Shown here in pieces: positions 1 through 64,000 of a DNA stretch of 64,000 nt. This stretch comes from a virus. The translations under genes and the position numbers were made by a program. The stretch's first letter is position 1. Each line of letters starts with the position of its first letter. The notes below the pieces were generated by a model that did no database searches, was not told the DNA's origin, and saw only the letters and a list, made by a program, of their open reading frames with translations. Where the stretch lies: IMG/VR virus record IMGVR_UViG_3300033145_001595, positions 1 through 64,000 of that record, one strand, 5' to 3'.

Positions 1-35
1 CCACACAGATGTAGAAGTAGAAGTAGATGTAGAAC
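1..35. repeat. (GTAGAW)n hexamer block, copy 1
   Basis: A run of GTAGAA/GTAGAT hexamers sits at the window edge, just downstream of the leftward 90-aa gene. The same kind of block recurs at 8,991-9,053 and 16,484-16,513, each time just past the last stop codon of a leftward operon. Read on the minus strand it is a C/U-rich, G-poor tract of TTCTAC and ATCTAC units. Its function is not known. A Rho-loading (rut) site or a protein-binding array are possibilities. Confidence 0.7.
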
Positions 36-55
36 GCCAACACCTGAATTGCAAT

Positions 56-98
56 AAGACACAGAAGTAGATTTCTCTACTCCTGTGCCTTATTTTTT
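56..98. terminator. Hairpin with T-run, possible bidirectional terminator
   Basis: A 15-bp stem (56-70 with 77-91) has a 6-nt loop and is followed on the + strand by TTATTTTTT. Two A-C mismatches in the + RNA become G-U pairs in the minus RNA, so the stem is fully paired leftward but has only a weak U-tract there. The right arm plus T-run recurs without its left arm at 491-517. Confidence 0.5.
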
Positions 99-110
99 GT
101 GCGGTCTTTA

Positions 111-383
111 CTACTGTCCGCACTCTGCACACACCTTGCAACTATCCGGGCTGCAAGTGGTTCCAATTTCCACAGACACGGTTCCTATGCGTAACGTGCT
201 CGCACAATTCCCGTTCTCTTTGTCCTTATCTGTCGATGGGGAAACGAAAATTATAGGCAAAGCCGCTTCATCTATCCCACCATAAGTAATAGCAAATCCC
301 TTTCCATGACTCTGCCGCTCAACTCTAAGCTCATTCACACCGTCATCCAACACTATCAAATCCTTCTCACTATCAAACAACAT
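111..383 (-). CDS. Hypothetical 90-aa protein with Cys-rich C-terminus
   Basis: No family was recognised. The C-terminus holds a cluster of four cysteines (CSPDSCKVCAEC) that could bind zinc; the rest is mixed and soluble. The ATG at 383 is preferred because AAGGGG lies about 8 nt upstream; ATG at 389 and GTG at 392 are too close to that site. It is the only gene behind the consensus promoter at 430-458, and its 3' end runs into the hairpin and GTAGAW block at the window edge. Confidence 0.7.
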   Translation of the reverse strand: MLFDSEKDLIVLDDGVNELRVERQSHGKGFAITYGGIDEAALPIIFVSPSTDKDKENGNCASTLRIGTVSVEIGTTCSPDSCKVCAECGQ

Positions 384-429
384 GCCCATCACCCCTTACC
401 AGAGAAACCATCCTTTGTTTCATGCCTGC

Positions 430-458
430 ATTATACCATACTACAGGTCATTTGTCAA
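430..458 (-). promoter_or_regulatory. Early sigma-70 promoter P1
   Basis: TTGACA (458-453), a 17-bp spacer and TATAAT (435-430), with TGG just before the -10 (extended -10). The spacer matches those of the other early promoters. It drives the 90-aa Cys-rich gene. Confidence 0.93.
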
Positions 459-540
459 GAGAAATCTACCCACATCCTACAACTTGCCCCCTACTCCCGC
501 GCCTTATTTTTTGTGCGTTTTTGCTATACTATACAGATGC

Positions 541-963
541 TTACCCTACCAGAACAACGTCTCCGTGCTCTGCAAAATCTTCCGGGCTAGTGGGATACAA
601 GAGAGGGAACGCCCTGTATGTATCTGCACTCATTTCAAAAATGCGATTCTCCCCGTTCTTGTACTTGAACGTCGCACACACACTGCCACTTATCTGCCTA
701 GAAGCGGACCAGCGCACACCTAGCCCACTAGCCATCATTACCCGCTTACGTTCTTCTCGCTCTCCGTAATCTGTCTTTGCTTTGGCACACCCACACCTTA
801 TGTGAGCCTCTTTACTAAATCTATCAGCGTACCCCTTCCGGCATCTTGGACACGCCGCTACTGGCGGACAATTGTTAAACGGACATTTGTAGTTACGTAC
901 TTTACCCGACGCCCCGCATATGCTACAACACAACAAGCCCTTTGAATCATAAATATTTCCCAT
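541..963 (-). CDS. Multi-zinc-ribbon protein, 140 aa
   Basis: The N-terminal half contains repeated cysteine pairs (CCSIC near residue 12, CPFNNC near 27, CPRC near 38, CGC near 57), consistent with two or three zinc ribbons or knuckles. The C-terminal half resembles a small alpha/beta domain of unknown function. The start has a good GGGAGC site 6 nt upstream. It follows the DUF2958 gene by 12 nt and is the last gene of the P2 operon. A nucleic-acid-binding or host-takeover role is only inference. Confidence 0.8.
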   Translation of the reverse strand: MGNIYDSKGLLCCSICGASGKVRNYKCPFNNCPPVAACPRCRKGYADRFSKEAHIRCGCAKAKTDYGEREERKRVMMASGLGVRWSASRQISGSVCATFKYKNGENRIFEMSADTYRAFPLLYPTSPEDFAEHGDVVLVG

Positions 964-975
964 TGTTTCTGCTCC

Positions 976-1317
976 CTATTCATCCATGTGACAAAGCAAA
1001 TCAATGTCCTCATTACTGAACAACTCAGGCGCAAGCTTGCCTAGTGTACATGGAGTCCAGTACCTATCACGTTCAACCAGTAAACCAAGCGGCCCACGTG
1101 CCACCGACAACTCAGACAAACTAAAACACCCAAGCTCCTTTTTGAATCCATCCACAAGACCAAAAAACGTGTCCACACCGTCAAACTCTGTGGCATACCA
1201 CGTCCAGGTCGAATCGGGCGTAAAAAACTTCACACGAATAACAGCCTGCGCACCAAGCCCTTCCTGACTATACAAAGCCGGTAATGCACGCCGATTTGCT
1301 TTCGTGAGTAACATCAT
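976..1317 (-). CDS. DUF2958 family protein
   Basis: The 113-aa product matches the DUF2958 pattern: an opening LLTKANRRALPALYSQE, then a KFFTPDSTWTWYATEFDG segment and an FFGLVDG...LGCFSLSEL segment. DUF2958 proteins are common on plasmids, ICEs and phages; their function is unknown. A GGGGGTG site lies 8 nt before the ATG. The leader contains the GTTACTCT box seen behind the early promoters, although here no promoter precedes it, only the 1353-1403 hairpin. It is probably co-transcribed from P2. Confidence 0.88.
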   Translation of the reverse strand: MMLLTKANRRALPALYSQEGLGAQAVIRVKFFTPDSTWTWYATEFDGVDTFFGLVDGFKKELGCFSLSELSVARGPLGLLVERDRYWTPCTLGKLAPELFSNEDIDLLCHMDE

Positions 1318-1352
1318 CTTATTTTCACCCCCAAGAGTAACAAACTAAAGAA

Positions 1353-1403
1353 GGGGAAAGGTTAGATTCTGGAATGGCGCACACAGTATCCTAACCTTTC
1401 CCC
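1353..1403 (-). terminator. 13-bp perfect intercistronic hairpin
   Basis: A 13-bp perfect inverted repeat (1353-1365 with 1391-1403) has a 25-nt loop and lies between the 51-aa zinc gene and the DUF2958 gene. In the leftward RNA it is followed by TTCTTTAGTTTG, a poor U-tract. It may be an attenuator, a processing site or an RNA-stabilising stem rather than a full terminator. Confidence 0.6.
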
Positions 1404-1410
1404 CCCTATG

Positions 1411-1566
1411 CTACTGTGCCCCCTTTGGCTTACGCCGATAGTCGGGTGAGCCTACTGCCATGATATGATGCCTACCAAGCTCATGCCCGGCACCCCGAAT
1501 ACAATAGCCGCACACCTTACAACGATTCGCCCTACCCTCTCCGTCCATCTTAGGTCTGTACACCAT
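1411..1566 (-). CDS. Small zinc-finger-like protein, 51 aa
   Basis: A short ORF begins at ATG 1566 with AGGAG 8 nt upstream, in the leader of promoter P2. The product has a CKVCGYC motif followed about 15 residues later by GRHH, a plausible C-C-C-H zinc site reminiscent of a stripped-down HNH motif, and a basic C-terminus. It is the first gene of the P2 operon. Confidence 0.72.
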   Translation of the reverse strand: MVYRPKMDGEGRANRCKVCGYCIRGAGHELGRHHIMAVGSPDYRRKPKGAQ

Positions 1567-1610
1567 TTTTACTACTCCTGTTCAAAGTACCCATCTCTGA
1601 CTATGCCTAC

Positions 1611-1639
1611 ATTATACCATACTACAGGTCATTTGTCAA
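1611..1639 (-). promoter_or_regulatory. Early sigma-70 promoter P2
   Basis: TTGACA-N17-TATAAT with extended -10 TGG. The stop codon of the upstream 91-aa gene lies inside the spacer. It drives the 51-aa zinc protein, DUF2958 and the multi-zinc-ribbon gene. Confidence 0.93.
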
Positions 1640-1904
1640 GGAAAATATCAAGATTTTCTACAGACACAATAGTTACATTACAATACGCAACACCCACAAT
1701 AGGCTCCATTTTTGCAACTATTTCCCTTTTCCTATCTTGCTTACGGGCAAGCCTATATGCTTCAGCAGAACTAAGCATACTTCGTGATGCCATATCTATC
1801 CAACAAGGGCCAAATGGGCGCGTTCCATCGCCACCAGTCTCTCGCACAACAGCAAAGAAATCATCCCCATCGACACTTGCAACTCTTTCCTTAGTCCATG
1901 CCAT
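1629..1904 (-). CDS. Hypothetical 91-aa protein, paralogue of the 88-aa gene at 6.5 kb
   Basis: The function is unknown. It aligns by eye with the 6432-6698 product through shared DFF-VVR, C-DM, IVGVA and TI-V positions, so the two are paralogues. AAGGGAG lies 9 nt before the ATG. The last codons (FLDK and stop) are encoded by promoter P2 sequence, so the C-terminus looks imposed by the promoter. It is the last gene of the 2608-1629 run. Confidence 0.8.
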   Translation of the reverse strand: MAWTKERVASVDGDDFFAVVRETGGDGTRPFGPCWIDMASRSMLSSAEAYRLARKQDRKREIVAKMEPIVGVAYCNVTIVSVENLDIFLDK

Positions 1905-1910
1905 TGTCCG

Positions 1911-2129
1911 TTACTCCCTTTCTTGACGACGATAACCATAACGTCCGTATTCTGCTGCCTCAAATAAAGCATCTTCTACATCACGAACCGCCCAATCAAG
2001 TGCATTATACATTTTCTTCTTCTCAGCACATACTACTTCCGCTTCTGCCTTATCAAGCGTAACAAAATGAGCAGTATTATCATACCCGACAATGTACACA
2101 TTTTTCCCTTTGGGGTCAACCTTAGCCAT
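1911..2129 (-). CDS. Hypothetical 72-aa protein
   Basis: A small soluble protein, lysine-rich at the start, with a central helix-forming acidic/basic stretch and an arginine-rich end (YGRYGYRRQERE). No family was recognised. Start 2129 is chosen for the AAGGGAG site 8 nt upstream. It lies 6 nt upstream of the 91-aa gene in the same operon. Confidence 0.72.
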   Translation of the reverse strand: MAKVDPKGKNVYIVGYDNTAHFVTLDKAEAEVVCAEKKKMYNALDWAVRDVEDALFEAAEYGRYGYRRQERE

Positions 2130-2145
2130 TGTTTCTACTCCCTTC

Positions 2146-2367
2146 TTAATCCCCACTGACCTTCTTAGCTACTAGCCATGCTGGTATCCCCACAACGTCC
2201 ATAGGCCCCATACCACGCGCCTGAACGTTGCACACTGACCGGGGGCACCATATGCGCTTACCTACCAGTGACTCGGCTTGTGCGTCCCCGCCCGACCTTA
2301 CCAAAAACAAAACGGCCTTTGCAGTCTCTCGCTTTATGGTACCATAGACATTTACCAAATCTGCCAT
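2146..2367 (-). CDS. Hypothetical 73-aa protein
   Basis: The predicted product begins MADLVNVYGTIKRETAKAVL and contains CPRSVC. Its pattern (a small beta-rich domain that talks of charged/hydrophobic alternation) is seen in many short phage proteins of unknown role. The start has the same upstream context as its neighbour (GGGG and TAAGGCA before ATG). It follows the 78-aa gene by 4 nt. Confidence 0.66.
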   Translation of the reverse strand: MADLVNVYGTIKRETAKAVLFLVRSGGDAQAESLVGKRIWCPRSVCNVQARGMGPMDVVGIPAWLVAKKVSGD

Positions 2368-2371
2368 TGCC

Positions 2372-2608
2372 TTAGCCCCTGCAAGAGTAACCCTGCACAA
2401 ATGCCATAGCAGCTTCCATTCCCTGCACAGTCCCCAACACACCCCTAGAAAAGAAATAATCGGGTATAGACCCATCTCGCCGCAAAGGGAAAAACCTGTA
2501 ACACGGCGGACCATACTCAGAAACCCGCACACACACGGACAACCCCGCATCATACGAAGCGGCCACTAACCTTGTCCATTCCATCTTTATTCTTTCTGGC
2601 CTATCCAT
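2372..2608 (-). CDS. Hypothetical 78-aa protein
   Basis: An unknown small protein beginning MDRPERIKMEWTRL with a YFFSRGVLGT stretch. The ATG at 2608 sits behind GGGGACTAAGGCA; a GTG at 2623 is the alternative. No promoter was found directly upstream, so it may be reached by readthrough of the 2692-2714 hairpin from promoter P3. Confidence 0.6.
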   Translation of the reverse strand: MDRPERIKMEWTRLVAASYDAGLSVCVRVSEYGPPCYRFFPLRRDGSIPDYFFSRGVLGTVQGMEAAMAFVQGYSCRG

Positions 2609-2691
2609 TGCCTTAGTCCCCACCGCCTATCAAATAAAAATGGATCACCAGCCGGTGCTCCATACCCGGCATTCGTGGCTAGCAAGGGGTA

Positions 2692-2714
2692 AAGGCCGGG
2701 ATTTTCCCGGCCTT
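2692..2714. terminator. GC-rich hairpin (10-bp perfect stem)
   Basis: AAGGCCGGGA and its complement are separated by a 3-nt loop. It lies in the 170-bp gap after the 66-aa gene. It resembles the other leftward terminators in stem sequence but lacks a downstream U-run, so it is probably a weak terminator. Nothing else was recognised between 2,610 and 2,780. Confidence 0.55.
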
Positions 2715-2781
2715 CCCTTGCGCCTGCCTTGTGGCTTGCTACTCAAACAGCAAACACACCCGACAGACTTCGCGCGACTCA

Positions 2782-2982
2782 CTATGACGTTTCAACGTAC
2801 TTCATGGCAGTACACAACAGATTATTGTAATCACCCGACGTTGCTTCCTCTTCAAAATCCTTTGCACCTTCCGGGTGTCCGGCCCGCCTAAGCGCTTTCA
2901 TTACCCGCCCAATAATTGCAAATGCATTTCCATCTTCGCCAACAAGCTTTACTTCCACGTCCCCGTAAATCGGTTCTGCCAT
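2782..2982 (-). CDS. Hypothetical 66-aa protein
   Basis: A small protein with an acidic start (MAEPIYGDVEVKLVGEDGNA), a helix (FAIIGRVMKALRRAG) and a C-terminal NNLLCTAMKYV. Similar short proteins occur in actinobacteria and phages, but no function is known to me. A GGGAGTAGGAA site precedes the ATG. It is the sole gene between promoter P3 and the 2.7-kb hairpin. Confidence 0.78.
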   Translation of the reverse strand: MAEPIYGDVEVKLVGEDGNAFAIIGRVMKALRRAGHPEGAKDFEEEATSGDYNNLLCTAMKYVETS

Positions 2983-3030
2983 TTTCCTACTCCCTACTCA
3001 GAGTAACCGTCCCTTACTATCATGCTTGCA

Positions 3031-3059
3031 TTATACCATACTACAGGTCATTTGTCAAG
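3031..3059 (-). promoter_or_regulatory. Early sigma-70 promoter P3
   Basis: TTGACA-N17-TATAAT with extended -10 TGG. The -35 directly abuts the U-tract of the terminator at 3061-3086. It drives the 66-aa gene. Confidence 0.93.
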
Positions 3060-3060
3060 G

Positions 3061-3086
3061 GAAAAGACCAGGAATTGGCCCGGCCT
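3061..3086 (-). terminator. Rho-independent terminator abutting P3
   Basis: The minus-strand stem GGCCGGG/CCTGGTC (7 bp with G-U pairs, 6-nt loop) is followed by TTTTCCC and then immediately by the -35 TTGACA of P3. It ends the P4 transcript. Confidence 0.75.
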
Positions 3087-3089
3087 TCC

Positions 3090-3257
3090 CTTGACGACGG
3101 CCCACTATCCGGTTGCGCTACTGGACCGTCTAGTGTGCAGGAGCGAGGGCAACGCCCTCATTGCATACTAGAGAGCTAGACCCTAGTACGCCCGTCGTTT
3201 CCTCTCCTAGCTCGAAAGTTATCGACCCTAGATATTCTCCCGCACCCTATTCCCTTT
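3090..3257 (-). other. Structured non-coding 3' region
   Basis: About 165 bp have no convincing gene. Leftward RNA could fold with an outer 7-bp stem ACGACGG/CCGTCGT and an inner hairpin CTAGTATGCA...TGCACACTAG that encloses GAGGGC-GTT-GCCCTC. The folding was found by eye. It may be a structured 3' UTR of the 87-aa gene or a small RNA. It has tRNA-like dimensions but no T-loop consensus. Confidence 0.4.
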
Positions 3258-3521
3258 CTAATGTGTGTGTCCATGTACTCGCTGCATGGCCTTTGCACCC
3301 AATTGATTAGCTACCATAGTCCGCACCCGGAAATCCTCAGAATGCAGCAACTTATCTATTGCGCAATCATCGCAAAACCCGGCCCGGTCCCCATCCCAAT
3401 TCGAGATTCCGGCCTTTCCTGCAACGTCCGTTACCTTAGCGGACAAACTCAACAATTGCGTTTCAAGGCGCTTGATCGCGGCCACCCGTTCCGTCTCCGC
3501 TGCCATATAATCACAAGGCAT
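3258..3521 (-). CDS. Hypothetical 87-aa protein
   Basis: Unknown. The N-terminal half is a predicted helix or short coiled coil (VAAIKRLETQLLSLSAKV); the middle has GFCDDCAIDKLL, a Cys pair. AGGAG lies 8 nt before the ATG. It is the only gene in the P4 unit and is followed by the structured region and terminator at 3,061-3,257. Confidence 0.77.
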   Translation of the reverse strand: MPCDYMAAETERVAAIKRLETQLLSLSAKVTDVAGKAGISNWDGDRAGFCDDCAIDKLLHSEDFRVRTMVANQLGAKAMQRVHGHTH

Positions 3522-3565
3522 TTCCGTTGCTCCTATCCAGAGTATCCGTTCCTGACTATGAACGT

Positions 3566-3594
3566 ATTATACCATACTACAGGTCAAATGTCAA
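3566..3594 (-). promoter_or_regulatory. Early sigma-70 promoter P4
   Basis: TTGACA-N17-TATAAT with extended -10. The spacer differs from most copies by ATTTG in place of AATG after the -35. It drives the 87-aa gene. Confidence 0.93.
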
Positions 3595-3620
3595 GGGAAA
3601 AGGCCGGGGAAAACCCGGCC
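3595..3620 (-). terminator. Rho-independent terminator abutting P4
   Basis: Stem GGCCGGG/CCCGGCC with a 5-nt loop, then TTTTCCC and the -35 of P4. It ends the P5 transcript. Confidence 0.85.
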
Positions 3621-3644
3621 CCCCTTACTCCTAATCCCCTTCTC

Positions 3645-4004
3645 TTATCCGGGCGGGACGGGTAACATTTGTGGCCATTCATTATCATCGGCCAAGTACC
3701 CATGATAGGCGTTTGTCTCACCTGTTCCACAATCGTAAACGAGTATGCCCGCATCCCCATGACTATCATCATCTTTCGGCGGAATCTGCGCAAGGGGCGG
3801 AAACACACCAAGCGACAGATTACCCGGAATGTCAATATGAAATTGACCTGTCAACCGAGCAACGCTATATGATAAATCCCCCTGCCGCATACCGGGAATG
3901 GCATCGCGTAACATGCTCAGTGCTTCGGACCCGCGCCAATGAACATATACTGTGCATCCGATTTCGTCACCATTCTTTACACTAATCAAGCACCTATCAC
4001 CCAT
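3645..4004 (-). CDS. Hypothetical 119-aa protein
   Basis: It opens MGDRCLISVKNGDEIGCTVYVHWRG, resembling a recurrent phage/bacterial family whose members start MxDRxxVxxK... and have a Y-x-HW-G motif and a late DxGxYxxD segment; the function of that family is unknown. A GGGAGTAGGAA site precedes the ATG. It is a single gene between promoter P5 and its terminator. Confidence 0.8.
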   Translation of the reverse strand: MGDRCLISVKNGDEIGCTVYVHWRGSEALSMLRDAIPGMRQGDLSYSVARLTGQFHIDIPGNLSLGVFPPLAQIPPKDDDSHGDAGILVYDCGTGETNAYHGYLADDNEWPQMLPVPPG

Positions 4005-4051
4005 TTTCCTACTCCCGTCTAGAGTAACCTACCCATCCCATCATGGAATAC

Positions 4052-4080
4052 ATTATACCATACTACAGGTCATTTGTCAA
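4052..4080 (-). promoter_or_regulatory. Early sigma-70 promoter P5
   Basis: TTGACA-N17-TATAAT with extended -10 TGG. It drives the 119-aa gene and is preceded by the 4083-4108 terminator. Confidence 0.93.
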
Positions 4081-4082
4081 GG

Positions 4083-4108
4083 AGAAAGGCCGGGAAAATC
4101 CCGGCTTT
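4083..4108 (-). terminator. Rho-independent terminator abutting P5
   Basis: Stem GCCGGGA/TCCCGGC (extended by AAAG/CTTT across a bulge) and CTTTCTCC, then the P5 -35. It ends the P6 transcript. Confidence 0.8.
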
Positions 4109-4113
4109 GCGCC

Positions 4114-4341
4114 TTAACGGTTTATCCGTTCAATCGGTATAAGCTCATCTAACTTATTCCGAACACTGTACGCTGCATTGATCTGGTCATTACGTTTGAA
4201 TACCACTGTTCCGTCTTGTAGCATCGACTCTGTAGGACTGCTATCAAGCACAGTATCAGAGAATAGCGCGTCACTAACAAGTCGATCTAACACTTTAACT
4301 TCTTCCAGAGTCAATTCCAAGACCAATTTGTCAATACTCAT
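4114..4341 (-). CDS. Hypothetical 75-aa protein
   Basis: A small acidic protein with an N-terminal helix (LELTLEEVKVLDRLVSDAL) and no recognised family. The upstream AGAGTAGGAA site is a weakened form of the usual leader RBS. It is a single gene between promoter P6 and its terminator. Confidence 0.77.
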   Translation of the reverse strand: MSIDKLVLELTLEEVKVLDRLVSDALFSDTVLDSSPTESMLQDGTVVFKRNDQINAAYSVRNKLDELIPIERINR

Positions 4342-4388
4342 TTTCCTACTCTCGTCTAGAGTAACCTACCCATCCCTATCATGCCTGC

Positions 4389-4417
4389 ATTATACCATAC
4401 TACAGGTCATTTGTCAA
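4389..4417 (-). promoter_or_regulatory. Early sigma-70 promoter P6
   Basis: TTGACA-N17-TATAAT with extended -10. The TGA stop of the upstream 77-aa gene is part of the -35 TTGACA. It drives the 75-aa gene. Confidence 0.93.
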
Positions 4418-4647
4418 GGGGAAAGACTAGCAAAAAAGCATTCCGAAAGCCCCCTCTCATTTGGATTACAAGATGCCGCATTTACATTATCTATTGCAAC
4501 CACTGGCCAATGTCCCGATCCTTCTGGCAACACCATTTCAATCGCATCTTCTGGAGTATCCGCTCGCACCACCTTGCGAAATAATTCCAACATCTTGCCC
4601 TTGCTCCGTTCTACTGTATGCGACACAATAAACTTTTTGACTGCCAT
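4414..4647 (-). CDS. Hypothetical 77-aa protein
   Basis: Begins MAVKKFIVSHTVERSKGKM and has an AEDAIEMVL-like helix (TPEDAIEMVLPEG) typical of small 'DpdA/EDAI' phage helpers, but no function can be assigned. Start 4647 has AAGGAG 6 nt upstream; the GTG at 4650 is less likely. It ends with SLSP and stop encoded by promoter P6 sequence. It lies 19 nt after the sigma-like gene in the same operon. Confidence 0.76.
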   Translation of the reverse strand: MAVKKFIVSHTVERSKGKMLELFRKVVRADTPEDAIEMVLPEGSGHWPVVAIDNVNAASCNPNERGLSECFFASLSP

Positions 4648-4666
4648 CACTTACTCCTTACATTTA

Positions 4667-5209
4667 CTAAATTGTAGCGTCTACTAACTCCCTACGGACC
4701 CGTTGCAACTTCCACCTTGATAGCCCTAAATACTGTGCAACCAGTACCGGAAATGTCTTGCGCTTGTTGCTAGTGTCCCTACAGATAGCCTGCAATTCCG
4801 GCGGTGGGTCAAGCGCACACTGCAAGAACGCTTCCGCCCTATCACTTAGTGTGCCAGTGTCATGGCGAAAGAACAACGCTACGTCCCGCCCATCCCGTGA
4901 GATACGCACCGGCACGTCTGAACACGTCAAAGCGGTCACTACCGGCCCTACATCGGGTAATGCCTGCACACTGCGTAGCATAGCCTTTCGCAAAATATTA
5001 TGAAACTGCCTAATTAGACACGTATTCAGGTAGGTATTAAATGTGGCTTTCCCGCTTGGATTCCACGTTACCCTCACCCTATGCAGTACTATATTCCCTT
5101 CACTGATTAAATCGTCCAGCGACCAGATACCACGTCTTGTACCCATTTTTCGTAAACAAATCTTTGCCTGTATTTCAATGATTTTATCAGCCGTTACTAC
5201 CTTTGCCAT
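4667..5209 (-). CDS. Sigma-70-like RNA polymerase sigma factor
   Basis: The 180-aa protein has a region-2-like core: WSLDDLISEGNIVLHRV near residue 29 (compare DLIQEGNIGLLKAV of sigma-70), followed by FNTYLNTCLIRQFHNILRK (compare FSTYA-WWIRQAI-R). A C-terminal VAQYLGLSRWKLQRVRREL looks like a region-4 helix-turn-helix. It is shorter than host sigmas and lacks an evident region 3, like phage and ECF-type factors. In context it could redirect host polymerase from the consensus early promoters to the GTGTATAATA class found elsewhere in the window. The identification rests on motif resemblance; the promoter link is inference. Confidence 0.72.
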   Translation of the reverse strand: MAKVVTADKIIEIQAKICLRKMGTRRGIWSLDDLISEGNIVLHRVRVTWNPSGKATFNTYLNTCLIRQFHNILRKAMLRSVQALPDVGPVVTALTCSDVPVRISRDGRDVALFFRHDTGTLSDRAEAFLQCALDPPPELQAICRDTSNKRKTFPVLVAQYLGLSRWKLQRVRRELVDATI

Positions 5210-5211
5210 AC

Positions 5212-5346
5212 TTACTTAACCTTTCCACACACAGTACACCGCCAATAAGTAGCGTGTTCCTTTGGCTTACACTCATTATGAACACGCATACCTTGCCCGT
5301 ACCGCTGATCCTGCCATTTATGCTTACATGTACATTGCCGTATCAT
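5212..5346 (-). CDS. Small zinc-ribbon protein, 44 aa
   Basis: CTCKHKW near the start and CTVCG near the end form a four-cysteine zinc ribbon. The ATG at 5346 has AAAGGTG 6-7 nt upstream. It lies 2 nt upstream of the sigma-like gene, suggesting translational coupling. Confidence 0.72.
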   Translation of the reverse strand: MIRQCTCKHKWQDQRYGQGMRVHNECKPKEHATYWRCTVCGKVK

Positions 5347-5370
5347 GCTCAACACCTTTCGCCCGTCAAA

Positions 5371-5397
5371 GAAAGGAAAGGGCGGGTTTCCCCGCCC
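5371..5397 (-). terminator. Hairpin after the 314-aa gene
   Basis: Stem GGGCGGG/CCCGCCC with a 4-nt loop, followed leftward by TTTCCTTTC. No new promoter follows, so the zinc-ribbon, sigma and 77-aa genes probably depend on readthrough. That would make it an attenuator on sigma expression. Confidence 0.65.
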
Positions 5398-5409
5398 CAC
5401 TATTTTTAC

Positions 5410-6354
5410 CTACACTGGCGGCATTTCAAAATCATCGGCCAGTTCATCAACATCCGCCGGTACTTCGGCGTCTGTATTCTCCCCGTTGCCATTTTCCTTT
5501 TTCCATGCTGCCAGTGCTTCCTCATCTATATGGTTCCCCACACCATCATTCTTGTGTGCAGTCACCCCCGCGTAATAGTCCACATAAGCCGTGTCACGTT
5601 CGTCTGGCATCATTTCGATGCCGTCTGGCGCAACATAACCGGGCAACGAGAACTCTTGATTCAGGTCAAGAGTAATTTCCGCAAAGGCGATTCTTGCGGT
5701 CTCAACTTCCGCAATTTTTTCATCCCAAGCGGCCAATTCTTCGCCCGCTTTCTTGCTCGCCCGCGTAATTGCCCGTGCCGTTTTCTTAGCGGCCTGCATG
5801 GCGCTGGAAAGCTTACCAGCGGTCGATGCCTCGAACATCGACTCTATACCGGCGGCCCCCCGCATTGTGTCTCTGAGCGCCTTGACGTCCGCCCGTTCAA
5901 TGGCATCCGCCATTTTGTTAAGCGTTTGTTGCGCACTAGAGATAATGGCGTTTGCTGCCGATCCTTCGTCGCCAGCAAGCAGAAACGTTATGAACCCGCC
6001 CGAAATGCTGGTAAACTTTGACGTGGAATTATGCAGATTGATAATTGTACGCGCGGCGCTAATCGCTTCCTGCAATTCCGCCCCCCTGGACATCGGAACG
6101 TACGTCCCCGCGTACACCGAATAGCCCAAACTTTTGACACCATTTTTGGCGTCAAACACGGCCTTTGCAACGGCCTTGTGTTCGTCGACATTGGCTATAC
6201 GCTTGTTAGTGTGCCAGTCACCCGTAAGCACTCGGTCAACGTCCACAACTTCGTTGCGGTCGCTAACTTTCATACTCACACACCCGTGATTGTGAATATC
6301 CGCCACAACCAACCATCCCGATTTCAAAACTGCACTAGGTCTAACAGTTCCCAT
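5410..6354 (-). CDS. Hypothetical 314-aa protein with helical core and acidic tail
   Basis: No family was recognised. Residues about 85-235 are mostly alanine/lysine-rich helices suggestive of a coiled coil, and the last 60 residues are acidic (ENGNGENTDAEVPADVDELADDFEMPPV). The next gene unit upstream in the same direction includes a AAA+ ATPase, each with its own promoter; functional pairing of an ATPase with an acidic partner is only a guess. The GGGAGTAGGAA leader RBS supports the start. GC content is high, like the ATPase. Confidence 0.8.
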   Translation of the reverse strand: MGTVRPSAVLKSGWLVVADIHNHGCVSMKVSDRNEVVDVDRVLTGDWHTNKRIANVDEHKAVAKAVFDAKNGVKSLGYSVYAGTYVPMSRGAELQEAISAARTIINLHNSTSKFTSISGGFITFLLAGDEGSAANAIISSAQQTLNKMADAIERADVKALRDTMRGAAGIESMFEASTAGKLSSAMQAAKKTARAITRASKKAGEELAAWDEKIAEVETARIAFAEITLDLNQEFSLPGYVAPDGIEMMPDERDTAYVDYYAGVTAHKNDGVGNHIDEEALAAWKKENGNGENTDAEVPADVDELADDFEMPPV

Positions 6355-6406
6355 TTTCCTACTCCCAGCTAAAGTAACTTGTCCATCCCTTTCCCATCAT
6401 GCCTGC

Positions 6407-6435
6407 ATTATACCATACTACAGGTCGTTTGTCAA
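6407..6435 (-). promoter_or_regulatory. Early sigma-70 promoter P7
   Basis: TTGACA-N17-TATAAT with extended -10. The stop codon of the 88-aa gene is inside the -35. It drives the 314-aa gene and, by readthrough, the sigma-like gene. Confidence 0.93.
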
Positions 6436-6698
6436 GGGGAAAGTCGATCATCACATACTGGCGTAATGTACTGAATAGTCGGCATTATCCGAGCAACGCC
6501 AACAATTGTCTGCCCTTCCGAAGGCCCCGACTCCTCTTCGTCAATTACCAAAGCCGTTCTAAGAGCGAAGTTTTCGCTAACATAGCTTTTTGCTCGCATG
6601 TCCACACAGCACACGCCAGTTTCGTCTATCCGGCGTACTACTACAAAAAAATCAACCATAGCAATCTCATCCACCGCAATCTTTTTTTCATCGCCCAT
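6432..6698 (-). CDS. Hypothetical 88-aa protein, paralogue of the 91-aa gene at 1.7 kb
   Basis: Shares DFF-VVR, C-VDM, S-x(4)-A, IVGVA and TI-Y/V positions with the 1629-1904 product. The function is unknown. The ATG has the leader RBS GGGAGTAGGAA. It ends with RLSP and stop, where the stop TGA is the first part of the P7 -35 box. It is a single-gene unit of promoter P8. Confidence 0.8.
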   Translation of the reverse strand: MGDEKKIAVDEIAMVDFFVVVRRIDETGVCCVDMRAKSYVSENFALRTALVIDEEESGPSEGQTIVGVARIMPTIQYITPVCDDRLSP

Positions 6699-6745
6699 TT
6701 TCCTACTCCCGTCTAAAGTAACTTCGCCCTTCCCATCATGCCTGC

Positions 6746-6774
6746 ATTATACCATACTACAGGTCAAATGTCAA
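6746..6774 (-). promoter_or_regulatory. Early sigma-70 promoter P8
   Basis: TTGACA-N17-TATAAT with extended -10, with the same ATTTG spacer variant as P4. It drives the 88-aa gene. Confidence 0.93.
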
Positions 6775-6799
6775 GGGAAAAGGCCGAGCTTCCTCGGCC
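6775..6799 (-). terminator. Rho-independent terminator abutting P8
   Basis: Stem GGCCGAG/CTCGGCC with a 4-nt loop, then TTTTCCC and the P8 -35. It ends the AAA+ ATPase transcript. Confidence 0.85.
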
Positions 6800-6813
6800 C
6801 CCCTTGCCCCCAT

Positions 6814-8343
6814 TCAGGACAAATCAAACTCCGGCGTACCGTTACCCGCAACTTTCTTAGTTGTTGCAGATCGGGCATTGCCGTTTGCCCATTCCATCAA
6901 CTCACCAATTTTGGTACTCTGCGAGCGGGATATGGGCACCATCTGTTGCAATTCTTGTACAACCGATTCGGTTGTAACCGGCGCGTCATTTTCGTACTGT
7001 GTATACAGTGCGGCCTTGATCGCCGCTTCTATCTCTGCGCCCGTGTACCCATTCGATTGCTCTGCAAGTACTCCAGCGTCCACGTCCCCACACTGCGCAA
7101 ACTTTCCTGAAAGCACCTTAGCGATTTCCGCCCTTTCTGTAATATTTGGGAGATTAACAAAGAATACATCATCCCATCTTCCGGCCCTCATAAACTCCGG
7201 CGGCAACTTGCTCACGTCATTAGCCGTCGCTACCACAAAAACACTCGCTGTGCGCTCTTGCATCCAAGTGAGAAATGTAGCGAATACCCGTTGGCTAGTG
7301 CCCGCATCGCCCTCTGCGCCAAAACCCGATTTTTCGATTTCGTCAAGCCACAACACACAAGGTGCAATAGTTTCCGCTATTTGCAGCGCCGTCCGAACCG
7401 TTTGTTCTGACTCCCCTACCCATTTACTGAACAAGGCACCAATGTCAAGACGCACAAGAGGCACACCCCAAGATGCCGAAACACACTTAGCCGTCAAGCT
7501 CTTGCCACAACCGGGCACGCCCACCAGCAACACGCCCTTTGGTGCGGGCAATCCATACTCGCGGCCCGCTGGCGTAAATCCTGCATGTCGCTTTTTGAGC
7601 CACGACTTTAGCCCGTCAAGCCCACCAACATCGTTCATGCCATTTTTATTCACTTCCTGCCATTCAAGGCCCGTATCCCTAATCGCGTTTTTCTTTTCCT
7701 CTGCAATCAAGGTGGGCTCAAACCGCTTCAGCGATACAAGCGATTTTGCCAGACCGATAGCCACCTGATTACCCGTCAAACCCACTGCAGCGTCAATAAT
7801 TGCTTCTCTGTTTCCATTCTCAGCCGCTTCCTTTTTTGCACTTTCAGGTGCAATTTCTAGCAAGCGATCCAGAATCTCGGACAGTTCCCCGCGATCCGGC
7901 AATGGCCATGCGATTTGTGTGCAGGGCAGTCCCGACTCTGGCGGTGCGGTGTCGACTACCACTACCTGCAATGCGGACGGTCCTGGACGTGCCGGTATGT
8001 AACGGTTAAGGTCTTTTGTTTGTCTCAGAGTAATCGGATCGGAAAGCCACTGTGACAAATCCCGCATAATAAGCGCAATTCGCTGATCGGATGCAAGGCA
8101 AAACTTTATTGCTTCCGCTGGCGATTCGCTTTGGGGCTTAACAGATTTTCCGTCAATGTCGACAATGCCCCCGGTAACAGACCAAAGCCACACCTTATAG
8201 TTCAATTTAAGGCAAACGCTAGTGACTGCCCGTTCTACGCGCATTTCCTCAGTAGTAGTTGCCCAAATCAAACCCGCCTTTGAGCGCATAGCAATTTCCA
8301 AATCCTGAATTGCCCCGCGTTTCAGATCATCAACCGTTACCAT
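6814..8343 (-). CDS. AAA+ ATPase, Ycf46-like
   Basis: A 509-aa protein. The N-terminal ~220 residues look like a degenerate ATPase or regulatory domain. The C-terminal AAA module has a linker (MNDVGGLDGLKSWLKKR), Walker A GVPGCGKS near residue 268, Walker B VLWLDEIEK, sensor-1 ATAND and the FMRAGRWDDVFFVNLP arginine-finger region. This order and the N-terminal extension fit Ycf46-type classical AAA proteins known from cyanobacteria, plastids and large phages; their function is poorly understood. It is the single gene of promoter P9, with a GGGAGTAGGAG RBS. Confidence 0.9.
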   Translation of the reverse strand: MVTVDDLKRGAIQDLEIAMRSKAGLIWATTTEEMRVERAVTSVCLKLNYKVWLWSVTGGIVDIDGKSVKPQSESPAEAIKFCLASDQRIALIMRDLSQWLSDPITLRQTKDLNRYIPARPGPSALQVVVVDTAPPESGLPCTQIAWPLPDRGELSEILDRLLEIAPESAKKEAAENGNREAIIDAAVGLTGNQVAIGLAKSLVSLKRFEPTLIAEEKKNAIRDTGLEWQEVNKNGMNDVGGLDGLKSWLKKRHAGFTPAGREYGLPAPKGVLLVGVPGCGKSLTAKCVSASWGVPLVRLDIGALFSKWVGESEQTVRTALQIAETIAPCVLWLDEIEKSGFGAEGDAGTSQRVFATFLTWMQERTASVFVVATANDVSKLPPEFMRAGRWDDVFFVNLPNITERAEIAKVLSGKFAQCGDVDAGVLAEQSNGYTGAEIEAAIKAALYTQYENDAPVTTESVVQELQQMVPISRSQSTKIGELMEWANGNARSATTKKVAGNGTPEFDLS

Positions 8344-8384
8344 TCTCCTACTCCCATCAGAGTACCCGCCTTGACCATGCCCGT

Positions 8385-8413
8385 ATTATACCATACTACA
8401 GGTCATTTGTCAA
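8385..8413 (-). promoter_or_regulatory. Early sigma-70 promoter P9
   Basis: TTGACA-N17-TATAAT with extended -10. The stop of the 81-aa gene lies in the spacer. It drives the AAA+ ATPase. Confidence 0.93.
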
Positions 8414-8648
8414 GAAAAATATCCATAAGCTTTCTATTTTTATTCCGCACAATGAGTTTTGCACACGTCCGGCAGTAATGCCCGACAACACACTGTTTTG
8501 TTGACAAAGGGGCGTCATAAAGAACCCAAATACCCTTTAACACTTTTACGATATACTGTGGATAAACACCCCCCTGCATACGCCACCATGTACCACAACT
8601 ATCGCACCTAATAAAATCACATGCGTCTTTTCGTGCCACTTTTTCCAT
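8403..8648 (-). CDS. Zinc-ribbon protein, 81 aa
   Basis: CDSCGTWW near residue 15 and HYCRTCAK near residue 57 form a plausible four-ligand zinc ribbon. AGGAG lies 9 nt before the ATG. The C-terminus (MDIFLDK and stop) is encoded by promoter P9, giving the same FLDK ending as the unrelated 91-aa gene that ends in P2. Confidence 0.78.
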   Translation of the reverse strand: MEKVARKDACDFIRCDSCGTWWRMQGGVYPQYIVKVLKGIWVLYDAPLSTKQCVVGHYCRTCAKLIVRNKNRKLMDIFLDK

Positions 8649-8695
8649 CTTTACTTGCTCCTGTAAAGCCCGCTGTCCCTTGCTTCCATGCCCGT

Positions 8696-8724
8696 ATTAT
8701 ACCACAGCATAGACAACCTGTCAA
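8696..8724 (-). promoter_or_regulatory. Early sigma-70 promoter P10 (divergent spacer)
   Basis: TTGACA-N17-TATAAT with extended -10 TGG, but the spacer sequence differs from the other copies (GGTTGTCTATGCTGTGG). It drives the 81-aa zinc-ribbon gene and lies at the edge of non-coding element A. Confidence 0.88.
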
Positions 8725-8754
8725 GCAAAAAACTTTTTACTCCAAAGATGGTAA

Positions 8755-9056
8755 AAATAGCTACTTACAATCTACCCCGTCCTGTGTGTATAATACTCTG
8801 AACACACAAGCACCAACCAGCCCCACATCTTACAAGGCAATTATGGTGCAACAAAGAAAATATAAGATACGCACCATAAATAGTAATTGTGGTGCAATAG
8901 TGTAGTTGCAGTGTAAATAGAAAATATTGCGCAACAAATAAGATACAGGATGTGCCTCCCAAATTTTTTCACACACACACGATGCCACACAAATGTAGAT
9001 GTAGAAGTAGACGAGCGCGATACCTCACAAATGTAGATGTAGAACCACACACCCAA
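8755..9056. repeat. Duplicated non-coding element, copy A
   Basis: About 300 bp with no gene; partially repeated at 16,245-16,520. Shared blocks in the same order: a 24-bp block starting GTGTATAATACTCTG (8786-8809), GTGCAACAA (8846-8854), a 25-bp block around ATACGCACC and TAAATAGTAATTGT (8866-8890), AGTTGCA, and terminal (GTAGAW)n tracts (8991-9053). GGTGCAA/GCACC motifs occur in both orientations. It lies just past the XRE gene that ends the leftward 12-kb operon. Candidate roles are origin, operator array or small-RNA locus. Confidence 0.75.
8786..8809 (+). promoter_or_regulatory. GTGTATAATA promoter-like motif in element A
   Basis: TATAAT preceded by TGTG, with TTACAA 18 bp upstream. It is flanked by an imperfect TGTGT/ACACA inverted repeat and is identical over 24 bp to the copy in element B. 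There is no gene downstream on the + strand, so any transcript would be non-coding. Confidence 0.45.
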
Positions 9057-9061
9057 ATTAT

Positions 9062-9313
9062 TTACTCCACATCAGGTTGCATCAACTCAGGATGATCCAT
9101 TTCTATTTTACGAACATACCCCTTAACACCCATAGTACCATTTAGTATTGCATGTCTTGGAACTGCTTTACCAGTACACCACCTATGAACTGACGCCCAC
9201 GTAACACCTATCTCATTAGCAACATCCTCTTGTGTGTGACCTACTGCTTTCCTAGCCCTATCAAGCCTCTCAGGTGTAAACTCAAAATCATCAATATTCC
9301 TATCTACTCTCAT
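9062..9313 (-). CDS. XRE-type helix-turn-helix protein
   Basis: An 83-aa protein. Residues about 17-50 (RKAVGHTQEDVANEIGVTWASVHRWCTGK) match the XRE/Cro HTH pattern with TQEDVA as the positioning helix and WASVHRW as the recognition helix. It is probably a small transcriptional regulator. A GGAAGGAAC site lies upstream. It is the last gene of the operon starting near 11.9 kb and adjoins element A, whose repeated GGTGCAA motifs could be its operators (inference). Confidence 0.88.
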   Translation of the reverse strand: MRVDRNIDDFEFTPERLDRARKAVGHTQEDVANEIGVTWASVHRWCTGKAVPRHAILNGTMGVKGYVRKIEMDHPELMQPDVE

Positions 9314-9341
9314 AATTGTTCCTTCCTATACAAACCCTAAA

Positions 9342-9524
9342 CTACTTATCCACCTTTTGCCATATAACCCTACGCGACCCCAAACATTGCACTTGTTCAT
9401 ATCCTTCCTGCAACGCTGTTTGAAATGTCAAATGGTACCCAATAATAGTAAATACCAACACAAAAGCTAACGACATAATAAATGTAACAATAATTACCAA
9501 CCAAAACTTTTCTTCACTATTCAT
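9342..9524 (-). CDS. Small single-pass membrane protein, 60 aa
   Basis: One strong hydrophobic segment at residues about 7-29 (FWLVIIVTFIMSLAFVLVF) follows a short charged N-terminus, then a soluble tail. AGAGG lies 6 nt before the ATG. The function is unknown. Confidence 0.75.
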   Translation of the reverse strand: MNSEEKFWLVIIVTFIMSLAFVLVFTIIGYHLTFQTALQEGYEQVQCLGSRRVIWQKVDK

Positions 9525-9527
9525 TAC

Positions 9528-9788
9528 TTACCTCTTTAATGTTAACGGAGCACGCACGATTGGAAACAGCCACGCTTTCTCAGTCTGCCCACGTAACTCA
9601 AAGTCTTTGGCACAGTCCGCGCACAAGGACATTGCACCTTGTTCCCCATCATCTCCTGATTCTTTTTCCACTGCAATAAATACGGGAAGCTTACCACATT
9701 GCCTTGGCGGAGAAATCCCAAGAGTAAACGGACTACTACCAAACCATCGCTGACAATGTAATACGTTAGTAGGATCAAGCTTATCCAT
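9528..9788 (-). CDS. Hypothetical 86-aa protein with Cys pairs
   Basis: Contains LHCQRWFG, RQCGK and SLCADCAKDFELRGQ; the spaced cysteines resemble a zinc ribbon. AGGAG lies 6-7 nt before the ATG. Three nucleotides separate it from the membrane-protein gene. No family was recognised. Confidence 0.76.
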   Translation of the reverse strand: MDKLDPTNVLHCQRWFGSSPFTLGISPPRQCGKLPVFIAVEKESGDDGEQGAMSLCADCAKDFELRGQTEKAWLFPIVRAPLTLKR

Positions 9789-9798
9789 TACTTATCTC

Positions 9799-10143
9799 CT
9801 AAATATAAAAAGAAACTACTTTACGAGAATGCACCCAAGGACGACGCCAAAAAAATGGTACAGGCACCGCAACCAATAACCTACACCATACTATACCCAT
9901 ACTCACCTGCCACATCGACCCGTAATCACAAATTGATAATACACACCATTCATGCACAATGGGATGAAAAGAAAAGAACAAACTACCTCGTACATTAAAC
10001 AAATTCAAATACCATACCCCTGTACCACCACGACCCCAATCAAAAAATAATGAAGTAGCCCGTGTACGTGTTCCTTCTACATCCAAACCTTTCGACACAA
10101 GAAGCTGCTCAAACTCTTTACGATCCATCATTAGTGTAGCCAT
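9799..10143 (-). CDS. Hypothetical 114-aa protein
   Basis: N-terminal helix, then a Trp/Phe-rich beta-like region and a hydrophobic segment near residues 80-97 that could be membrane-associated (MGIVWCRLLVAVPVPFFW). AGAGG lies 6 nt before the ATG. It overlaps the stop of the upstream gene by 1 nt. The function is unknown. Confidence 0.74.
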   Translation of the reverse strand: MATLMMDRKEFEQLLVSKGLDVEGTRTRATSLFFDWGRGGTGVWYLNLFNVRGSLFFSFHPIVHEWCVLSICDYGSMWQVSMGIVWCRLLVAVPVPFFWRRPWVHSRKVVSFYI

Positions 10144-10403
10144 TACTTACCTCTTTCCCCCAACGACTCAGTTAATGCATCCATTGCACGCGCCACTAGA
10201 CCCACCACATGCCCCTTACGTATCCAACCCTTAACCTCGGCATAGGCAAGAGCCGTCTCTAACGGACCATCCTGACGTAACGATACCGAGTAATTGCCAA
10301 CTTCGAGACCTCCCGTTCCATCATTCACAATCTCAACAACAGCCAAATTCATACCAGGATTATCCTCTCCGGGTGAGTATAAATCAATCATCACTCGCAA
10401 CAT
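10143..10403 (-). CDS. Hypothetical 86-aa protein
   Basis: Start 10403 is chosen for AGGAG 7 nt upstream. The product begins MLRVMIDLYSPGEDNPG and has alternating beta-strand-like segments and a C-terminal helix (VVGLVARAMDALTESL). It overlaps the 49-aa membrane gene by 20 nt. No family was recognised. Confidence 0.7.
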   Translation of the reverse strand: MLRVMIDLYSPGEDNPGMNLAVVEIVNDGTGGLEVGNYSVSLRQDGPLETALAYAEVKGWIRKGHVVGLVARAMDALTESLGERGK

Positions 10404-10533
10404 CACCAGTCTCCTCTCCAAACCATTCACATAACCAATCACATAATCCACAGATCGCTAGCATCACTATCGGAATCACAGGAAGCAATGCAGCTATTAG
10501 AATCTGCCCCGAAGTCAAATCCTCACCCTGCAT
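10384..10533 (-). CDS. Small membrane protein, 49 aa
   Basis: The short ORF at ATG 10533 has AAGGAG 7 nt upstream. The product has one hydrophobic stretch (ILIAALLPVIPIVMLAICGL, about residues 11-30) followed by a Trp/Cys-rich acidic tail. It overlaps the next gene by 20 nt, as expected for a coupled operon pair. Confidence 0.66.
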   Translation of the reverse strand: MQGEDLTSGQILIAALLPVIPIVMLAICGLCDWLCEWFGEETGDVASDD

Positions 10534-10554
10534 CGCCAGTCTCCTTTTTATAAC

Positions 10555-11118
10555 TCATTTTTCTTTTCTACAGTATGGCACTACCCCATTCAAACCATAA
10601 ATATACTGTGCCCCATCTATATACAACTTAACGCACTTAGGGGCTGGTTGCCCAGGAACAAGGGGCTCTGTACTCGTAACAAAGCATGACTCAGATTCCA
10701 ATTTAGGCTCCGGAGCCAACGTATACCCACTAGTCATAACACAAGGCCACCACCGACCATGAGCATTATCATATTCAAATTTTTCCGTTGCCCCATTCCA
10801 CCGACAGGGCGCTTCCTCATACATCACATTACCCCCACCTTTAGCTACCAACACAGCCTCCCCCAACGTCATAATACCAACTCTTATATCACTCGGTACT
10901 GATTCCATATCAGGGGTAAGCAAATTCCAACAATACTCTTTACTATGTGTACCATCCCAAGAAGATTCTATTACCCACTTTGCTTCTACAACACCAGCAA
11001 CCAAAACTTCAAATATATCCTCTGTGTCCTTACACTTACGATGAATAGCAATAGTACTAGCATTATACGCATACGCCCCACCTGCCAAAGCTATCTTCAT
11101 TGTCTCACCATTCAACAT
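10555..11118 (-). CDS. Hypothetical 187-aa protein
   Basis: Unknown. From ATG 11118 the protein begins MLNGETMKIALAGGAYAYNA and continues with a cysteine- and tryptophan-containing mixed fold. GGGGGTAAG lies upstream of 11118; ATG 11100 is a possible alternative. It is in the operon with small membrane proteins, 1 nt from the 56-aa gene. Confidence 0.72.
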   Translation of the reverse strand: MLNGETMKIALAGGAYAYNASTIAIHRKCKDTEDIFEVLVAGVVEAKWVIESSWDGTHSKEYCWNLLTPDMESVPSDIRVGIMTLGEAVLVAKGGGNVMYEEAPCRWNGATEKFEYDNAHGRWWPCVMTSGYTLAPEPKLESESCFVTSTEPLVPGQPAPKCVKLYIDGAQYIYGLNGVVPYCRKEK

Positions 11119-11119
11119 T

Positions 11120-11290
11120 TTACTTACCCCCATAAACAAGAATAAGAGTAATAATCACCAGACCAAACCCAATGACTGCATGAAACGTAGCACGCGGAAT
11201 ATCATCCGCTATCAAACAACAACAGGCCACTACAATATTACCCAAAGCAACAGCCATACCAGTAAGCACTATTGGTAGTAATATGTTCAT
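11120..11290 (-). CDS. Small membrane protein, 56 aa
   Basis: Two hydrophobic segments (ILLPIVLTGMAVALGNIVVA and VIGFGLVIITLILVY) predict a two-pass hairpin. AAAGG lies 8 nt before ATG 11290. The function is unknown. Confidence 0.7.
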   Translation of the reverse strand: MNILLPIVLTGMAVALGNIVVACCCLIADDIPRATFHAVIGFGLVIITLILVYGGK

Positions 11291-11306
11291 ATTTTCTACC
11301 TTTCTT

Positions 11307-11408
11307 TTATGTAATTCGCTTATTGCATCTACGGGCCACATTACGTTGAGCTTCCTTCTTACGATTCCTATGCCTTCTTGTTGGTGGAGGCATTCTCTTT
11401 CTTTTCAT
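11307..11408 (-). CDS. Possible 33-aa basic peptide
   Basis: An ORF of 33 residues with about half Arg/Lys (begins MKRKRMPPPTRRHRNRKK). A run of G (GAGGGGG) lies about 9 nt upstream. It fills the gap between two operon genes. It could be real or chance; no homology claim is made. Confidence 0.35.
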   Translation of the reverse strand: MKRKRMPPPTRRHRNRKKEAQRNVARRCNKRIT

Positions 11409-11438
11409 TTTTCATTTCCCCCTCAAATATTAGGCCCA

Positions 11439-11657
11439 CTATCCTCCCAAATCGCCACGCCGATCAACGTCGGTAAGGAAACAACGCGGCCAAGACGGCA
11501 TACGGACCCGCCCGTTCTCGTTCAGCGAATCCTCAACCTCCCGTATGGCCCACATTGCAGTTAACACCCCGGAAATATTCCGGTTGCCCACAGCTTCCAT
11601 CAAGGAACGGTGTGCCTCAACCAACTTACACAAAAGATGAATCGTCCTATCACTCAT
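11439..11657 (-). CDS. Hypothetical 72-aa protein
   Basis: Start 11657 is supported by GGGAGG 8 nt upstream; in-frame extension upstream would run into the tRNA-like gene. The product is a helix-rich small protein (LLCKLVEAHRSLMEAVGN, then AMWAIREVEDSL). It is the first protein gene downstream of the tRNA-like gene. Confidence 0.72.
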   Translation of the reverse strand: MSDRTIHLLCKLVEAHRSLMEAVGNRNISGVLTAMWAIREVEDSLNENGRVRMPSWPRCFLTDVDRRGDLGG

Positions 11658-11726
11658 TTGTAATCCCTCCCAATTGAATATGAGCGCCCTACATTTCACG
11701 AGGCCCCCTTTGTCTGCGTGTGCGGC

Positions 11727-11830
11727 TTGGGATGGCCGGATTCGAACCGGCGATGCGTGTTGACGAAGCACGCTGATTTCGAGTCAACGTAGCTAGCGTG
11801 ATCCGGGTTTGTCCACTTCCCCACACCCCA
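11727..11830 (-). tRNA. tRNA-Ser(CGA)-like gene, atypical
   Basis: Minus-strand acceptor strands TGGGGTG/CATCCCA pair over 7 bp (one G-U); the T arm is GCCGG-TTCGAAT-CCGGC; a D arm GGG...CCC contains AAGTGGACAAA. The anticodon arm GTTGA-CTCGAAA-TCAGC gives CGA (Ser) with the canonical loop. A long variable region fits class II tRNAs. Oddities: about 15 extra nt between D and anticodon arms, no encoded CCA, and flanking sequences that extend the acceptor by another 7 bp (GTGCGGC/GCCGCAC) past the discriminator. It may be functional after processing, degenerate, or a tRNA-like regulatory RNA. It lies in the leader of promoter P11. Confidence 0.6.
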
Positions 11831-11942
11831 TGCCGCACGCTTCACAATGACGGGCACTCCTTGACGCTGTCCACCCTCTTCCCCTGAGTGGGTGCCGGCG
11901 CGACAGTCGCAGCGGGCCATTACCTTTCTCTATCATGCCTGC

Positions 11943-11971
11943 ATTATACCATACTACAGGTCATTTATCAA
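11943..11971 (-). promoter_or_regulatory. Early sigma-70 promoter P11
   Basis: TTGATA-N17-TATAAT with extended -10 TGG (one mismatch in the -35). It drives the tRNA-like gene and the operon down to 9.06 kb. Confidence 0.9.
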
Positions 11972-11983
11972 GGGAAATCCAGT

Positions 11984-12418
11984 CTACTTTCGCTTTCTGC
12001 GCCGTCTAACTATAGGCTGTACATCAACACTAACATTTTCTCTACGCCTGCGCCGTCTAATTATTGGCATAGCTATAGACTTCTCTGATTTCACTCTCTC
12101 CACTACATCGAGATCAAACGGCACAAATGAACTACCATCATTTATTGTTTTCTCATTCACCCATTGCTTGTACTCTACTAAAGTATTGAATCCCATAATC
12201 CTAACATAGATTAGAGCAAGGTCTTTATTTTTCATAAACCGTCTACTTCCAGGTTCACACCGAATATGCCTAACCTTACCCCCTGGGAGACGAGTACCTA
12301 CCAACTCAATGCAACCAGTAATGCGACTGATCCGTCTACCTACAGGCTTACCACACACGTAGCAAATCTGTTTTTCTTTCAAACTTTCGGCAATTTCCAA
12401 ATTAGTCATTTTCGCCAT
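11984..12418 (-). CDS. Zinc-binding protein with Arg-rich tail, 144 aa
   Basis: CYVCGK near residue 19 and HIRC near residue 51 suggest a treble-clef or zinc-ribbon site, as in HNH-like or traR-like phage proteins, but no HNH catalytic set is evident. The last 35 residues contain two similar basic blocks (PIIRRRRRR and PIVRRRRKR) that suggest nucleic-acid binding. It is the last gene of the SahH operon, 12 nt before promoter P11. The RBS is weak (AAAGG, about 12 nt). Confidence 0.78.
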   Translation of the reverse strand: MAKMTNLEIAESLKEKQICYVCGKPVGRRISRITGCIELVGTRLPGGKVRHIRCEPGSRRFMKNKDLALIYVRIMGFNTLVEYKQWVNEKTINDGSSFVPFDLDVVERVKSEKSIAMPIIRRRRRRENVSVDVQPIVRRRRKRK

Positions 12419-12424
12419 TTATTT

Positions 12425-12610
12425 TTAATCCTTTACTTCCCATTGCCATTCACCCGTAGCATGGTCATATCCGGCAACACCTTGTTCTATGGCCTGTGTT
12501 TCCATATTTCTTTCCCCCCGATTTATACCCACAGCCGTGCCAATAAAAAAACCAACAACACCCATAATCACACCTATCACAATTATAGCACCCATATCCA
12601 TATCATCCAT
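12425..12610 (-). CDS. Small membrane protein, 61 aa
   Basis: A glycine/isoleucine-rich hydrophobic segment (AIIVIGVIMGVVGFFIGTAV, about residues 8-27) is followed by a soluble acidic tail. AAGGAG lies 8 nt before ATG 12610. The function is unknown. Confidence 0.74.
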   Translation of the reverse strand: MDDMDMGAIIVIGVIMGVVGFFIGTAVGINRGERNMETQAIEQGVAGYDHATGEWQWEVKD

Positions 12611-12636
12611 TATCACTACTCCTTTTAGAATTTAGA

Positions 12637-13917
12637 TTACGTACCTTCCTGCCAACCTGCCATGTAATCCTTCTGCCGCGTAGTCAACTTATCAATGTCA
12701 ATACCCATTGTCCCTAACTTCAACTCAGCTACCAATTTGTCAATGTGGATAGGAACGGAATAGACACCTGCCTTGGGTTCAAATTCCGTTCCCAACTCCT
12801 TAGTATACACAGCGTACTCCGACGTTAACGCCTGCACAGCGAAACTCATATCCATTACAGACGATGGGTGCCCCTCGGCAGCGGCCAAGTTCACAAGCCG
12901 CCCCTCTGCAAGAAGATAAATTCTTGTACCATGACCTGTCTCATACTCTTCTACGTTCTCTGCCTTCACTTCAAAATCATTCGACATTTCTACAAGATCA
13001 TCAATATTTATTTCAACATTGAAATGACCAGAGTTTGCAACTATCGCACCATCTTTCATCCGAGAAAAATGCTCTCGCCTTATCACATCAGCATTACCCG
13101 TCACAGTCACAAAAAGATCACCGTCCGGGACTGCTTCTTCCATCGTAGTCACTCGGAAACCATCCATAACGGCCTCCAACGCCCGCAACGGATCAACTTC
13201 CGTTACAGTAACATGAGCACCCATACCCTTCATACGACTAGCAAGGCCACGCCCACACATGCCATAACCAGCCACCACAACGTTCATTCCGGCTATCAGC
13301 GCACCCGTGCAACGTATAATACCGTCGACAGTACTCTGTCCAGTACCATAGCGATTGTCAAACAGGTGCTTGGTCATTGCGTCATTGACAGCGAACACAG
13401 GAAACAGAAGCATACCTGCACTCTCCATAGCCCGCAAACGATTCACACCTGTAGTAGTCTCTTCCATACTAGCTATTACATCAGTAGCCAATTCTTTACG
13501 TTCGGACAGAATAGCCGTCACAAGATCAGCACCATCGTCTATTGTAATATTTGGCTTATTGTCCAGTACACTGGTAATATGATTGTAATAAGTTTCATTT
13601 GTCTCACCATGCCGTGCAAATACAGGTATACCCCAATAATCCACCAACGCCGCAGCCACATCATCCTGTGTACTAAGGGGATTTGACCCACACAGTACTA
13701 TGTCCGCACCGCCAGCCTTCAAAGCCCGTGCCAAATTTGCAGTCTCAGCAGTTATATGCAAACAAGCCGAAATCCGCAAACCGGCAAACGGCCTCTCTGT
13801 CTCAAAGCGATCACGCACCATAGCCAAAACCGGCATGGACTTATTTGCCCACTCGATTCTTCGCAAACCACCTTTAGCCAACGACATATCCTTTACATCG
13901 TACTTACTCTGTTCCAT
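12637..13917 (-). CDS. ahcY: S-adenosylhomocysteine hydrolase (SahH)
   Basis: Splits S-adenosylhomocysteine to adenosine and homocysteine using bound NAD, removing the product inhibitor of SAM methyltransferases. The 426-aa length is normal. Visible features are HITAETANLARAL, GSNPLSTQDDVAAAL, HGETNETYYNHI and DDGADLV in the substrate domain, and the NAD loop GYGMCGRGLASRMKGMGAHV. The C-terminus ends TTRQKDYMAGWQEGT, like archaeal-type short enzymes, and lacks the KPDHYRY tail of the common bacterial/eukaryotic type; some archaeal members act on S-inosylhomocysteine. It sits in the P12 operon among small unknown genes. With several phage methyltransferases in the window, a SAH-clearing role is likely (inference). 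Confidence 0.95.
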   Translation of the reverse strand: MEQSKYDVKDMSLAKGGLRRIEWANKSMPVLAMVRDRFETERPFAGLRISACLHITAETANLARALKAGGADIVLCGSNPLSTQDDVAAALVDYWGIPVFARHGETNETYYNHITSVLDNKPNITIDDGADLVTAILSERKELATDVIASMEETTTGVNRLRAMESAGMLLFPVFAVNDAMTKHLFDNRYGTGQSTVDGIIRCTGALIAGMNVVVAGYGMCGRGLASRMKGMGAHVTVTEVDPLRALEAVMDGFRVTTMEEAVPDGDLFVTVTGNADVIRREHFSRMKDGAIVANSGHFNVEINIDDLVEMSNDFEVKAENVEEYETGHGTRIYLLAEGRLVNLAAAEGHPSSVMDMSFAVQALTSEYAVYTKELGTEFEPKAGVYSVPIHIDKLVAELKLGTMGIDIDKLTTRQKDYMAGWQEGT

Positions 13918-13918
13918 T

Positions 13919-14272
13919 TTAATTATACTTTCTATGTCGATTAGGAGAATTCAAAGCCCGACGCAACCTACGTCGGAAGTTTTTAAGAACACGAACAGCA
14001 TCAACATCAAAAGTCTGACCAGAATGAACATAAAAAATATCACTACAAGCATCAACAATTTCATTAAACATCTCACCCGATACACCACTACATCTACGCT
14101 TAAGTATACATTGGTGGCACCCATATTCATTACACAGCGGAAATGGCTCTTCCCCCAAAAACTCACTTTTGCGAATACTTTTTACTGTAAAAGCCTCAAG
14201 AAGCTTTTCAATATCACCCTTCTTAACCCTAATTCTATCCTCAATCTTTCTACCAAACATTCCAATCCACAT
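13919..14272 (-). CDS. Hypothetical 117-aa protein with Cys cluster
   Basis: Contains LCNEYGCHQCILKRRC (about residues 47-62), a C-C-C-C set that could bind zinc or an Fe-S cluster, and a basic C-terminal helix (VRVLKNFRRRLRRAL). AAGGAAAT lies before the ATG. It is adjacent (1 nt) to the SahH gene. The function is unknown. Confidence 0.76.
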   Translation of the reverse strand: MWIGMFGRKIEDRIRVKKGDIEKLLEAFTVKSIRKSEFLGEEPFPLCNEYGCHQCILKRRCSGVSGEMFNEIVDACSDIFYVHSGQTFDVDAVRVLKNFRRRLRRALNSPNRHRKYN

Positions 14273-14274
14273 TT

Positions 14275-14517
14275 TTATTTCCTTTCCTTATTATGAATAA
14301 TACACACCTGTTCACCAATAGCATCCTGGACCAAACGCCCATGCTCCACAGACAATCCAAGCCCACCCCGACCCGTCCCCGTCAAGAATCCCCAACCACG
14401 TACATCAAATATCCGTGTCACACTTCCTTTGTGCATAATATAGATAAACCCACCCATCTTATCAAACTGCCATTCAACATTCATTACACAATTGAAAGCC
14501 TCAGTTTCCCCAATCAC
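14275..14517 (-). CDS. Hypothetical 80-aa protein
   Basis: Begins at a GTG preceded by AAGGAAAG. The protein has beta-like segments and a glycine-rich turn (GWGFLTGTGRGGLGLSVEHG). No family was recognised. It lies 2 nt from the next gene. Confidence 0.68.
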   Translation of the reverse strand: MIGETEAFNCVMNVEWQFDKMGGFIYIMHKGSVTRIFDVRGWGFLTGTGRGGLGLSVEHGRLVQDAIGEQVCIIHNKERK

Positions 14518-14523
14518 AATTAT

Positions 14524-14754
14524 TTACTTTCCTTCCTTAGATTCAGGAGAAAACATACGCCCACAATCCCTACATCCACTCCAACCATCATTAGAGGACC
14601 AACGACGATTAGACGGATGAGAACACCTTTTCCTTCGCTCACACATAAGCGTTTCTATCAGACCCGTTTTATAGCACACAAGACATTGACCTTTTTGACG
14701 ACCACCAGCATACCACTCACGAATACGCGAATGATCGCATGTCTTTTGATTCAT
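14524..14754 (-). CDS. Zinc-ribbon protein, 76 aa
   Basis: Contains CLVC, a second C-x5-C and CRDCGRMF near the end, so probably one or two zinc ribbons; Arg-rich between them. An AGGGG site lies upstream of the ATG. The function is unknown. Confidence 0.75.
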   Translation of the reverse strand: MNQKTCDHSRIREWYAGGRQKGQCLVCYKTGLIETLMCERRKRCSHPSNRRWSSNDGWSGCRDCGRMFSPESKEGK

Positions 14755-14767
14755 AATTATTTTACCC

Positions 14768-15022
14768 CTATGACTTTGGAACCAACTTCCTCAAACTCAA
14801 ACTTTCCAAAGTTCTTTCAAGGTGATTCCTAGCAGTATATGAATCAAATATTAAGTCTTGCTCCAACCTACCAGCCGCAAAACCATGCTTAATCCCAATA
14901 GACAAACTCATCCTAACTCTACGATCAATTTTAACGGCATCATCTACTACATCCTCCAACTCAGTAAGCAACTTACTAGCACGCCGATAAAATCTTTCCA
15001 CATCATTTTCTATGTAAGCCAT
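14768..15022 (-). CDS. Hypothetical 84-aa helical protein
   Basis: Mostly helical (YRRASKLLTELEDVVDDAVKI and RNHLERTLESLSLRKL). Start 15022 follows the P12 leader with GGGAG. It is the first gene of the P12 operon containing SahH. Confidence 0.74.
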   Translation of the reverse strand: MAYIENDVERFYRRASKLLTELEDVVDDAVKIDRRVRMSLSIGIKHGFAAGRLEQDLIFDSYTARNHLERTLESLSLRKLVPKS

Positions 15023-15069
15023 TTTCCAATCTCCCATCAAGAGTAACCATCCCTTACCATCATGCCTGC

Positions 15070-15098
15070 ATTATACCATACTACAGGTCATTTGTCAA
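15070..15098 (-). promoter_or_regulatory. Early sigma-70 promoter P12
   Basis: TTGACA-N17-TATAAT with extended -10. The stop codon of the 265-aa gene is part of the -35. It drives the seven-gene SahH operon. Confidence 0.93.
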
Positions 15099-15892
15099 GG
15101 AAATTCTGGCTCAAGGTCTATACCAAGTTCCTGCAAATGATGAAAAACATCTGTCAACTTTTCCAAAGGAATATTAAACTTCACTTGTATCTCAGTACCA
15201 ACCGGACGGACAATCTTTGTTACGCCCCCACTACTACCAAGTCGATCAGCAATCTTAACATCTACTATAACCTTGAAATCAGCCGCTGCTTGTTCCTGTG
15301 TTTTCTTCTCTGCTTCCTTCTTTGCACAACGCTCCGCATGGTCAACACGCTGCTGAATAGACTCACGAATCTTTTCCCAATTAAACGAACCATCCTTTCG
15401 CATTGGAAAACTTTTATGATTAAAAACTCTACGCCTCCCATTTCGATAAGAACGATTATACTCAGTAACCGGCTCCAAAACGATACGCTTATTGTACGAC
15501 TCATAATGGAACCAATGATTAGCATTTGGAATATCGAAAACCTTCTCTCTTATAATTTCTATCAAAGCATCCTCAATAACAGCTTCTACTCTTCCTTTTT
15601 CCTCTACTATAGCTTCAGCATTCGCACTATCAAGTATTCGCTGCATTGCCTTATAAGAATAACCAATACGATTTTTCTGCACAATAGCATCCCGTATTAT
15701 ACCATACGACAATTCAACATCAAGAAGTTCAAAAAGATTTCTAACCACTTCATACTCACTCTCTGCCTCAACTCTATCCCCCTCAAATTCTGCAATATAA
15801 TGTTCTTCTACAATAAGAAAACCATTCCGACTTTCCGGTACATACGTAATGTCTATAGAAATACGCTGCACACCATCTGATCCCATTACCAT
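15095..15892 (-). CDS. Hypothetical 265-aa protein
   Basis: No family was recognised. The protein is charged and mostly helical after residue 60, with an Ala/Glu/Lys-rich segment (AERCAKKEAEKKTQEQAAADF). Start 15892 has AAGGGG 7 nt upstream. Its stop codon is the TGA of the P12 -35. A promoter-like TTGATG-N16-TATAAT (15,696-15,723) lies within its coding sequence and matches the early promoter -10 context. Confidence 0.78.
   Translation of the reverse strand: MVMGSDGVQRISIDITYVPESRNGFLIVEEHYIAEFEGDRVEAESEYEVVRNLFELLDVELSYGIIRDAIVQKNRIGYSYKAMQRILDSANAEAIVEEKGRVEAVIEDALIEIIREKVFDIPNANHWFHYESYNKRIVLEPVTEYNRSYRNGRRRVFNHKSFPMRKDGSFNWEKIRESIQQRVDHAERCAKKEAEKKTQEQAAADFKVIVDVKIADRLGSSGGVTKIVRPVGTEIQVKFNIPLEKLTDVFHHLQELGIDLEPEFP
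15696..15723 (-). promoter_or_regulatory. Internal promoter-like site
   Basis: TTGATG, 16 bp, TATAAT with extended -10 TGG and downstream ACGGG as in promoter P9. It lies inside the 265-aa gene and may be a decayed early promoter. Confidence 0.4.
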
Positions 15893-15940
15893 AATAAAGC
15901 CCCTTTCTTTTGAGGAACCTAATCCCGCATTATCTATAGT

Positions 15941-15970
15941 ATTATACACCTAACATATGTCAGTTTGTAA
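15941..15970 (-). promoter_or_regulatory. Promoter of the GGTGTATAATA class
   Basis: TATAAT (15946-15941) preceded by GGTG, with TTACAA 18 bp upstream. It drives the 265-aa gene. Confidence 0.6.
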
Positions 15971-15973
15971 GCA

Positions 15974-16015
15974 GAAAAAGAAAAACCCCGTGACTTTCTC
16001 TAACTAGCCACGAGG
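15974..16015 (-). terminator. Rho-independent terminator of the 16-kb ncRNA
   Basis: A 10-bp stem (16015-16006 with 15995-15986, one or two G-U) with a 10-nt loop, followed by TTTTTCTTTTTC on the minus strand. A textbook intrinsic terminator. Confidence 0.88.
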
Positions 16016-16188
16016 TTTCTCAACTTCATCACTCTGCTCAAAATGCAACATTTTTTAGTGTTGGGCCTACCAACTTACGTGAGTTCACATTTTCAATCCC
16101 CCTTGATTACACTCCCTTATCGATTATCCGCACTTCCATATTTCGGAAGTAATTCCTACCCCTACAAGGGGCACCCGTTCATACTCGA
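15977..16188 (-). ncRNA. Candidate ~210-nt non-coding RNA
   Basis: Bounded by its own promoter (-10 at 16,195-16,200) and the strong terminator at 15,974-16,015, with no ORF above about 15 codons on this strand. Hairpins visible by eye: GCCCCT-TGT-AGGGGT, ACTTCC-loop-GGAAGT and CAACA-loop-TGTTG, then the terminator. It does not match the sequence landmarks of RNase P, tmRNA, 6S or a SAH riboswitch that I could recognise. It may be a phage sRNA, or a leader whose terminator controls readthrough into the 265-aa gene. Confidence 0.6.
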
Positions 16189-16194
16189 CACTCT

Positions 16195-16225
16195 ATTATA
16201 CACCTACCTATAACCAATTTGCCAA
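16195..16225 (-). promoter_or_regulatory. Promoter of the 16-kb ncRNA
   Basis: TATAAT preceded by GGTG; TTGGCA lies 19 bp upstream. It is the same GGTGTATAATA class as the promoters at 15.9 and 26.3 kb. Confidence 0.62.
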
Positions 16226-16244
16226 CGAATTCCAAGAAAAACAC

Positions 16245-16520
16245 CACACCAAGAATAGTAAAAATATCTATTGCATTCATATAGAGACAGCGTGTATAAT
16301 ACTCTGAACACACAAAATACACCATACATAAACAAATATAGTGCAACAATTGAAATATAAAATACGCACCTTAAATAGTAATTGTTGTATAACAATATAG
16401 TTGCAACTCAAATATAAATTATTACACAACAAGAAAAATATAAGAAATCTCACGCGCTCACTCACCCGTACGCACAATCCCATACAGAAGTAGAAGTAGA
16501 TGTAAATGTAGAACTTTTCA
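16245..16520. repeat. Duplicated non-coding element, copy B
   Basis: Same ordered blocks as element A: the 24-bp GTGTATAATACTCTG block (16292-16315), GTGCAACAA (16341-16349), the ATACGCACC/TAAATAGTAATTGT block (16361-16385), AGTTGCA, and a (GTAGAW)n tract (16484-16513). No gene. It lies just past the primase stop codon at the end of the 26-16.5 kb operon. A and B have diverged between blocks, so the conserved blocks are likely the functional parts. Confidence 0.75.
16292..16315 (+). promoter_or_regulatory. GTGTATAATA promoter-like motif in element B
   Basis: Identical over 24 bp to the motif in element A (TATAAT with upstream GTG and downstream ACTCTGAACACACAA). No clear -35. No + strand gene follows. 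Confidence 0.45.
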
Positions 16521-16521
16521 A

Positions 16522-17478
16522 TCAAATATAATCAGCATCATCTATCATAGCATAAAGCGCATCCTTACCCAACGTATCAGGGTCTTGCCCAACCGGAAGT
16601 CTCAGCACCTTCACTTTTGTAAACAACACTATGTCTCTAGCAACAGAAAGACTTTTAATATATGCATCAGAATCCCAAGCAATCACAACCTCTGTCACAT
16701 CATGTGCGCAAATAACACATTTCTGAAGAAACGAAATATTAGTTCCAAATGTAGCACAAGCCTCATCCCCAATTCTCCACACATCCAATGGCCCCTCAAC
16801 AAGAATCATCCTGCCGCCGCCACTCCACTTGTCCAAACCGTACAAAATTCCACGCTTGCTTAAACTGCCCATCGTATTAACGTACCTAGACCTATCCACA
16901 CCAGCAAGAAGGCAGCGCCCCACGTAAGCCACCACGTCATTATCATCCCGTATAGGTAGGATGAGACGTTGAGACCACTTATCACCGGATAGGGGCGCAT
17001 AGCCTGCTTCATACTTCTCACACAATTCAAATGTAAACTCACGTAAAATAAGAAATTTACAAACCAAAAAAGGTATTCTATCCCCATCTATTGGTCCTTC
17101 GTAGGGCACGTACTCATTGATTTCCTCAACTTCTTGTAATGCATCAACATCCTTCTTTTTACTTAATATTTCAGTAACGGCACTTACTACATCCACGCCC
17201 TCATACCGCATTTCATCTTCAATTGCGTCCTCAAAAGCTTCCTTACTCATTCCATCCAACAACTTTGAAACAAGAATCCAAACCGGGCCTGCTTTCCCGC
17301 ATCGCCAACAAGTAAAATTACTACCAGTGTCCAAAAATATTCCTAGATGATACCCGTCCTCATCATTACACCAAGGACAGCAAACACCGATACAGCGTTG
17401 AGTTATATTTTTATGAGAATCCACCCAATCTATGCCATTTTCATCAAAGAAGGCTTTTACTCTATCTATTCTCGCCAT
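16522..17478 (-). CDS. dnaG: DnaG-type DNA primase
   Basis: A 318-aa primase that makes RNA primers for lagging-strand synthesis. The N-terminal zinc ribbon has CCPWCND (about residue 33) and CWRCGK (about 57). The TOPRIM core has MILVEGPLDVWRIGDE and VVIAWDSDAY, supplying the catalytic acidic residues. It is shorter than host DnaG and lacks the helicase-interacting C-terminal domain, as is usual in phage primases. It is the last gene of the operon that begins near 26.3 kb and includes the DnaB-like helicase. Confidence 0.9.
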   Translation of the reverse strand: MARIDRVKAFFDENGIDWVDSHKNITQRCIGVCCPWCNDEDGYHLGIFLDTGSNFTCWRCGKAGPVWILVSKLLDGMSKEAFEDAIEDEMRYEGVDVVSAVTEILSKKKDVDALQEVEEINEYVPYEGPIDGDRIPFLVCKFLILREFTFELCEKYEAGYAPLSGDKWSQRLILPIRDDNDVVAYVGRCLLAGVDRSRYVNTMGSLSKRGILYGLDKWSGGGRMILVEGPLDVWRIGDEACATFGTNISFLQKCVICAHDVTEVVIAWDSDAYIKSLSVARDIVLFTKVKVLRLPVGQDPDTLGKDALYAMIDDADYI

Positions 17479-17479
17479 A

Positions 17480-18208
17480 TTACCTTACCCCTCTTCTTTT
17501 TATAAGACACAAAGAATGATGATAAGCAACATTCAACCACGCAAGAAATTCATTCTCCGTCATTGCCTGTTTAGCAATATTACAATTTTTACAACATGGT
17601 ACACAATTATCTATAATATAGCCTTTAGTATTATCGCGTCGATCAACACCATTAAACAAATGCCCTAGTTTTCTTTGGTAAGGACTTTGTGGTAACATAG
17701 ATGGTTTTGCACCACAATAATAACACGACTGCTTGACCAAAGAAGCAAATTCTTCAAGTGAAATAGCAAATTCAATTTTACGCCTTTTAGCACTTCTTTT
17801 ATAACTATTCCAAATTGTGCGTTCTGCGGCAAAAACTCGTAAATGCCCACATCCACAACTTTTCGTAACACCACTTACAAGACTACAAGACCTCACACAT
17901 TTTTCATTTCCACAATCACAGCGACAAAGCCATAGAATATTTCCTCCTTTATCTTTTATTATAGATTCAGTAAGCACAACCAATTTACCAAAACGCTGTC
18001 CAGTAAGTTCTTTACGTGGGCGCCCTTTCCTAATACACCCACAACTTTTCGCAATACCACGTCGAAGACTACCGGCACACACATATTTTTCAGTTCCACA
18101 ATCACAACAACATAACCATAAAGTACTGCCGTTAACACTTTTATGTTCATCAAGCACAACCCATTTACCAAAACGTTGTCCGGTAAGGTCTATTATTTTA
18201 CGACTCAT
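17480..18208 (-). CDS. HNH homing-endonuclease-like protein
   Basis: A 242-aa protein. Two N-terminal repeats each begin LTGQRFGK-VVL and contain LW-C-CDCG-EK and KSCGC, a zinc-containing DNA-recognition repeat common in phage HNH enzymes. The C-terminus has CYYCGAKPS, NGVDRRDNTKGYIIDNCVPCC and CNIAK, an HNH/treble-clef nuclease signature in which the metal site uses paired Cys. Such genes are typical free-standing mobile endonucleases. It is inserted between the PP-loop gene and the primase with 1-nt spacings, so it has adapted to the operon. Confidence 0.88.
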   Translation of the reverse strand: MSRKIIDLTGQRFGKWVVLDEHKSVNGSTLWLCCCDCGTEKYVCAGSLRRGIAKSCGCIRKGRPRKELTGQRFGKLVVLTESIIKDKGGNILWLCRCDCGNEKCVRSCSLVSGVTKSCGCGHLRVFAAERTIWNSYKRSAKRRKIEFAISLEEFASLVKQSCYYCGAKPSMLPQSPYQRKLGHLFNGVDRRDNTKGYIIDNCVPCCKNCNIAKQAMTENEFLAWLNVAYHHSLCLIKRRGVR

Positions 18209-18209
18209 A

Positions 18210-18932
18210 TCATTCTTTCCCATTAACACGCGACATAAGATTTTTCACAAACCGCCTACGATACCCAAGTTTCATAACTATATGCAAAAAGAAATCAAAA
18301 CCCTTCCATATCCACGGATATTTTGAACCGTAAGCAAAATGCTGAACATACGGATTTGGAATCCCCCGCCGATAGCACTCCGATATAATCAACCAATTGA
18401 TCTTACAATTAGTTTTCAATGGACTACTCCGCTTCATTGACAACACACCCATAGAAGCCAACGCATGTCGTTTTGTCAAATCAGAAGTTGAGGACTTCAA
18501 CTGCCTAAACTGCACACTACTATTTGAATCATTTTCTAATCGATTGCCCAACGTCACGCCATCCGCCTCTGTAACTCCCAACCATATATCCGTTGCTCCA
18601 ACACAACCAGCAACAACTATCAACTCATTATGAATGATCTCAGAACAAGGAACACAAAATGTTTTAATAGGATTACACCACGTACTACCCAAGGCTTGCC
18701 GGTACACACAATTAAATAATTCCACTGCTGGACTCAACACCAACAATGGAACACCCAACGCATCACAAACCATGTTAGCATTTTCCAATGCAATTGGAGA
18801 CTGATAACCAGTGTCCACAAACACACACAAAATATTAAGTTTTAACTTACAAAGAATGTAAGCTACCCAAGCACTATCCTTACCACCAGATAATCCCACT
18901 ATCGTAACCGGAGAGGCGTCTGTAGAAATCAC
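18210..18932 (-). CDS. PP-loop ATP pyrophosphatase (PAPS-reductase / WbpG-like)
   Basis: A 240-aa protein. The PP-loop GLSGGKDSAW at residues about 13-22 adenylates a substrate. The following CVFVDTGYQSPIALENA and WCNPIKTFCVPCSEIIH are closer to sugar-amidotransferase (WbpG/LfnB-like) and PAPS-reductase-type proteins than to QueC or TilS. Possible roles are base or sugar thiolation/amidation or sulfur transfer; the substrate is not known. The position inside the replication/methyltransferase operon favours nucleic-acid modification (inference). Confidence 0.78.
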   Translation of the reverse strand: MISTDASPVTIVGLSGGKDSAWVAYILCKLKLNILCVFVDTGYQSPIALENANMVCDALGVPLLVLSPAVELFNCVYRQALGSTWCNPIKTFCVPCSEIIHNELIVVAGCVGATDIWLGVTEADGVTLGNRLENDSNSSVQFRQLKSSTSDLTKRHALASMGVLSMKRSSPLKTNCKINWLIISECYRRGIPNPYVQHFAYGSKYPWIWKGFDFFLHIVMKLGYRRRFVKNLMSRVNGKE

Positions 18933-18947
18933 TGTACCGATCTCCCC

Positions 18948-19262
18948 TTATTTTATACTATAATTGCCAGCCTGCCGGTCCTTCAACTCTCCCAACTTAC
19001 TCGAATTCCAACCCTTTATCTTAGCAAAATAACCAACTATGCGCGACACGTGGTCCACATCCCGCCCATTCTTAACAAATGTTATTACCTGCTTCCATTC
19101 CATATCACCCAAAACATCAGCCCGTACATGAACACACTGTTCATCAGTAGCATCATGTGGATTCGGCCAGTGCAGCCACCATCCATCATGCCCATCATAA
19201 ATACCCTCTGCCCATAAAATACCAGAATTTTCACACATACTAATCAATTCATCTTGTGTCAT
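18948..19262 (-). CDS. Hypothetical 104-aa protein
   Basis: Unknown. ATG 19262 has GGAG 9 nt upstream; an upstream in-frame ATG (19292) has no good site. The product contains a Trp-rich stretch (IYDGHDGWWLHWPNPHDA) and a helical middle. It overlaps nothing and follows the 41-aa basic gene by 43 nt. Confidence 0.68.
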   Translation of the reverse strand: MTQDELISMCENSGILWAEGIYDGHDGWWLHWPNPHDATDEQCVHVRADVLGDMEWKQVITFVKNGRDVDHVSRIVGYFAKIKGWNSSKLGELKDRQAGNYSIK

Positions 19263-19305
19263 AAATACTTTCTCCAAAGTCCCTTTAACCATATTTACAA
19301 TTTCA

Positions 19306-19431
19306 TTATCTTTGATTACTTCTTCGTCCCTGTCCAGTCTTTCGAGTAGTCGCACAACCCCCGCGACCTCTATTTGCTCTACGCCCCTGTCCACTCCCAT
19401 CCCGCTTCGGAACTCCCTTACGTGCTGCCAT
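19306..19431 (-). CDS. Small Arg/Gly-rich basic protein, 41 aa
   Basis: Short ORF at ATG 19431 with AGGTGG 6 nt upstream. The product is rich in Arg and Gly (QGRRANRGRGGC, then TRKTGQGRRSN), like small nucleic-acid-binding phage proteins with GRG repeats. It lies in the leader of the next gene and just after the 19,452-19,504 inverted repeat. Confidence 0.62.
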   Translation of the reverse strand: MAARKGVPKRDGSGQGRRANRGRGGCATTRKTGQGRRSNQR

Positions 19432-19451
19432 TACTTACCACCTTTCACTTA

Positions 19452-19504
19452 ATTTGGTCTATTAGCTACATTCATCTTATTCTACCACAAACGATAGACC
19501 AAAT
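19452..19504 (-). other. 11-bp intercistronic inverted repeat
   Basis: ATTTGGTCTAT and its complement ATAGACCAAAT are separated by 31 nt, between the 80-aa zinc gene and the 41-aa basic gene. No U-run follows, so it is more likely an mRNA-processing or protein-binding stem than a terminator. Confidence 0.6.
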
Positions 19505-19746
19505 CACAGTCTCATACCTATCTTTCTTGATATAATATTCCGTATAAATTTACTAAACCTTACCCACAGCTTCGGACTAAAATATTCACAATCTCCTCTC
19601 AAATTCAAATCTGAACACAATAACAAATTTAAACTAAATTTACAGTAATCCCGACAATTGTACATGAAAACTGGACCCACTCCACTACACCGTCTATTCG
19701 AGTATTTACAATTTGAACATAACTTTTCTATCCTATTCATGTTCAT
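19504..19746 (-). CDS. Cys-rich zinc-like protein, 80 aa
   Basis: Contains CSNCKYSNRRC, CRDYC and two further Cys (nine in total), similar in its opening CSNC motif to the 87-aa gene at 20 kb. GGAAG lies upstream of ATG 19746. It probably binds zinc; the function is unknown. It overlaps no neighbour but abuts the inverted repeat. Confidence 0.72.
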   Translation of the reverse strand: MNMNRIEKLCSNCKYSNRRCSGVGPVFMYNCRDYCKFSLNLLLCSDLNLRGDCEYFSPKLWVRFSKFIRNIISRKIGMRL

Positions 19747-19748
19747 AC

Positions 19749-19973
19749 CTATTCTTCCAAATCCCCAATCCATACCTGTGTTCCATCTGGCAAAGTCTCC
19801 ACCGCACCACTAGCTTTCCCGACAAACCACGTATCTCCATGTAAAACTCTCAATACGTGCCCCAAATTATTATCAATAACACTCCGATATGGCAACACTT
19901 TGCGCCTACGTAATGCACGCCGTGCGTATAACAAATCTCTATAAGCCCGCATCATTCGCTTTTCAGCACGCAT
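19749..19973 (-). CDS. Hypothetical 74-aa protein
   Basis: Basic N-terminal helix (RMMRAYRDLLYARRALRRRK), then an SH3-like beta section (GHVLRVLHGDTWFVGKASGAVE). Start 19973 has GGGGG 8 nt upstream; GTG 19982 is an alternative. The function is unknown. Confidence 0.68.
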   Translation of the reverse strand: MRAEKRMMRAYRDLLYARRALRRRKVLPYRSVIDNNLGHVLRVLHGDTWFVGKASGAVETLPDGTQVWIGDLEE

Positions 19974-19994
19974 TCGAGTCACCCCCTTTATAAT

Positions 19995-20258
19995 TTAACA
20001 ACACATACCCCATGTCACCTTACTCGGATGGGGCGGACCATATATTTCCGGGTTGGCATTATGAAACGCCCGACGTGTATAATAAAACTTATCATTACAA
20101 CCATCACTAGCAACCGTCATTGGCCGCACCATATCACCCAAATCATCTATTTCCAACACCCCGACCGTACAACTACCAATCCCCTCTGGCTTAAAACTTC
20201 TCCACCACCTACAGTTTGAACACCGCTTCTCTGGTATATTCATATCCGCCATATCCAT
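19995..20258 (-). CDS. Cys-rich protein, 87 aa
   Basis: An RCSNCRWWRSF opening with later single Cys (SC, GC, CC) suggests a zinc knuckle. The end WGMCC is unusual. AAGGTGAAAA precedes the ATG. It shares the CSNC start with the 80-aa gene 250 bp downstream. Confidence 0.74.
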   Translation of the reverse strand: MDMADMNIPEKRCSNCRWWRSFKPEGIGSCTVGVLEIDDLGDMVRPMTVASDGCNDKFYYTRRAFHNANPEIYGPPHPSKVTWGMCC

Positions 20259-20266
20259 TTTTCACC

Positions 20267-20857
20267 TTACCCCCTTCTCCTCATAATTGTTATATAATTA
20301 CGCTTTAATATGCTAATCACCCTCATTACACAATTTGTTCCAGTATGAAGTCCAACGCACCCTCGCCACGACCATTCTTTTTTTGACCACATAGGAGTAG
20401 TAGTATCAAGCCAGATTAAAAATCCTCCAGGAGCTACAACTTTTGAAATCTCTTTTACTGCTAATCTTTTGTTAAACGAAGGTGTACCATATATTTTACG
20501 CGCCTTATCATTGTAAGGCGGATCAGCTATAACAGTATTATATCTATGAAATGGCAACAAACTACCTATATCCATCACATCACCTACAACATCAGCCTTA
20601 CGATCCGGGGATGAATCAAATGTTGTACCCCTTCCATCTATGACACCACCAGAGAAAACATGCAGCCTAGGTGTCTCAGGAAATAAAGCATAAATACGTT
20701 CAAGAAATGAATTCGGGTAAGAACCATACAACGGATTTATTCTTTTGTAATTATTGCCAATTAGCCACATCCCGTACAGTTTTTCGCCAGACACCTGCAA
20801 TGGTGGATAGTCTGGAAAAGCTCTTACATAGTTATTTGCCCTATCAATTGCACGCAT
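20267..20857 (-). CDS. Putative DNA methyltransferase (DPPY)
   Basis: A 196-aa protein. The catalytic motif VIADPPYND (about residue 112) is typical of amino-group (N6-adenine/N4-cytosine) or related methyltransferases. The AdoMet region is less clear (LHVFSGGVIDG, VVGDVMDIGSLLPF), followed by APGGFLIWLD. It is short for a stand-alone DNA methylase, so the target (DNA, RNA or small molecule) is unsure. It overlaps the next upstream methyltransferase by 14 nt. Confidence 0.75.
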   Translation of the reverse strand: MRAIDRANNYVRAFPDYPPLQVSGEKLYGMWLIGNNYKRINPLYGSYPNSFLERIYALFPETPRLHVFSGGVIDGRGTTFDSSPDRKADVVGDVMDIGSLLPFHRYNTVIADPPYNDKARKIYGTPSFNKRLAVKEISKVVAPGGFLIWLDTTTPMWSKKEWSWRGCVGLHTGTNCVMRVISILKRNYITIMRRRG

Positions 20858-21494
20858 TTATTCCATGCCCCCTTCTGTAAGCAATATAAATATCATCGTA
20901 AATGCCGCCCCAATTGTTAACATGACTTTTTATTCTACTAACTTTCCATTTTTCCAACTCATGTGCAAAATTATCATCCCCACAACAACCATCCATTTCA
21001 CCTATGTACACCATCTTTCTTCCATCACAATTCTTAAACATTGTCAATACATCATAACCAAAACTCTCACTATATGGTGGCCAGGACAATAACAATGTTC
21101 TATCCGAGTAATCCGCTATCTTTTCATAACTACCCTTTTCAACTTTATGCCATGCACCAATATTCGTCATTGTACTCCATGAATAATCATCAAAGCACTT
21201 TACATCTGTACCCATCTGTTCCAAAAGATACGCCAAATAACCAGTACCAGCCCCTATTTCAATAAACGGACCATGCTGTGCTATCTCACGTACATTTTCT
21301 TTTGTGTAAATGGTATACCCATAATTCTTTACGCCTTCTTCTCTTTGCCTAAATGACGTATGCGTAGGAAGATAGAAATTAACAATAGACCTATCTCGCC
21401 CCTCTTGTTTATTAAGCTCTTCCTCACACTTACGTACAGCAGCCACAAAAAACTCAAAATAAGGATTATCGAACTTTTTTTCTTCTTCGTTCAA
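20844..21494 (-). CDS. Class I SAM methyltransferase-like protein
   Basis: A 216-aa protein. The SAM loop FIEIGAGTGYLAYLLEQMG (near residue 78) and LLLSWPPYSESFGYD (about residue 136) resemble motif I and an SPPY-like motif IV. TTG 21494 is preferred as start because GGAG lies 7 nt upstream; the frame is open further upstream but only with weak starts. It overlaps both neighbours, forming a coupled cassette of three methyltransferase-like genes. Confidence 0.78.
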   Translation of the reverse strand: MNEEEKKFDNPYFEFFVAAVRKCEEELNKQEGRDRSIVNFYLPTHTSFRQREEGVKNYGYTIYTKENVREIAQHGPFIEIGAGTGYLAYLLEQMGTDVKCFDDYSWSTMTNIGAWHKVEKGSYEKIADYSDRTLLLSWPPYSESFGYDVLTMFKNCDGRKMVYIGEMDGCCGDDNFAHELEKWKVSRIKSHVNNWGGIYDDIYIAYRRGHGINACN

Positions 21495-22320
21495 TTTTCT
21501 TCTCCGGCTCCAAAGGACCAAAAATATAACTCATAATATACTCTTCATTTATTTCATAACCTATACTATTTCTACCCAAATCCGAAGCAGCCTGCATTGT
21601 AATACAACTACCGGCAAATGGGTCCAAAACAAGTTCTCCAACAAAACTATACATCTTTATTAACCTATGAGGAATTTCCAATGGAAATGCTGCCGGATGA
21701 ATTGATTGTCTCTGACCGGGTATCTTCCACATTCCTCTAAACCACTCGCTACGCTGCTTCTTAGTTAATATACTGTTATCCACAACCAATTTGTCAGTAG
21801 GTTTCCGCCATTTCCCAGGTTTTCTAAAAAGCAAAATATATTCATGCTCATACGTAACATGCCCGTCTTTTGGATAATAAGTGGACCCCATCCACGAACC
21901 ACCACCAGTTGTTTTTGTAGTAGATATTTTATTCCATATAATATTGCCCATGAACAAAAAATTTGTTGATCTACAAATACCACAAATAACATCGGCATGT
22001 ATTGGAACGACCTGATACTTCCCAAATACAGACGCCCTCAAAAACTGATCCCCAATAACAATTGCCATACGACATCCAGGTTTAAGGACTCGCTCGCACT
22101 CCATAAACACTTTAGTTAATGCAATTAAATACTCCTCATACGTCTGCCCACTACCTATTTGATGCCTTACCCCATAATCTTTTATTGTCCAATAAGGCGG
22201 CGAAGTCACAACCAAGTCTATTTGCTCATCCCCGATTTCAGGCATACTACGGGAATCACCAAATATAACCTTAATATGATTGCCCTTTATTTCACTTTTT
22301 AATTTTACCCTATTTATCAT
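21466..22320 (-). CDS. DNA N4-cytosine/N6-adenine methyltransferase
   Basis: A 284-aa beta-class methylase. LVVTSPPYWTIKDYG near residue 35 (TSPPYW, motif IV) precedes LVLDPFAGSCITMQAASDLGRNSIGYEI near residue 236 (motif I region). TSPPY favours N4-cytosine methylation, but N6-adenine is possible. It probably modifies phage DNA, for defence against restriction or for regulation. It overlaps the SNF2 gene by 11 nt. No cognate restriction gene is seen. Confidence 0.9.
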   Translation of the reverse strand: MINRVKLKSEIKGNHIKVIFGDSRSMPEIGDEQIDLVVTSPPYWTIKDYGVRHQIGSGQTYEEYLIALTKVFMECERVLKPGCRMAIVIGDQFLRASVFGKYQVVPIHADVICGICRSTNFLFMGNIIWNKISTTKTTGGGSWMGSTYYPKDGHVTYEHEYILLFRKPGKWRKPTDKLVVDNSILTKKQRSEWFRGMWKIPGQRQSIHPAAFPLEIPHRLIKMYSFVGELVLDPFAGSCITMQAASDLGRNSIGYEINEEYIMSYIFGPLEPEKKIERRRKKVR

Positions 22321-23809
22321 CTTTAAGATTATTACCTCTCACATAATCAAGAACTACTTGAGCTATTTGTTTTTTACTCCCAAGAGCCTGCATAATACGA
22401 TAATCAATTGAATCATTTTCATCATTACCAACTAACAAATCAAAATACACACACTTACGAGTTTGACCGGCACGGTAAATGCGCCCCTCAGATTGCTCTC
22501 TGTGGATCATGTTAAAAGAATTTGAATAGTACACAATAGTTGACGCAAACTGTAAGTTAATACCCTCTCCCCCACATGCAGGATGGGCTACAAGAACACG
22601 TACATTTTTATCTTCTCTAAACTCCCGAATCTGTGCTGGTTTATTTTTTACTTCACTACGCACAGACTTAAAAGGAACTTTTAAGCGCCTCAACATTCCC
22701 TCAATCATACGACCCTCTTCAACAAATTGATGATAAATTATAAACTTACCATCTATTTCATCAATCAACTTTTCAAGTGCCCGTAACTTCGGATTGGAAT
22801 TGAGCCTCTTTGTTACACCATCAACAATCAAAAACCCACCCGTTACTTGAGCAAGTTTTATACATAAAGTCATAAGGGCAGCTTGATTTTTTCCTGACTC
22901 TACCTCATCACGAGCTTTATCTATTAATTCATCCGTTAACTTTGCTTGTTCAGTTGTCATTCTAATATTTAAAGTCTCATAAGTCCGCTCTGGTAAATCA
23001 AAACAATCCTGTCTTTCATAACGAATAGTTTTATCAGAAACTCTACTCAATATTTTCTCTAATGATCCCTTTCTCAACACCCAATCAAACCCACGTTTCT
23101 TAAAATATGTGTTTACATACGCCCAATAGTTCGTTCCGAGAGTTGCACCGTTGTCTAGCACGCTAAACTCTGCCCACAAGTCCCTCTGGTCACGTGTAAG
23201 AGGAGTTCCGGTCATAACTATGGCATAACGAGCATGTTTCCCCAAAGCCCGGCACAGCAGCGTTACGAGCGCCTTAGGATTTTTACATCTATGTACCTCA
23301 TCTACAACAATACAATCGTACATAGAAGAAAGTACGGCAAAATCATCCACAACAGTTTTGTTTACTTTCCGCCTCACACCCTTTTCAATCACAAGTTTTT
23401 GAACCTTCTTACCCCACAACGTTTGCAACCCCTCATAATTTATAATATGAAGTGGAGTATCCATATTCTGCTTCAACAACCGCTGTGCCTTAGTACCTGT
23501 CAACAAAGAATATTTAAAATCTGTATGTTCCTCTATTTGTTCTTTCCACGAATCTATTACAGGATTCGGACACACAACAAGAACATTCTTACACCCCCAT
23601 ATAGTCAATGCTGTATACAAAGCAAGCCACGTTTTACCAGTGCCCACGTCCAACCAATAAGCAACTTTTTCCTTATCTACACTCCAAACAAGACAACGAG
23701 CCTGATGCTCCATAGGTGAGGACAAAAAAGAAAATGGCTGTAACACATAATCAATAACCGCAGCATCCGCTGCTTTTATTGCTGCACTACTAACCATGTC
23801 ATCACTCAC
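22310..23809 (-). CDS. SNF2-family DEAD/DEAH helicase
   Basis: A 499-aa superfamily-2 protein. Motif I WLDVGTGKTWLA near residue 56, DEXH box VVDEVHRCKNP near residue 170, MTGTP (motif III) near 200, and a C-terminal helicase half with VLVAHPACGGEGINLQ and QSEGRIYRAGQ (motif VI). Phage SNF2 helicases act in replication, recombination or chromatin-like remodelling. The start GTG 23809 overlaps the DnaB stop as GTGA and has AGGAG 6 nt upstream; ATG 23797 is an alternative. It lies between the DnaB-like helicase and a methyltransferase. Confidence 0.92.
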   Translation of the reverse strand: MSDDMVSSAAIKAADAAVIDYVLQPFSFLSSPMEHQARCLVWSVDKEKVAYWLDVGTGKTWLALYTALTIWGCKNVLVVCPNPVIDSWKEQIEEHTDFKYSLLTGTKAQRLLKQNMDTPLHIINYEGLQTLWGKKVQKLVIEKGVRRKVNKTVVDDFAVLSSMYDCIVVDEVHRCKNPKALVTLLCRALGKHARYAIVMTGTPLTRDQRDLWAEFSVLDNGATLGTNYWAYVNTYFKKRGFDWVLRKGSLEKILSRVSDKTIRYERQDCFDLPERTYETLNIRMTTEQAKLTDELIDKARDEVESGKNQAALMTLCIKLAQVTGGFLIVDGVTKRLNSNPKLRALEKLIDEIDGKFIIYHQFVEEGRMIEGMLRRLKVPFKSVRSEVKNKPAQIREFREDKNVRVLVAHPACGGEGINLQFASTIVYYSNSFNMIHREQSEGRIYRAGQTRKCVYFDLLVGNDENDSIDYRIMQALGSKKQIAQVVLDYVRGNNLKDDK

Positions 23810-25182
23810 TCCCAACTCCTTTTAGTAGATTCAGACCATAACACCATCTGACCTATTTGTGGGTATGTACCAATATTACACCTAGCCCCTTGTGGACCAC
23901 TTCTATTTGCAACAACAACAATTGTAGATTCATTTTCTGCTTCTTGCTCATCTGTGCAACAAACAGCCAAAGCTATATCCACATTACCCGCTTTACGCCT
24001 ATCATTAGCAAAATCTTTTATTGTAACATTACTCTTTTTAACTGCTGCATCCGGCACCTGTGTGGCTGTTATTACAAGAATATTACGTTCATCTGCCAAT
24101 CGTTTATGATAAATATATGTTTCATTAAGTTGGTGCCGTAATTCTGTCCGAGAATTTATTGGCTTCTGAATATCTGCATAATCATTTATTAAAACATCTG
24201 GAACTATACCAAAACTTTCCAAATATTCAAGATACCTATCAACTTCTAACATATCTGCCATACCCATAGGATATTTTTTAATAACAAGCCTACCACCAAA
24301 TCTAGTCATAATTCCACGAGCTTTACTAACTGCATCCTTATCAAATGTTGAACCCGGACGTATATCTTCTAAGTCAAAAGTACCACTATCCTGATCGAAA
24401 ATCTTTACTGTTATTGACTCTGGCTCTTTAATACTAGCCAATGATCCTATTGCCATATCATAACGCTGTTCAACTTCCTCCAATGTCATTTCATGTGAAA
24501 TATGCACTACAGTCAATCCACGCATAAGAGCGGTCACGCCCAAATGCACACAAGCCCACGACTTTTTACCCTTGTATGACCCCATGATACACACAAACTG
24601 ACCACGCTTATACCCACCAAGGCTATCATCTATAGGGCTACCAAACCCCGTTTTCATTAAATATTCTTGCCTAGACCCACGCAACCTAAGAGGCAACTCA
24701 TTTTTTAGATAGTCCAATCCTATCTCAAATGTTGGAATACCCGATTTTAAAGCCTTTGCCATTAAGGCTTCTGCTTCCTGCACATCCCCCCTAGAAATAA
24801 GCTCTGCAAACTTAATAGCTGATTGTTCTAAGGTGCGCTTGCGCACAAATGTAGAAATCTTTCCTACCACATAATCAATGTCTGGACTTGGTAATTTTCG
24901 TATCTTCTGAATATAATTAATATAAGACTCATGTTCTTCTTTTTTTTGGGAAAGAATAAACTCAACAACTTCTGTATGAAAATTATTTCCAGGTGCCTTT
25001 CTATACTCTTTATAATAATCAATACAAACCCTAAATATATTTGCTGCTATTCGCGTCCCCAAAAGTTTAGGGGTCATAACCGGAGGTAGCACCAACTTGA
25101 GAAACTCATCACTCTCTATAGCTAAACGCAATATGCAATCCTGCAAATGCCCGCCTAGCCTTTCATCATAATCTTGCGCCAT
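23806..25182 (-). CDS. dnaB: DnaB-like replicative helicase
   Basis: A 458-aa protein that unwinds the fork. The N-terminal ~150 residues are a helical DnaB-N-like region. The RecA-fold core begins FGSPIDDSLGGYKRGQFVCIMGSYKGKKSWA; Walker A reads GSYKGKKS, with Lys where most members have Gly. VPDVLINDYADI is the Walker B region, and VITATQVPDAA and FANDRRKAGNVDIALAV are later DnaB motifs. Start 25182 has GGTGG 5 nt upstream. Together with the primase at the operon end it forms the phage primosome. Confidence 0.9.
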   Translation of the reverse strand: MAQDYDERLGGHLQDCILRLAIESDEFLKLVLPPVMTPKLLGTRIAANIFRVCIDYYKEYRKAPGNNFHTEVVEFILSQKKEEHESYINYIQKIRKLPSPDIDYVVGKISTFVRKRTLEQSAIKFAELISRGDVQEAEALMAKALKSGIPTFEIGLDYLKNELPLRLRGSRQEYLMKTGFGSPIDDSLGGYKRGQFVCIMGSYKGKKSWACVHLGVTALMRGLTVVHISHEMTLEEVEQRYDMAIGSLASIKEPESITVKIFDQDSGTFDLEDIRPGSTFDKDAVSKARGIMTRFGGRLVIKKYPMGMADMLEVDRYLEYLESFGIVPDVLINDYADIQKPINSRTELRHQLNETYIYHKRLADERNILVITATQVPDAAVKKSNVTIKDFANDRRKAGNVDIALAVCCTDEQEAENESTIVVVANRSGPQGARCNIGTYPQIGQMVLWSESTKRSWE

Positions 25183-25223
25183 ACACACCACCAATTCTAA
25201 AGTAATGCAAAGTAATAGCTATT

Positions 25224-26252
25224 TCATCCAAGAACTGCTGGAATTTTCACTTCACTATTTCTTTCCCTTATCGCTATTTTCAACCTATCACCCCAAACAT
25301 TTTCCCATAACAAAGCACCAGAGCCAAAGTGCTTCTTTATGTCCTTTCTATTTGCATACGCACCACAAACATTATCTGCCGTATACATAATACAAGAAAT
25401 AAAAGTCTGCTTCGGTATAAACCCCTTTTCGCCCCCCGAAATAAGCAAATACGTTGCCTCTACCTTCCTAGCCACTTTTGAAAAAGTTATCCAATGCCGA
25501 TCATGGGTTGATCCTGGCGTATCGTACGCTGGATATTCTACATCCCCCAATGCAACCTTTGCATACGTATCTGCAACCATTTTTGTTGTTTCTGGAAACT
25601 CGTCAAAGGCGGGATCATAAGCATAATCACGCTGTGACGGAGTTTTCCCACCAGTTCCAATACCAGCAGACCAAGCCCAAGACGGCATTTTATTTCCTCT
25701 TGTTATAGCTGCAATAAAAGACTTCGCCCAACCGGACAAGTCTTTAAATTGCCTATCTACTTTATCAAGACTACATTCTATAAAATAGGCTTCCATAGAC
25801 TTTTCTATTTTTTCATCAGACAACTTATCAAATAATCCATCCAATGCTTCCTTGCATCCTTCCTTCATTTCCCAAATAGAATAACGCCTATTTGACGTAC
25901 CACGAGCCCCGTCATGAGAAGGCAACTCAGCAGACTTATTCCATCTTGCCACAATCCATTTATGCTTATCTGTTAACACCAAATCGTACCTATTTCCAAT
26001 CTTCCTACCACCACCGCGCCCCCGACGAGCTACAGCTTTCTCGGACTTAACCAAGTTCACAGATATTGCCCCAAGCCTACCAACCGGAACGGAGGTAATA
26101 AACTCAACGTCAGCCTTTCCAGACCACGAACCAGTTTCTACTATTTTTAACGCGCCCCTTGTTGGGATAGACACTTTTATTTTAGTATCCCCAATAGCCA
26201 TTAAAATAACTACAGGTTCACCCAAACTCTTTTGTTCAAATAGACTAGCCAT
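25224..26252 (-). CDS. Hypothetical 342-aa protein
   Basis: No family was recognised. The N-terminal third is beta-rich with RGRGGGRKIGNRYDLVL; the middle is helical; near residue 230 is SWAWSAGIGTGGKTPSQRDYAYDPAFDEFPE. AAAGGATT lies 4-5 nt before ATG 26252. It is the first gene of the leftward replication operon, so a role in replication or regulation is plausible but unproven. Confidence 0.8.
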   Translation of the reverse strand: MASLFEQKSLGEPVVILMAIGDTKIKVSIPTRGALKIVETGSWSGKADVEFITSVPVGRLGAISVNLVKSEKAVARRGRGGGRKIGNRYDLVLTDKHKWIVARWNKSAELPSHDGARGTSNRRYSIWEMKEGCKEALDGLFDKLSDEKIEKSMEAYFIECSLDKVDRQFKDLSGWAKSFIAAITRGNKMPSWAWSAGIGTGGKTPSQRDYAYDPAFDEFPETTKMVADTYAKVALGDVEYPAYDTPGSTHDRHWITFSKVARKVEATYLLISGGEKGFIPKQTFISCIMYTADNVCGAYANRKDIKKHFGSGALLWENVWGDRLKIAIRERNSEVKIPAVLG

Positions 26253-26306
26253 ATTAATCCTTTCATTTTCCCATCGAATAACACACGGCGGTTCCGCTGC
26301 CATTCC

Positions 26307-26312
26307 ATTATA
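26307..26312 (-). promoter_or_regulatory. -10 box of the leftward replication operon (GGTGTATAATG)
   Basis: TATAAT preceded by GGGTG, 55 bp before the first gene. No -35 match to TTGACA is visible at normal spacing. It belongs to the second promoter class. Confidence 0.55.
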
Positions 26313-26356
26313 CACCCAACCCCTGCAAAGATGAGAACGCAAACCAAGGAATACCA

Positions 26357-26700
26357 AGTTTCCCTAAATTGTATAAAAACATACCAAATACTGACAAACG
26401 CCCTATCATATGTTAGGTTGCCATTATAAGGAGTATACGCGAGCGCGTTATTAGTAAGTACAATTAAATGAGTTTATAAACTTATAAGTACTGTATGATG
26501 TTTTTTCTAGTTTATCGAAGATAAATAATAGTTAGTTAATTGGTACGCGTACACACGGGTACAGTAATGGTACAAGGAAAAACCCCGACCGGAATTGTAG
26601 CATGTAGTACAACTATGCCAACCATACTATTTATTGCGCCATATAGTAATGTTTGTAAAAAATCAAAGAAAACTGTAGATTTCTATTAGATTTTGAGCGG
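26357..26700. other. Divergent AT-rich region with palindromes (candidate origin/operators)
   Basis: About 345 bp without genes between the two divergent replication blocks. It contains ACGCGAGCGCGT, the 12-bp palindrome AGTTTATAAACT, the 10-bp palindrome GTACGCGTAC, repeated GGTAC/GGTACA sites and long A/T runs. This is what one expects of a replication origin or a switch region, but no DnaA box or iteron array was identified with confidence. Confidence 0.5.
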
Positions 26701-26708
26701 CTGATGCG

Positions 26709-26714
26709 TATAAT
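26709..26714 (+). promoter_or_regulatory. -10 box, TGCGTATAATA class
   Basis: TATAAT preceded by GCG, 59 bp before the 202-aa gene; matches the second promoter class (TG-GTATAATA). No clear -35. Confidence 0.55.
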
Positions 26715-26772
26715 AGTATGGCAGGCGGGAATGGGTTCCGCCAAAACAACTTATAGAAGAAAGGTGAAAACG

Positions 26773-27381
26773 ATGTTTGATGTTGATAGTGGAGTAGAAG
26801 AGCTTGACGGAGTGGATGAGGATGTGAACGATTCGGCAGTTGACGAAATGATTGAAGAGTCTTTGACAGATGGGGAAGTTGAGGCCGAGGAAACTGAGGC
26901 CGATACTGCAAGCGAAGAGTGCCCGGCTTTTGGCACTGGTTATGCACCCGATGAAGTTTCTTGTAAGGAGTGCGAAACAGATTATCCTGAAGAGTTTGCA
27001 AAGTGCAAGGCTGCAACTGAGGCAAATGATAGTAATATTGCATCTGAACCTGAAGATGCCCCGGAACCGGAAGAAGTGGAAGTTGGGTCAGGTCCGGCAG
27101 TAGATGCACCAGATGATGCAGATGTACCGCTTACAGAGGAGACAGAGGAGGCACCTAAGCCGCCTAAGAAGGCTCCTAAGAAGTCCCGTATTATTTGTTT
27201 GTGCGAGATTTTGAAAGATAATGAGCCACATACGCTTGACGAGATTTGTAGTCGAACGTGTGAAATGTCACCTACGCTTGCGCCTAATGGCCATGCGGTC
27301 TGTTTCCTTACTTTCTTGAAGTTGCTCGTAACGCTCGGCACTGTTGAGCGAACAGGGGATGAATACCAAATGGTTGTGTAA
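26773..27381 (+). CDS. 202-aa protein with ferredoxin-like Cys motif and winged-helix end
   Basis: Acidic N-terminus, then CPAFGTGYAPDEVSCKECETDYPEEFAKC (spans about 29 residues; key Cys at C1, C15, C18 and C29), a pattern seen in small phage proteins of unknown role. A Glu/Pro-rich linker with KPPKKAPKKS follows. The last 60 residues (CEILKDNEPHTLDEICSRT, then LKLLVTLGTVERTGDEY) look like a winged helix. ATG 26773 has AAAGG 8 nt upstream. It is the first rightward gene; a regulatory role is possible. Confidence 0.78.
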   Translation: MFDVDSGVEELDGVDEDVNDSAVDEMIEESLTDGEVEAEETEADTASEECPAFGTGYAPDEVSCKECETDYPEEFAKCKAATEANDSNIASEPEDAPEPEEVEVGSGPAVDAPDDADVPLTEETEEAPKPPKKAPKKSRIICLCEILKDNEPHTLDEICSRTCEMSPTLAPNGHAVCFLTFLKLLVTLGTVERTGDEYQMVV

Positions 27382-27388
27382 TCCCTTG

Positions 27389-27417
27389 TAAAGGTGGTGT
27401 GATAGACACACCACCTT
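27389..27417 (+). other. 11-bp perfect hairpin after the 202-aa gene
   Basis: AAGGTGGTGTG and complement with a 5-nt loop start 10 nt after the stop codon. No U-tract follows. A second hairpin (27,427-27,457) repeats the GGTGTGAT/ATCACACC theme. Confidence 0.7.
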
Positions 27418-27466
27418 GCAGTAGGGTGGTGTGATTTAGACAGGCACCATCACACCATCTTAGATG

Positions 27467-27504
27467 GGGGGAAGGGGTCTCATGCATTTTCAGTCCCTTC
27501 CCCC
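27467..27504 (+). other. 10-bp perfect hairpin
   Basis: GGGGGAAGGG pairs with CCCTTCCCCC across an 18-nt loop. No U-tract follows. It is the third of four stems in the 27.4-27.65 kb non-coding segment. Confidence 0.68.
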
Positions 27505-27581
27505 AAAGGTGAAAGTTCTTATTAGGTGTTTTTGTTTACATCCGGTGATAGTGGATAACTTTGTTAATATCCGCTGTTAAT

Positions 27582-27652
27582 AGAAAGGCAGTGTTCAGCC
27601 AAGCCTAGGTGGCTCTTTTCATAGAAAAGAAAAACTGCCTTTCTATATTTTT
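27582..27652 (+). ncRNA. Three-way-junction RNA element with U-tract
   Basis: An outer 11-bp stem (27582-27592 with 27634-27644) encloses two small hairpins (AGCCA...TGGCT and CTTTTC-ATA-GAAAAG) and is followed by ATATTTTT, so it could terminate or be the 3' end of a small RNA. Found by eye; no known family recognised. Confidence 0.5.
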
Positions 27653-27665
27653 AAGGTAACAAAGC

Positions 27666-27989
27666 ATGGATAAACAAATAAAAAAAACAAGAAAGTCTCA
27701 TGTAAGACCGGGGGCTTTGTGGAAAGATAAGTCAACTTGGAAAAAGCGTGATTTCCTTATTGACGTATTACTGCTTGGAACTGCTGAAACTAGACAAACT
27801 CTTATTAAAAAAATAGGATCAGTATTTGCGTATTCGTCCATTTTAGATAATTCTCGTGTTGTTGGTAGGTATGTACAATTCCTCATAAAGCTTGGTGTTC
27901 TTGAGTTAGTGGGGGAAAATCAGTTTCGTATAAAGCCTCATGTTTTAGAGGCTTTAAAAACAGAAAAGGGAGGTAGTAAAAATGCGTAA
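27666..27989 (+). CDS. Winged-helix-like 107-aa protein
   Basis: Basic N-terminus (MDKQIKKTRKSHVRPG), a middle DVLLLGTAETRQTLIKKI and YVQFLIKLGVLELVGENQFRI at the end, which resemble a winged helix and recall the C-terminus of the 202-aa protein. AAGG lies 9 nt upstream. It is followed by an overlapping membrane-protein gene. Confidence 0.7.
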   Translation: MDKQIKKTRKSHVRPGALWKDKSTWKKRDFLIDVLLLGTAETRQTLIKKIGSVFAYSSILDNSRVVGRYVQFLIKLGVLELVGENQFRIKPHVLEALKTEKGGSKNA

Positions 27990-28395
27990 TTATTTTAAGT
28001 ACGGATTTAAGTTAGCATTATTATTTTGTGCAGGGCTTTTCTTTTGCATGTCAGTTATTGTTTCTCGTAGTAGCTATTTAGAAAGTGTAGCACTACCAGA
28101 TTTGCATATCTTTTTTAGTGCTGTGTTCTTTGGGCTTGCCGTTTTAACTACTAGTGCTTTTATTATTATTAAAGCACTAGATGCTAGTGAGTTACCGGCG
28201 GCTGAACTTATTGTTATGAATTCTGAAATGATGGATTATAATGAGCTTCTTTCTGAATTTGCCGACGTACAAACAGCCACAATGGAAAGTATGGAAAGAA
28301 GCCAAAAAGAGTTTATCATGCTTATTGCAGATGAACTAGAATGTAGGCATTATGTCCTCGAAAAGGATGATGATGATTCCGAACAAGAAGTGTAA
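27982..28395 (+). CDS. Two-pass membrane protein, 137 aa
   Basis: Two hydrophobic segments (about residues 8-28, LALLFCAGLFFCMSVIV, and 43-64, HIFFSAVFFGLAVLTTSAFI) are followed by a ~70-residue acidic soluble tail ending EKDDDDSEQEV. GGGAGG lies 8 nt before the ATG, which overlaps the previous stop. The function is unknown. Confidence 0.78.
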   Translation: MRNYFKYGFKLALLFCAGLFFCMSVIVSRSSYLESVALPDLHIFFSAVFFGLAVLTTSAFIIIKALDASELPAAELIVMNSEMMDYNELLSEFADVQTATMESMERSQKEFIMLIADELECRHYVLEKDDDDSEQEV

Positions 28396-28423
28396 ATAGT
28401 TTTAATGTTATAAGTACCATGTG

Positions 28424-28429
28424 TATAAT
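28424..28429 (+). promoter_or_regulatory. -10 box, ATGTGTATAATA class
   Basis: TATAAT preceded by TGTG and followed by ACAG, 45 bp before the 173-aa gene. No convincing -35. Confidence 0.58.
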
Positions 28430-28473
28430 ACAGTAGCATTAACACCCTGGAACTATAGGAGAAGAATCATACA

Positions 28474-28995
28474 ATGTCTGACAAACTTAGTTACGCCAAC
28501 TATTCAACACAAATAATAGCTTCTCCTATAGGCCCTGGGTGTGAAATAGAAATATCTGATTTTGTAGCATTCGATGCAAACAAGGGTGCATTTATTCCAA
28601 TGAACACAACAACTGGACTATTCATGGCTGGTGTGGCTATGTCTAGTAATTCAATTCATAAATCTCTTGCAGGTAGTGGTGTTCCTAATAGTAACCAAGT
28701 ATATTTATCTTTAGAGGGACAGTACCTTTGCATTTTTAATCATCCACTTTCTTCGGAAATGTTACTTAAACGTGTATATGCCAGTAAGTTTTTACCGGAA
28801 CATGCAAGATTTGTATCAAACAAAACAAGAGGCGTTGAACTAGATATTCGTGGTGCTACTTCTGCATATGTTGGTAATCTTGTTGAGATTGTAAAACCCG
28901 AACCAAACAGTGGTCAAGAAAGATTACTCATAGAAAATAATTTTGATTTAGGTTTCGTTAGAATAAATGCAGCTATAGCTCAAGGAAGAAGGTAA
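28474..28995 (+). CDS. Hypothetical 173-aa protein
   Basis: Beta-rich with Gly/Asn turns (PIGPGCEIEISDFVAFDANKG, then NQVYLSLEGQYLCIFNH), reminiscent of head-decoration or spike domains (DUF2190-like feel), yet located between membrane and replication genes. No family was assigned. AGGAG lies 12 nt upstream. It is the first gene behind the 28.42-kb promoter and is followed 1 nt later by the clamp gene. Confidence 0.7.
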   Translation: MSDKLSYANYSTQIIASPIGPGCEIEISDFVAFDANKGAFIPMNTTTGLFMAGVAMSSNSIHKSLAGSGVPNSNQVYLSLEGQYLCIFNHPLSSEMLLKRVYASKFLPEHARFVSNKTRGVELDIRGATSAYVGNLVEIVKPEPNSGQERLLIENNFDLGFVRINAAIAQGRR

Positions 28996-28996
28996 A

Positions 28997-30154
28997 ATGG
29001 CACTATTAAATAGATTTAGTTTGGAAGTTCAACTAAAACAATTACTTCCAATAGTAAGTAAAAGTGAAGATTTTATAGCTTACATGTACGCCTATGTAAA
29101 ACCTGATGGCAATGTAGCAGTACAAAATGGTGAAACATTTTTATGTATGGTAATGCATATACCAGAATTTGTTGGACTGTGTGACGAAACATTTGGGGTG
29201 CCTTTAAAAGCTTTACATAGAACTATAGTAGGACAAAAGAAATACAAAGAAATTGATATTTCAGTAGACAAAGATTCACTCGCTTTTATAACTAAAACAC
29301 CAACACATTTTTCATCCTTGCCTATAACCATAAATGATAGTACTGTAAATATTAAACAAATTGAATACACACCAAAAAGTAATAGTTGGAAAAGTCCCCC
29401 ACTTACGCTTAGTTGGATGTTCAAGGTAGCCCTGAACACAGTTCTACCCGTATCCGACATTGCTCGTGGAGTAGAGTTCTGTTCTGTGTGTTGGGGACCG
29501 TCAGGCGTAATCAGCACGAACAGACAGTGCATAACGTGGTGTCCAGACAACTCAACATTTACAATTACACCAGACACAGAAATCTTAATTCCACAAGAAA
29601 TAGCAGCTAAAGTAGTAGCTATGGGCGACCCGGAACATTTTGCCATAGAGAATAATATGATTTACTTTTCTTATGGTAAATTAGGGCACATAGCCTCACC
29701 ATTATTGGTTGGCACATTTCCGGAAAGGTGGCGAGATTATTACTCGTTTGGTGAGAATGAAGATGATACTGCTGAAAATTGTATAATATTATCAAGGGGT
29801 ATAAAAGCTCAACTTAAACTTGTTGGAAAGTTTGCTGAAAAAACTGCACGGGATCAGGCTATGTTTGCTAGGTTAAAGGTAACAGAAGAAAAACCTAATA
29901 GCATGAGTGTTTCCTTTGTTGACAATATAAAAACAATACAAGAAATTGTTGTCATTGATAATCCATATAAATGCACATTTGATATAAAACTGAATGCATC
30001 ACAGTTGGCTAATTTCTTGTTAACTTGTGACCGAATGTATGTACATTCGACCGCTAATATAAGTAATGAACCAGTGAAACGTCACATAATACATTTGACA
30101 GTAGAGGATCAATCAGTAAAAATAATAATGGCTATTGAACCTTATGACGATTAA
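28997..30154 (+). CDS. dnaN: DNA polymerase sliding clamp (DnaN/beta-like)
   Basis: A 385-aa protein, the size of bacterial beta clamps. It forms the ring that tethers the DNA polymerase. Middle-domain residues VALNTVLPVSDIARGVEFCSVCWGP and NRQCITWC match the pattern of a DnaN second domain, and LSRGIKAQLKLVGKFA with LNASQLANFLLTCDRMYVHST fits the third domain. The fold assignment rests on pattern, length and the neighbours polymerase and clamp loader. A GC-rich patch covers about 29,395-29,560. Confidence 0.75.
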   Translation: MALLNRFSLEVQLKQLLPIVSKSEDFIAYMYAYVKPDGNVAVQNGETFLCMVMHIPEFVGLCDETFGVPLKALHRTIVGQKKYKEIDISVDKDSLAFITKTPTHFSSLPITINDSTVNIKQIEYTPKSNSWKSPPLTLSWMFKVALNTVLPVSDIARGVEFCSVCWGPSGVISTNRQCITWCPDNSTFTITPDTEILIPQEIAAKVVAMGDPEHFAIENNMIYFSYGKLGHIASPLLVGTFPERWRDYYSFGENEDDTAENCIILSRGIKAQLKLVGKFAEKTARDQAMFARLKVTEEKPNSMSVSFVDNIKTIQEIVVIDNPYKCTFDIKLNASQLANFLLTCDRMYVHSTANISNEPVKRHIIHLTVEDQSVKIIMAIEPYDD

Positions 30155-30164
30155 AGGAGTGTAA

Positions 30165-32633
30165 ATGTCAAATGCATTCTTTTTTGACGAAGAAGAAATT
30201 ATTCCGCGTAGGCTTAGACGATCTGGCCGTTCATGGGCAAAACGTTCTATGCATGAGGAAAATTGTAGTACATGCGCTAATCACACAAAATGCAAAACTC
30301 CCAAGATGCTACCACGAGGCAAGGGAAACTCTGGTGTAGCCATAGTCCTAAGTATGCCAACAAAGATTGATGATGCAGAAGGTAAACCACTAACAGGTGT
30401 CGCTGGATCAAGATTAAAATCAATCTTTCGTAAAATAGGAATGCGTAGCATAGACGAAGAATTCAAAGTTTTGTATGCTATTCCATGTTACTCCCCAAAT
30501 GATAACAAGAGCATTCTATCTAAAAAATGTGCTAACAAACTGACTAAGCATCTTAAGGAGATAGAACCAACACTAATAATAACTGTTGGGGAAACAGCCC
30601 TTAATTCTGTAATGGGTAGAAAAGTATCTGTATTCCGAACACGGGGCAAACTGCTTATCAGTAAGATATACAACTGTTTCGTTATGCCGGTAACACGATT
30701 AGAGTCATTGACTGAGGATACTGGTAAAATTGATCCTGATGATTCTTATCGTGTAATGTATTTAGATATAAAAAAAGCATTGCAAGCCAATTTATCTTCC
30801 AATTGTACAGTAGAGAGCAGAACAATAGATGAAATACGAGGTAATATTATTGTTGATGATGTACCGTTAGCAATAAAACTACTTGAAAAAATGTCTTACA
30901 GCACAGTGCCCGTGTGCTTCGATTATGAAACCAACCAACTGAGTCCATTTAAAGGTGAACCAAAAATAATACTTATGGGTCTATCTACTACACCCAAAGT
31001 TGGTTATAGTATTTATGTACCAAACCCAATCTCACAAAACCTGAAAGATGCAATACAAAGTTTTCTACTAAGTGATTGTTCCAAAATAGCACAAAATGCA
31101 ACATTTGAAACTATGTGGAGTAAAGTAATATTTGGTATTTATCCTAATAATATCAATACTGATACTATGTTACAGGAACACGTAGTAGATGAACGTCAAG
31201 GTACAAAAAGTTTAAATTCAATGGCATTTACATATTGTGGCTCTACTTACAAAGAAGAACATGGTCCAGCAACTTCCATTGAACAAACTGCAAGTGACGC
31301 GGCATACAATAGTCTTGATTGTAGGTATCCTATACTCATTGACAGACTACAAAAGGCCCAACTTGACCCCAACACCAACCGGGGAAGTCAACTGCTTGTA
31401 CAGGCCGTACCCGCCCTTGCAAGAATGACAGTTAAGGGTATTTGTGTATCTCCTAAACGTTTATTGAAATTAAAGAAAAAAGCCACAGAGTCTATAGAAG
31501 CATCAAAAAAGCTTATATTACAAAGTAATGCTGCAATAAGAACAGAGAACACACTAGGTAAAATGTTTGCATTTACAGACGAAGATATACGAACAATGTT
31601 TTATACTGTTTTTGGACTTAAACCAACAGTCCTTACAAATAAAACAAAACAACCAGCTATAGGTATAGAAGCTCTAGAAGAAGCTGCAAAAAATGCAGAT
31701 AATAAAGAAGCACAAAAAATAATTGGTATTATGAAAAGTCGTAGAGAATGGGAAAAAATACTATCTACTTACATAAATCCATTCTTGGCCATGAGAGATA
31801 GTAAAGATTTACTACATCCAGAGTTTTTGCTGCACACAACCAGAACGTTTAGGAGTAGTGGCAAAAATCCAAATATGCAAAATGTGCCTAATCACGGAAA
31901 ATTTGCAAAAGACATTAGACAATGCATAATTCCAAAGTTAGACGTATTTGCTGAATGCGATTATTCTGGCATGGAAGTGCGGATTATTGCTAGCGTGTCC
32001 GGTGATAGGAACTTACTTGACGATCTTTGGAATAATGTTGATCTTCATAGACTATGGGCATCCCGTATTTACGGTAAGCCGGAGTCTGAAATAACTAAAG
32101 ATCAAAGATACAATGGTAAAAATGCATTTGTATTTCCTATGTTCTACGGTTCATCTTGGCGTAGAATGACAGGACCACCTTTGTTTCTTAAAGAGGGTAG
32201 GGCACGAGAATTGATTAGAATGTTTTGGGATAGATATAGTAATGTGCGTAAATGGCAGGATAGCAAGAAAAAAGAATATACTAAAAAAGGCTACATTACA
32301 CTTGTTAGTGGATTCAAACGACATGGACCTATATCAATAACACAAATAGGTAATACTCCTGTTCAGGGACCAGCATTTCATGTGTTATTGGACGGAATAA
32401 TTAAAATTCATAAAGAAATGTTACGTAAATCTTATAATTCACATATGGTAGGAGAAACACATGATAGTATTTTATTTGATTGTGACTTAAATGAATTTAA
32501 TAATGTTATTAAAATGTCAACACAAATACTAAAGAAAACTCCTAGTTGGTTGCCAACTCCTGTACCGTTAGATGTTGAATGGTCCTTTGGTGTGGATTGG
32601 GGAAGCATGGAAGAGTTCAAGATAGGTAAGTAA
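30165..32633 (+). CDS. polA: Uracil-DNA-glycosylase-like / DNA polymerase I (family A) fusion
   Basis: An 822-aa protein. Residues about 30-215 resemble family-4/5 uracil-DNA glycosylases: CSTC and KC near residue 34, then GNSGVAIVLSMP, PCYSPNDNK and TLIITVGETALNSVMG. Residues about 240-400 form a 3'-5' exonuclease (VCFDYETN, NTDTMLQEHV). Residues 400-822 are the polymerase: motif A AECDYSGMEVRI, motif B region KNAFVFPMFYGSS, motif C GETHDSILFD. No 5' nuclease domain. UDG-polymerase fusions are known in some large phages (SPO1 type). Whether the UDG part is active, or reads uracil in templates, is unknown. Confidence 0.9.
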   Translation: MSNAFFFDEEEIIPRRLRRSGRSWAKRSMHEENCSTCANHTKCKTPKMLPRGKGNSGVAIVLSMPTKIDDAEGKPLTGVAGSRLKSIFRKIGMRSIDEEFKVLYAIPCYSPNDNKSILSKKCANKLTKHLKEIEPTLIITVGETALNSVMGRKVSVFRTRGKLLISKIYNCFVMPVTRLESLTEDTGKIDPDDSYRVMYLDIKKALQANLSSNCTVESRTIDEIRGNIIVDDVPLAIKLLEKMSYSTVPVCFDYETNQLSPFKGEPKIILMGLSTTPKVGYSIYVPNPISQNLKDAIQSFLLSDCSKIAQNATFETMWSKVIFGIYPNNINTDTMLQEHVVDERQGTKSLNSMAFTYCGSTYKEEHGPATSIEQTASDAAYNSLDCRYPILIDRLQKAQLDPNTNRGSQLLVQAVPALARMTVKGICVSPKRLLKLKKKATESIEASKKLILQSNAAIRTENTLGKMFAFTDEDIRTMFYTVFGLKPTVLTNKTKQPAIGIEALEEAAKNADNKEAQKIIGIMKSRREWEKILSTYINPFLAMRDSKDLLHPEFLLHTTRTFRSSGKNPNMQNVPNHGKFAKDIRQCIIPKLDVFAECDYSGMEVRIIASVSGDRNLLDDLWNNVDLHRLWASRIYGKPESEITKDQRYNGKNAFVFPMFYGSSWRRMTGPPLFLKEGRARELIRMFWDRYSNVRKWQDSKKKEYTKKGYITLVSGFKRHGPISITQIGNTPVQGPAFHVLLDGIIKIHKEMLRKSYNSHMVGETHDSILFDCDLNEFNNVIKMSTQILKKTPSWLPTPVPLDVEWSFGVDWGSMEEFKIGK

Positions 32634-32660
32634 CAAGTAGCACATTAGGCGCTTCATGTG

Positions 32661-32666
32661 TATAAT
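32661..32666 (+). promoter_or_regulatory. -10 box, ATGTGTATAATA class
   Basis: TATAAT preceded by TGTG, 47 bp before the clamp-loader gene. No convincing -35. Confidence 0.58.
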
Positions 32667-32712
32667 AGGGTAGTAAGCAACTCCTTAAACACTATAAAAA
32701 GAAAGAGATACT

Positions 32713-33669
32713 ATGCTTTATCAAGAAGCTAGACCAGAATCGTTTGAGGAAGTAGCGGGAAATGATGGGATAAAAATACAATTACTGCGTGCGCTTGAAC
32801 AAACAAATCATCCACATGCATTTTTATTCTATGGTCCGACTGGTTGTGGCAAAACAACATTAGCAAGAATTGTAGCCTCTATTGTTAGCGGAAACAATCA
32901 ATCAGCAGTAATTGAAATTAATAGTGCGCAAGCAAGAGGCATAGACACCGTTAGACAAGTACAAAAAGAACAAAACTTTCTTCCACTTGGAGGTGGAAAT
33001 AGAATCGTTATTTTTGATGAAGCACATGGTCTTACTTCACAAGCACAAAATTGTTTATTGAAAATACTTGAGGACATTCCGGCACATCAGTATTATATTT
33101 TAACTAGCACAGTGCCAGAAAAGATAATTACAACTATACGCAATCGCTGTGCGCAATTTGGAGTAAGTAACCTTAAAGATGTGGATATGACCGAAGTTAT
33201 TACAATGGCTGCTGAAAAATGGAACAAACTTCAAGACAAAGACAATAACTTAACTGTTGATGTTATAAATTTCATTATCACAGCAGCAGCAGGATGTCCA
33301 CGCCGAGCAGTGATGTTAGTAGAACAAGTTATAACATTAAGCCCAAATGAAGCAGCAGATGCTATTCAACGAGTAACCCAAGAAACAACAGATGTAAAAA
33401 TACTATGTAAAGTATTGTTAACAATAAATCCATCACGAGAAAACCTATCAATAATAAAAAAGTTTGTAAAACTCTTATCACAAGTAGAGACAGAACCAGA
33501 AACAATACGTCGTCAAATTCTTGGTTATATGGAAGCTGTAATACGTAACAGTGATAGTATAGCTTTAGTAGAATCAGCTATGAATGCACACGATAAGTTT
33601 ATAGAAGCAGACACATTCAGAAACGGAAAATATGCCATAGCCGGGGCTGCAATGGCATTACGTAATTAG
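32713..33669 (+). CDS. dnaX: Clamp-loader ATPase (DnaX/RFC-like)
   Basis: A 318-aa AAA+ protein. LYQEARPESFEEVAGNDG at the start, Walker A YGPTGCGKTTLA near residue 41, Walker B VIFDEAHGL near residue 99, sensor-1 LTSTVPEKI and the SRC-like IRNRCAQF motif (arginine finger) near residue 140. A helical C-terminus resembles domain III of DnaX. It loads the clamp encoded upstream. It is a single loader gene; delta/delta-prime homologues were not seen in the window. Confidence 0.9.
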   Translation: MLYQEARPESFEEVAGNDGIKIQLLRALEQTNHPHAFLFYGPTGCGKTTLARIVASIVSGNNQSAVIEINSAQARGIDTVRQVQKEQNFLPLGGGNRIVIFDEAHGLTSQAQNCLLKILEDIPAHQYYILTSTVPEKIITTIRNRCAQFGVSNLKDVDMTEVITMAAEKWNKLQDKDNNLTVDVINFIITAAAGCPRRAVMLVEQVITLSPNEAADAIQRVTQETTDVKILCKVLLTINPSRENLSIIKKFVKLLSQVETEPETIRRQILGYMEAVIRNSDSIALVESAMNAHDKFIEADTFRNGKYAIAGAAMALRN

Positions 33670-33707
33670 TAAATAAGCCCATACCCAACAATGGAAGGGG
33701 AGTAAGA

Positions 33708-34772
33708 ATGACTGAAGGTAGAATGGCGTCGATTAAAGGAGCAATTAGTAACAAGGAGCGAGGCTCTAAAGGTATTCCTGATTACATTGATGTTAAAATC
33801 TTGGATGCACATAACTTGGGCATTTACAAGGCTAAGGATGATGATAATTTCATATCAATCATTCCACCAAAAGACCCAAATGCATATTTTGGTATAGAAA
33901 TTTGGCCTCATTTTAACGTAGGTTTTAATAATAAAGCCTTTTTGTGTCCTCGTATGATGTCTGATGGAAAAGAACGATGCCCACTGTGTGAGGAAAATAG
34001 GCGCCTTCGGGAAAATGGTAATGAAGATGATAAAGAACTACTTAAAACCACTAATGCTTGGCCACCGCGTTGGTTGTTCTTTGTAATTGATACTGAATCG
34101 GAAGAAACAGAAAAGAAAGGTGTCATGCTATATGACGCCCCAATGACAGTTAACAATGAAATTCTTACTCTGTCCAGGGATCGTAGGTCCGGTGCTGTTA
34201 TTGACTTATCTGATCCGCAGGCAGGTAGAACACTTACATTCACAAAAACAGGTAAACAGGTTTCTACTCGTTATACGTCATTCAGAATTTTAGATGATGG
34301 CCAACCGTTCATACCGGATTGGATGGACATGGTAGTTCCTCTTGCGGATGTTATCTCAATAAAGTCTTATGAGGAAATTCTTGAAGCATTTGGTGGTGGT
34401 GTTACAAAAACAAATGTAACTAATAGGTCTGATGAATACGCTGATGGTGAGCAAGTTGAAACACGAGCACGAAGTAGGACTAGAGTTGTACCTGATGAAG
34501 TTGATGCAGAATATGATGATGGTCCTATTGTAGAAGCAACAGCTAGAGTATCGGCTATTGAAGATACTAATGATGATGTATCAACTAGAAGCAGAGGTAA
34601 TCGAAGTCGAGATAGAGCACGACCTTCTAGGGAACGTTCTGTTCTTACAGAACCCACTGAAGATCAAACAATAGGTGACGATGAAATCCCTTTTGAAGGT
34701 ACTGCTGTAGACGATAGTTTGGAAGAGGCCCGTAGTAGACTTAAAGAACAACTTGCTGAAAAAGAAGGATAA
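33708..34772 (+). CDS. gp32-like single-stranded DNA-binding protein
   Basis: A 354-aa protein. The core contains a PHFN...FLCPRMMSDGKERCPLCEEN stretch, giving one His and three Cys that match the gp32 zinc site, followed by aromatic/basic segments (WPPRWLFFVIDT) of an OB fold. Residues after 235 are disordered, Arg/Asp-rich and acidic. GDDEIPFEG (about 324-332) resembles the DDDIPF tip of bacterial SSB, but here 24 residues remain after it. It coats ssDNA and recruits replication/recombination partners. Confidence 0.85.
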   Translation: MTEGRMASIKGAISNKERGSKGIPDYIDVKILDAHNLGIYKAKDDDNFISIIPPKDPNAYFGIEIWPHFNVGFNNKAFLCPRMMSDGKERCPLCEENRRLRENGNEDDKELLKTTNAWPPRWLFFVIDTESEETEKKGVMLYDAPMTVNNEILTLSRDRRSGAVIDLSDPQAGRTLTFTKTGKQVSTRYTSFRILDDGQPFIPDWMDMVVPLADVISIKSYEEILEAFGGGVTKTNVTNRSDEYADGEQVETRARSRTRVVPDEVDAEYDDGPIVEATARVSAIEDTNDDVSTRSRGNRSRDRARPSRERSVLTEPTEDQTIGDDEIPFEGTAVDDSLEEARSRLKEQLAEKEG

Positions 34773-34847
34773 TTCACTACTATCTGTGGTGGTACGGTAT
34801 AGAGCCCTGCCACCAAAGCTTGAAAAAAATGAAAGGGCAAGTAAATA

Positions 34848-35396
34848 ATGGATATAAATGATTCTACTATTGACCTTGAATGTATAGAGTATGATCCAAT
34901 TAATTTTTTACAAGGGCTAAAAATTAACCTAAATGCTTTACATGAAGATATGGCTGAACATTCTTCTTTAGTTGAAAAAGTTGGAAACTTACTAGCTACA
35001 GCAAAGCTAAATGTAGCAAAAGTAAAAATAAATAGAGATTTACGACGAGCAGAAATAGGTCTACGAATCAGAGCAAATCCAGAAACATTTAGTTTAACAA
35101 AAGCAACAGAAGGAGCCATAAATCAATGTGTTGAAGTTGAAACAAAACAATATGACTTAGAATTAGCAGAACATACTAATGTGCGTGACAAGTTAGAAGC
35201 ACTGGCAACTGCATTTGAACATAGGCGTTCTATGTTAAATAACGAAGTTAGTCTTTTCAATGCTTCCTATTGGGGAACAAGCGATGTATCCGGTGGAGCG
35301 AAGGAAGAAAAGAATTCAGGTATGATTGACAAAATACGAAAAGTACGTGGAGGAGAAGATATAGTAAAAGGCGGAATACGGCATAGAATATCTTAG
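34848..35396 (+). CDS. UvsY-like recombination mediator (candidate)
   Basis: A 182-aa mostly helical protein with two long coiled-coil regions (residues about 25-65 and 95-135), LRANPE-like segment RIRANPETFSLTKATEGAINQ, and AFEHRRSMLNNEVSLF near residue 128. Similar proteins lie beside SSB and RecA genes in many phages and are thought to load recombinase on SSB-coated DNA. The assignment is by pattern and neighbours only. Confidence 0.5.
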   Translation: MDINDSTIDLECIEYDPINFLQGLKINLNALHEDMAEHSSLVEKVGNLLATAKLNVAKVKINRDLRRAEIGLRIRANPETFSLTKATEGAINQCVEVETKQYDLELAEHTNVRDKLEALATAFEHRRSMLNNEVSLFNASYWGTSDVSGGAKEEKNSGMIDKIRKVRGGEDIVKGGIRHRIS

Positions 35397-35406
35397 GAGA
35401 AAACCA

Positions 35407-36363
35407 ATGGGTAATTTAGAGCAAAGAGGTATGTACAACGAAATATCTGGCAAGCTACTAAGCTACCCTAAAGTTTGGGCGCTTGGGCATCCTAAAGTAG
35501 CAGAAGTATTCCAAGACCCTGTAGAAGTACAGGAAAAGTTAGATGGGTCACAATTTAGCTTTGCAGAATTTAGTGGTGGGCGACTTTGGATACGTTCTAA
35601 AAATGCAGTCATTGACCCAAACAACCCACCGGAGATGTTCGCTAAGGCGGTTGCAACAATATGTAAAGCGTCTGAGGATAAAAATTTAATGCCTGATGTA
35701 ATCTATCGTGCAGAGGCTTTTAGAGGCCCACATCACAATCATTTGACTTATGATAGAGTACCTGAAGGTAACATGGCGCTATTTGATGTTATGACTGGTA
35801 TTGAAACATATTGTTCATATGAAATGATGAAATCTTTAGCTCTTAAAATGGGAATAGAGGCTACAAGAAGTTTTGGTATTCGTACTATTACCGCCTTATC
35901 AGATATTGAGTATTTGTTAAAAGAAATTAGTATACTAGGTGGACCACAAATAGAGGGCTTAGTTTTCAAAAGTTTTACTTTATTTACTGATACAGGTAAA
36001 CCAATGTTTGCAAAATTGGTACGTCCAGAATTCAAAGAAAGACAAAGAGTATCTTGGAAAACAGCAAACCCAGGACCAGTTGACATTATAAATAAAATAG
36101 CTGATACTTTTTCTACTGAACCAAGATGGCGTAAGTCTGTGCAACATCTTAATGAATCAGGAAAATTAGAACATGCCCCAAAGGACATTGGAATACTTAT
36201 TAAAACTTTGACAAATGATGTTAAAGAAGAATGTGAAGAAGAAATAAAAACTGCTTTGTTTAATTGGGCTTGGGGTAAAATTAAACGCCGTATAACCAGA
36301 AATGTGCCAGAATGGTACAAAGAACTTCTCTTGAAGCAGCAATTTGAAAGGAAAGAAGAATAA
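35407..36363 (+). CDS. RNA ligase (nucleotidyltransferase)
   Basis: A 318-aa protein. Motif I EKLDGSQFSF near residue 42 gives the AMP-accepting Lys; motif III-like ALFDVMTG near residue 121; motif IV EGLVFKS near residue 190; motif V FAKLVRPEFK near residue 204. This fits the Rnl2/RNA-ligase superfamily, which repairs nicks in RNA such as cleaved tRNA. The C-terminal residues LLLKQQFERKEE are duplicated in a small ORF 320 bp downstream. Confidence 0.88.
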   Translation: MGNLEQRGMYNEISGKLLSYPKVWALGHPKVAEVFQDPVEVQEKLDGSQFSFAEFSGGRLWIRSKNAVIDPNNPPEMFAKAVATICKASEDKNLMPDVIYRAEAFRGPHHNHLTYDRVPEGNMALFDVMTGIETYCSYEMMKSLALKMGIEATRSFGIRTITALSDIEYLLKEISILGGPQIEGLVFKSFTLFTDTGKPMFAKLVRPEFKERQRVSWKTANPGPVDIINKIADTFSTEPRWRKSVQHLNESGKLEHAPKDIGILIKTLTNDVKEECEEEIKTALFNWAWGKIKRRITRNVPEWYKELLLKQQFERKEE

Positions 36364-36635
36364 TGAGCATTCGAGTTCATCCAAAAAATCCTAAAATTGG
36401 AACAGTCGGCATATTTTCGGAAGATGATGTGCAACTAAAAGTCCAATTAGTCGATGACAGTTCGGACGACGAGGCCATTCAATACTCTTTTAAGATACTG
36501 AAGATAGTACAACGTAGCCACATCTACAAAAACAGCGGACAAGTCGGAGAAACCTTCTCTGTATTCGCTGTACGAGGCGACTATGCCTATAGTGGCATGT
36601 GGTGCTTCAAAGTTCTAGAAGAAAAAATGAGATGA
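36363..36635 (+). CDS. Hypothetical 90-aa protein, inserted cassette
   Basis: Starts at TAATG overlapping the ligase stop. Beta-rich small protein (SFKILKIVQRSHIYKNSGQVG). No family. It lies between two copies of a 38-40-nt repeat that ends the RNA-ligase gene, so it looks like an inserted cassette. Confidence 0.66.
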   Translation: MSIRVHPKNPKIGTVGIFSEDDVQLKVQLVDDSSDDEAIQYSFKILKIVQRSHIYKNSGQVGETFSVFAVRGDYAYSGMWCFKVLEEKMR

Positions 36636-36688
36636 ATAAAATACTAAAACTTCTCTTGAAGCAACAATTTGAAAGGAAAGAAGAATAA
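36632..36688 (+). pseudogene. 18-codon remnant duplicating the RNA-ligase C-terminus
   Basis: ATG 36632 (overlapping the previous TGA) encodes MNKILKLLLKQQFERKEE; its last 12 residues equal the end of the RNA ligase, and the nucleotides after the repeat give the same TAATG junction to the next gene. It is probably a leftover of a duplication or insertion event. Confidence 0.65.
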
Positions 36689-36936
36689 TGATTAACTTCA
36701 GACAAAAAGGTACAGATATTATTATAGATGTAAAAACAGGTACAGATATACCTAAAAGTTTATGGCATTTTTATTTTAATGTAAAATATGAAGCTGCTGC
36801 TTCAATTGTAGTTAATTATCTAAATCAACGATTATGGAATCTAGTAAGAACAGCACGGCAGAACGCATATGAAAAGGGTTATCAAGCTGGACGTAACCAT
36901 ACAAAACGGCAAACATACTTTGACGGAAATCTTTAA
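36688..36936 (+). CDS. Hypothetical 82-aa protein
   Basis: Short beta strand start (MINFRQKGTDIIIDVKTG), then helices (LWNLVRTARQNAYEKGYQAG). Preceded by the duplicated 40-nt segment carrying GGAAAG as RBS. The function is unknown. Confidence 0.7.
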   Translation: MINFRQKGTDIIIDVKTGTDIPKSLWHFYFNVKYEAAASIVVNYLNQRLWNLVRTARQNAYEKGYQAGRNHTKRQTYFDGNL

Positions 36937-36948
36937 AAAGGAAGTATA

Positions 36949-37323
36949 ATGAGTGATCTTGACGAGAAGCGGCTGGCGAAGGTGTGTCCGGGGGCGGCGA
37001 AGGTTTACTGGCGCACAAAGGGGGAGCCCAGGACCGTGACACTAGGCGGATATGTCTGGATCGGAGTAAACGAGGTGCGGGCCATCGGCAAGCGGCTGGT
37101 AGAGTTGGCGGACGAGCGGGATAGCGCATCGTATTTGGCGAAAGCTGCTGCTGACAGACTCGATCACAAGATGGTGGCCCTTGCCGAACGTGAGCGCGAC
37201 GCTGCCCTTGCTAGCGCGAAAAAGGCCAAAACAGAATGTGAACAACTAAAAAAGGAAATTATATATCTTACACGAATACAATGTGAAATAAATGCTATAA
37301 TCTTTAACAAAGAAAATACATAA
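36949..37323 (+). CDS. Hypothetical 124-aa protein with coiled coil
   Basis: The first ~90 codons are GC-rich, unlike AT-rich neighbours, and encode a small domain (KVYWRTKGEPRTVTLGGYVW) followed by a long helix/coiled coil (LAERERDAALASAKKAKTECEQLKKE); the last ~30 codons return to AT-rich. This suggests a recombination junction within the gene. AAGGAAG precedes the ATG. Confidence 0.72.
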   Translation: MSDLDEKRLAKVCPGAAKVYWRTKGEPRTVTLGGYVWIGVNEVRAIGKRLVELADERDSASYLAKAAADRLDHKMVALAERERDAALASAKKAKTECEQLKKEIIYLTRIQCEINAIIFNKENT

Positions 37324-37324
37324 T

Positions 37325-38380
37325 ATGGAAAAAAGACGAACAAATAAAAATATTACAGATGTTATAGAAAAATCAAACCTAGTAATTCCAGATATTGAAC
37401 GGGTAAATGAAATACAACCACCAACAGCATTCCTAAGCACAGGTTGTACCATACTAGACCTTGCTATTGCCAATCAGCTACCCGGAGGCTTCGCTGTAGG
37501 GCGCGTATCCCACATATACGGACCTGAGTCTACAGCAAAGAGTGTTATCGCCCAAGAGCCTCTAGGGGATGCTCAAAGAAGGGGGGGAGAAGCTTGGTTT
37601 GAAGATGTTGAATGGACGCTTGACGGGGATAGATCACCTTTGTTTGGACTTGATACAAATAGTTCTACATTTCACTATGAACATCCTGAAACAATAGGTG
37701 AATTATTTGATAAAATGATAAATACTGCCCTAAAAGAACGTACAACAGATTCACCACCAGGGGCAATGGCAATAGATAGTCTTAGTGCATTGCCGAGTGA
37801 AATAGAAATAAAAGAGGATGTGGAAAAATCAGGATATGGAACGACACGAGCAAGACAACTTAGTAAAGCATTCAGAAAATACTTATGGAAATTAAGTCAA
37901 GCAAACATGGCTCTTCTATTCATTGACCAAACACGCGACGATATAGTAGGATTTGGCAAGTACACAGTATCCGGGGGGAAGGCGCTACGATTTTATTCGT
38001 CAACAAGACTATTACTTGAACATGCTCTTAGACTAAAAAATAAGAATGAACGTGTAATAGGAGTAAAGATACGATTTTCTGTAGAGAAAAATAAAATTGC
38101 TCCTCCATTTAGACAAGGAACATTTAGGCTTTTATTTGATTATGGTATAGACGATATTGGTACAAATCTTGAATGGCTCAAAGAAAATTACCCAACTGAG
38201 GACAAAGTAAAAAAAGGAGCTTGGTATCCATTTGGTGAGAAAAAATTAGGACCAGGATTAAACAAGGCATGTAAGACTATAGAAGATAATAACCTAGAGG
38301 AAGAACTAAGACAGGAGGTTTATCGTGTCTGGAAAGAAGTCTACAGAACCGCAGAACGAAAGACAAAGCAACGAGAATAA
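37325..38380 (+). CDS. recA: RecA/UvsX-like recombinase
   Basis: A 351-aa strand-exchange ATPase. STGCTILDLAIANQLPGGFAVGRVSHIYGPESTAKS shows the RecA opening; Walker A GPESTAKS has Ala for the usual Gly, a tolerated deviation in UvsX-type proteins. Walker B AMAIDSLSALPSE and LLFIDQTRDDIVGFGKYTVSGGKALRFYSSTRL match RecA. It pairs with the SSB and UvsY-like genes. The RBS is weak. The 3' end overlaps the next gene by 56 nt. Confidence 0.9.
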   Translation: MEKRRTNKNITDVIEKSNLVIPDIERVNEIQPPTAFLSTGCTILDLAIANQLPGGFAVGRVSHIYGPESTAKSVIAQEPLGDAQRRGGEAWFEDVEWTLDGDRSPLFGLDTNSSTFHYEHPETIGELFDKMINTALKERTTDSPPGAMAIDSLSALPSEIEIKEDVEKSGYGTTRARQLSKAFRKYLWKLSQANMALLFIDQTRDDIVGFGKYTVSGGKALRFYSSTRLLLEHALRLKNKNERVIGVKIRFSVEKNKIAPPFRQGTFRLLFDYGIDDIGTNLEWLKENYPTEDKVKKGAWYPFGEKKLGPGLNKACKTIEDNNLEEELRQEVYRVWKEVYRTAERKTKQRE

Positions 38381-38741
38381 TGAAAAAGAAATTTCCGAAG
38401 AACTTGTAATGAAACTATTATCTATGCAATCTAGTGAAACTGAGGAAAAAGAAATAAGTTCCGATTTGCCTTCAGTAAATATATTAAAACACATAATTCT
38501 AAAATGGTGTGGTGATGTTGCTATTACATGGTTATTTGGTGAGGGAGATGGACCATTTGGAGAATTTCATGCACTTATATGGGATAAAGCTACGTATAAA
38601 AATAAAACAGTCATTAAGTTTATAACAAAACCAGAAGAACTGACCCATGATTTTAAAGGTACAAATTCACAAGGCAACTTAATGGGAGGATTTACGCCGG
38701 AATGTTGGTTAGTTAAAAAGGAAGAAGGTGAGAAATACTAA
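38325..38741 (+). CDS. Hypothetical 138-aa protein (GTG start, overlaps RecA)
   Basis: GTG 38325 is preferred because AGGAGG lies 6 nt upstream, inside the RecA gene; the overlap is 56 nt. Acidic N-terminus, then a globular part (VAITWLFGEGDGPFGEFHALIW, GFTPECWLVKKEEG). It could be a recombination accessory factor; no family was recognised. Confidence 0.75.
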   Translation: MSGKKSTEPQNERQSNENNEKEISEELVMKLLSMQSSETEEKEISSDLPSVNILKHIILKWCGDVAITWLFGEGDGPFGEFHALIWDKATYKNKTVIKFITKPEELTHDFKGTNSQGNLMGGFTPECWLVKKEEGEKY

Positions 38742-39331
38742 TGGCTATTCTAAAACCAATAGTATTTATGGGTATTGATCCAGGACTTGATGGAGCTTTA
38801 GTAGTAATTAGTGGAACAAAAATAGTTGCTAGTAGGGTTGTACCAATAATTGCACCGTTTACAACCAAAAAAAGCAAAACAAAAAAAAGGGACTATAACT
38901 TACGTGGAATGGTAGAAATAGTAAACAATATAAAAAAAGAATATACTATTGCCTTAACTGTTTTAGAAAAAGGTCGTGCAATGCCAGGACAAGGAGTAAC
39001 TTCAATGTTTCGTTTTGGCATGGGATGTGGTATATGGATAGGCATTCTAAGTGCTCTTAATATTCCTTTTATCGAAGTTGTACCTAGTGTATGGCATAAA
39101 ACTATATGTGCAGGAATTAGTGGGGATGCAAAAATAAAAGCATACCATGTAGCTTCAAACCGATTTCCAAATAACGATTTCACAAAATCAAATAGGGCTC
39201 GTACACCACATTCCGGGAAGGTTGATGCTACTTGTATAGCTCTTTATGCAAAAAATGTATTTGGTTTTACAACAGAACTTGACGAAGCTTACCCACCAGA
39301 AGAAATAGTAAGAAGGGCAAAAAAATGTTAA
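38741..39331 (+). CDS. ruvC: RuvC-like Holliday-junction resolvase
   Basis: A 196-aa protein. GIDPGLDGALVV (first catalytic Asp) near residue 12, VLEKGRAMPGQG near residue 73 (Glu), VPSVWHKTICAGISGDAK and a late HSGKVDATCIALYA (catalytic Asp) follow the RuvC/Cce1 retroviral-integrase-fold order. It cuts Holliday junctions before packaging. It overlaps the previous gene as TAATG. Confidence 0.9.
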   Translation: MAILKPIVFMGIDPGLDGALVVISGTKIVASRVVPIIAPFTTKKSKTKKRDYNLRGMVEIVNNIKKEYTIALTVLEKGRAMPGQGVTSMFRFGMGCGIWIGILSALNIPFIEVVPSVWHKTICAGISGDAKIKAYHVASNRFPNNDFTKSNRARTPHSGKVDATCIALYAKNVFGFTTELDEAYPPEEIVRRAKKC

Positions 39332-39412
39332 AAAGTGTAATCAAATATAACAATAATAATTGCAAAGTATCTATTACCGTAATTACTATTAAATATAAAT
39401 AAGGAAATAAAT

Positions 39413-40258
39413 ATGTACACTTGGCGCAAAGACATAGCATCATGGCGAATGGGGCGGGCGCTCTATCTGAGTGTGCCGTTCACGTGGTTGCTTACCAAGG
39501 CGCGACACATGGCCCAACAGCACAAGGGGCCGGTATTCGCGGGCGGGCCAGCAGTGATGCTAATGCCGGACACCATGTGCGATGTGGCGGATATCGAAAC
39601 CCCACCGCCCGTACCGCCGATTATCATGCATAATCCGATGGCTACATTCACTACTAGAGGATGTCCGAACGCCTGTCCATTTTGTGCAGTACCAAAAATA
39701 GAGGGAAGTTTTCGTGAGTTACGCAACTGGCCAGTACGACCCATTGTATGTGATAATAACTTACTATCGTCAAGCCGAGTACACTTCGATCGAGTGATTA
39801 ATGCGCTAAAGACAATGCCGTGGGTAGACTTCAACCAGGGTTTGGACGCAAGGTTATTCAAGCCGCACCACGCCGACCGGCTGGCGGAACTGCGACACGT
39901 GAAGGTGCGGTTTGCGTTCGACCACAGAAGTACGGAGAACAAGGTGGCCGATGCGGTGGCCCTGACAAGACGGAAGGGCTTAAAGAATATTTCCATCTAC
40001 TGTCTGATAGGGTTCCGGGACACGCCGGAGGATGCGCGTTACCGGCTGGAGAAGGTGAGGAGTTGGGGAATACGACCGAATCCGATGCGGTATCAACCAC
40101 TGGATGCAATAAAAAAGAATAATTATGTAGCCCCTAATTGGACAGATTATGAATTATGTCGTATGATGCGATATTATAGTAGATTGTGTTGGTTAGAACA
40201 TATTCCGTATAAGGACTATAAACACACCGTAACAAAAACATTACTATTTAACCCCTAA
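39413..40258 (+). CDS. Radical SAM protein
   Basis: A 281-aa protein. FTTRGCPNACPFCAVPKIEG near residue 82 gives the CxxxCxxC 4Fe-4S/SAM motif. Upstream FAGGPAVMLMPD resembles the end of a B12-binding-type domain, and the rest (VRFAFDHRSTENKV, YCLIGFRDTPEDARYRLE) follows the TIM-barrel pattern. Phage radical SAM proteins of this B12-like type occur near replication genes; the substrate is unknown. The first ~690 nt are GC-rich and the last ~150 nt AT-rich, a sharp change within the gene. Confidence 0.88.
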   Translation: MYTWRKDIASWRMGRALYLSVPFTWLLTKARHMAQQHKGPVFAGGPAVMLMPDTMCDVADIETPPPVPPIIMHNPMATFTTRGCPNACPFCAVPKIEGSFRELRNWPVRPIVCDNNLLSSSRVHFDRVINALKTMPWVDFNQGLDARLFKPHHADRLAELRHVKVRFAFDHRSTENKVADAVALTRRKGLKNISIYCLIGFRDTPEDARYRLEKVRSWGIRPNPMRYQPLDAIKKNNYVAPNWTDYELCRMMRYYSRLCWLEHIPYKDYKHTVTKTLLFNP

Positions 40259-40295
40259 TAAGATTAAATATGCAGAACAAAAGGAATACAAGAAA

Positions 40296-41354
40296 ATGTT
40301 AAAAAGTATACAATTAGAAAACTTTCAAGACCATGAACAAACGAATATAAAATTTGATCCAATGATAACTGTCATAACCGGAAATAGTAATTCCGGTAAG
40401 ACTGCTATCATTCGTGGATTAGAGTGGGTTAGAACTAGCAGACCACGTGGTAATGCCATGATTAGGCATGGTAGTAATGGTAATTGTAAAGTAGTTATTA
40501 CTGTAAGTGATGTTAATGAAGAACAAGTTACAAGAGTAAAAAGTAAAAAGATAAATAGGTTTATTGTTGGTAACACAACCCTTAATGCCGTTGGCGCAAA
40601 TGTACCAAACGTTGTACAAGATATAATAAATCTTAATGATATAAACATACAACGACAGTTAAGTAGTCCATTTATGATTATGGATGCTCCTGGTCAAGTA
40701 GCAAAAATAATCAATAGTGCCATATCACTTGATGACATGACAGCTTGCCAAAGAGAGGCATCCAAACGATTAAATAAAGCTACCACTACATTGGAACAAA
40801 CAAAGAACCACGTAACAGACACAAAACAAGCAATTAAAGTTTTGTCCCCACAAGTAAAAAAAATGGCTTCATTGGTTGCAGCTTGTAAAAAGGCAAGAGT
40901 ATCATTAAATAATGTAGCTGTTACAATAAAGAAGTTGCGAAGTAAAATAGAAGATGTTAAAAAAATTAAAAGCCTGCTCCAAGACATTAACATAGTTGCA
41001 ATAACCGAAGTTATAGTTAAATGTGGAATACTTGTAAGTAATCATGATATAGTAGAAAAATTACAAAGTAGGATAGAGGATGTTAAAAAAGCTAAGAAAA
41101 GAATTAGTAACATTAACGTAACCACAGTAATCGAAGTTCCGGCTAGATGTGAGACGCTTATAAACAGTCATGTTATGGTAAAAACTCTAATACGCCTTAT
41201 ACATGATGGTAAGCAAGCATTCCAAGCAGAAAAAGAAGCTGAACATACTTCTGTAAGAAAAATTTCAGACGTTGGACGTAAACTAAATGGAGCCATATGT
41301 CCAACCTGCAATAGAACTATAGACATAGATACACTAGAACATATCTTAGAGTAA
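40296..41354 (+). CDS. sbcC: Rad50/SbcC-like ATPase, N-terminal half with zinc hook
   Basis: A 352-aa protein. LKSIQLENFQDHEQTNIKF and Walker A ITGNSNSGKTAIIRGL near residue 33 are the SMC/Rad50 N-lobe. Then follow coiled coils (residues about 150-320) and, at the end, GAICPTCNRTIDI, one half of a CxxC zinc hook. No Walker B or signature motif is present here. Those motifs are supplied by the separate ORF at 42672-43331, so the ABC ATPase is split. The pair would work with the SbcD nuclease encoded between them. Confidence 0.88.
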   Translation: MLKSIQLENFQDHEQTNIKFDPMITVITGNSNSGKTAIIRGLEWVRTSRPRGNAMIRHGSNGNCKVVITVSDVNEEQVTRVKSKKINRFIVGNTTLNAVGANVPNVVQDIINLNDINIQRQLSSPFMIMDAPGQVAKIINSAISLDDMTACQREASKRLNKATTTLEQTKNHVTDTKQAIKVLSPQVKKMASLVAACKKARVSLNNVAVTIKKLRSKIEDVKKIKSLLQDINIVAITEVIVKCGILVSNHDIVEKLQSRIEDVKKAKKRISNINVTTVIEVPARCETLINSHVMVKTLIRLIHDGKQAFQAEKEAEHTSVRKISDVGRKLNGAICPTCNRTIDIDTLEHILE

Positions 41355-41376
41355 TCATTGTTGCACTACCTATGTG

Positions 41377-41382
41377 TGTAAT
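41377..41382 (+). promoter_or_regulatory. -10-like box, ATGTGTGTAATA
   Basis: TGTAAT preceded by TGTG and followed by ACAG, 20 bp before the SbcD gene. A variant of the second promoter class. Confidence 0.48.
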
Positions 41383-41401
41383 ACAGTAAAGAGAGGATAC
41401 A

Positions 41402-42397
41402 ATGAAAATAGGAATACTAGGGGATGTTCATGCAAGAATGCGACCACCCGGTGGGCGGGTGGAAAAAGATTGGTTTAGTCTATTCAAAGCTAAGTTTAGT
41501 GAGGCAATGGGTATTTTTGAAGAAAATGATTGTGGTGTAATTATACAACCTGGGGACTTATTTGATTCTCCTTCTCCCTCAAATGAAGTTACTCATTTCA
41601 TTATTAAACTTATAAAACGAGCAAACTTATTTGGTGGTCAAGAGTTTTTTACTGTACTCGGACAACATGATGTTCATTTCCATAATGTTGATTTTCCAAA
41701 CAAAACCACTACTGGTATTCTAGAAGCAGCCGGATGTGTTACTATACTAAACAATAAACCTGTTTCTGCGCTTGCTCCTGAATTTTCCAATATACATTTC
41801 TATGGAGCATCCTGGGGAATAGACCCACCAAAACTCAAACCGGGGGATACGGGTGGCGTAAACGTGTTAGTGGCTCATGCACACGTTGGGAATGTACCAT
41901 TGTTTCCGGGACACGTACTTGCTACACCAAGTCAGTACGCAAGGAAAAATAAAGATTTTGATTTGATATGTCTTGGTGACTATCATTATCCGTACAACTC
42001 AACAGTCAAGTGGAGGGGTGTTAGCAGAGTACCACAAACCTTTGTAATCAATGCTGGTTGTATGTTTAGAATGCGCAATACAGAACGAGAACAAAAACAT
42101 ATACCGTCTGTTATTATATTTGATACTGACACAGGAATAGCACACAAACATATTCTTGAATCAGCCCCGAAAGGAGACGTATTTGTGAGCACTGAAAATA
42201 ATAACAATGTTTCTGACCATCCTGCATTAGATGAATTCATTGCAGGATTATCAAAGCACAATGACGATTTATTTGGAGATGGTAAGAATCCCTTGTCATT
42301 TCATGTTAGGTTGGAAACAATTTTAGATAAAGAAAATGCAAGCAAAGAGGTAAGAGAAGAAGTATCAAAAATTCTAAAAGAGGTAGGAGCTAAATAA
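41402..42397 (+). CDS. sbcD: SbcD/Mre11-like nuclease
   Basis: A 331-aa metallophosphoesterase nuclease. Metal and catalytic motifs in order: GDVHARM near residue 7, GDLFDSPSP near 50, VLGQHDVHF near 82, LVAHAHVGN near 157 and CLGDYHYP near 193. It cleaves DNA ends with its ABC ATPase partner (split SbcC genes on either side). GAGAGG precedes the ATG. The order SbcC-N, SbcD, small gene, SbcC-C is unusual. Confidence 0.92.
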   Translation: MKIGILGDVHARMRPPGGRVEKDWFSLFKAKFSEAMGIFEENDCGVIIQPGDLFDSPSPSNEVTHFIIKLIKRANLFGGQEFFTVLGQHDVHFHNVDFPNKTTTGILEAAGCVTILNNKPVSALAPEFSNIHFYGASWGIDPPKLKPGDTGGVNVLVAHAHVGNVPLFPGHVLATPSQYARKNKDFDLICLGDYHYPYNSTVKWRGVSRVPQTFVINAGCMFRMRNTEREQKHIPSVIIFDTDTGIAHKHILESAPKGDVFVSTENNNNVSDHPALDEFIAGLSKHNDDLFGDGKNPLSFHVRLETILDKENASKEVREEVSKILKEVGAK

Positions 42398-42666
42398 TGT
42401 ATACGGTAAGACAAATAGAACAAATCAAAGAGGATGCTGCGGAAGCTATTAACTCTTACAACAGAGCCGTTGGCAGACATGAGGCTGCCGTAAAAAGTTT
42501 AGTAAGTTTCTTATCTGATAATAACATAGTAGACACTCCAACAGGTGAATTAAAGGAAGCAGAGGTCGCACTTGCTGTACTCACAGAGAAACTAGAGAAA
42601 GAAAGCAAAGCGTTTGAGGCACTTATCAAGGAAATAGATGAATTTAAAGAAACATTACCTGAGTAA
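42397..42666 (+). CDS. Coiled-coil protein, 89 aa
   Basis: TAATG overlap with SbcD and AGGAG upstream. Almost entirely helical with heptad-like spacing (EAEVALAVLTEKLEKESKAFEALIKEIDEF). Positioned between SbcD and the C-terminal ATPase half. It could replace part of the missing SbcC coiled coil (inference). Confidence 0.75.
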   Translation: MYTVRQIEQIKEDAAEAINSYNRAVGRHEAAVKSLVSFLSDNNIVDTPTGELKEAEVALAVLTEKLEKESKAFEALIKEIDEFKETLPE

Positions 42667-42671
42667 ATAAA

Positions 42672-43331
42672 ATGACCAACAACATACAAACCAAAAGAAC
42701 TTTCTCTGAAATGTATAATTTTCTTGATACATTTGAAGATGACCTAAAAGAATCAAAAATAATGCTAAAATTGCTTAAAGAAAATTTAGGCAAAATGGAG
42801 GGTCAACTTACAAATCTTGAAAATACTGTAACCTATATCGAACAGGCGCGTGATTGCATCATGTTAGCAGTTGGTGCTACACAAACTGAAGTATGCGGTT
42901 TCATTGAAGATTTAGTAACTTTGGCTCTTCAATCTGTATTCGGACCTGAATATGGTTTCTGTTTAAAATTATCAGAAAAAAGAGGACAACTTGAAATAGA
43001 ACCTATTATTCTATGGCAAAATGATAAGTTTTCACCAAGAACGGATGTTGGAGGGGGTGTAATAGATGTTGTTAGCTTTGCAATGCGTATTGTTTTATGG
43101 GCACTTACAAATAACAAAACAAATCCAACATTTATATTAGACGAACCGTTCAAACATCTTAGTAGTGAATACGTGGAAGCAGCTTCCAGTATGCTTAGAA
43201 AGGTATCAAGTTTATTAAAAGTTCAAATAATCATGGTAAGCCATAATACTATGTTGACTGCCGCCGCCGATATGCATTATGCTGTAACTCGTTCAGGAAA
43301 GGGTATAGCAACAGTAGAACGAAAAAAGTAG
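42672..43331 (+). CDS. sbcC: Rad50/SbcC-like ATPase, C-terminal half
   Basis: A 219-aa protein. An N-terminal coiled coil (residues 15-60) leads to a signature region DVGGGVIDVVSFAMRIVLW near residue 117, Walker B/D-loop TFILDEPFKHLSSEY near residue 156 and the H-loop IIMVSHN near residue 194. It lacks a Walker A, which is in the gene at 40296-41354. The two halves together make one complete ABC ATPase. Confidence 0.9.
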   Translation: MTNNIQTKRTFSEMYNFLDTFEDDLKESKIMLKLLKENLGKMEGQLTNLENTVTYIEQARDCIMLAVGATQTEVCGFIEDLVTLALQSVFGPEYGFCLKLSEKRGQLEIEPIILWQNDKFSPRTDVGGGVIDVVSFAMRIVLWALTNNKTNPTFILDEPFKHLSSEYVEAASSMLRKVSSLLKVQIIMVSHNTMLTAAADMHYAVTRSGKGIATVERKK

Positions 43332-43344
43332 AAAGTGTTATGTA

Positions 43345-44103
43345 ATGGCGGGTAAACGACGGAAAACTACGGGGAGTCCCAAAACCCCACCAAAATCCCC
43401 AAAGACTGGTAGTAGCCGGAGAGTTCCCATCGCTCCCGGTTTAGAACAGTCTACTTCCGTCGAGCCCGCCCCATCTTTACAAGAACAAGAGCAAGAACAA
43501 AATGATGGTATTGTACAAGCCCTTTCTAATTCATCAAACATTATTGAACCCCCTATTGGACCTGTTGACCCTAACGATCCACCTATAAAAATGCCAAAAA
43601 CTTATTCAGCCGCTCGTATGTTAACAATACTTGAATCAATTGAAGGTGGACTAACATTAACTCATACATTAAGAGTACTAGGACTTACTAGAGTATTTGC
43701 ATATTGGCGAGAAAAAACACCAAAATTTATAGACGCTTTAATTGCTAGAGCAGAAAGTGTTTTTATAAAAACAAACATAGCTAGAATAAATAAAGCTGGT
43801 CAAAAATATTGGCAAGCAAATGCATGGTTACTTGAACGAAGATTCCCAAGTCAATTCTCACAGCAAAGAGGCGTCCCCGGAAAAGGTGGTGACAAGATAG
43901 GTCCAGTTAATATTGTATTTGTTTCCTCTGTTCCAAGACCCTATAAAACTATACAAAATCGTAGTAGACAATTTGGTGAACGTGGTAAAGGGCCAGAAGA
44001 GGTAGAAAATGAAAATAATGAGATTATGGAAATAATAGATGCTAACGCTAAAATAATAACTAATATTCCTAGACGTTCTTTACCAGAAGGTAATGAAGAA
44101 TAA
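43345..44103 (+). CDS. Terminase small subunit-like protein
   Basis: A 252-aa protein directly upstream of TerL and overlapping its ATG. Disordered Pro/Gln-rich N-terminus (to about residue 85); then a helix-turn-helix-like block (LTLTHTLRVLGLTRVFAYWREKTPKFIDALIARAE) and KAGQKYWQANAWLLERRFPSQFSQQ, which is typical of TerS/HTH-Tnp families where this segment follows the DNA-binding helices. It recognises the packaging site and controls TerL. Confidence 0.8.
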   Translation: MAGKRRKTTGSPKTPPKSPKTGSSRRVPIAPGLEQSTSVEPAPSLQEQEQEQNDGIVQALSNSSNIIEPPIGPVDPNDPPIKMPKTYSAARMLTILESIEGGLTLTHTLRVLGLTRVFAYWREKTPKFIDALIARAESVFIKTNIARINKAGQKYWQANAWLLERRFPSQFSQQRGVPGKGGDKIGPVNIVFVSSVPRPYKTIQNRSRQFGERGKGPEEVENENNEIMEIIDANAKIITNIPRRSLPEGNEE

Positions 44104-46595
44104 TGGCGCAAGAAATAGATGAATTTGATATACAAGAAGCACCAGATGGGAAACTAATAGTAGACTTCGCATCTGCTTATACACCAAATCCCCGTCAAGC
44201 TATAGCCCATACAGCAGAGCCAAGATACGTATTATTTGGTGGCGCTATGGGAGGGGGCAAGTTTGGTCCTCTTTCTAGCACCGTATTTACACCCTTTGGC
44301 CCCAAGAAAATGGGTAACATAAAAGTAGGAGATTTAGTTTCTTGCCCTGATGGAACAAATGCAAATGTAATAAAAATATGGCCGCAAGGAATACAACAAC
44401 TTTACAAAGTAACTTTTTCTGATGGATCAAGTACACGAGTAGGCAGAGACCATCTTTGGACGTATAAAAAAGCAATGGGACGTTCTAAAATGAACTGCAC
44501 ATTACTTACGAAAGATAGAAAAATTTTAATAGATCATGCCCAAACAAACACTACTGAATTTCTAATGGATCATCTTAACAGCCGACACGAACGTAAAACT
44601 CCTTACTGGCCTTTAATTCCAATGACAGAACCTGTTCAGTTTACACCGGGATACAGAAATAAAGAAGTCTCTGTACCTATCCATCCCTATGTATTAGGAG
44701 TTCTATTGGGTGATGGATGTATAACAAATAAAAATTCATTAAATATAACAACAGGTGATACTGAAATTATAGAATTTATTCGTAATGATTGTCAGTACCA
44801 AGATATTAATACCTATACTTATCCTAATACTCCTACATCTTCCAATAAATATAGTATAAAATTTAATGGCAGAAGTAAGACTGTAATAGTTTGTGGATTA
44901 AAAAGACTTAATTTACTCGGCACCAAATCTAATACCAAGTTCATTCCAGAAGCCTATATGCACGCTTCCCTTGAAGATAGGTGGGCATTAGTTAATGGAA
45001 TGATGGATACGGATGGGTCGGCTTGGGAAAAAAATGGTCGTTGCACATGGTCGTCTGTTTCTAAAAAAATGGCCGATCAATTCCGTTGGGTACTAATGAG
45101 TCTTGGCTTCCGAGCTAACATAGTAGCAAGCGAAGGTTCCTACAAAAAGGACAATGGGGAAAAAGTTATTTGTAAGATGTCCTATGAACTTAATATTCAA
45201 GGACGCTACAAAGACAAACTATTCCGACTACCAAGAAAAATAGCTAAAACAGACCAGCGTTATAATGGCAAGCACGTAGACGACAACCCAGTACTCCGTA
45301 GAATGGTAAGCATTGAACCGGACGGTATGGAAGAGTGCCAGTGCATCACTATTAATCACCCCTATGGTCTGTACCTAACAGACGACTTTATCGTTACACA
45401 CAACAGCGTCTGGCTGTGTGCAGAAAGCATCCAATTATGCCTCGACTTCCCCGGTAATCGTGGATTTCTATGCAGGCACGAAAATATTACTTTTAGTAAA
45501 ACAACATTATTAACTTTATTAGAAATTTTACCTACAAATGGTGTAACTAAACACGATAAAAAAGATCAGTACATAGAATTTGTAAATGGTAGTAGACTAT
45601 ATTATGGTGGATTGCGTCCTACTCAAAGTCAAAGACCATTAGATAGAATTAAAAGTTGGGATTTAGGTTTCTTTGGTATTGACGAAGCCTCTGAAACACA
45701 ACGTGATTATTTCTTAATGTTGTGTACTCGTTTAAGACGCAAAGGTGTACCATCTACAGCATACAAAGGTTTATTAACAAGTAACCCTGAACCGGGATGG
45801 GTGAAGCAAGACTTTGTAGATCAACCAATGGAAAATAGCATTTTCATTCCTGCATTGCCTAGAGACAACCCAAAGCTACCAGACGACTATGAGGACCAAT
45901 TGAAGTCTGCCTTTGGTCAGACTAAGGGTTGGGTTGAACGTTACTTAGAGGGCGACTGGAACGCTCCTATGGGGCTAGCCGGGGAGTTCTACGTGTTCTC
46001 GTGGTCAATGATCCAACAAGCCGCACGAATAGACTTAATGTCTACGTTAGAGCCTGTAGAAATGGGTATTGATGTTGCTCGTAGTGGTTCCGATAAAACT
46101 GTTATGTATTTAAGACGCGGACCAAATGCACAGTTATTAGTAGACGATCATATAACTGATACAATGGCAGTAGCAGAACTCGCAAAGTCGCTTATTGAGC
46201 GGTATAATCCTAGTGTAGTAAGGGTGGATGCTATCGGTATAGGTGCTGGTGTTTACGATAGGCTTCATCAATTTTATCCTGAAGATGATCGTATTGTAGA
46301 ATTTGTAGCTGGTAGTACTGCGGTTGAAAGTGAAAGATTTTTTAATGCTCGTAGTGAAATTGCTTGGTTAATTCGGGAACGGGCAGAACGTGGAGAAATT
46401 AGTATACCCGATGATCCAGAATTACATGGACAAATGACTGCACTGAGATATAAATTAAGAGCAGATAAAAAAATACAAATAGAAGGAAAAGAAGATATGA
46501 GAAAGAGGGGTATGCGTAGCCCCGATAAATTTGATGCGTTATGTTTGACTTTTGGTGGTGGGAAACAGGGTGAACTTTTTATAGCATTTGGGTGA
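44103..46595 (+). CDS. terL: Large terminase subunit (TerL) with intein
   Basis: An 830-aa precursor. The exteins (residues 1-53 and 435-830, 449 aa after splicing) form the packaging motor: Walker A GGAMGGGK, split by the intein and completed by Ser435; Walker B LGFFGIDEASE; coupling motif LLTSNPEPGW; and an RNase H-fold nuclease with MGIDVARSGSDKTVM, VRVDAIGIGAG and KFDALCLTF. The intein lies exactly between the Walker A Lys and Ser, so the unspliced protein cannot bind ATP. The stop overlaps the next gene's possible GTG start. Confidence 0.95.
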   Translation: MAQEIDEFDIQEAPDGKLIVDFASAYTPNPRQAIAHTAEPRYVLFGGAMGGGKFGPLSSTVFTPFGPKKMGNIKVGDLVSCPDGTNANVIKIWPQGIQQLYKVTFSDGSSTRVGRDHLWTYKKAMGRSKMNCTLLTKDRKILIDHAQTNTTEFLMDHLNSRHERKTPYWPLIPMTEPVQFTPGYRNKEVSVPIHPYVLGVLLGDGCITNKNSLNITTGDTEIIEFIRNDCQYQDINTYTYPNTPTSSNKYSIKFNGRSKTVIVCGLKRLNLLGTKSNTKFIPEAYMHASLEDRWALVNGMMDTDGSAWEKNGRCTWSSVSKKMADQFRWVLMSLGFRANIVASEGSYKKDNGEKVICKMSYELNIQGRYKDKLFRLPRKIAKTDQRYNGKHVDDNPVLRRMVSIEPDGMEECQCITINHPYGLYLTDDFIVTHNSVWLCAESIQLCLDFPGNRGFLCRHENITFSKTTLLTLLEILPTNGVTKHDKKDQYIEFVNGSRLYYGGLRPTQSQRPLDRIKSWDLGFFGIDEASETQRDYFLMLCTRLRRKGVPSTAYKGLLTSNPEPGWVKQDFVDQPMENSIFIPALPRDNPKLPDDYEDQLKSAFGQTKGWVERYLEGDWNAPMGLAGEFYVFSWSMIQQAARIDLMSTLEPVEMGIDVARSGSDKTVMYLRRGPNAQLLVDDHITDTMAVAELAKSLIERYNPSVVRVDAIGIGAGVYDRLHQFYPEDDRIVEFVAGSTAVESERFFNARSEIAWLIRERAERGEISIPDDPELHGQMTALRYKLRADKKIQIEGKEDMRKRGMRSPDKFDALCLTFGGGKQGELFIAFG
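44262..45404 (+). mobile_element. Intein with LAGLIDADG homing endonuclease (class-3-like)
   Basis: Residues 54-434 (381 aa) of TerL. The N-terminal residue is Phe (FGPLSSTVFTPFGPKKMGNI), not Cys/Ser/Ala, followed by a normal Hint block GNIKVGDLVSCPDG. Class 3 inteins use a W-C-T triplet: Trp in DHLWTY (119), Cys in EECQCITINH (412 or 414) and Thr of the final VTHN (432); all are visible. Asn434 precedes Ser435. Endonuclease motifs LGVLLGDG (about 197) and VNGMMDTDG (about 297) are intact. Insertion is in the conserved Walker A. Confidence 0.92.
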
Positions 46596-46600
46596 TAAAA

Positions 46601-47467
46601 ATGCCTATGCCAAATATCTATAAAGATAATATAAAATACAATTATGATGTAAATGCTATAGTTGATATGTACAATGAAATTGAACGTATTGTACAAATGA
46701 ATAGTAATCTATTATTAGATGCTACAGGAATAGCAGGTTTATGTGAGATAATAAAAAAATGTTATCCACAACTTTCAACAAATGCAGTAATGAACCTTAT
46801 TGAAATATATAGTGTAGCTTATTATGATGAAGAATATCTTACAGCAGAGGAACCAAATGAAATTACCTACATAGACACCAAAGCGAAAGAACTAAAGTGG
46901 AATACTGAATACTTAAAAAAAAGTCAAATTGCCATAAATAACTGGCTTGGTGAAACGAAAAAGGAAAGAATCTTTGACCCCAAAAAAATAGAAAAAGCAT
47001 TCAAAATTCCACCACTAAACACTATATCAAATGTTCCTAGACCAGAAAGTTTTCCAACTGATACGTACGAGGCACTTAATACCCCAAAAGCGCAAGAGGC
47101 CCTAAATGAACTATTAACAAACGCCGCAAAACGTAAACGAACCCCCGGTATGGCCACGGAAAGAAAAAAGGTGGATAAAGGCACAGATGTAGAAATTACA
47201 GAACAATACTTAGCATCTATAATGCGAGATATGTCTTGTGTGGTAAAAATAGATGGTACAGTTTATTATGGAATGATAACACAATACACTGTTGACCAAC
47301 CAACCGGGGGGGTGCTTGAATATACAATAGAATTTGTTGTTATGGATATAACTACTACAATGGATAATAATAAAACACCAACAATAGAAATGGCAGAGCC
47401 AAAAAAGTTTATAACAGGTTTTGATAAAAGACTAAGCAATCTAGAACTGGAGATAGATGATGTCTAA
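46601..47467 (+). CDS. Hypothetical 288-aa protein
   Basis: Start ATG 46601 is favoured (GGGTGAT 4 nt upstream); GTG 46592 overlapping the TerL stop is possible. N-terminal half helical; middle basic (KRKRTPGMATERKKV); C-terminal third beta-rich (VYYGMITQYTVDQPTGGVLEYTIEFVVMDITTT). No family was recognised. The position after TerL suggests a structural or assembly role. Confidence 0.74.
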   Translation: MPMPNIYKDNIKYNYDVNAIVDMYNEIERIVQMNSNLLLDATGIAGLCEIIKKCYPQLSTNAVMNLIEIYSVAYYDEEYLTAEEPNEITYIDTKAKELKWNTEYLKKSQIAINNWLGETKKERIFDPKKIEKAFKIPPLNTISNVPRPESFPTDTYEALNTPKAQEALNELLTNAAKRKRTPGMATERKKVDKGTDVEITEQYLASIMRDMSCVVKIDGTVYYGMITQYTVDQPTGGVLEYTIEFVVMDITTTMDNNKTPTIEMAEPKKFITGFDKRLSNLELEIDDV

Positions 47468-47792
47468 TACAGATGCAAAAGTTTTAAATATGAAACTTAT
47501 AGCAGAAATGCTTCCAGATAACAGAGCTTTAGTAAATATAGGTTCTGACGAAGTTCTTCCTCTCATGATATTTAAAACAAAATTTGAAACAGATCGCCCA
47601 ACTCGTATGACACAAACTATGAATGATCCCATAGGTACACCAATATATGAATCGTCAACTAATAAAATTACAATAAGATGTGTACAAATTACTAATAATA
47701 ATATAACCATCAAACAACCAAAAAAAGAACTCCAAAAAAAGGCATCAACTTTACAATATGAACAAATGTTTGATAATTTAGAAATAGAATAA
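47460..47792 (+). CDS. Hypothetical 110-aa protein
   Basis: Starts within the previous gene (GGAG 7 nt before ATG 47460). Short domain with a Lys-rich C-terminus (IKQPKKELQKKAS). Unknown. Confidence 0.7.
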   Translation: MSNTDAKVLNMKLIAEMLPDNRALVNIGSDEVLPLMIFKTKFETDRPTRMTQTMNDPIGTPIYESSTNKITIRCVQITNNNITIKQPKKELQKKASTLQYEQMFDNLEIE

Positions 47793-47811
47793 ACCAGTAG
47801 AAAGGACAAAA

Positions 47812-48216
47812 ATGCTTAATGACAGTTATGCAGACAGACGTTGTACAGTTCTTTTTTCCCGTGAATGTTTAGCGGAACTTTTGAATCTTCCCCAAGGTGC
47901 TATTATTACTAATGTACAATGGGAAGATAAGAGAAGAATTTTTATTATGAGTATCGAGAACATTCCCTTTGGTTCCAAACCAGATGACGGAGCACCTGTA
48001 GAATTTGATGGAGTTACTGTTGTACATACACCACATCATATTGTACATTGGCCTGCACCAGCAGCAACCGTCAACTCTCCAATAGTTCAATTGAGAGATC
48101 ACCAGAATACAGACCCGTCTAACAATAACCAAGCACCTAGTTTATCAGGATTTAATCTTGGCGCGGTATTAGAAATGCAACTACCAACTAACACAGATGA
48201 GGAGTCAAATGAGTAA
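47812..48216 (+). CDS. Hypothetical 134-aa protein
   Basis: Beta-rich N-terminal domain (CTVLFSRECLAELLNLPQGAII, then IFIMSIENIPFG) and a disordered C-terminus. AAAGGAC precedes the ATG. Unknown. Its stop overlaps the start of the AlkP-like gene. Confidence 0.7.
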   Translation: MLNDSYADRRCTVLFSRECLAELLNLPQGAIITNVQWEDKRRIFIMSIENIPFGSKPDDGAPVEFDGVTVVHTPHHIVHWPAPAATVNSPIVQLRDHQNTDPSNNNQAPSLSGFNLGAVLEMQLPTNTDEESNE

Positions 48217-49102
48217 TGAATATTATATAGATTCACTACCTTACCAACAAGATTTATTAGCAGATTCTACAAAATGGAATGCCCTACTCATTTTAGATGC
48301 ATGTAGATATGATTATCTAAAAGACGAAATAGATAGTATCAATAAAAGTTCACCAGATAGTGTACAAAAAGTACAGGTTTCCCCTGTAAGGACATTTACA
48401 CATACTACTATTTTGTGGATGTATTCTGTAATGCCCATTTTTGCAAGAAGAAAAGTTAGATATTATACTGCTAACCCACAAACAAATATTCAACTAAAAA
48501 AACATTATCCAAGAATACCAGTAGAATCAATTTGGGATAAAGGTTGGTGGCGAACAACGCGCCTAAGTATACCATCTGTAAATCCCTGGACTGTAAACGG
48601 TTGGGTACTAGCAGACCTACAACATAGAATACAGAAAGGAGCTTATCCTATAGTCGTACACTACATACAACCTCACTTCCCGGCAATAGGTGAACCACCA
48701 ATGAAGGTAGGAGCATGGGGTACAATTACAAATCCTTTTTCAAAAGCTACTAAGGATGAATGCCCACAACCATTAAAAGAATTAGCAAATGGTGTTATCA
48801 CTATAGAACAGTACCGAGAAGCATATCGGGGAAACGTGCGCCTTGTTGCTGAGGCTGCATTGGCACTGGCCAATAACATAAAAGGTCCAGTTATTATAAC
48901 TGCTGACCACGGGGAGGCTTTAGGAGAATATGAAGAACGAGAAGATGGACAAAAGGTAATGCGTATAGGACATTCAGACAGGTACAAACAACTTAATAAT
49001 GAACTATTAGTTGTACCATGGATTGTTGTTAATCCAACGCCGGATGAGCGGACTGAAGAAGAAAAAATGCATGAAAGATTAAATGCCCTAGGATATGAAT
49101 AA
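48209..49102 (+). CDS. Alkaline-phosphatase-superfamily (sulfatase-like) protein
   Basis: A 297-aa protein. ALLILDACRYDYL near residue 22 gives the first metal Asp and a candidate nucleophile region; VVHYIQPHFP near residue 147; VIITADHGEALGEYEE near residue 231 and IGHSDRYKQ near 256 provide further Asp/His metal ligands. Such proteins hydrolyse phosphate or sulfate esters; relatives occur in virus and archaeal polysaccharide clusters. The target here is unknown. ATG 48209 is chosen for GGAG 5 nt upstream. It adjoins the glycan cluster (opposite strand). Confidence 0.85.
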   Translation: MSNEYYIDSLPYQQDLLADSTKWNALLILDACRYDYLKDEIDSINKSSPDSVQKVQVSPVRTFTHTTILWMYSVMPIFARRKVRYYTANPQTNIQLKKHYPRIPVESIWDKGWWRTTRLSIPSVNPWTVNGWVLADLQHRIQKGAYPIVVHYIQPHFPAIGEPPMKVGAWGTITNPFSKATKDECPQPLKELANGVITIEQYREAYRGNVRLVAEAALALANNIKGPVIITADHGEALGEYEEREDGQKVMRIGHSDRYKQLNNELLVVPWIVVNPTPDERTEEEKMHERLNALGYE

Positions 49103-49113
49103 GGAGAAATAAA

Positions 49114-49338
49114 ATGCGTAAACACAACTCAAGAGAAATTACATTTTATTCAGCGTCTATACGTAATGAAGTAATTCGGATTAGTAATAAGCTTATTTCA
49201 GTTGGTTGTAAAATTATTGCTGTTACTTTTGCAGATGATAGGGGAATGGGACATCCTAATTATACAATTTGGACATTACTGCCCGCATCAAAAGGAAGGG
49301 ATGAAATTACAGAAGAAATAAGAAATATTGAAGAATGA
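49114..49338 (+). CDS. Hypothetical 74-aa protein
   Basis: Small basic protein (ITFYSASIRNEVIRISNKL, CKIIAVTFADD). AAGGAG 7 nt before ATG. Its stop overlaps the next short gene as ATGA. Unknown. Confidence 0.7.
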   Translation: MRKHNSREITFYSASIRNEVIRISNKLISVGCKIIAVTFADDRGMGHPNYTIWTLLPASKGRDEITEEIRNIEE

Positions 49339-49478
49339 GTTACATTAAACGACAAATAGATAATCGTATGTATGGGGAGTTTAGAAGAAATCAACCCATA
49401 ATATTTAAGAAAAAGGAACCTGTAAAAAAAGTAATTAAACAGGTTCCTAAAAAAGAAACTTCTAACTGGTTACTTTAG
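49335..49478 (+). CDS. Small basic 47-aa protein
   Basis: Overlaps the previous stop (ATGA). Lys-rich product (KKKEPVKKVIKQVPKK); its coding sequence contains the terminator of the opposite-strand operon. It converges with the GT2 gene by 4 nt. It may be real or an incidental ORF. Confidence 0.5.
   Translation: MSYIKRQIDNRMYGEFRRNQPIIFKKKEPVKKVIKQVPKKETSNWLL
49405..49447 (-). terminator. Leftward rho-independent terminator of the glycan operon
   Basis: A 9-bp perfect stem GGAACCTGT/ACAGGTTCC (49447-49439 with 49423-49415) with a 15-nt loop, followed on the minus strand by TTTTTCTT. It ends the operon that begins near 61-64 kb. Confidence 0.88.
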
Positions 49479-50449
49479 TACTCCCCATATGGTGTCCTAC
49501 TCATTTTGGCAGAATCCAACCTAGGAAAGACAAACTTCTGCAAAAATTCCATTGACGAGAACTTAGAAATGGATACCATATGTGCCCTCTCCCCCCGAAT
49601 ACCCGGAGAATTTAATATGTCTTTCCAGTCCTCAGCCCAATGCCTACCGTATCGTTCTTTCAACCCTGCACACCAAAAATTCTCATAAATACTATCATCA
49701 AATAAAATCCTAGACGAATACACCCTATTAATTACCTCATGCCACTTAGGCGTGCTATGTGGACCAAATCCCTTTATACCATGAAAATGATGGGCTTTTG
49801 TATCAACTAATATAGGCACATCTGCAAACCAAGCCTTCATACACATAGTAGCATCGCTGTAAGACCAATAGCCGGGCAAATTGGCCCATCCATTAAGGTA
49901 ATCATACACTGCCTTCTTCATGGTCATACCACACGCATACGAGCCATTACGTCGTTGGTAATGAACAGGATGCTTATTCACTGACATGTACCATCGCCAT
50001 TTACTTGCAGCAAACGTAAATCCACCTCCATAGTTCGTTCCTCTGACCGGAAGGTCCGGTAGTGGTGTCCAGGGGTCGGTAAGTCTGTGCTGTGTCAATC
50101 CAGGTGTTATGATACTGTCTGGATGCTCATTAACGGATGCCTCTAATGATTCAAAGAAGCCGGGAGTTGGCCATACATGGGCATCTATGAAACAAATAGT
50201 ATCTCCAGTACTAAGTTGTGCTCCCATCCTTCTACAATTTGAAACTCCCCCACGAGTTTCTTTTAATATAGGAAGGAACGTAGGATAACGATCTGCAAAA
50301 CCTAAAAGAATTTCTCTTGTTTTGTCTGTTGAACAATCATCTATAATTATTAACTCGTGTGGGGACTCCGGTAAAACATCACATATAGCCTGCATCGACC
50401 GGGGAAGCCATTTTGCTTCATTATAAGTAGGTATGACAATGCTTAACAT
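49475..50449 (-). CDS. Family 2 glycosyltransferase
   Basis: A 324-aa protein. MLSIVIPTYNEAKWL, LIIIDDCSTDKTREIL and CFIDAHVWPTPGFFE form the GT-A nucleotide-sugar fold; the D-A-H triad occupies the DxD position. Later RNGSYACGMTMKKAVYDYLNGW suggests a GalNAc-transferase-like acceptor region. It is the last gene of the leftward cluster, before the terminator. Confidence 0.88.
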   Translation of the reverse strand: MLSIVIPTYNEAKWLPRSMQAICDVLPESPHELIIIDDCSTDKTREILLGFADRYPTFLPILKETRGGVSNCRRMGAQLSTGDTICFIDAHVWPTPGFFESLEASVNEHPDSIITPGLTQHRLTDPWTPLPDLPVRGTNYGGGFTFAASKWRWYMSVNKHPVHYQRRNGSYACGMTMKKAVYDYLNGWANLPGYWSYSDATMCMKAWFADVPILVDTKAHHFHGIKGFGPHSTPKWHEVINRVYSSRILFDDSIYENFWCAGLKERYGRHWAEDWKDILNSPGIRGERAHMVSISKFSSMEFLQKFVFPRLDSAKMSRTPYGEY

Positions 50450-51687
50450 TATTCTTCTCCAGTGTAAAACTTAACAATAGTGTTAACAACATATTTAACT
50501 TTTTCACGCGGAATAGTAGGCCACATAGGCAAAGATAAAATTCTTTCGGACATATGATCTGTAATTGCAAATTCATTTGTAATTTCAGTATTATTATTTC
50601 TTGTTTTGTACATAGGCATTGTATGTAATGGATTAGGATAGTGAACACCTGTATGCACATCATGTTCTTTCAAGTAACTGACAAGTTTATCTCGCTGTTC
50701 AGCTAAAATAACAAAATGATGATAAACTGAATCATAATTTGTATTTGACAAACTATTATATTTAATATGGTCATTGCCAACAAAACTTATTGGTATACGA
50801 TGTTTAAGAAAATAATGATAATACCATTGTGCTACCACTTTTCTTTTTAAGTTATTATATGAAAGTTTAGTTAATTTTCTTATTAATACAGCAGCTTGAA
50901 ATTCATCAAGTCTACTATTATAACCAAGTAACGTATGTTCATTTTTTGCAGATTGTCCATGATGTTGTAACTGTTTTATTTTTAAAGCAACAAAATCAGC
51001 AAAACTAGAAGATTCCACATTGTTTACTGTAATTACACCACCATCTCCATAACAACCTAAATTCTTTATTGGCCCACAACTAAAACAACCAATGTCCCCA
51101 ACACTTCCAAGTTTTTGTATTGGTTTGTTATTACTATTATTAAAATAACACCCACCATGTGCATGAGAACAATCCTCAATTAAAAACAATTTATGATTGT
51201 CCGCTATTTCCCGTAAACACGTAACAGGTTCAATATGATAAGAAGCATTTGAACTTACCCAAGTATAAATATCAGCAGGGATACCATGCATATGAACAAC
51301 TAAAATAGCTTTTGTTCTCTTTGTTATTTTACTAATAACTTCTTCCACATTAGGGCCACACGATACCCTATCCACGTCAACTAAAATAGGTGTGGCTCCA
51401 ACATGATAGATAGCTTCCAGGTCTGCCGCGAAAGCATTGTCCTGTAGGATTACCTCATCACCAGAACCTATGCCAAGAGCCAGCATTCCAAGGATAAGCG
51501 CATCTGTACCGCTTGCAACACCTACGGCGTATGTGGAACCTATGTACTCTGCAAATCGTGTCTGAAAGGCTGACAGATACGGACCTTTGAGTAGACGACC
51601 AGAATTCATTATATTAGTCAAGTCATTACTAATTTCATTTTTAATATAATCATCTTCTACTGATAAATCTAATAAAGGCACATACAT
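50449..51687 (-). CDS. DegT/DnrJ/EryC1 sugar aminotransferase
   Basis: A 412-aa PLP enzyme making amino sugars from keto sugars. YVPLLDLSVEDDYIKNEI start; GSTYAVGVASGTDALILGMLALGIGSGDEV; DVD motif (ILVDVDRVSCG); LFLIEDCSHAHGG; Schiff-base Lys in CGPIKNLGCYGDGGVI. C-terminal TGVHYPNPLHTMPMY fits the family. It is paired with an oxidoreductase and GTs, a typical amino-sugar pathway core. Confidence 0.92.
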   Translation of the reverse strand: MYVPLLDLSVEDDYIKNEISNDLTNIMNSGRLLKGPYLSAFQTRFAEYIGSTYAVGVASGTDALILGMLALGIGSGDEVILQDNAFAADLEAIYHVGATPILVDVDRVSCGPNVEEVISKITKRTKAILVVHMHGIPADIYTWVSSNASYHIEPVTCLREIADNHKLFLIEDCSHAHGGCYFNNSNNKPIQKLGSVGDIGCFSCGPIKNLGCYGDGGVITVNNVESSSFADFVALKIKQLQHHGQSAKNEHTLLGYNSRLDEFQAAVLIRKLTKLSYNNLKRKVVAQWYYHYFLKHRIPISFVGNDHIKYNSLSNTNYDSVYHHFVILAEQRDKLVSYLKEHDVHTGVHYPNPLHTMPMYKTRNNNTEITNEFAITDHMSERILSLPMWPTIPREKVKYVVNTIVKFYTGEE

Positions 51688-51705
51688 TTTTACACTCTTT
51701 TCTAT

Positions 51706-52761
51706 TTATGAATTTATGTCTGTAACATTAAAATTCTTACGTTCTAATGCATCACAAACGAGAAAGGTAGCCGGTGCTGCATCTGATATGGAGCATAGTG
51801 GTGTGGCATCATGGCGAACACAATCATAAAAATTCTCATAAATATCTACTGATTCAACAGTTTCTCCAATACTTAAAATAGGAGCTTCACCTTTACTATG
51901 AACCTCAATATAATTTTGTGTAACAGTAATAGTTTCTCCACCATAACTACGAATTGTAATAGTGGGAGTTCCATTTTTATCCATAACTGTAGAACCAGAA
52001 TAAACAAATTCTATTTGTTTTCTTTCAGAAGATATTTGACAACTTATATTTGCTTTATCATCCATTTCTAAGCCAATACAATTTTTCCTTATTTTGTAAA
52101 AATAAGCTCGTATATCATCAAAAGAAAAACCACCAGAAAGTTCACATACACCAGCAAGCCATAGTCCTAATTGAATCCAATGAATACCTTGATTCATAGT
52201 AGAACCATCAAACAAATCCATACCATTAAAGGCACGCTTACCAAACCATTGAGAATTATCATAATAAGCATTTTCTCTACGACAGGGTACTATTATTTTT
52301 ATACTTTCTACTGAATCTTGATTTTCAAAGATATTTTTTTCAATATAAAGTTTAGCAGCCTGTGCTGTTTTATCTCCCATATGATGATACCCAATACATA
52401 ATTTACTTCCTTCATGTTTACGCATTACTTCTTTTATTTTGCATACTCCTACTATATTAGGAGCTAAAGGTTTTTCACAGAAAACAGCAACACCCCTACT
52501 AAGAAAATATTTTACTATTTTTTCATTTAATGCATAAGGTACTGAAACAAAAACAGCTTCAAGTTTGGGATCACTAGGGAAACTAGCAATTTTTTCATAA
52601 TCATATACTCGCTTTGGTCCATGTATATGTCTTTTAGAAGAATCACATACAGAAATAACATTAAAATTCAATGAGTTCTCAAGAGCATTATAATGTGTAT
52701 GACCCCTCTTGCCCATTCCTATAACTGCTACATTAACTGGCTTACCATTACTCGTTCCCAT
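51706..52761 (-). CDS. Gfo/Idh/MocA family oxidoreductase
   Basis: A 351-aa NAD(P)-dependent sugar dehydrogenase. NVAVIGMGKRGHTHYNAL Rossmann start; VFVSVPYALNEKIVKYFL; AVFCEKPLAPN (EKP catalytic motif near residue 95). The C-terminal domain carries the Gfo-like GSTMNQGIHWIQL. With the aminotransferase it could supply a modified sugar. Confidence 0.9.
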   Translation of the reverse strand: MGTSNGKPVNVAVIGMGKRGHTHYNALENSLNFNVISVCDSSKRHIHGPKRVYDYEKIASFPSDPKLEAVFVSVPYALNEKIVKYFLSRGVAVFCEKPLAPNIVGVCKIKEVMRKHEGSKLCIGYHHMGDKTAQAAKLYIEKNIFENQDSVESIKIIVPCRRENAYYDNSQWFGKRAFNGMDLFDGSTMNQGIHWIQLGLWLAGVCELSGGFSFDDIRAYFYKIRKNCIGLEMDDKANISCQISSERKQIEFVYSGSTVMDKNGTPTITIRSYGGETITVTQNYIEVHSKGEAPILSIGETVESVDIYENFYDCVRHDATPLCSISDAAPATFLVCDALERKNFNVTDINS

Positions 52762-52779
52762 CTGTCTGCCCTCTCTATC

Positions 52780-53559
52780 TTATACTGTAAAGTAAGGGGT
52801 AACTACGTTCAAGTACATCTCCCAAAGAAGTTGCTCTACCTCAATATCTACTTTTGTACTATCCCATTGCACTATACCAATTCCAGTTGCCCACGGTCTA
52901 AGCTTCCTATCCCATTCATCTATACCTATAGTTTTATAAATAATGCCTTGCTTATCAAAAACATTTGTTAACCTACCCCAAGCACGTTTAACAAGCTTCG
53001 TTCTACCTACATCGTGAAAGCCAATGACACCACCATCCACAACATATTTACGAAATGCTAAATAATCATGTACAACATGATTAGTTTTATGACACCCATC
53101 AATATAAAGAAATTGACACATTCCAAATTTAGTTGCTATTATTTGCGCTCGGGGATCAACTGAATTACCAACAAATTGTTCTACATAAATTCCAGATGTC
53201 CTCATATAATCTAAAGCTCTATACAAAGGAGCAGTAGCATGTTTTCTATCACATAAATCTATTGATAAAAAACTACAAGTACGTGTAGGATCAAATAAAC
53301 TATTAAATGCTAATCCGGTTCCACCACAGTAAGAACCAATTTCAATAATTTTACAAACCTTATGACCTAAATTTGTTTCAATAATTTCATTTACCATTTG
53401 GCATAAACGCACTAATTGACTAGTATCATGTCTAATTTCACATTCAAGCTCATCTGCTTTATTTACCATGTCCATAACACGATGTGCTATATCCAAAGAA
53501 CCATAATCTTTTCTGTTTAATTCACCCCGTAAATCAAGTGACTCTTTTTGAGTAACCAT
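52780..53559 (-). CDS. Class I SAM methyltransferase (Methyltransf_24-like)
   Basis: A 259-aa protein. CKIIEIGSYCGGTGLAFNSL near residue 68, FLSIDLCDRK, CQFLYIDGCHKTNHVVHDY and DGGVIGFHDVGRTK are typical of O- or N-methyltransferases of the CmcI/Methyltransf_24 group. It could methylate a sugar or a natural-product-like group; the substrate is unknown. Confidence 0.82.
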   Translation of the reverse strand: MVTQKESLDLRGELNRKDYGSLDIAHRVMDMVNKADELECEIRHDTSQLVRLCQMVNEIIETNLGHKVCKIIEIGSYCGGTGLAFNSLFDPTRTCSFLSIDLCDRKHATAPLYRALDYMRTSGIYVEQFVGNSVDPRAQIIATKFGMCQFLYIDGCHKTNHVVHDYLAFRKYVVDGGVIGFHDVGRTKLVKRAWGRLTNVFDKQGIIYKTIGIDEWDRKLRPWATGIGIVQWDSTKVDIEVEQLLWEMYLNVVTPYFTV

Positions 53560-54498
53560 TTAACATTCCTTTCCTATTTTTTCAAAATACATTCCAACAC
53601 GTCCTGTTGAAAGTCGCCTTGTAAACCTACCAAACTCTTTATCACGATCTTCTAATTTACTAATAAATTCTAATAATTTCATATAAACTACTTCTAATCT
53701 ATCCATTGTAAAATCAACATAATTATCTTCAAGGTACGGTATCAAAGGATACCCATTACCAAAATCTACATTCTTTTCTTTCCAAAGTCGTCCAGCTTTT
53801 GCATCAGCTTTACCAGACCGACACAAGTGTTTTAATCCATCGTAAATTCTATATACATAAGTATATGCATCAAATGGTGGATTTGGATGATGAATAATTT
53901 TATTTCTTTTATGGTAATCCATAATAAGCGGTAATTCAATACTTCTATTACCTACTTTGTAAGGAACACTAGTACCCGCTCTAAAAATCATTTGACCATC
54001 ATACCTACCAGTGCGTATATCAAGTGGTTTCCATTTTGGTGATGGAACATACTTTGGATCACGCATCCTCCAAGCAGCTTCATATTTAACACATTCCATA
54101 TCTTCATTATCAAGTAATTTTCCAACTCCATATTCAAGATGCCACGGAAGATAAATATCATCATCTTCCCAATGTGCAATAAAGTCTGTTTCAGCATTAT
54201 CTAACAATGATTGTTTTTTATTACTAAGTTGTTCGTACTCATCACTATTAACTATTCGTATAGCCTTTTTAGTAGCAACATATTCATATTCGTACTGTGG
54301 CTCTCCTACATCATCAGTATAAAGCACAAGCGGCGTAGGTGCATCATTACCAATGACCAGTGTAGACATTCCGGGATAGCCCTGAGACAAAAACGATGCT
54401 ATAGCATCTCGTACTTTATCATGTCTACCATATGTAGGACAGATACAAGTAACATGAGGCCAGTAGTAATGCTCAAAAAGTCTTTTTTTCAATGGCAT
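53560..54498 (-). CDS. GT-A glycosyltransferase, family-2-like (paralogue A)
   Basis: A 312-aa protein. TCICPTYGRHDKVRDAIASFLSQ start, NDAPTPL, and DFIAHWEDDDIYLPWHL containing the DxD-type EDDD motif. Related to the following gene by shared CPTYGR, DDD-LPWH and C-terminal YxYxYRI/YRR segments. Acceptor unknown. Confidence 0.85.
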   Translation of the reverse strand: MPLKKRLFEHYYWPHVTCICPTYGRHDKVRDAIASFLSQGYPGMSTLVIGNDAPTPLVLYTDDVGEPQYEYEYVATKKAIRIVNSDEYEQLSNKKQSLLDNAETDFIAHWEDDDIYLPWHLEYGVGKLLDNEDMECVKYEAAWRMRDPKYVPSPKWKPLDIRTGRYDGQMIFRAGTSVPYKVGNRSIELPLIMDYHKRNKIIHHPNPPFDAYTYVYRIYDGLKHLCRSGKADAKAGRLWKEKNVDFGNGYPLIPYLEDNYVDFTMDRLEVVYMKLLEFISKLEDRDKEFGRFTRRLSTGRVGMYFEKIGKEC

Positions 54499-54507
54499 AT
54501 TATTGTA

Positions 54508-55398
54508 TTACCACTTTTCCAATCCAAGAGAAAGTTGAATTTTTGTATTTACCCTTGCTGCTACTTCTTCTGGAAGTCTAGCAACATCATATAAAGATTT
54601 ACCAAACCGTTCAAACATAGGTCGCAAATGATAAATTGCCCAATCCTTAAGCATAGAACTTGTCATTACTGGCACTAGATAATTATTCCCAAAATCCTTA
54701 TTCTTTGCAGAATATAATCTTTGTATTCGTAAATTAGGAGCATTACTACCAATTTTATGTAAATGTCTTACATCATCATGTCGTCTGTATATGTAACTAT
54801 ACATTTCTTTTGTTACACTACCGGATGGTGCTAATAACGTTCCTTTTTCCTTGAAAGCATGAGCAACCATTCTTGGTACACGTCGTTCTAAATTTGAATC
54901 ATATTCTATTTGAGTACCATTAATATAAATCATTTGCCCATCAAATCTCTGTCTGTAAAGAGACTCAGCCTTTTCCTCTCCAGGCTTACCACCACAGAAC
55001 CATGCTACTCGTGGCTTAACACATTCACTACCCTCAGTATTAGCATAATGTTCTAAGTAAGGAATCCAAGTACTAAAATGCCAAGGAAGAAATAAATCAT
55101 CATCATCCCAATGCGCCAATAAATCAGTATCAGAAATATCTACTAATTCCTGTCTTTTAGCTCCCAATGTTTTACAACGTTCACCGCGATTGAAAATATT
55201 TATTCTTGACCCATCTGACAATTGTATCGTATTCTCATTACCATAAGAAAGTTTAATTGGAACTTCAGCATCATTAATAATATTCATTTCTTTATGGCCT
55301 TCATACTCTTGCAGTATGAAGCAAGCAGCAGAATCCCGTAGCCGGTGAAACCTACCATACGTCGGGCACATAGCTGTTACTGAATGTAACTTGCTCAT
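54508..55398 (-). CDS. GT-A glycosyltransferase, family-2-like (paralogue B)
   Basis: A 296-aa protein. CPTYGRFHRLRDSAACFI start and DLLAHWDDDDLFLPWHF near residue 97. Duplicate of the neighbouring GT at 53560-54498; the tandem copy suggests successive transfers of the same or similar sugar. It overlaps the methyltransferase gene by 4 nt. Confidence 0.85.
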   Translation of the reverse strand: MSKLHSVTAMCPTYGRFHRLRDSAACFILQEYEGHKEMNIINDAEVPIKLSYGNENTIQLSDGSRINIFNRGERCKTLGAKRQELVDISDTDLLAHWDDDDLFLPWHFSTWIPYLEHYANTEGSECVKPRVAWFCGGKPGEEKAESLYRQRFDGQMIYINGTQIEYDSNLERRVPRMVAHAFKEKGTLLAPSGSVTKEMYSYIYRRHDDVRHLHKIGSNAPNLRIQRLYSAKNKDFGNNYLVPVMTSSMLKDWAIYHLRPMFERFGKSLYDVARLPEEVAARVNTKIQLSLGLEKW

Positions 55399-56033
55399 GC
55401 TGTAAATCCCTTTCTTCTACGGGTAATAATTTTTTTTGCAACAAGAACATCATATTCCTTATGCTGTACAAAATGAAAAATCTGTGTTGCCCAACCATTT
55501 TTTGATAAAAAGTAATCTATAATTGTTTGTATGTTATACTGATTCCATAATATACATTTCTTATTCGGGTGGGAAACGCCTACACGCTCACCCTCCTCAT
55601 AGTTAATACCATTGAAAAAAGAAGCTATAATGATTTTAGGATTTATTGCTATTGCCCAATCAAAAAATTCATCAATACTATTCAAATGCTCAACTACAGC
55701 AAAAGCACAAACTAAATCTATATTACGATTACCTGACATACGGAAAGAACTAATATTTCTAAAATCATTATGAATGAATCTACTATTACAATGAGGCCAA
55801 AGTTGATCGCATGTACTTTCTGATTTACAAACATCTATGTTTGTATAAGTTCCACCAGTAGGTAACATTTTAGGAATAGGACTATAATTACCACCTACTT
55901 CAATTACACGAGAAACATTATTATTACTAATAACTTCTTTTACAAACTTCCAAGCATCCTTATGCCTTCTAATCATACGAACATATTTTTTACTATCACG
56001 GCTCTGCCAATAATCAATTTCTGCTTTTTCCAT
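55395..56033 (-). CDS. SAM-dependent methyltransferase
   Basis: A 212-aa protein. RVIEVGGNYSPIPKML near residue 42, TNIDVCKSES, HNDFRNISSF and DLVCAFAVVEHLNSIDEFFDWA (motif IV-like) fit class I methyltransferases of the Methyltransf_11/23 type. A partial glycan-modifying role is probable. Confidence 0.82.
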   Translation of the reverse strand: MEKAEIDYWQSRDSKKYVRMIRRHKDAWKFVKEVISNNNVSRVIEVGGNYSPIPKMLPTGGTYTNIDVCKSESTCDQLWPHCNSRFIHNDFRNISSFRMSGNRNIDLVCAFAVVEHLNSIDEFFDWAIAINPKIIIASFFNGINYEEGERVGVSHPNKKCILWNQYNIQTIIDYFLSKNGWATQIFHFVQHKEYDVLVAKKIITRRRKGFTA

Positions 56034-56045
56034 GTTGCCCCTTTT

Positions 56046-57419
56046 CTACTTTTCAGCAATAACGGCAAAATCTTTTCCAAGCATGTAACTTTTAACTACA
56101 TTAAAATTTGCTTTTTCAAAAAGATTCAAAACATCAGAACAGCATTGCATTGTATGGCAATGATCCCCCTTAAAGCTAATGCCACCCTTAAACTCAATAG
56201 GCACAACAATCATAGCGTACCCACCAGATTTCAAGACTCGTTTTACCTCTGAGAGCACTTGAACGGGATCATGACAATGCTCAAGATTATGAAATTCAGT
56301 AACAGCCCGAAATGTATTATCTTCATACCTACTAAGATCATGTGCATCACCCTGTTCAACTGGACGCCCATTATCATAAGCCCACTTAGCAGACCAAGGA
56401 GACAACTCAATACCATGAATAGTATTATATTCAAATCCACATTCCATTAAATAATTTAATACATATCCATCCCTAGAACCTATGTCCAATAAAGGAAGAT
56501 CTTCCCTTTCCAAATAACCTTCCTCGTCCAAAAACTCTAAGAAACTATTAACATCACGCCTTTGTCTCTTCTTATCAGGATACCAGTCCCTACCCGGCGA
56601 ACGCTTTGCTTGGTATGCTACATAAGCAGCTTGTCCACTTGGCTTTGCTAAACCTAAATCAGTATCCAAAGTTAATGCTACTTCGGGCTCTTTCCAAATA
56701 GCCTTTCGGAAAAAAATTTCTTCTTGAACTACTCTATGTTCTTTCATCCAACTTTTTTCCGAATCCACCTTAACCTGCATTTTTATTAGTTTCAAATTTT
56801 CTTCTTGATTACTGGAAAGGCAAAGAAATAATTCTTTTTCTTTCACTTCCCCATCAATTCCAATAACTGTACGCATAAATTCTTCTTTGAACAAGGCTTC
56901 AAAAGTCATATCTTCAAAATAAGCTGTATGAATAAAATAATCATTATGTATTGATCTATAATAAATTGTAGAACGTGCTTCATTAATAAATATGTCAGAA
57001 ACACTATACACTTTAACACCACTAAAATAAGCTTTAAGTCCAATTGCTATACAATCACCATCATACTCAGATTCAGGTAATTGACATGGAGCAAGTTTTT
57101 CAACAACATTTTTATTCATAAAAATCAATGGTCCAAACGGTGCTTGTACTCGTAAAAACCTGTAAGGCTTACCTTTCCGAGTAGGAAGTGGTTCTTCGGT
57201 AAATTCAGTATGAATTAATGTACTTAAACTCCAATTAGCATTATTTACTATAGTCTTTGATTCATCATTTGCTAAACGTATAATAGTAGGTACTAAAACA
57301 TGATCCTGTTCTTTAGCAACAACTATCATGGCACTAATAGTATCTAAATCATAAGTACCATTATCAAGATTTTTAACATCACCAGCAATAGCACCCCAAT
57401 CATAAAATCTAATACCCAT
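56046..57419 (-). CDS. Truncated glycosyltransferase-methyltransferase fusion
   Basis: A 457-aa protein. N-terminal ~170 residues resemble the second half of a GalNAc-transferase-like GT (APFGPLIFMNKNVVEKL, YDGDCIAIGLKAYFSGVKVYSV), but the nucleotide-binding first half is absent. Residues 300-457 are a class I methyltransferase: LLDIGSRDGYVLNYLMECG, GIELSPWSAKWAYD, AVTEFHNLEHCHDPVQVL. It may act with a neighbouring GT. Confidence 0.78.
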   Translation of the reverse strand: MGIRFYDWGAIAGDVKNLDNGTYDLDTISAMIVVAKEQDHVLVPTIIRLANDESKTIVNNANWSLSTLIHTEFTEEPLPTRKGKPYRFLRVQAPFGPLIFMNKNVVEKLAPCQLPESEYDGDCIAIGLKAYFSGVKVYSVSDIFINEARSTIYYRSIHNDYFIHTAYFEDMTFEALFKEEFMRTVIGIDGEVKEKELFLCLSSNQEENLKLIKMQVKVDSEKSWMKEHRVVQEEIFFRKAIWKEPEVALTLDTDLGLAKPSGQAAYVAYQAKRSPGRDWYPDKKRQRRDVNSFLEFLDEEGYLEREDLPLLDIGSRDGYVLNYLMECGFEYNTIHGIELSPWSAKWAYDNGRPVEQGDAHDLSRYEDNTFRAVTEFHNLEHCHDPVQVLSEVKRVLKSGGYAMIVVPIEFKGGISFKGDHCHTMQCCSDVLNLFEKANFNVVKSYMLGKDFAVIAEK

Positions 57420-57421
57420 TT

Positions 57422-60400
57422 TTATTTACCTTTCGAATCATAATTAATACTCAAAAATTCCATAAAATCCTCTGCATGTGTTCCCCCACCTGCTTTTCCA
57501 AGCATAGCAAAGAAATCTCCATCTGTCTTTCCATAGGCCTCTTTAAGTTTTGTCCAAATAGCACGCGCTTTCTGAACCTCTTCAGACTTCAAAAAAGTAT
57601 CTATCCTATCATCATAACCATGCTCAAGAAGATATGGCTTAAAATACTCATAAGCTACATCACCAAAGAACAAATAATGAATAAGATGAGCATTCATTAA
57701 TGTACCCACATGAGGAACGTCCATAGTACCCTTTTTGTACATATGCTCAAAAGTAATATCTCTAGACGCATACATAGGTACTCCTATAATCCAAGCAGCT
57801 AAACCTATGTACTGTTCATTGTACGCCCACAGTCCAGGTAAGGTAGGCCAGCCCCCAAGTCGATTTAACACCTTTTTGCTCATAACGTAACCAGCCCCAA
57901 TAATAGCATCACGTCGAATAAAAGGAGTATCCGGCTTAGTGGTGATATGAGAATTAAGAATACCCCATTTGGGTTTAAGAGAGAATCGCGCTCCATACGT
58001 ACGAGCTTCTGACTTCTTAGCATTACCAAGATTACAAACATTTACTACCACAATACCGTCTTTCTCCTGAGCATGTGCTGCCGCCCATTCAATACCATAT
58101 TGTGTAATAACCCTCTGGTGACAATCCATAACACAGATCATTTCACCACGAGCAACAGAAATAGCCTCTGCCCTACTCCTAGAAACACCAATACGCTCAG
58201 TATGCCTAATTATACGAATCCTATCCTGTATATCTGCCCTCCAATGTCCGGCAAGCTTTGGACGAATATTGTCTGCAATATTATCCGGGATGCTTCCATC
58301 GGTAGAGGCATCATCAACAAGAATAATTTCAAACCTAGTTTGTCCACTATTGATAATGGATCGTAATGTTAATTCGACTTCTTTACCCTCATTATAGGCA
58401 GTAAGAATAACAGAAATCGGTAGTACCTTTTTAATAGACTGATTATGCTCTCCACAGGTTTCAGTAGGTACTCGCAGAACATCACGGAAGAATTCAGCAT
58501 CAGAATGAATTCTACCTTTCTGCCAATGGCCCGTCTCGTAAAGTTTACCTGCCTTCATAGCTTCTAAAGTACTGCGGTGTTCGGGACTTATTTGATTTAT
58601 GTAATGAGGTTCCCAAACATTTTCATATGTTTCCCGATCAAACAAAGCAAGATGGGAAGCAAGATGGTTTAGATTCAAGTCACTTGTTGGAGGATAACCC
58701 CAAGGCGGCTCTTTACTACCCTTTGCAGCTTCAGACCTATAAAGATGCCGCACAGTGTACTTGGGGAAACAATAGCATTCAACTCCATGTAACCATGCCC
58801 ACGAATTCAATGCCGATTCTTCATAACCCCATTTGCCATTGATAGACGGCCAACGTGTAAGATCATCAAAAATCTCACGAGGCACAAAATAACAAGCTCC
58901 TAAAACACCCGTTGTTAATTCTGGATCAGTACCTTTAGTTCTATAATAAGAACATCCAATTTTACCATCCCTATGATAATTAAGTTTTGCCCCCCAACCT
59001 TGAGGACCACCAAACATTGCAGCTACTCCGGGACAGGCGATAGCGTGCTTTTCTAAGACGAACCCACCTATCTCATGCCACATTCCCTTTGGATAGCGCA
59101 TATGAGCATCTGAGCTAACTACTACCCGACCACGCGCGGCTGCAAAGCCAATGTTTCTTGCCATGCCAGCACCAACAGATTTTTTCAATGTGATTACTAT
59201 AACATAGGCATTATTAGTATTATACTTGTTCAAACCCTCACATGACCCATCTGTAGACGCATCATCCACTACGATTACCTCCAACGGGCCTGTAGTGGCC
59301 GCTATGGCACTTTCAACAGTCTTAGCAACCTCTTCCCCCTCATTCATAGAAGCATACACCACAGACACCATAAAATCAGATTTCATAGTAGTAAATGACT
59401 CATCTGTATGTGGCGGGGGTGCTACACCGGGGAGCACGCCGAAGGGATGGGTTTTCCTATCCTTAACACGTTCTTCTGCGGTTGGAAGGGGTCCAACTTT
59501 TTCCACTGTATTTGTTTTTACTATTTCCTTTTTTGGAGTTAGTCGCATGTTTACTGGTTGCTCCTGTTCTATACCATTATTAAGTAATCGAGTTACCTCA
59601 GAAAATACTATTCTACTTATTTGACAAAAATCTTCATACGGTGTAATAGTCGTAATTTTTTTACCCGTTGTTGGGTCTGTGCTAATAACAATTCTATTAC
59701 CACACATAAGATCAACAAAACATGGACAATTACATGTTGGGGCACATTCACAATCTTGACATTGAGCATTAGTAGGGAAAGGTGTAATTTTATCATAAAT
59801 AGTAGTAGCTGGATTATTTAGTTCTGCTACATTAACACCATTTTTTAAGTCACCAATTTTATAAAAGTTTCTTCCATCTATAGCTGCTTTATAGCACCCA
59901 AAAATATCACCAGATGCATTTACGGCACACCTACTACTTGCTACACCACAACTACCACAATTATTACCCTTTTTACATATCTCTGCACCCTTATATGTAA
60001 ATGTGTACGATCCATTCAGAAAACTAAGGCGCTTGCCCTTTAATGAACTACTATTAAGAAAAGAATCAGCACACTCACGTATTTGCAAATCTAACGTAGA
60101 ATAAAACTCAGACGGCCATTCTGGCTCAATACATATGAATTCCACTTCTACCAAATCTGTAAAACTAAGTAAATGCAAAGCACTTTTTGCCATATCAACA
60201 ATAGTAGCTTGGGTAACAACCATCTTAATAGTAGGATGCAACCCAAGCAAACGCATATCTTTCAATGCAGAATGTGCAACACCAAACTTTACACCATTCT
60301 TATGCACTGAATTTATTGATTCATCCCCATCTACATGAGCTTCTACAATAATATTATGTTCTTTAAGAAATGCAATCTTTTCCCCATCCATATTCTGCAA

Positions 60401-60790
60401 ATTAGTTTTTACTGTTATCTCTGCATCAAGGTCTAAAACATTACTAATATTACGAGCAGTAGATAAAAGAAAAGAAGTAACTGTAAAATTCAACAAAGGT
60501 TCTTGACCAAGAAAATTTATCTTAATCTTCCTCTTCTCTTTTTTAATAAGAACTATATTATCTTTTTCCTTTTTCTCCTCTTCCTTTTCTTCCACAATCT
60601 TTTCCGCAGCTACAGAAGCTATATGCATATTCAAAAACCACGTAATAGCATTAGCAAAATTAGTTTGAATCTTCTCTGCGGATGCCGGAGCATTGTCTGG
60701 CCCGCTCTTGTTCGTACAGTAATCACACGTCAAGTTACAACCCCATTGAAAAACTAAATCCAGTTCTGTAGGTAAAAACCTATCAACCAT
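57422..60790 (-). CDS. Radical SAM-SPASM and double GT2 fusion, 1122 aa
   Basis: Start ATG 60790 is chosen (AGGAG 8 nt upstream). Residues about 1-400: radical SAM domain with FQWGCNLTCDYCTNK (CxxxCxxC), KINFLGQEPLL, and a Cys-rich SPASM-like region (NNCGSCGVASSRC, then QCQDCECAPTCNC). Residues about 470-760: GT2 with MVSVVYASMNEGEEV, VIVVDDASTDGS, VVSSDAHMRY. Residues about 800-1100: second GT2 with ISVILTAYNEGKEV, IILVDDASTDGS, CVMDCHQR. Three catalytic domains in one chain are unusual; they suggest modification of a peptide or lipid carrier and glycosyl transfer (inference). Confidence 0.9.
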   Translation of the reverse strand: MVDRFLPTELDLVFQWGCNLTCDYCTNKSGPDNAPASAEKIQTNFANAITWFLNMHIASVAAEKIVEEKEEEKKEKDNIVLIKKEKRKIKINFLGQEPLLNFTVTSFLLSTARNISNVLDLDAEITVKTNLQNMDGEKIAFLKEHNIIVEAHVDGDESINSVHKNGVKFGVAHSALKDMRLLGLHPTIKMVVTQATIVDMAKSALHLLSFTDLVEVEFICIEPEWPSEFYSTLDLQIRECADSFLNSSSLKGKRLSFLNGSYTFTYKGAEICKKGNNCGSCGVASSRCAVNASGDIFGCYKAAIDGRNFYKIGDLKNGVNVAELNNPATTIYDKITPFPTNAQCQDCECAPTCNCPCFVDLMCGNRIVISTDPTTGKKITTITPYEDFCQISRIVFSEVTRLLNNGIEQEQPVNMRLTPKKEIVKTNTVEKVGPLPTAEERVKDRKTHPFGVLPGVAPPPHTDESFTTMKSDFMVSVVYASMNEGEEVAKTVESAIAATTGPLEVIVVDDASTDGSCEGLNKYNTNNAYVIVITLKKSVGAGMARNIGFAAARGRVVVSSDAHMRYPKGMWHEIGGFVLEKHAIACPGVAAMFGGPQGWGAKLNYHRDGKIGCSYYRTKGTDPELTTGVLGACYFVPREIFDDLTRWPSINGKWGYEESALNSWAWLHGVECYCFPKYTVRHLYRSEAAKGSKEPPWGYPPTSDLNLNHLASHLALFDRETYENVWEPHYINQISPEHRSTLEAMKAGKLYETGHWQKGRIHSDAEFFRDVLRVPTETCGEHNQSIKKVLPISVILTAYNEGKEVELTLRSIINSGQTRFEIILVDDASTDGSIPDNIADNIRPKLAGHWRADIQDRIRIIRHTERIGVSRSRAEAISVARGEMICVMDCHQRVITQYGIEWAAAHAQEKDGIVVVNVCNLGNAKKSEARTYGARFSLKPKWGILNSHITTKPDTPFIRRDAIIGAGYVMSKKVLNRLGGWPTLPGLWAYNEQYIGLAAWIIGVPMYASRDITFEHMYKKGTMDVPHVGTLMNAHLIHYLFFGDVAYEYFKPYLLEHGYDDRIDTFLKSEEVQKARAIWTKLKEAYGKTDGDFFAMLGKAGGGTHAEDFMEFLSINYDSKGK

Positions 60791-60825
60791 TCTCCATTCT
60801 CCTAAGTTACACAGAAATTGCCCAT

Positions 60826-61200
60826 CTACTCTATTACACACCTAGCTCTAACATAAAAGCGACAAAGAAAATTGCAACTACGGGCAGAAAGCTCATATCC
60901 ATATCTAGCTGGATGTTTACACCGAAATCGCCTAGAACAACACAGTCCTGTTTCCTCAGCATCTTTACACATTCCAGCAGTGGATGCAATGGTATCATGG
61001 ATATTTGGTCTTTTTGATAGGTAGTTGTCATTGTTTATAGGCAGACCGTAAGGACAGTCAAAATCTACATTAACTATGTCAGAAAAAATCTTACACTTTT
61101 CTTCACGCCATAATCTCATTTGACGACAAACATGAACAGCTTTTTTGCCCTTACATATTTGAGCACAAACTTCCTCACGAAATAATCTTATTCTTCTCAT
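60826..61200 (-). CDS. Cys-rich 124-aa protein
   Basis: Contains VCAQICKGKK, CPYGLP, MCKDAEETGLCCSRRFRC, SCNFLC and ARC (about 11 Cys), suggestive of zinc or Fe-S sites. It ends inside the GGTGTGTAATA promoter-like motif at 60,833. Its upstream neighbour is a virion-like gene; no family is recognised. Confidence 0.72.
   Translation of the reverse strand: MRRIRLFREEVCAQICKGKKAVHVCRQMRLWREEKCKIFSDIVNVDFDCPYGLPINNDNYLSKRPNIHDTIASTAGMCKDAEETGLCCSRRFRCKHPARYGYELSARSCNFLCRFYVRARCVIE
60833..60838 (-). promoter_or_regulatory. -10-like box, GGTGTGTAATA
   Basis: TGTAAT preceded by AGGTG and followed by AGAG, as in the ncRNA promoter at 16.2 kb. It lies in the last codons of the 124-aa gene and could drive the radical SAM-GT fusion operon. 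Confidence 0.45.
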
Positions 61201-61203
61201 GGC

Positions 61204-62835
61204 CTATGGTGAATCTCTACCCCCTAAAGCACTCAAACCCGGCATCCCATCAAACCCGTCAAACCCAACAACTATTTCTGTAGATACATCTTCAGCCCCT
61301 ATAGCAACTTTTACCATATTTTGTGACACAGTAGAAGGAACTGTGGCATATGCCCCATAAGGATTTGGAACATCAAAATCTGGTATTGCCAAACTAGTTC
61401 TAGACATAGGAACTAAATACATATTAGCATTACCTTTATTATAACTAGGATAAGATATACTAGAAGCATTTGAATAAATAGTACGCTTAAACATTTCAAG
61501 TAAATGATAATATGTATTAGGATCATCTGTCGGTTCCCACAGCGTAGTAACAATCCAAATATCTATATCATCCGCATCTATACCATCCCATTCTATTTTG
61601 TATAAACCATATGAAAGTGTTTCTGTTAAATGTACTCCCTCATTATTACCATTAGTATAAATACCATAACCAGCTACATAGGCAGCAGTGCTAGAAATAA
61701 AATTAACATATAATTGTTGCTGTGTTTCAAACATACGATAAATCTGATTATTTGGCACATTAAAAGGAAGCCCACATTGTTTAATTGCATTTACATCACA
61801 ATTAAAAAAAGTATTAGTAAACTGAACTTGCCAACTACTACCACCCACATTTTGTACTAAAACAGTGCGTATACCAAGTCCACCCACACCTGGATACCCA
61901 GGACGAGCGGTTAAATGTCCCCACAAATTTATTTTTACTACTGGCTGCCCAGCCTCTATTTGCCAACTATAATCATTAGAACCAACAGCAATAAATCGCC
62001 CATCTTCAGTATATTGAATAAATCTATCTCCCTGAGTATAACTTGAATAATAACCAGGAACTTCTTGCTGCCAAACCCCCGGCCCATCAGCCGTCATATC
62101 AGTTGTCCAAAATGAATATCCAAGTGTATCTGTATTATACAATATTTTTGCAGCCTGACCTGCCCTATTAAAACAAAATCCTCGTTTACCACATTCTAAT
62201 GATACAGGTGTTTTCATATTACCTGCCCCATCTATACCCGTCCAATATAAATCCGTTTCATACGGCCATGCCGGGAGGGTAAACGGATTTGCTTTCCATG
62301 CAATGCCAATTGACTTGCCTGAATCACCAAAATATCTAAGTTGAGTTACTTCAGTAACATAAACATCACTTTCAAAATCACGTGGATATGGACCAAAAAC
62401 TTTTGGCATCCAATTCGCTCCCGTATGATTCCATTCGCACAAAGAAGGAAATTGATAATTTGTATCCCACCATTCACAACCACCTAAATTTGTATAACCA
62501 ATATAACTACTAGCTGTAACATCTGTTTGGTGGTAAAAAGAATATTCAAATGGATATTTTACCCCACCATCTGTTTGAACACTTAACTTTTCAAAATAGC
62601 CTCCAAATGCAGAAATATATCCACTAGGCCATTCCATAAGTAATACTTCTTTTACAGTTCCATCATTCAAAGCTATATCCATTACATCTTCATCAAATTC
62701 TCCACTAGTAAATAATGGATATAAACAAAGCCACCCACTATTTTTTTGTAATTGAAGAACATTACCTGAAATACAAGACGGATAATCACCTGTACCATCC
62801 CACCAAACTCGACCCGTTGCCCAATAATCTGCCAT
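61204..62835 (-). CDS. Putative virion/tail protein, 543 aa
   Basis: Aromatic, Gly- and Asn-rich with many short beta segments and repeated W-Y patterns (WWDGTGDYPSC, GYTNLGGCEWWDTNY, FIQYTEDGRFIAVGSNDY), and Gly/Pro-rich C-terminus. Such composition is typical of tail fibre or receptor-binding proteins. No specific family is assigned. It is transcribed toward the glycan operon. Confidence 0.68.
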   Translation of the reverse strand: MADYWATGRVWWDGTGDYPSCISGNVLQLQKNSGWLCLYPLFTSGEFDEDVMDIALNDGTVKEVLLMEWPSGYISAFGGYFEKLSVQTDGGVKYPFEYSFYHQTDVTASSYIGYTNLGGCEWWDTNYQFPSLCEWNHTGANWMPKVFGPYPRDFESDVYVTEVTQLRYFGDSGKSIGIAWKANPFTLPAWPYETDLYWTGIDGAGNMKTPVSLECGKRGFCFNRAGQAAKILYNTDTLGYSFWTTDMTADGPGVWQQEVPGYYSSYTQGDRFIQYTEDGRFIAVGSNDYSWQIEAGQPVVKINLWGHLTARPGYPGVGGLGIRTVLVQNVGGSSWQVQFTNTFFNCDVNAIKQCGLPFNVPNNQIYRMFETQQQLYVNFISSTAAYVAGYGIYTNGNNEGVHLTETLSYGLYKIEWDGIDADDIDIWIVTTLWEPTDDPNTYYHLLEMFKRTIYSNASSISYPSYNKGNANMYLVPMSRTSLAIPDFDVPNPYGAYATVPSTVSQNMVKVAIGAEDVSTEIVVGFDGFDGMPGLSALGGRDSP

Positions 62836-62857
62836 TATTGTATTTTACCTTTTTATC

Positions 62858-63925
62858 TTACGGAAGTTCCCTTAAACACATTCTGCCAGCCGGTTCTCCA
62901 CCAGCTATTCCAGTAGCATTCACATAAACAGAAAGAAAGTTTCCGGGATCGTCTCTCAAATGGCATGGAATGAATGTGAAAAGTAATGATTCTGGATCAG
63001 TTTTACCTAGTATTCCATAAGAACCGTTTCTTATCATCAGGTCAGGTGCGCGATAAACTTTGAAAGAACTACCCACTACAACACCATCATTGCCACAATA
63101 CTTTACATCATACTGTACTTCATTTGCAGTCATATCCTCTTGTGCTTTTATTAAAGTACCTATTTTACCGCTGCTGTTACATGGGATAAGTACTGGATAC
63201 AAGGAAGCTGGATTTGTTTTTCCAATAAATGCATATTCATCTGTTAATATTATAATTCCAGGGGGTCGATAAACATCAAAAGCAACTCCCACTACAACAC
63301 CAGTAGCATTACAGTATTTTACTTCATAAGCTATACCATCAACTGTCATGTCCTCTTGAGCTTTTACCAAACTACCTATAGTACTACTTGAACCTGCACC
63401 GGGAGCGAATAGAACGGCGTTGTAAGTAACTCCACCATATACTTTCTCACCAAGATTTATTAATGGACCATCATCTTGTGCTTGAACAACAGTACTACCA
63501 TTTGTAGAACCCAATCTATCACCTACAGCAACATCAAGACCTTGAACAAGACAAGCTCCATAGATATACACCCATCCCGCATAACCATCATCAATACGCT
63601 GATCTGTAATTCCTACAAACTCTAAATTATCTGCTGTAGGAGTATCAAAAGTTGGAAATATTTTAGAATTATCTCCTGTTACTATCCCATCAAGTTCTAC
63701 TAACTGTGCTATATCTATAGTTCCACCAGAAGTATTTTGTGCCATAATCCGGGACTGCATAGAAGGCCAACCAAAAATACCATTTGTTGATGCAATTATA
63801 GAATTTGTCCTAATACCATCTACTATTAAGTTCAAATCCTTTGCCATTATAGGATCGCCACTTTCATAGGAAGCTGGTAAGGACGCTGCCTGTGCCATTG
63901 GGCGAACTGATTCTCTATCTGACAT
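62858..63925 (-). CDS. Virion-like protein with tandem ~70-aa repeats
   Basis: A 355-aa protein. After an N-terminal helical part (DPIMAKDLNLIVDGIRTNSI), the C-terminal half contains two copies of a unit with KAQEDMT, DVKYC/EVKYC, GVVVG, F-VYR-P and GKT-P-SL, ending in a short Gly-rich tail. Structural repeats of this kind occur in tail fibres and spikes. AAGGAAT precedes the ATG. Confidence 0.75.
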   Translation of the reverse strand: MSDRESVRPMAQAASLPASYESGDPIMAKDLNLIVDGIRTNSIIASTNGIFGWPSMQSRIMAQNTSGGTIDIAQLVELDGIVTGDNSKIFPTFDTPTADNLEFVGITDQRIDDGYAGWVYIYGACLVQGLDVAVGDRLGSTNGSTVVQAQDDGPLINLGEKVYGGVTYNAVLFAPGAGSSSTIGSLVKAQEDMTVDGIAYEVKYCNATGVVVGVAFDVYRPPGIIILTDEYAFIGKTNPASLYPVLIPCNSSGKIGTLIKAQEDMTANEVQYDVKYCGNDGVVVGSSFKVYRAPDLMIRNGSYGILGKTDPESLLFTFIPCHLRDDPGNFLSVYVNATGIAGGEPAGRMCLRELP

Positions 63926-63936
63926 TATTATATTCC

Positions 63937-64000
63937 TTATAACGGTAAAGCTGTAAAGTCCTCTTCAGGATATACATCTGCATAAAATGTAATACTTAAC
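63937..64000 (-). CDS. Partial gene at the right edge
   Basis: An open frame running off the window end encodes ...LSITFYADVYPEEDFTALPL and stop at 63937-63939, 11 nt upstream of the 355-aa gene. Only the C-terminal ~20 residues are visible; the function is unknown. Confidence 0.6.
   Translation of the reverse strand, partial: LSITFYADVYPEEDFTALPL

Follow-up and report, generated by a model that had tools for sequence, protein, structure and literature searches.

Phages are known to use arrays of strong early promoters, which are a standard takeover device; the promoters in them normally agree mainly at the sigma-70 contacts. The early promoters of phage T4 combine UP, -35, TGn, and -10 elements and outcompete host promoters, and they are followed by middle promoters without a -35 (PMC2988021). 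The sigma factor of phiEco32, phi32_gp36, uses single-element promoters that are also devoid of a -35 and have the consensus tAATGTAtA (PMC8948821), and the late promoters of kayviruses, attributed to a phage sigma factor, lack a conserved -35 as well (PMC6445280). A near-identical promoter core is shared by 11 of 13 early genes of the virus SIRV2, with Aca8, a protein of this virus, as their putative later repressor (PMC11065993).

Here, we describe a promoter array in a window of 64,000 nucleotides (the whole stretch of DNA analyzed), which belongs to a virus record of 102,928 bp (102.9 kb). The cassette that makes up the array, its uniformity, and its placement can be read directly from the sequence, as can a second promoter class and a sigma-like gene. 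Strong early promoter arrays are known already; the sigma-like gene inside the array and the second promoter class are new here. We consider it probable that the array consists of early promoters of a tailed phage, multiplied as a cassette and read by the host sigma-70, with the sigma-like protein later handing over to the second class.

The phage and its relationships

The phage is tailed and unclassified. A head maturation protease, an HK97-type major head protein, a portal, and a tape measure protein are recognizable, together with a family-A DNA polymerase, a DnaB-like helicase, and RecA among the replication and recombination proteins, but the head, tail, and replication proteins are all distant from those of named phages. 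The original prediction had compared the region to those of SPO1-type phages. This likeness holds insofar as the SPO1 module also has twelve extended -10 promoters, but it does not extend to kinship. In a search of a phage collection, the early region (bases 1 to 16000) had 0 DNA matches to phage records, and the portal and terminase were nearest, at ca. 26 to 30%, to phages outside the Herelleviridae. The DNA polymerase matches were all <30%, with Bacillus phage SBSphiC at 27.6%. By every test made on these sequences, the phage falls outside the Herelleviridae and, since it is not kin to SPO1, the term “host-takeover region” is a functional analogy.

Takeover modules of the SPO1 type lie in a terminal redundancy. 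Here, the early region adjoins the start of the record, which falls in a repeat with two further copies in the window. Comparable GC-rich small genes, also leftward, are found at the opposite end, and end repeats are not listed for the record, which is possibly incomplete. Most proteins encoded behind the cassettes had no family match, and Rfam gave 0 matches in positions 1 to 17000. The AAA protein encoded behind the core at 8385 has 34% identity to an AAA protein of cluster O mycobacteriophages, for which 8 to 9 SigA promoters were predicted by their authors (PMC4351075). In PADLOC, this protein scores as an IetA-like ATPase; otherwise, there was one marginal methyltransferase score and no defense match.

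Twelve promoter cores and the genes they head

The pattern TTGANA-17-TATAAT occurs 12 times in the window, always on the minus strand and between positions 430 and 15098, where 0.12 occurrences are expected per 64 kb; 12 matches were reached in 0 of 100 shuffles. No other match was found on this strand in the rest of the 102.9-kb record, nor any on the plus strand, and allowing ≤2 mismatches added matches only at chance level. A diverged 13th relative, at record positions 102801 to 102829 (minus strand), reads TTGACA-17-TAGGAT followed by TAGGGAGTCGGGAAATG. All 12 sites have the 17-bp spacing and an extended -10 TGG before TATAAT, and a single one, at 11943, reads TTGATA instead of TTGACA, exactly as and where the original prediction had described them. 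Far from being scattered on both strands without relation to genes, the cores are all intergenic, precede genes, and are co-directional with them (12/12). The distance from -10 to ATG is 40 to 52 nt at eleven sites, 11943 being the exception. The cores, the units that they head, and one isolated terminator are as follows.

430 to 458, minus strand: core 1, TTGACA-17-TATAAT with the canonical spacer; heads gene 111-389
1611 to 1639, minus strand: core 2; heads genes 1411-1566, 976-1317, and 541-963 (gene calls)
2683 to 2720, minus strand: strong hairpin terminator without a cassette, CAAGGG...CCCTTG, of the same family as the cassette hairpins (z -4.98)
3030 to 3058, minus strand: core 3; heads gene 2782-2982; hairpin terminator directly upstream (z -3.75)
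3566 to 3594, minus strand: core 4, spacer variant TTT; heads gene 3258-3521; hairpin terminator upstream
4052 to 4080, minus strand: core 5; heads gene 3645-4004; hairpin terminator upstream
4389 to 4417, minus strand: core 6; heads gene 4114-4341
6407 to 6435, minus strand: core 7, with AACGACC in its spacer; heads 5410-6354 and, beyond the terminator at 5379-5398, also the sigma-like gene 4667-5209 and 4414-4647
6746 to 6774, minus strand: core 8, spacer variant TTT; heads gene 6432-6698; hairpin terminator upstream (z -3.41)
8385 to 8413, minus strand: core 9; heads AAA+ ATPase gene 6814-8343
8696 to 8724, minus strand: core 10, consensus hexamers and TGG with a deviant spacer; heads gene 8403-8648
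11943 to 11971, minus strand: core 11, TTGATA; a tRNA-like RNA comes first, followed by the operon from 11657 to 9062, including an HTH regulator
15070 to 15098, minus strand: core 12; heads the operon from 15022 to 11984, including an S-adenosylhomocysteine hydrolase gene

Thus, each core does head a gene or a short operon, as had been proposed, with the refinement that a tRNA-like fold lies between the core at 11943 and the first gene of its operon. Most cassettes head single small genes, and the two long operons start from 11943 and 15070. These features support the view that the twelve sites are maximum-consensus sigma-70 promoters heading small genes whose products are mostly of no known function. 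Near-identical repeats in phages can also be replication, packaging, or recombination sites, which here would only resemble promoters, and the irregular distance from core to core (311 to 3247 bp) would suit such sites. However, we find this very improbable given the consensus hexamers, the 17-bp spacing, the TG in 12/12, and the orientation toward genes, just upstream of a ribosome-binding site (RBS) and ATG. Moreover, in the odd copy at 8696 the spacer is lost and precisely the sigma-70 elements are retained.

The density of the promoters had been taken, together with their uniformity, as a pointer to a takeover region. Among the matches listed in a scan of viral contigs, six records, one of them that of Lactococcus phage 949, have 14 to 31 perfect TTGACA-17-TATAAT sites (27 in phage 949), so the density of perfect sigma-70 promoters is not special as such. 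With such arrays in other genomes, the present one is of a known kind, and its unusual part is the letter-for-letter agreement of the spacer.

Anatomy of the cassette

The conserved unit, of ca. 85 nt, is larger than the promoter and comprises a TTTTCCC tract, the promoter, the +1 region, a leader, a Shine-Dalgarno sequence, and the ATG. Its layout is TTTTCCC - TTGACA - 17 nt - TATAAT - GCAGGCATGATgg - variable stretch - TTACTC...GGGAGTAGGAAAATG. In four cassettes (3030, 3566, 4052, and 6746), a GC-rich hairpin with the TTTTCCC or a similar tract as its tail reaches to the -35 or next to it, and this abutment makes the unit a terminator-promoter-leader-RBS block. We also considered a leader hairpin hiding the Shine-Dalgarno sequence (TTACTC...GAGTAG), seen in ca. 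6 to 7 of 11 leaders. It beats shuffles (p ca. 0.05) in only four leaders, compensatory changes are absent, and we do not claim it.

Uniformity of the spacer: copying or constraint

Eleven sites carry the canonical spacer, as originally noticed: eight are identical, two read TTTGACC.., and one reads AACGACC.., all variation falling in the 3 nt adjoining the -35. The 20-mer GACCTGTAGTATGGTATAAT is invariant in the eleven copies, and so is the block GACCTGTAGTA (11/11). At 8696, both hexamers and the TGG are preserved, but 9 of the 17 spacer positions are different. An alignment of the sites and a search of relatives had been suggested with the original prediction. The first gave a pairwise identity among the eleven of 0.94 over the 14 spacer positions outside TGG (0.94 to 1.00 for the core overall), whereas the upstream flank (positions -20 to -8, counted from the -35) has 0.30 and the downstream flank (9 to 24 nt after the -10) 0.39 to 0.48. 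Spacer identity in five of the other arrays is 0.37 to 0.44 (0.28 to 0.39 expected from composition) and in SPO1 0.48, which makes it the unusual feature of this array.

The search for relatives carrying the cassette found none. Only chance matches came from searching viral and genome contigs for the exact 29-mer, from its 19-nt core, and from blastn of the 85-nt cassette consensus against phages, and scans via the polymerase, the AAA protein, the major head protein, and the sigma-like protein led to distant loci or none.

Proportionally, the spacer has significantly fewer changes (5/154) than the adjoining 7 nt upstream (15/77; Fisher p 8e-5), and compared with the 8 nt downstream it has nominally fewer (p 0.07). 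The two copies with the common TTT variant, 3566 and 6746, are alike in the upstream flank (0.65) but not downstream (0.40), where 3566 resembles 1611 (0.60). This combination of a shared variant and mixed flanks indicates mosaic copies, as expected with recombination within the core. Since most of the genes that follow the cassettes are not related to one another, the cassette appears to have moved without its gene; duplication of cassette plus gene is rejected, there being a single paralogous pair (1629-1904 with 6432-6698). Shared variant and mosaic flanks thus bear out the original suggestion that one regulatory cassette was copied, and the multiplication of one cassette is supported by these comparisons. 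The simplest answer to the fixed spacer is copying with recombination.

Copying could even be the whole explanation, if the cassettes spread or were homogenized too recently for the spacer to diverge and nothing reads it. This is quite possible, if somewhat short of an even chance. The shared variants and mosaic flanks fit it, as do the RecA-like and SbcCD-like genes of the phage and the repeated sequence found elsewhere in the region. However, the flanks within the same cassette are at 0.4 to 0.7 identity and the core has not diverged, which does not fit a uniform clock, and conversion tracts of only ca. 30 nt would be required. Taken together, the conserved core, the diverged flanks, and the mosaic copies indicate both copying and protection of the core.

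Sigma-70 is not known to recognize the invariant part of the spacer, and the spacers of the five other phage arrays vary (0.37 to 0.44). A phage DNA-binding protein, e.g., the product of 9062-9313, might instead read GACCTGTAGTATGG as an operator at eleven promoters, so that the early regulon is shut down or tuned jointly and promoter 8696 escapes. We regard this as unlikely, even with GACCTGTAGTA fixed in 11/11 while the 3 nt beside the -35 vary, an HTH regulator encoded within the array, and the precedent of Aca8 at 11 of 13 early genes in SIRV2 (PMC11065993). No convincing dyad was found in the core (the best imperfect arms match at 6/8), the confinement of changes to 3 positions amounts to two independent events, and the identity is explicable by copying alone. 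In a bolder and slightly less probable form, the fixed spacer would be a common operator, the phage counterpart of the SIRV2/Aca8 system. One regulator would recognize the inside of eleven promoters as a one-step off-switch for a takeover or anti-defense regulon; promoter 8696 would be the natural exception, and the sigma-like protein would open the next class.

A second promoter class and candidate regulators

Inspection of other intergenic regions revealed a second recurring element, GTGTRTAATANNRT, with ten sites in the record (0.16 expected in shuffles). All are intergenic (10/10), mostly 15 to 44 nt before a gene start, and occur on both strands; no conserved or recognizable -35 was seen at these sites. 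Six of them, and the two candidate regulator genes of the array, are given below.

15936 to 15949, minus strand: second-class site, GTGTRTAATANNRT; upstream of 15095-15892
16190 to 16203, minus strand: second-class site; heads a candidate non-coding RNA, which has a terminator at its end
28421 to 28434, plus strand: second-class site; upstream of 28474-28995
32658 to 32671, plus strand: second-class site; upstream of clamp-loader-like gene 32713-33669
41374 to 41387, plus strand: second-class site; upstream of SbcD-like gene 41402-42397
60828 to 60841, minus strand: second-class site; upstream of radical-SAM/glycosyltransferase gene 57422-60841, whose true start is probably just within this ORF
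4667 to 5209, minus strand: sigma-70-region-2-like protein of 180 aa, encoded inside the array
9062 to 9313, minus strand: Cro/C1-type HTH protein, in the operon of cassette 11943

The sigma-like protein matches Pfam Sigma70_r2 (E 4.3e-5, 23.7 bits, just below the 24-bit gathering cut-off) and a PHROG sigma factor (E 4e-4), with a weak PDB sigma match. The match is to region 2 alone; region 4 was looked for in this protein and not found. Folded without an alignment, the protein gave a pLDDT of 42 (low confidence). The terminator between cassette 6407 and this gene counts against our preferred explanation. The HTH protein (HTH_31, E 6.7e-7; PHROG transcriptional regulators) is a candidate regulator of the cassettes.

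The sigma-like gene and the second class together suggest an early-to-middle switch. Because the second class contains the sigma-70-like TGTRTAAT, the host sigma with an activator would explain it too.

We infer early timing, use of the host sigma, the hand-over, and a takeover function. In our preferred explanation, all cassettes would be fired as the DNA enters by the RNA polymerase of the host, unmodified and carrying its primary sigma. Copies of the transplantable cassette of ca. 85 nt would have been placed before small accessory genes, and recombination among these copies, together with selection acting on the core, would have maintained their uniformity. Terminators between some units would keep those units separate, and the leaders would provide a standard ribosome site. 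The early product of 4667-5209 would then probably help to redirect the polymerase to the GTGTRTAATANNRT class, serving replication and other genes.

Copies that agree letter for letter in an uncontacted spacer offer a natural test of copying versus hidden regulation. From its sequence alone, the cassette also singles out uncharacterized small early genes as promising candidates to encode host takeover or anti-defense proteins, and the second class together with the sigma-like gene makes the transcription switch of an unstudied lineage directly testable.

Comparison with known systems

In SPO1 (Herelleviridae, Okubovirus), small early genes likewise occupy ca. 13 kb, many of them have their own extended -10 sigma-A promoter, and both regions encode transcription regulators. 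Its takeover region contains twelve TTGAC-type extended -10 sites in 13.2 kb, none of the sites in SPO1 being a perfect TTGACA-17-TATAAT, with spacers partly alike among themselves (CTAC motif). Unlike in the present phage, with which it has no sequence kinship, these sites are on both strands and the spacers are less uniform. In Lactococcus phage 949, 25 of the 27 perfect sites are on one strand and most have the TG, as here, but they are distributed genome-wide (most in the first 75 kb) and the spacers are diverse.

T4 resembles the present phage in having multi-element early promoters and then a class without a -35, although its middle promoters have a MotA box near -30, and none was identified at the second-class sites. 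phiEco32 likewise combines a phage sigma-like factor with a class without a -35, but its motif tAATGTAtA differs from the GTGTRTAATA found here, where the factor would be linked to the sites by our reading of the sequence. SIRV2 is an unrelated archaeal rudivirus with a TATA/BRE promoter, and Aca8 is a proposed repressor there, whereas the regulator here is only a candidate. Both viruses, however, have small early accessory genes that share, within one genome, one near-identical promoter core with conserved surroundings.

Candidate RNAs and repeated non-coding elements

Several non-coding features were located on the minus strand of the window:

15970-16190 (-), ~210-nt candidate for a structured non-coding RNA, with a second-class site (a promoter-like GTGTRTAATA element lacking a -35) at its start and a strong terminator at its end
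11700-11860 (-), tRNA-like fold with an extra insertion, adjoining the sigma-70 promoter cassette 11943 directly downstream
8760-9060 and 16260-16540 (-), two copies of a non-coding element of ~230-250 bp

The ~210-nt candidate had no match in Rfam. The tRNA-like fold comprises an acceptor stem of 7 bp, a D-like arm, and a T arm (GCCGG-TTCGAAT-CCGGC), and ARAGORN matched it only when an intron was allowed, as Val-GAC with an insertion of 10 nt. L010, which, like L009, has its own numbering, also carries tRNA genes for Leu(TAA) and Lys(TTT), both within 7371-7541.

The two copies of the ~230-250 bp element share 70% identity, and a third, partial copy apparently lies at positions 1-27, cut by the record start, where this repeat may explain the assembly end point. 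Other repeats were found outside the window numbering:

L010:16030-16480, non-coding tract of degenerate repeats (GGCCTTATCTCGCTATG...) that may represent an origin of replication or a packaging region
L009:3979-5568, L009:9217-9400, and L010:1262-2351, long ACTACTTGAACTAGACGAA-like repeat arrays, overlapping leftward genes within the head/tail gene region and beyond

Genes of the window

Protein-coding features included the following:

44103-46595 (+), terminase large subunit
56046-60841 (-), adjoining radical SAM/glycosyltransferase-like and methyltransferase-like genes
12637-13917 (-), full-length S-adenosylhomocysteine hydrolase, inside the early region
6814-8343 (-), AAA+ ATPase

Judging from its Pfam matches (LAGLIDADG_3, E value of 8e-8; Hom_end_hint, weak), the terminase gene appears to contain an intein with a LAGLIDADG domain. 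The hydrolase, for which PHROG gave no match, showed ~70% identity to Planctomycetota metagenome-assembled genomes and 59-64% to Chloroflexota and others. The AAA+ ATPase resembles proteins of cluster O mycobacteriophages and also the IetA defence ATPase profile.

Follow-up and report, generated by a model that had tools for sequence, protein, structure and literature searches.

The 6S RNA of phage lambda is the terminated leader of a late promoter, with ~200 nt between promoter and terminator and a gene downstream, and the pRNA of phi29 is a phage RNA with its own promoter. The OOP RNA of lambdoid phages has a strong terminator. OOP is also short, has its own promoter and lies beside replication genes, and, with PreS of lambda and VpdS of phage VP882, both trans-acting phage small RNAs (sRNAs), it is among the short phage RNAs that regulate host and phage genes (reviewed in PMC12197685). 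Stand-alone sRNAs are little known in phages outside well-studied hosts.

Here we analyzed a leftward unit (16225–15975) in a window of 64,000 bases, which comprises bases 1–64000 of a virus record of 102,928 bases (102.9 kb). The unit is well supported by its sequence signals and probably makes a small RNA of ~213 bases. We propose, with a probability of about 45%, that it is a stand-alone, largely unstructured, trans-acting phage sRNA of ~213 nt. The features that bear on this reading are as follows.

16194–16225, minus strand: promoter of the leftward unit, with TTGGCA at 16225–16220, a spacer of 19 nt and TATAAT at 16200–16195, the latter inside GTGTATAATA at 16203–16194
15975–16188, minus strand: predicted transcript of ~213 nt, placed by promoter and terminator, from about 16188 to the T-run
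16022–16188, minus strand: RNA body, rich in G (0.31) and poor in C (0.13), with no structure beyond chance
16038–16104, minus strand: short frames, namely a Shine–Dalgarno-like AAGGGGG at 16104–16098, AUG-UGA at 16090–16085 and an overlapping 16-codon GUG frame at 16088–16038
15974–16021, minus strand: intrinsic terminator, a stem-loop at 16021–15980 followed by TTTTTC
15940–15949, minus strand: next promoter, which shares the motif of the unit's promoter and lies just beyond the terminator; it serves gene 15892–15095
16292–16445, plus strand: AT-rich repeat element that carries a divergent GTGTATAATA promoter and separates the unit from the primase gene
435, 1616, 3035, 3571, 4057, 4394, 6412, 6751, 8390, 8701, 11948 and 15075, minus strand: copies of a second promoter motif, TTGACA-N17-TATAAT

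By layout only, the candidate is of the same kind as PreS and VpdS, that is, a short phage-encoded regulatory RNA. Whereas those two have demonstrated transcripts, Hfq dependence and targets, the candidate is known from sequence signals alone, and we found no sequence relation between it and either of them. It shares with OOP an own promoter and a strong terminator beside a replication gene; however, OOP is antisense to cII, whereas our unit overlaps no opposite-strand gene with coding signal, and a link to an origin is speculative. The spacing of ~200 nt from promoter to terminator, followed by a gene, recalls lambda 6S RNA, but the gene downstream of the candidate has its own promoter past the terminator. 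The candidate is similar to phi29 pRNA in length and in having its own promoter and differs from it in three respects: it has no Rfam match, the phage has a large terminase, and the body lacks a stable fold.

Genome setting and promoter classes

The record is a virus of bacteria, and the genes in the window include those for a DNA polymerase of family A that has a UDG domain, a large terminase, an S-adenosylhomocysteine hydrolase, helicases and a primase. Using the primase, helicase, downstream gene, promoter repeat, AT-rich element, terminase and DNA polymerase as queries, we found no close relatives of this phage among viral contigs, species genomes and annotated phages. The sole relatives recovered were those of the terminase, at ≤ ~50% identity; their records, many of which are fragments, have only structural and a few other genes in common with the phage, and neither its primase nor the RNA region was seen in them. 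The terminase gene itself (44103–46595, plus strand) carries an in-frame LAGLIDADG-type insert directly after the Walker motif, placed at residues 53–435 by comparison with uninterrupted relatives, which is probably an intein. The S-adenosylhomocysteine hydrolase gene (12637–13917, minus strand), which has a Pfam AdoHcyase match and no PHROGs match, is an unusual metabolic gene for a phage. A search for tRNA and tmRNA genes returned none.

The preliminary description, made from the sequence without database searches, had proposed a leftward TTGGCA-N19-TATAAT promoter, and both hexamers and the 19-nt spacer are indeed present on the minus strand. This arrangement falls outside the sigma-70 type, in which the hexamers lie 16–18 nt apart: TATAAT is perfect and TTGGCA matches at five of six positions, but a 19-nt spacer is poor for sigma-70 and beyond its usual range, which is why the promoter is absent from a simple promoter scan. 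The GTGTATAATA 10-mer around the −10 box is a stronger promoter signal than the hexamer pair. Of this 10-mer, 7 copies lie in the window, where 0.26 would be expected, and no shuffle reaches that count; the whole 102.9-kb record has 10. Because it precedes several protein genes, with starts at 15892 (minus), 28474 (plus), 32713 (plus), 93076 (minus), 94483 (minus) and 99014 (minus), it represents a promoter class of this phage. To judge from its sequence, the unit's promoter belongs to this GTGTATAATA class and not to the sigma-70 type.

The second promoter class, TTGACA-N17-TATAAT, has long shared context and about a dozen leftward copies. Most of these precede a leader hairpin, TACTCT/GGAGTA, in which the 3′ arm overlaps the Shine–Dalgarno sequence. 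G–U pairs and loop variation occur among the copies of this hairpin, which possibly provides shared translational control of small genes. The left part of the phage is a series of promoter–gene–terminator cassettes of small genes. At the G+C-rich terminator hairpins 3601–3621, 3063–3088 and 6781–6800 (minus strand), the T-run directly adjoins the −35 box of the promoter that follows, making each terminator–promoter pair a compact joint between cassettes. The protein encoded at 4667–5209 (minus strand) has weak similarity to sigma-70 region 2, just below the Pfam cut-off, and might read one of the two phage promoter classes.

Terminator, transcript body and coding capacity

The terminator is strong, as the preliminary description had held, but its stem is longer than the 10 bp given there, with 16 pairs when the A/U-rich base is included, a loop of 10 nt and a folding energy of −22 kcal/mol. 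It ranks third among the 55 hairpin-plus-T sites in the record, and none of 200 shuffles of the gap contained a terminator as good. A simple terminator scan missed it because of the 10-nt loop. The terminator would also insulate the next gene, 15892–15095, which has its own promoter; the structure predicted for that gene's protein is too poor to use (pLDDT 38).

Folded with its terminator, the RNA is more stable than shuffled sequence (z = −3.2). Without it, the 172-nt body folds at −36.4 kcal/mol and its shuffled versions at −35.8 kcal/mol on average (z = −0.17), and local windows over the body give z of about −1 to +1.5, in agreement with a leftward-strand scan of the first 27 kb. The several small hairpins noted earlier are therefore what any such sequence gives. 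What stands of the original proposal of a stand-alone ncRNA of ~210 nt is a discrete non-coding unit of ~213 nt, bounded by promoter and terminator; a structured or functional ncRNA goes beyond what these data support. An unstructured body does not count against a base-pairing sRNA, but the case for a structured RNA class loses support. Two further ideas about the body were dropped, namely an unusual G+C content and a protein-sequestering RNA of the CsrB/RsmZ type, for which we counted 5 GGA motifs against 4.98 expected.

The absence of any open reading frame (ORF) over about 15 codons was borne out, the longest on the leftward strand between start and terminator having 16 codons. Among the 18 leftward promoters examined, only that of the unit is without an ORF of >16 codons before the next promoter; after each of the other 17 comes an ORF of 60 or more codons. 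ORFs overlapping the unit on both strands lack the codon signature of the phage, and the search for a coding frame was negative for both; the 56-codon ORF on the opposite strand has a codon log-odds of −0.36 compared to a mean of 0.34 for phage genes. The class of the promoter motif, the terminator and the non-coding status of the unit are all computational observations. We rejected the notion that the unit occupies the largest non-coding gap of the record, since gaps of similar nominal length exist elsewhere; several of them hold small genes below the ORF cut-off used.

No family in Rfam 15 (4,227 families, including 6S, tmRNA, riboswitches and known phage RNAs) matched the window at or above its gathering threshold, in keeping with the earlier remark that landmarks of common RNA families are missing. 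At E values up to 10, we observed only weak, chance-level matches, mostly to the terminator hairpin and otherwise to the flanks. Searches by blastn found no homologue of the unit in phages, plasmids or the 18 records of distant terminase relatives, and exact 18-mers found no match in viral contigs; there is therefore no sign of purifying selection. Duplex energies between the RNA and all translation starts of the phage were not above those of shuffled RNA, and 56 of 60 shuffles did at least as well in a search for antisense targets among phage genes. An 18-nt near-match between the RNA (16092–16075) and the antisense strand of the primase gene (17029–17046) was discarded as no better than matches elsewhere in the record.

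Interpretation of the unit

In the reading that we favor, polymerase would start at the GTGTATAATA promoter, cross ~170 nt of mostly unstructured, G-rich and C-poor sequence and stop at the strong intrinsic terminator. The terminator stem and U-tail would protect the 3′ end, and accessible stretches of the RNA would most likely pair in trans with transcripts of the host. Synthesis of the RNA, its stability and its action by base pairing are inferences. The sRNA reading is favored because the unit combines a promoter class common to protein genes with a terminator beyond all shuffles, because its promoter alone among the leftward ones examined has no longer ORF before the next promoter, because neither strand shows the codon signature, and because a separate promoter beyond the terminator serves the next gene. 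It is weakened by the unstructured body, the lack of a homologue, the lack of a phage target above shuffles and the unusual −35 spacing.

The strongest rival, which we consider rather unlikely, is that the unit is a gene cassette that lost its gene and kept only its terminator, which would also stop the leftward primase operon, so that the RNA is a by-product. The promoter–gene–terminator layout found elsewhere in the record fits this idea, as does a body without structure or relatives, and the stretch from the primase stop codon (16522) to the unit's terminator contains no second strong one, so that this terminator would be retained regardless. However, the gap contains no remnant coding signal, its peptides resemble no other protein of the phage beyond a D5 repeat and trivial matches, and the promoter motif is intact. 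The order of promoter, ~200 nt, strong terminator and same-direction gene also suits a terminated leader of gene 15892–15095 under antitermination, as in lambda 6S RNA from the late promoter. We regard this as improbable because a separate promoter of the same class, located beyond the terminator, serves this gene, and because neither terminator arm has an alternative partner, as antiterminator pairing would involve, that is better than in shuffles.

A slightly smaller chance attaches to an mRNA that encodes a very short peptide, or to a start–stop site that engages ribosomes, built on AAGGGGG, AUG-UGA and the 16-codon GUG frame. The AAGGGGG site pairs with the anti-Shine–Dalgarno sequence at −10.4 kcal/mol, stronger than most of the phage's own starts, but sites of equal strength arise in 9–21% of shuffled bodies and the GUG frame has a low codon score (0.09), and the arrangement may be due to chance. 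Less probable again is a transcript connected with a replication origin in the adjoining AT-rich repeat element, in the way that OOP RNA lies beside the lambda origin. This element (GC 21–29%) is next to the primase gene and has a second copy in the record; at that second copy, however, the matching leftward position is taken by a protein gene (8648–8403) and not by an RNA, and the cumulative GC skew turns near 26 kb, although gene orientation turns there too. Least probable, and a long shot, is the founding member of a phage RNA class that functions with little structure, for instance through contact of its AAGGGGG-AUG-UGA site with ribosomes or the anti-Shine–Dalgarno sequence, and whose transcription during infection would start from a phage-specific promoter class. 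On present evidence, the unit is one more plausible, unproven phage sRNA. If the sRNA reading is true, it would place one such RNA, under a promoter class common to protein genes, in a phage lineage for which the collections searched yielded no close relatives.

Other RNA and repeat elements in the window

The two copies of the AT-rich element (8786–8950 and 16292–16445, plus strand) are 77% identical over 113 nt and rich in TTGTTG/CAACAA inverted repeats. Each copy is led by a rightward GTGTATAATACTCTGAACACACAA promoter and sited past the end of a leftward gene; the element could be an operator or an origin.

Another RNA candidate, at 3257–3094 (minus strand), lies between the stop codon of a small gene (ORF 3521–3258) and that gene's terminator. 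We found no match to it in Rfam or phage records and no second copy in the record. Its 164 nt fold at −73 kcal/mol (z = −5.0; none of 200 shuffles as good) into a closed multi-branch domain containing several hairpins, with a further single hairpin after it, making it a better-structured RNA candidate than the 16225–15975 unit.
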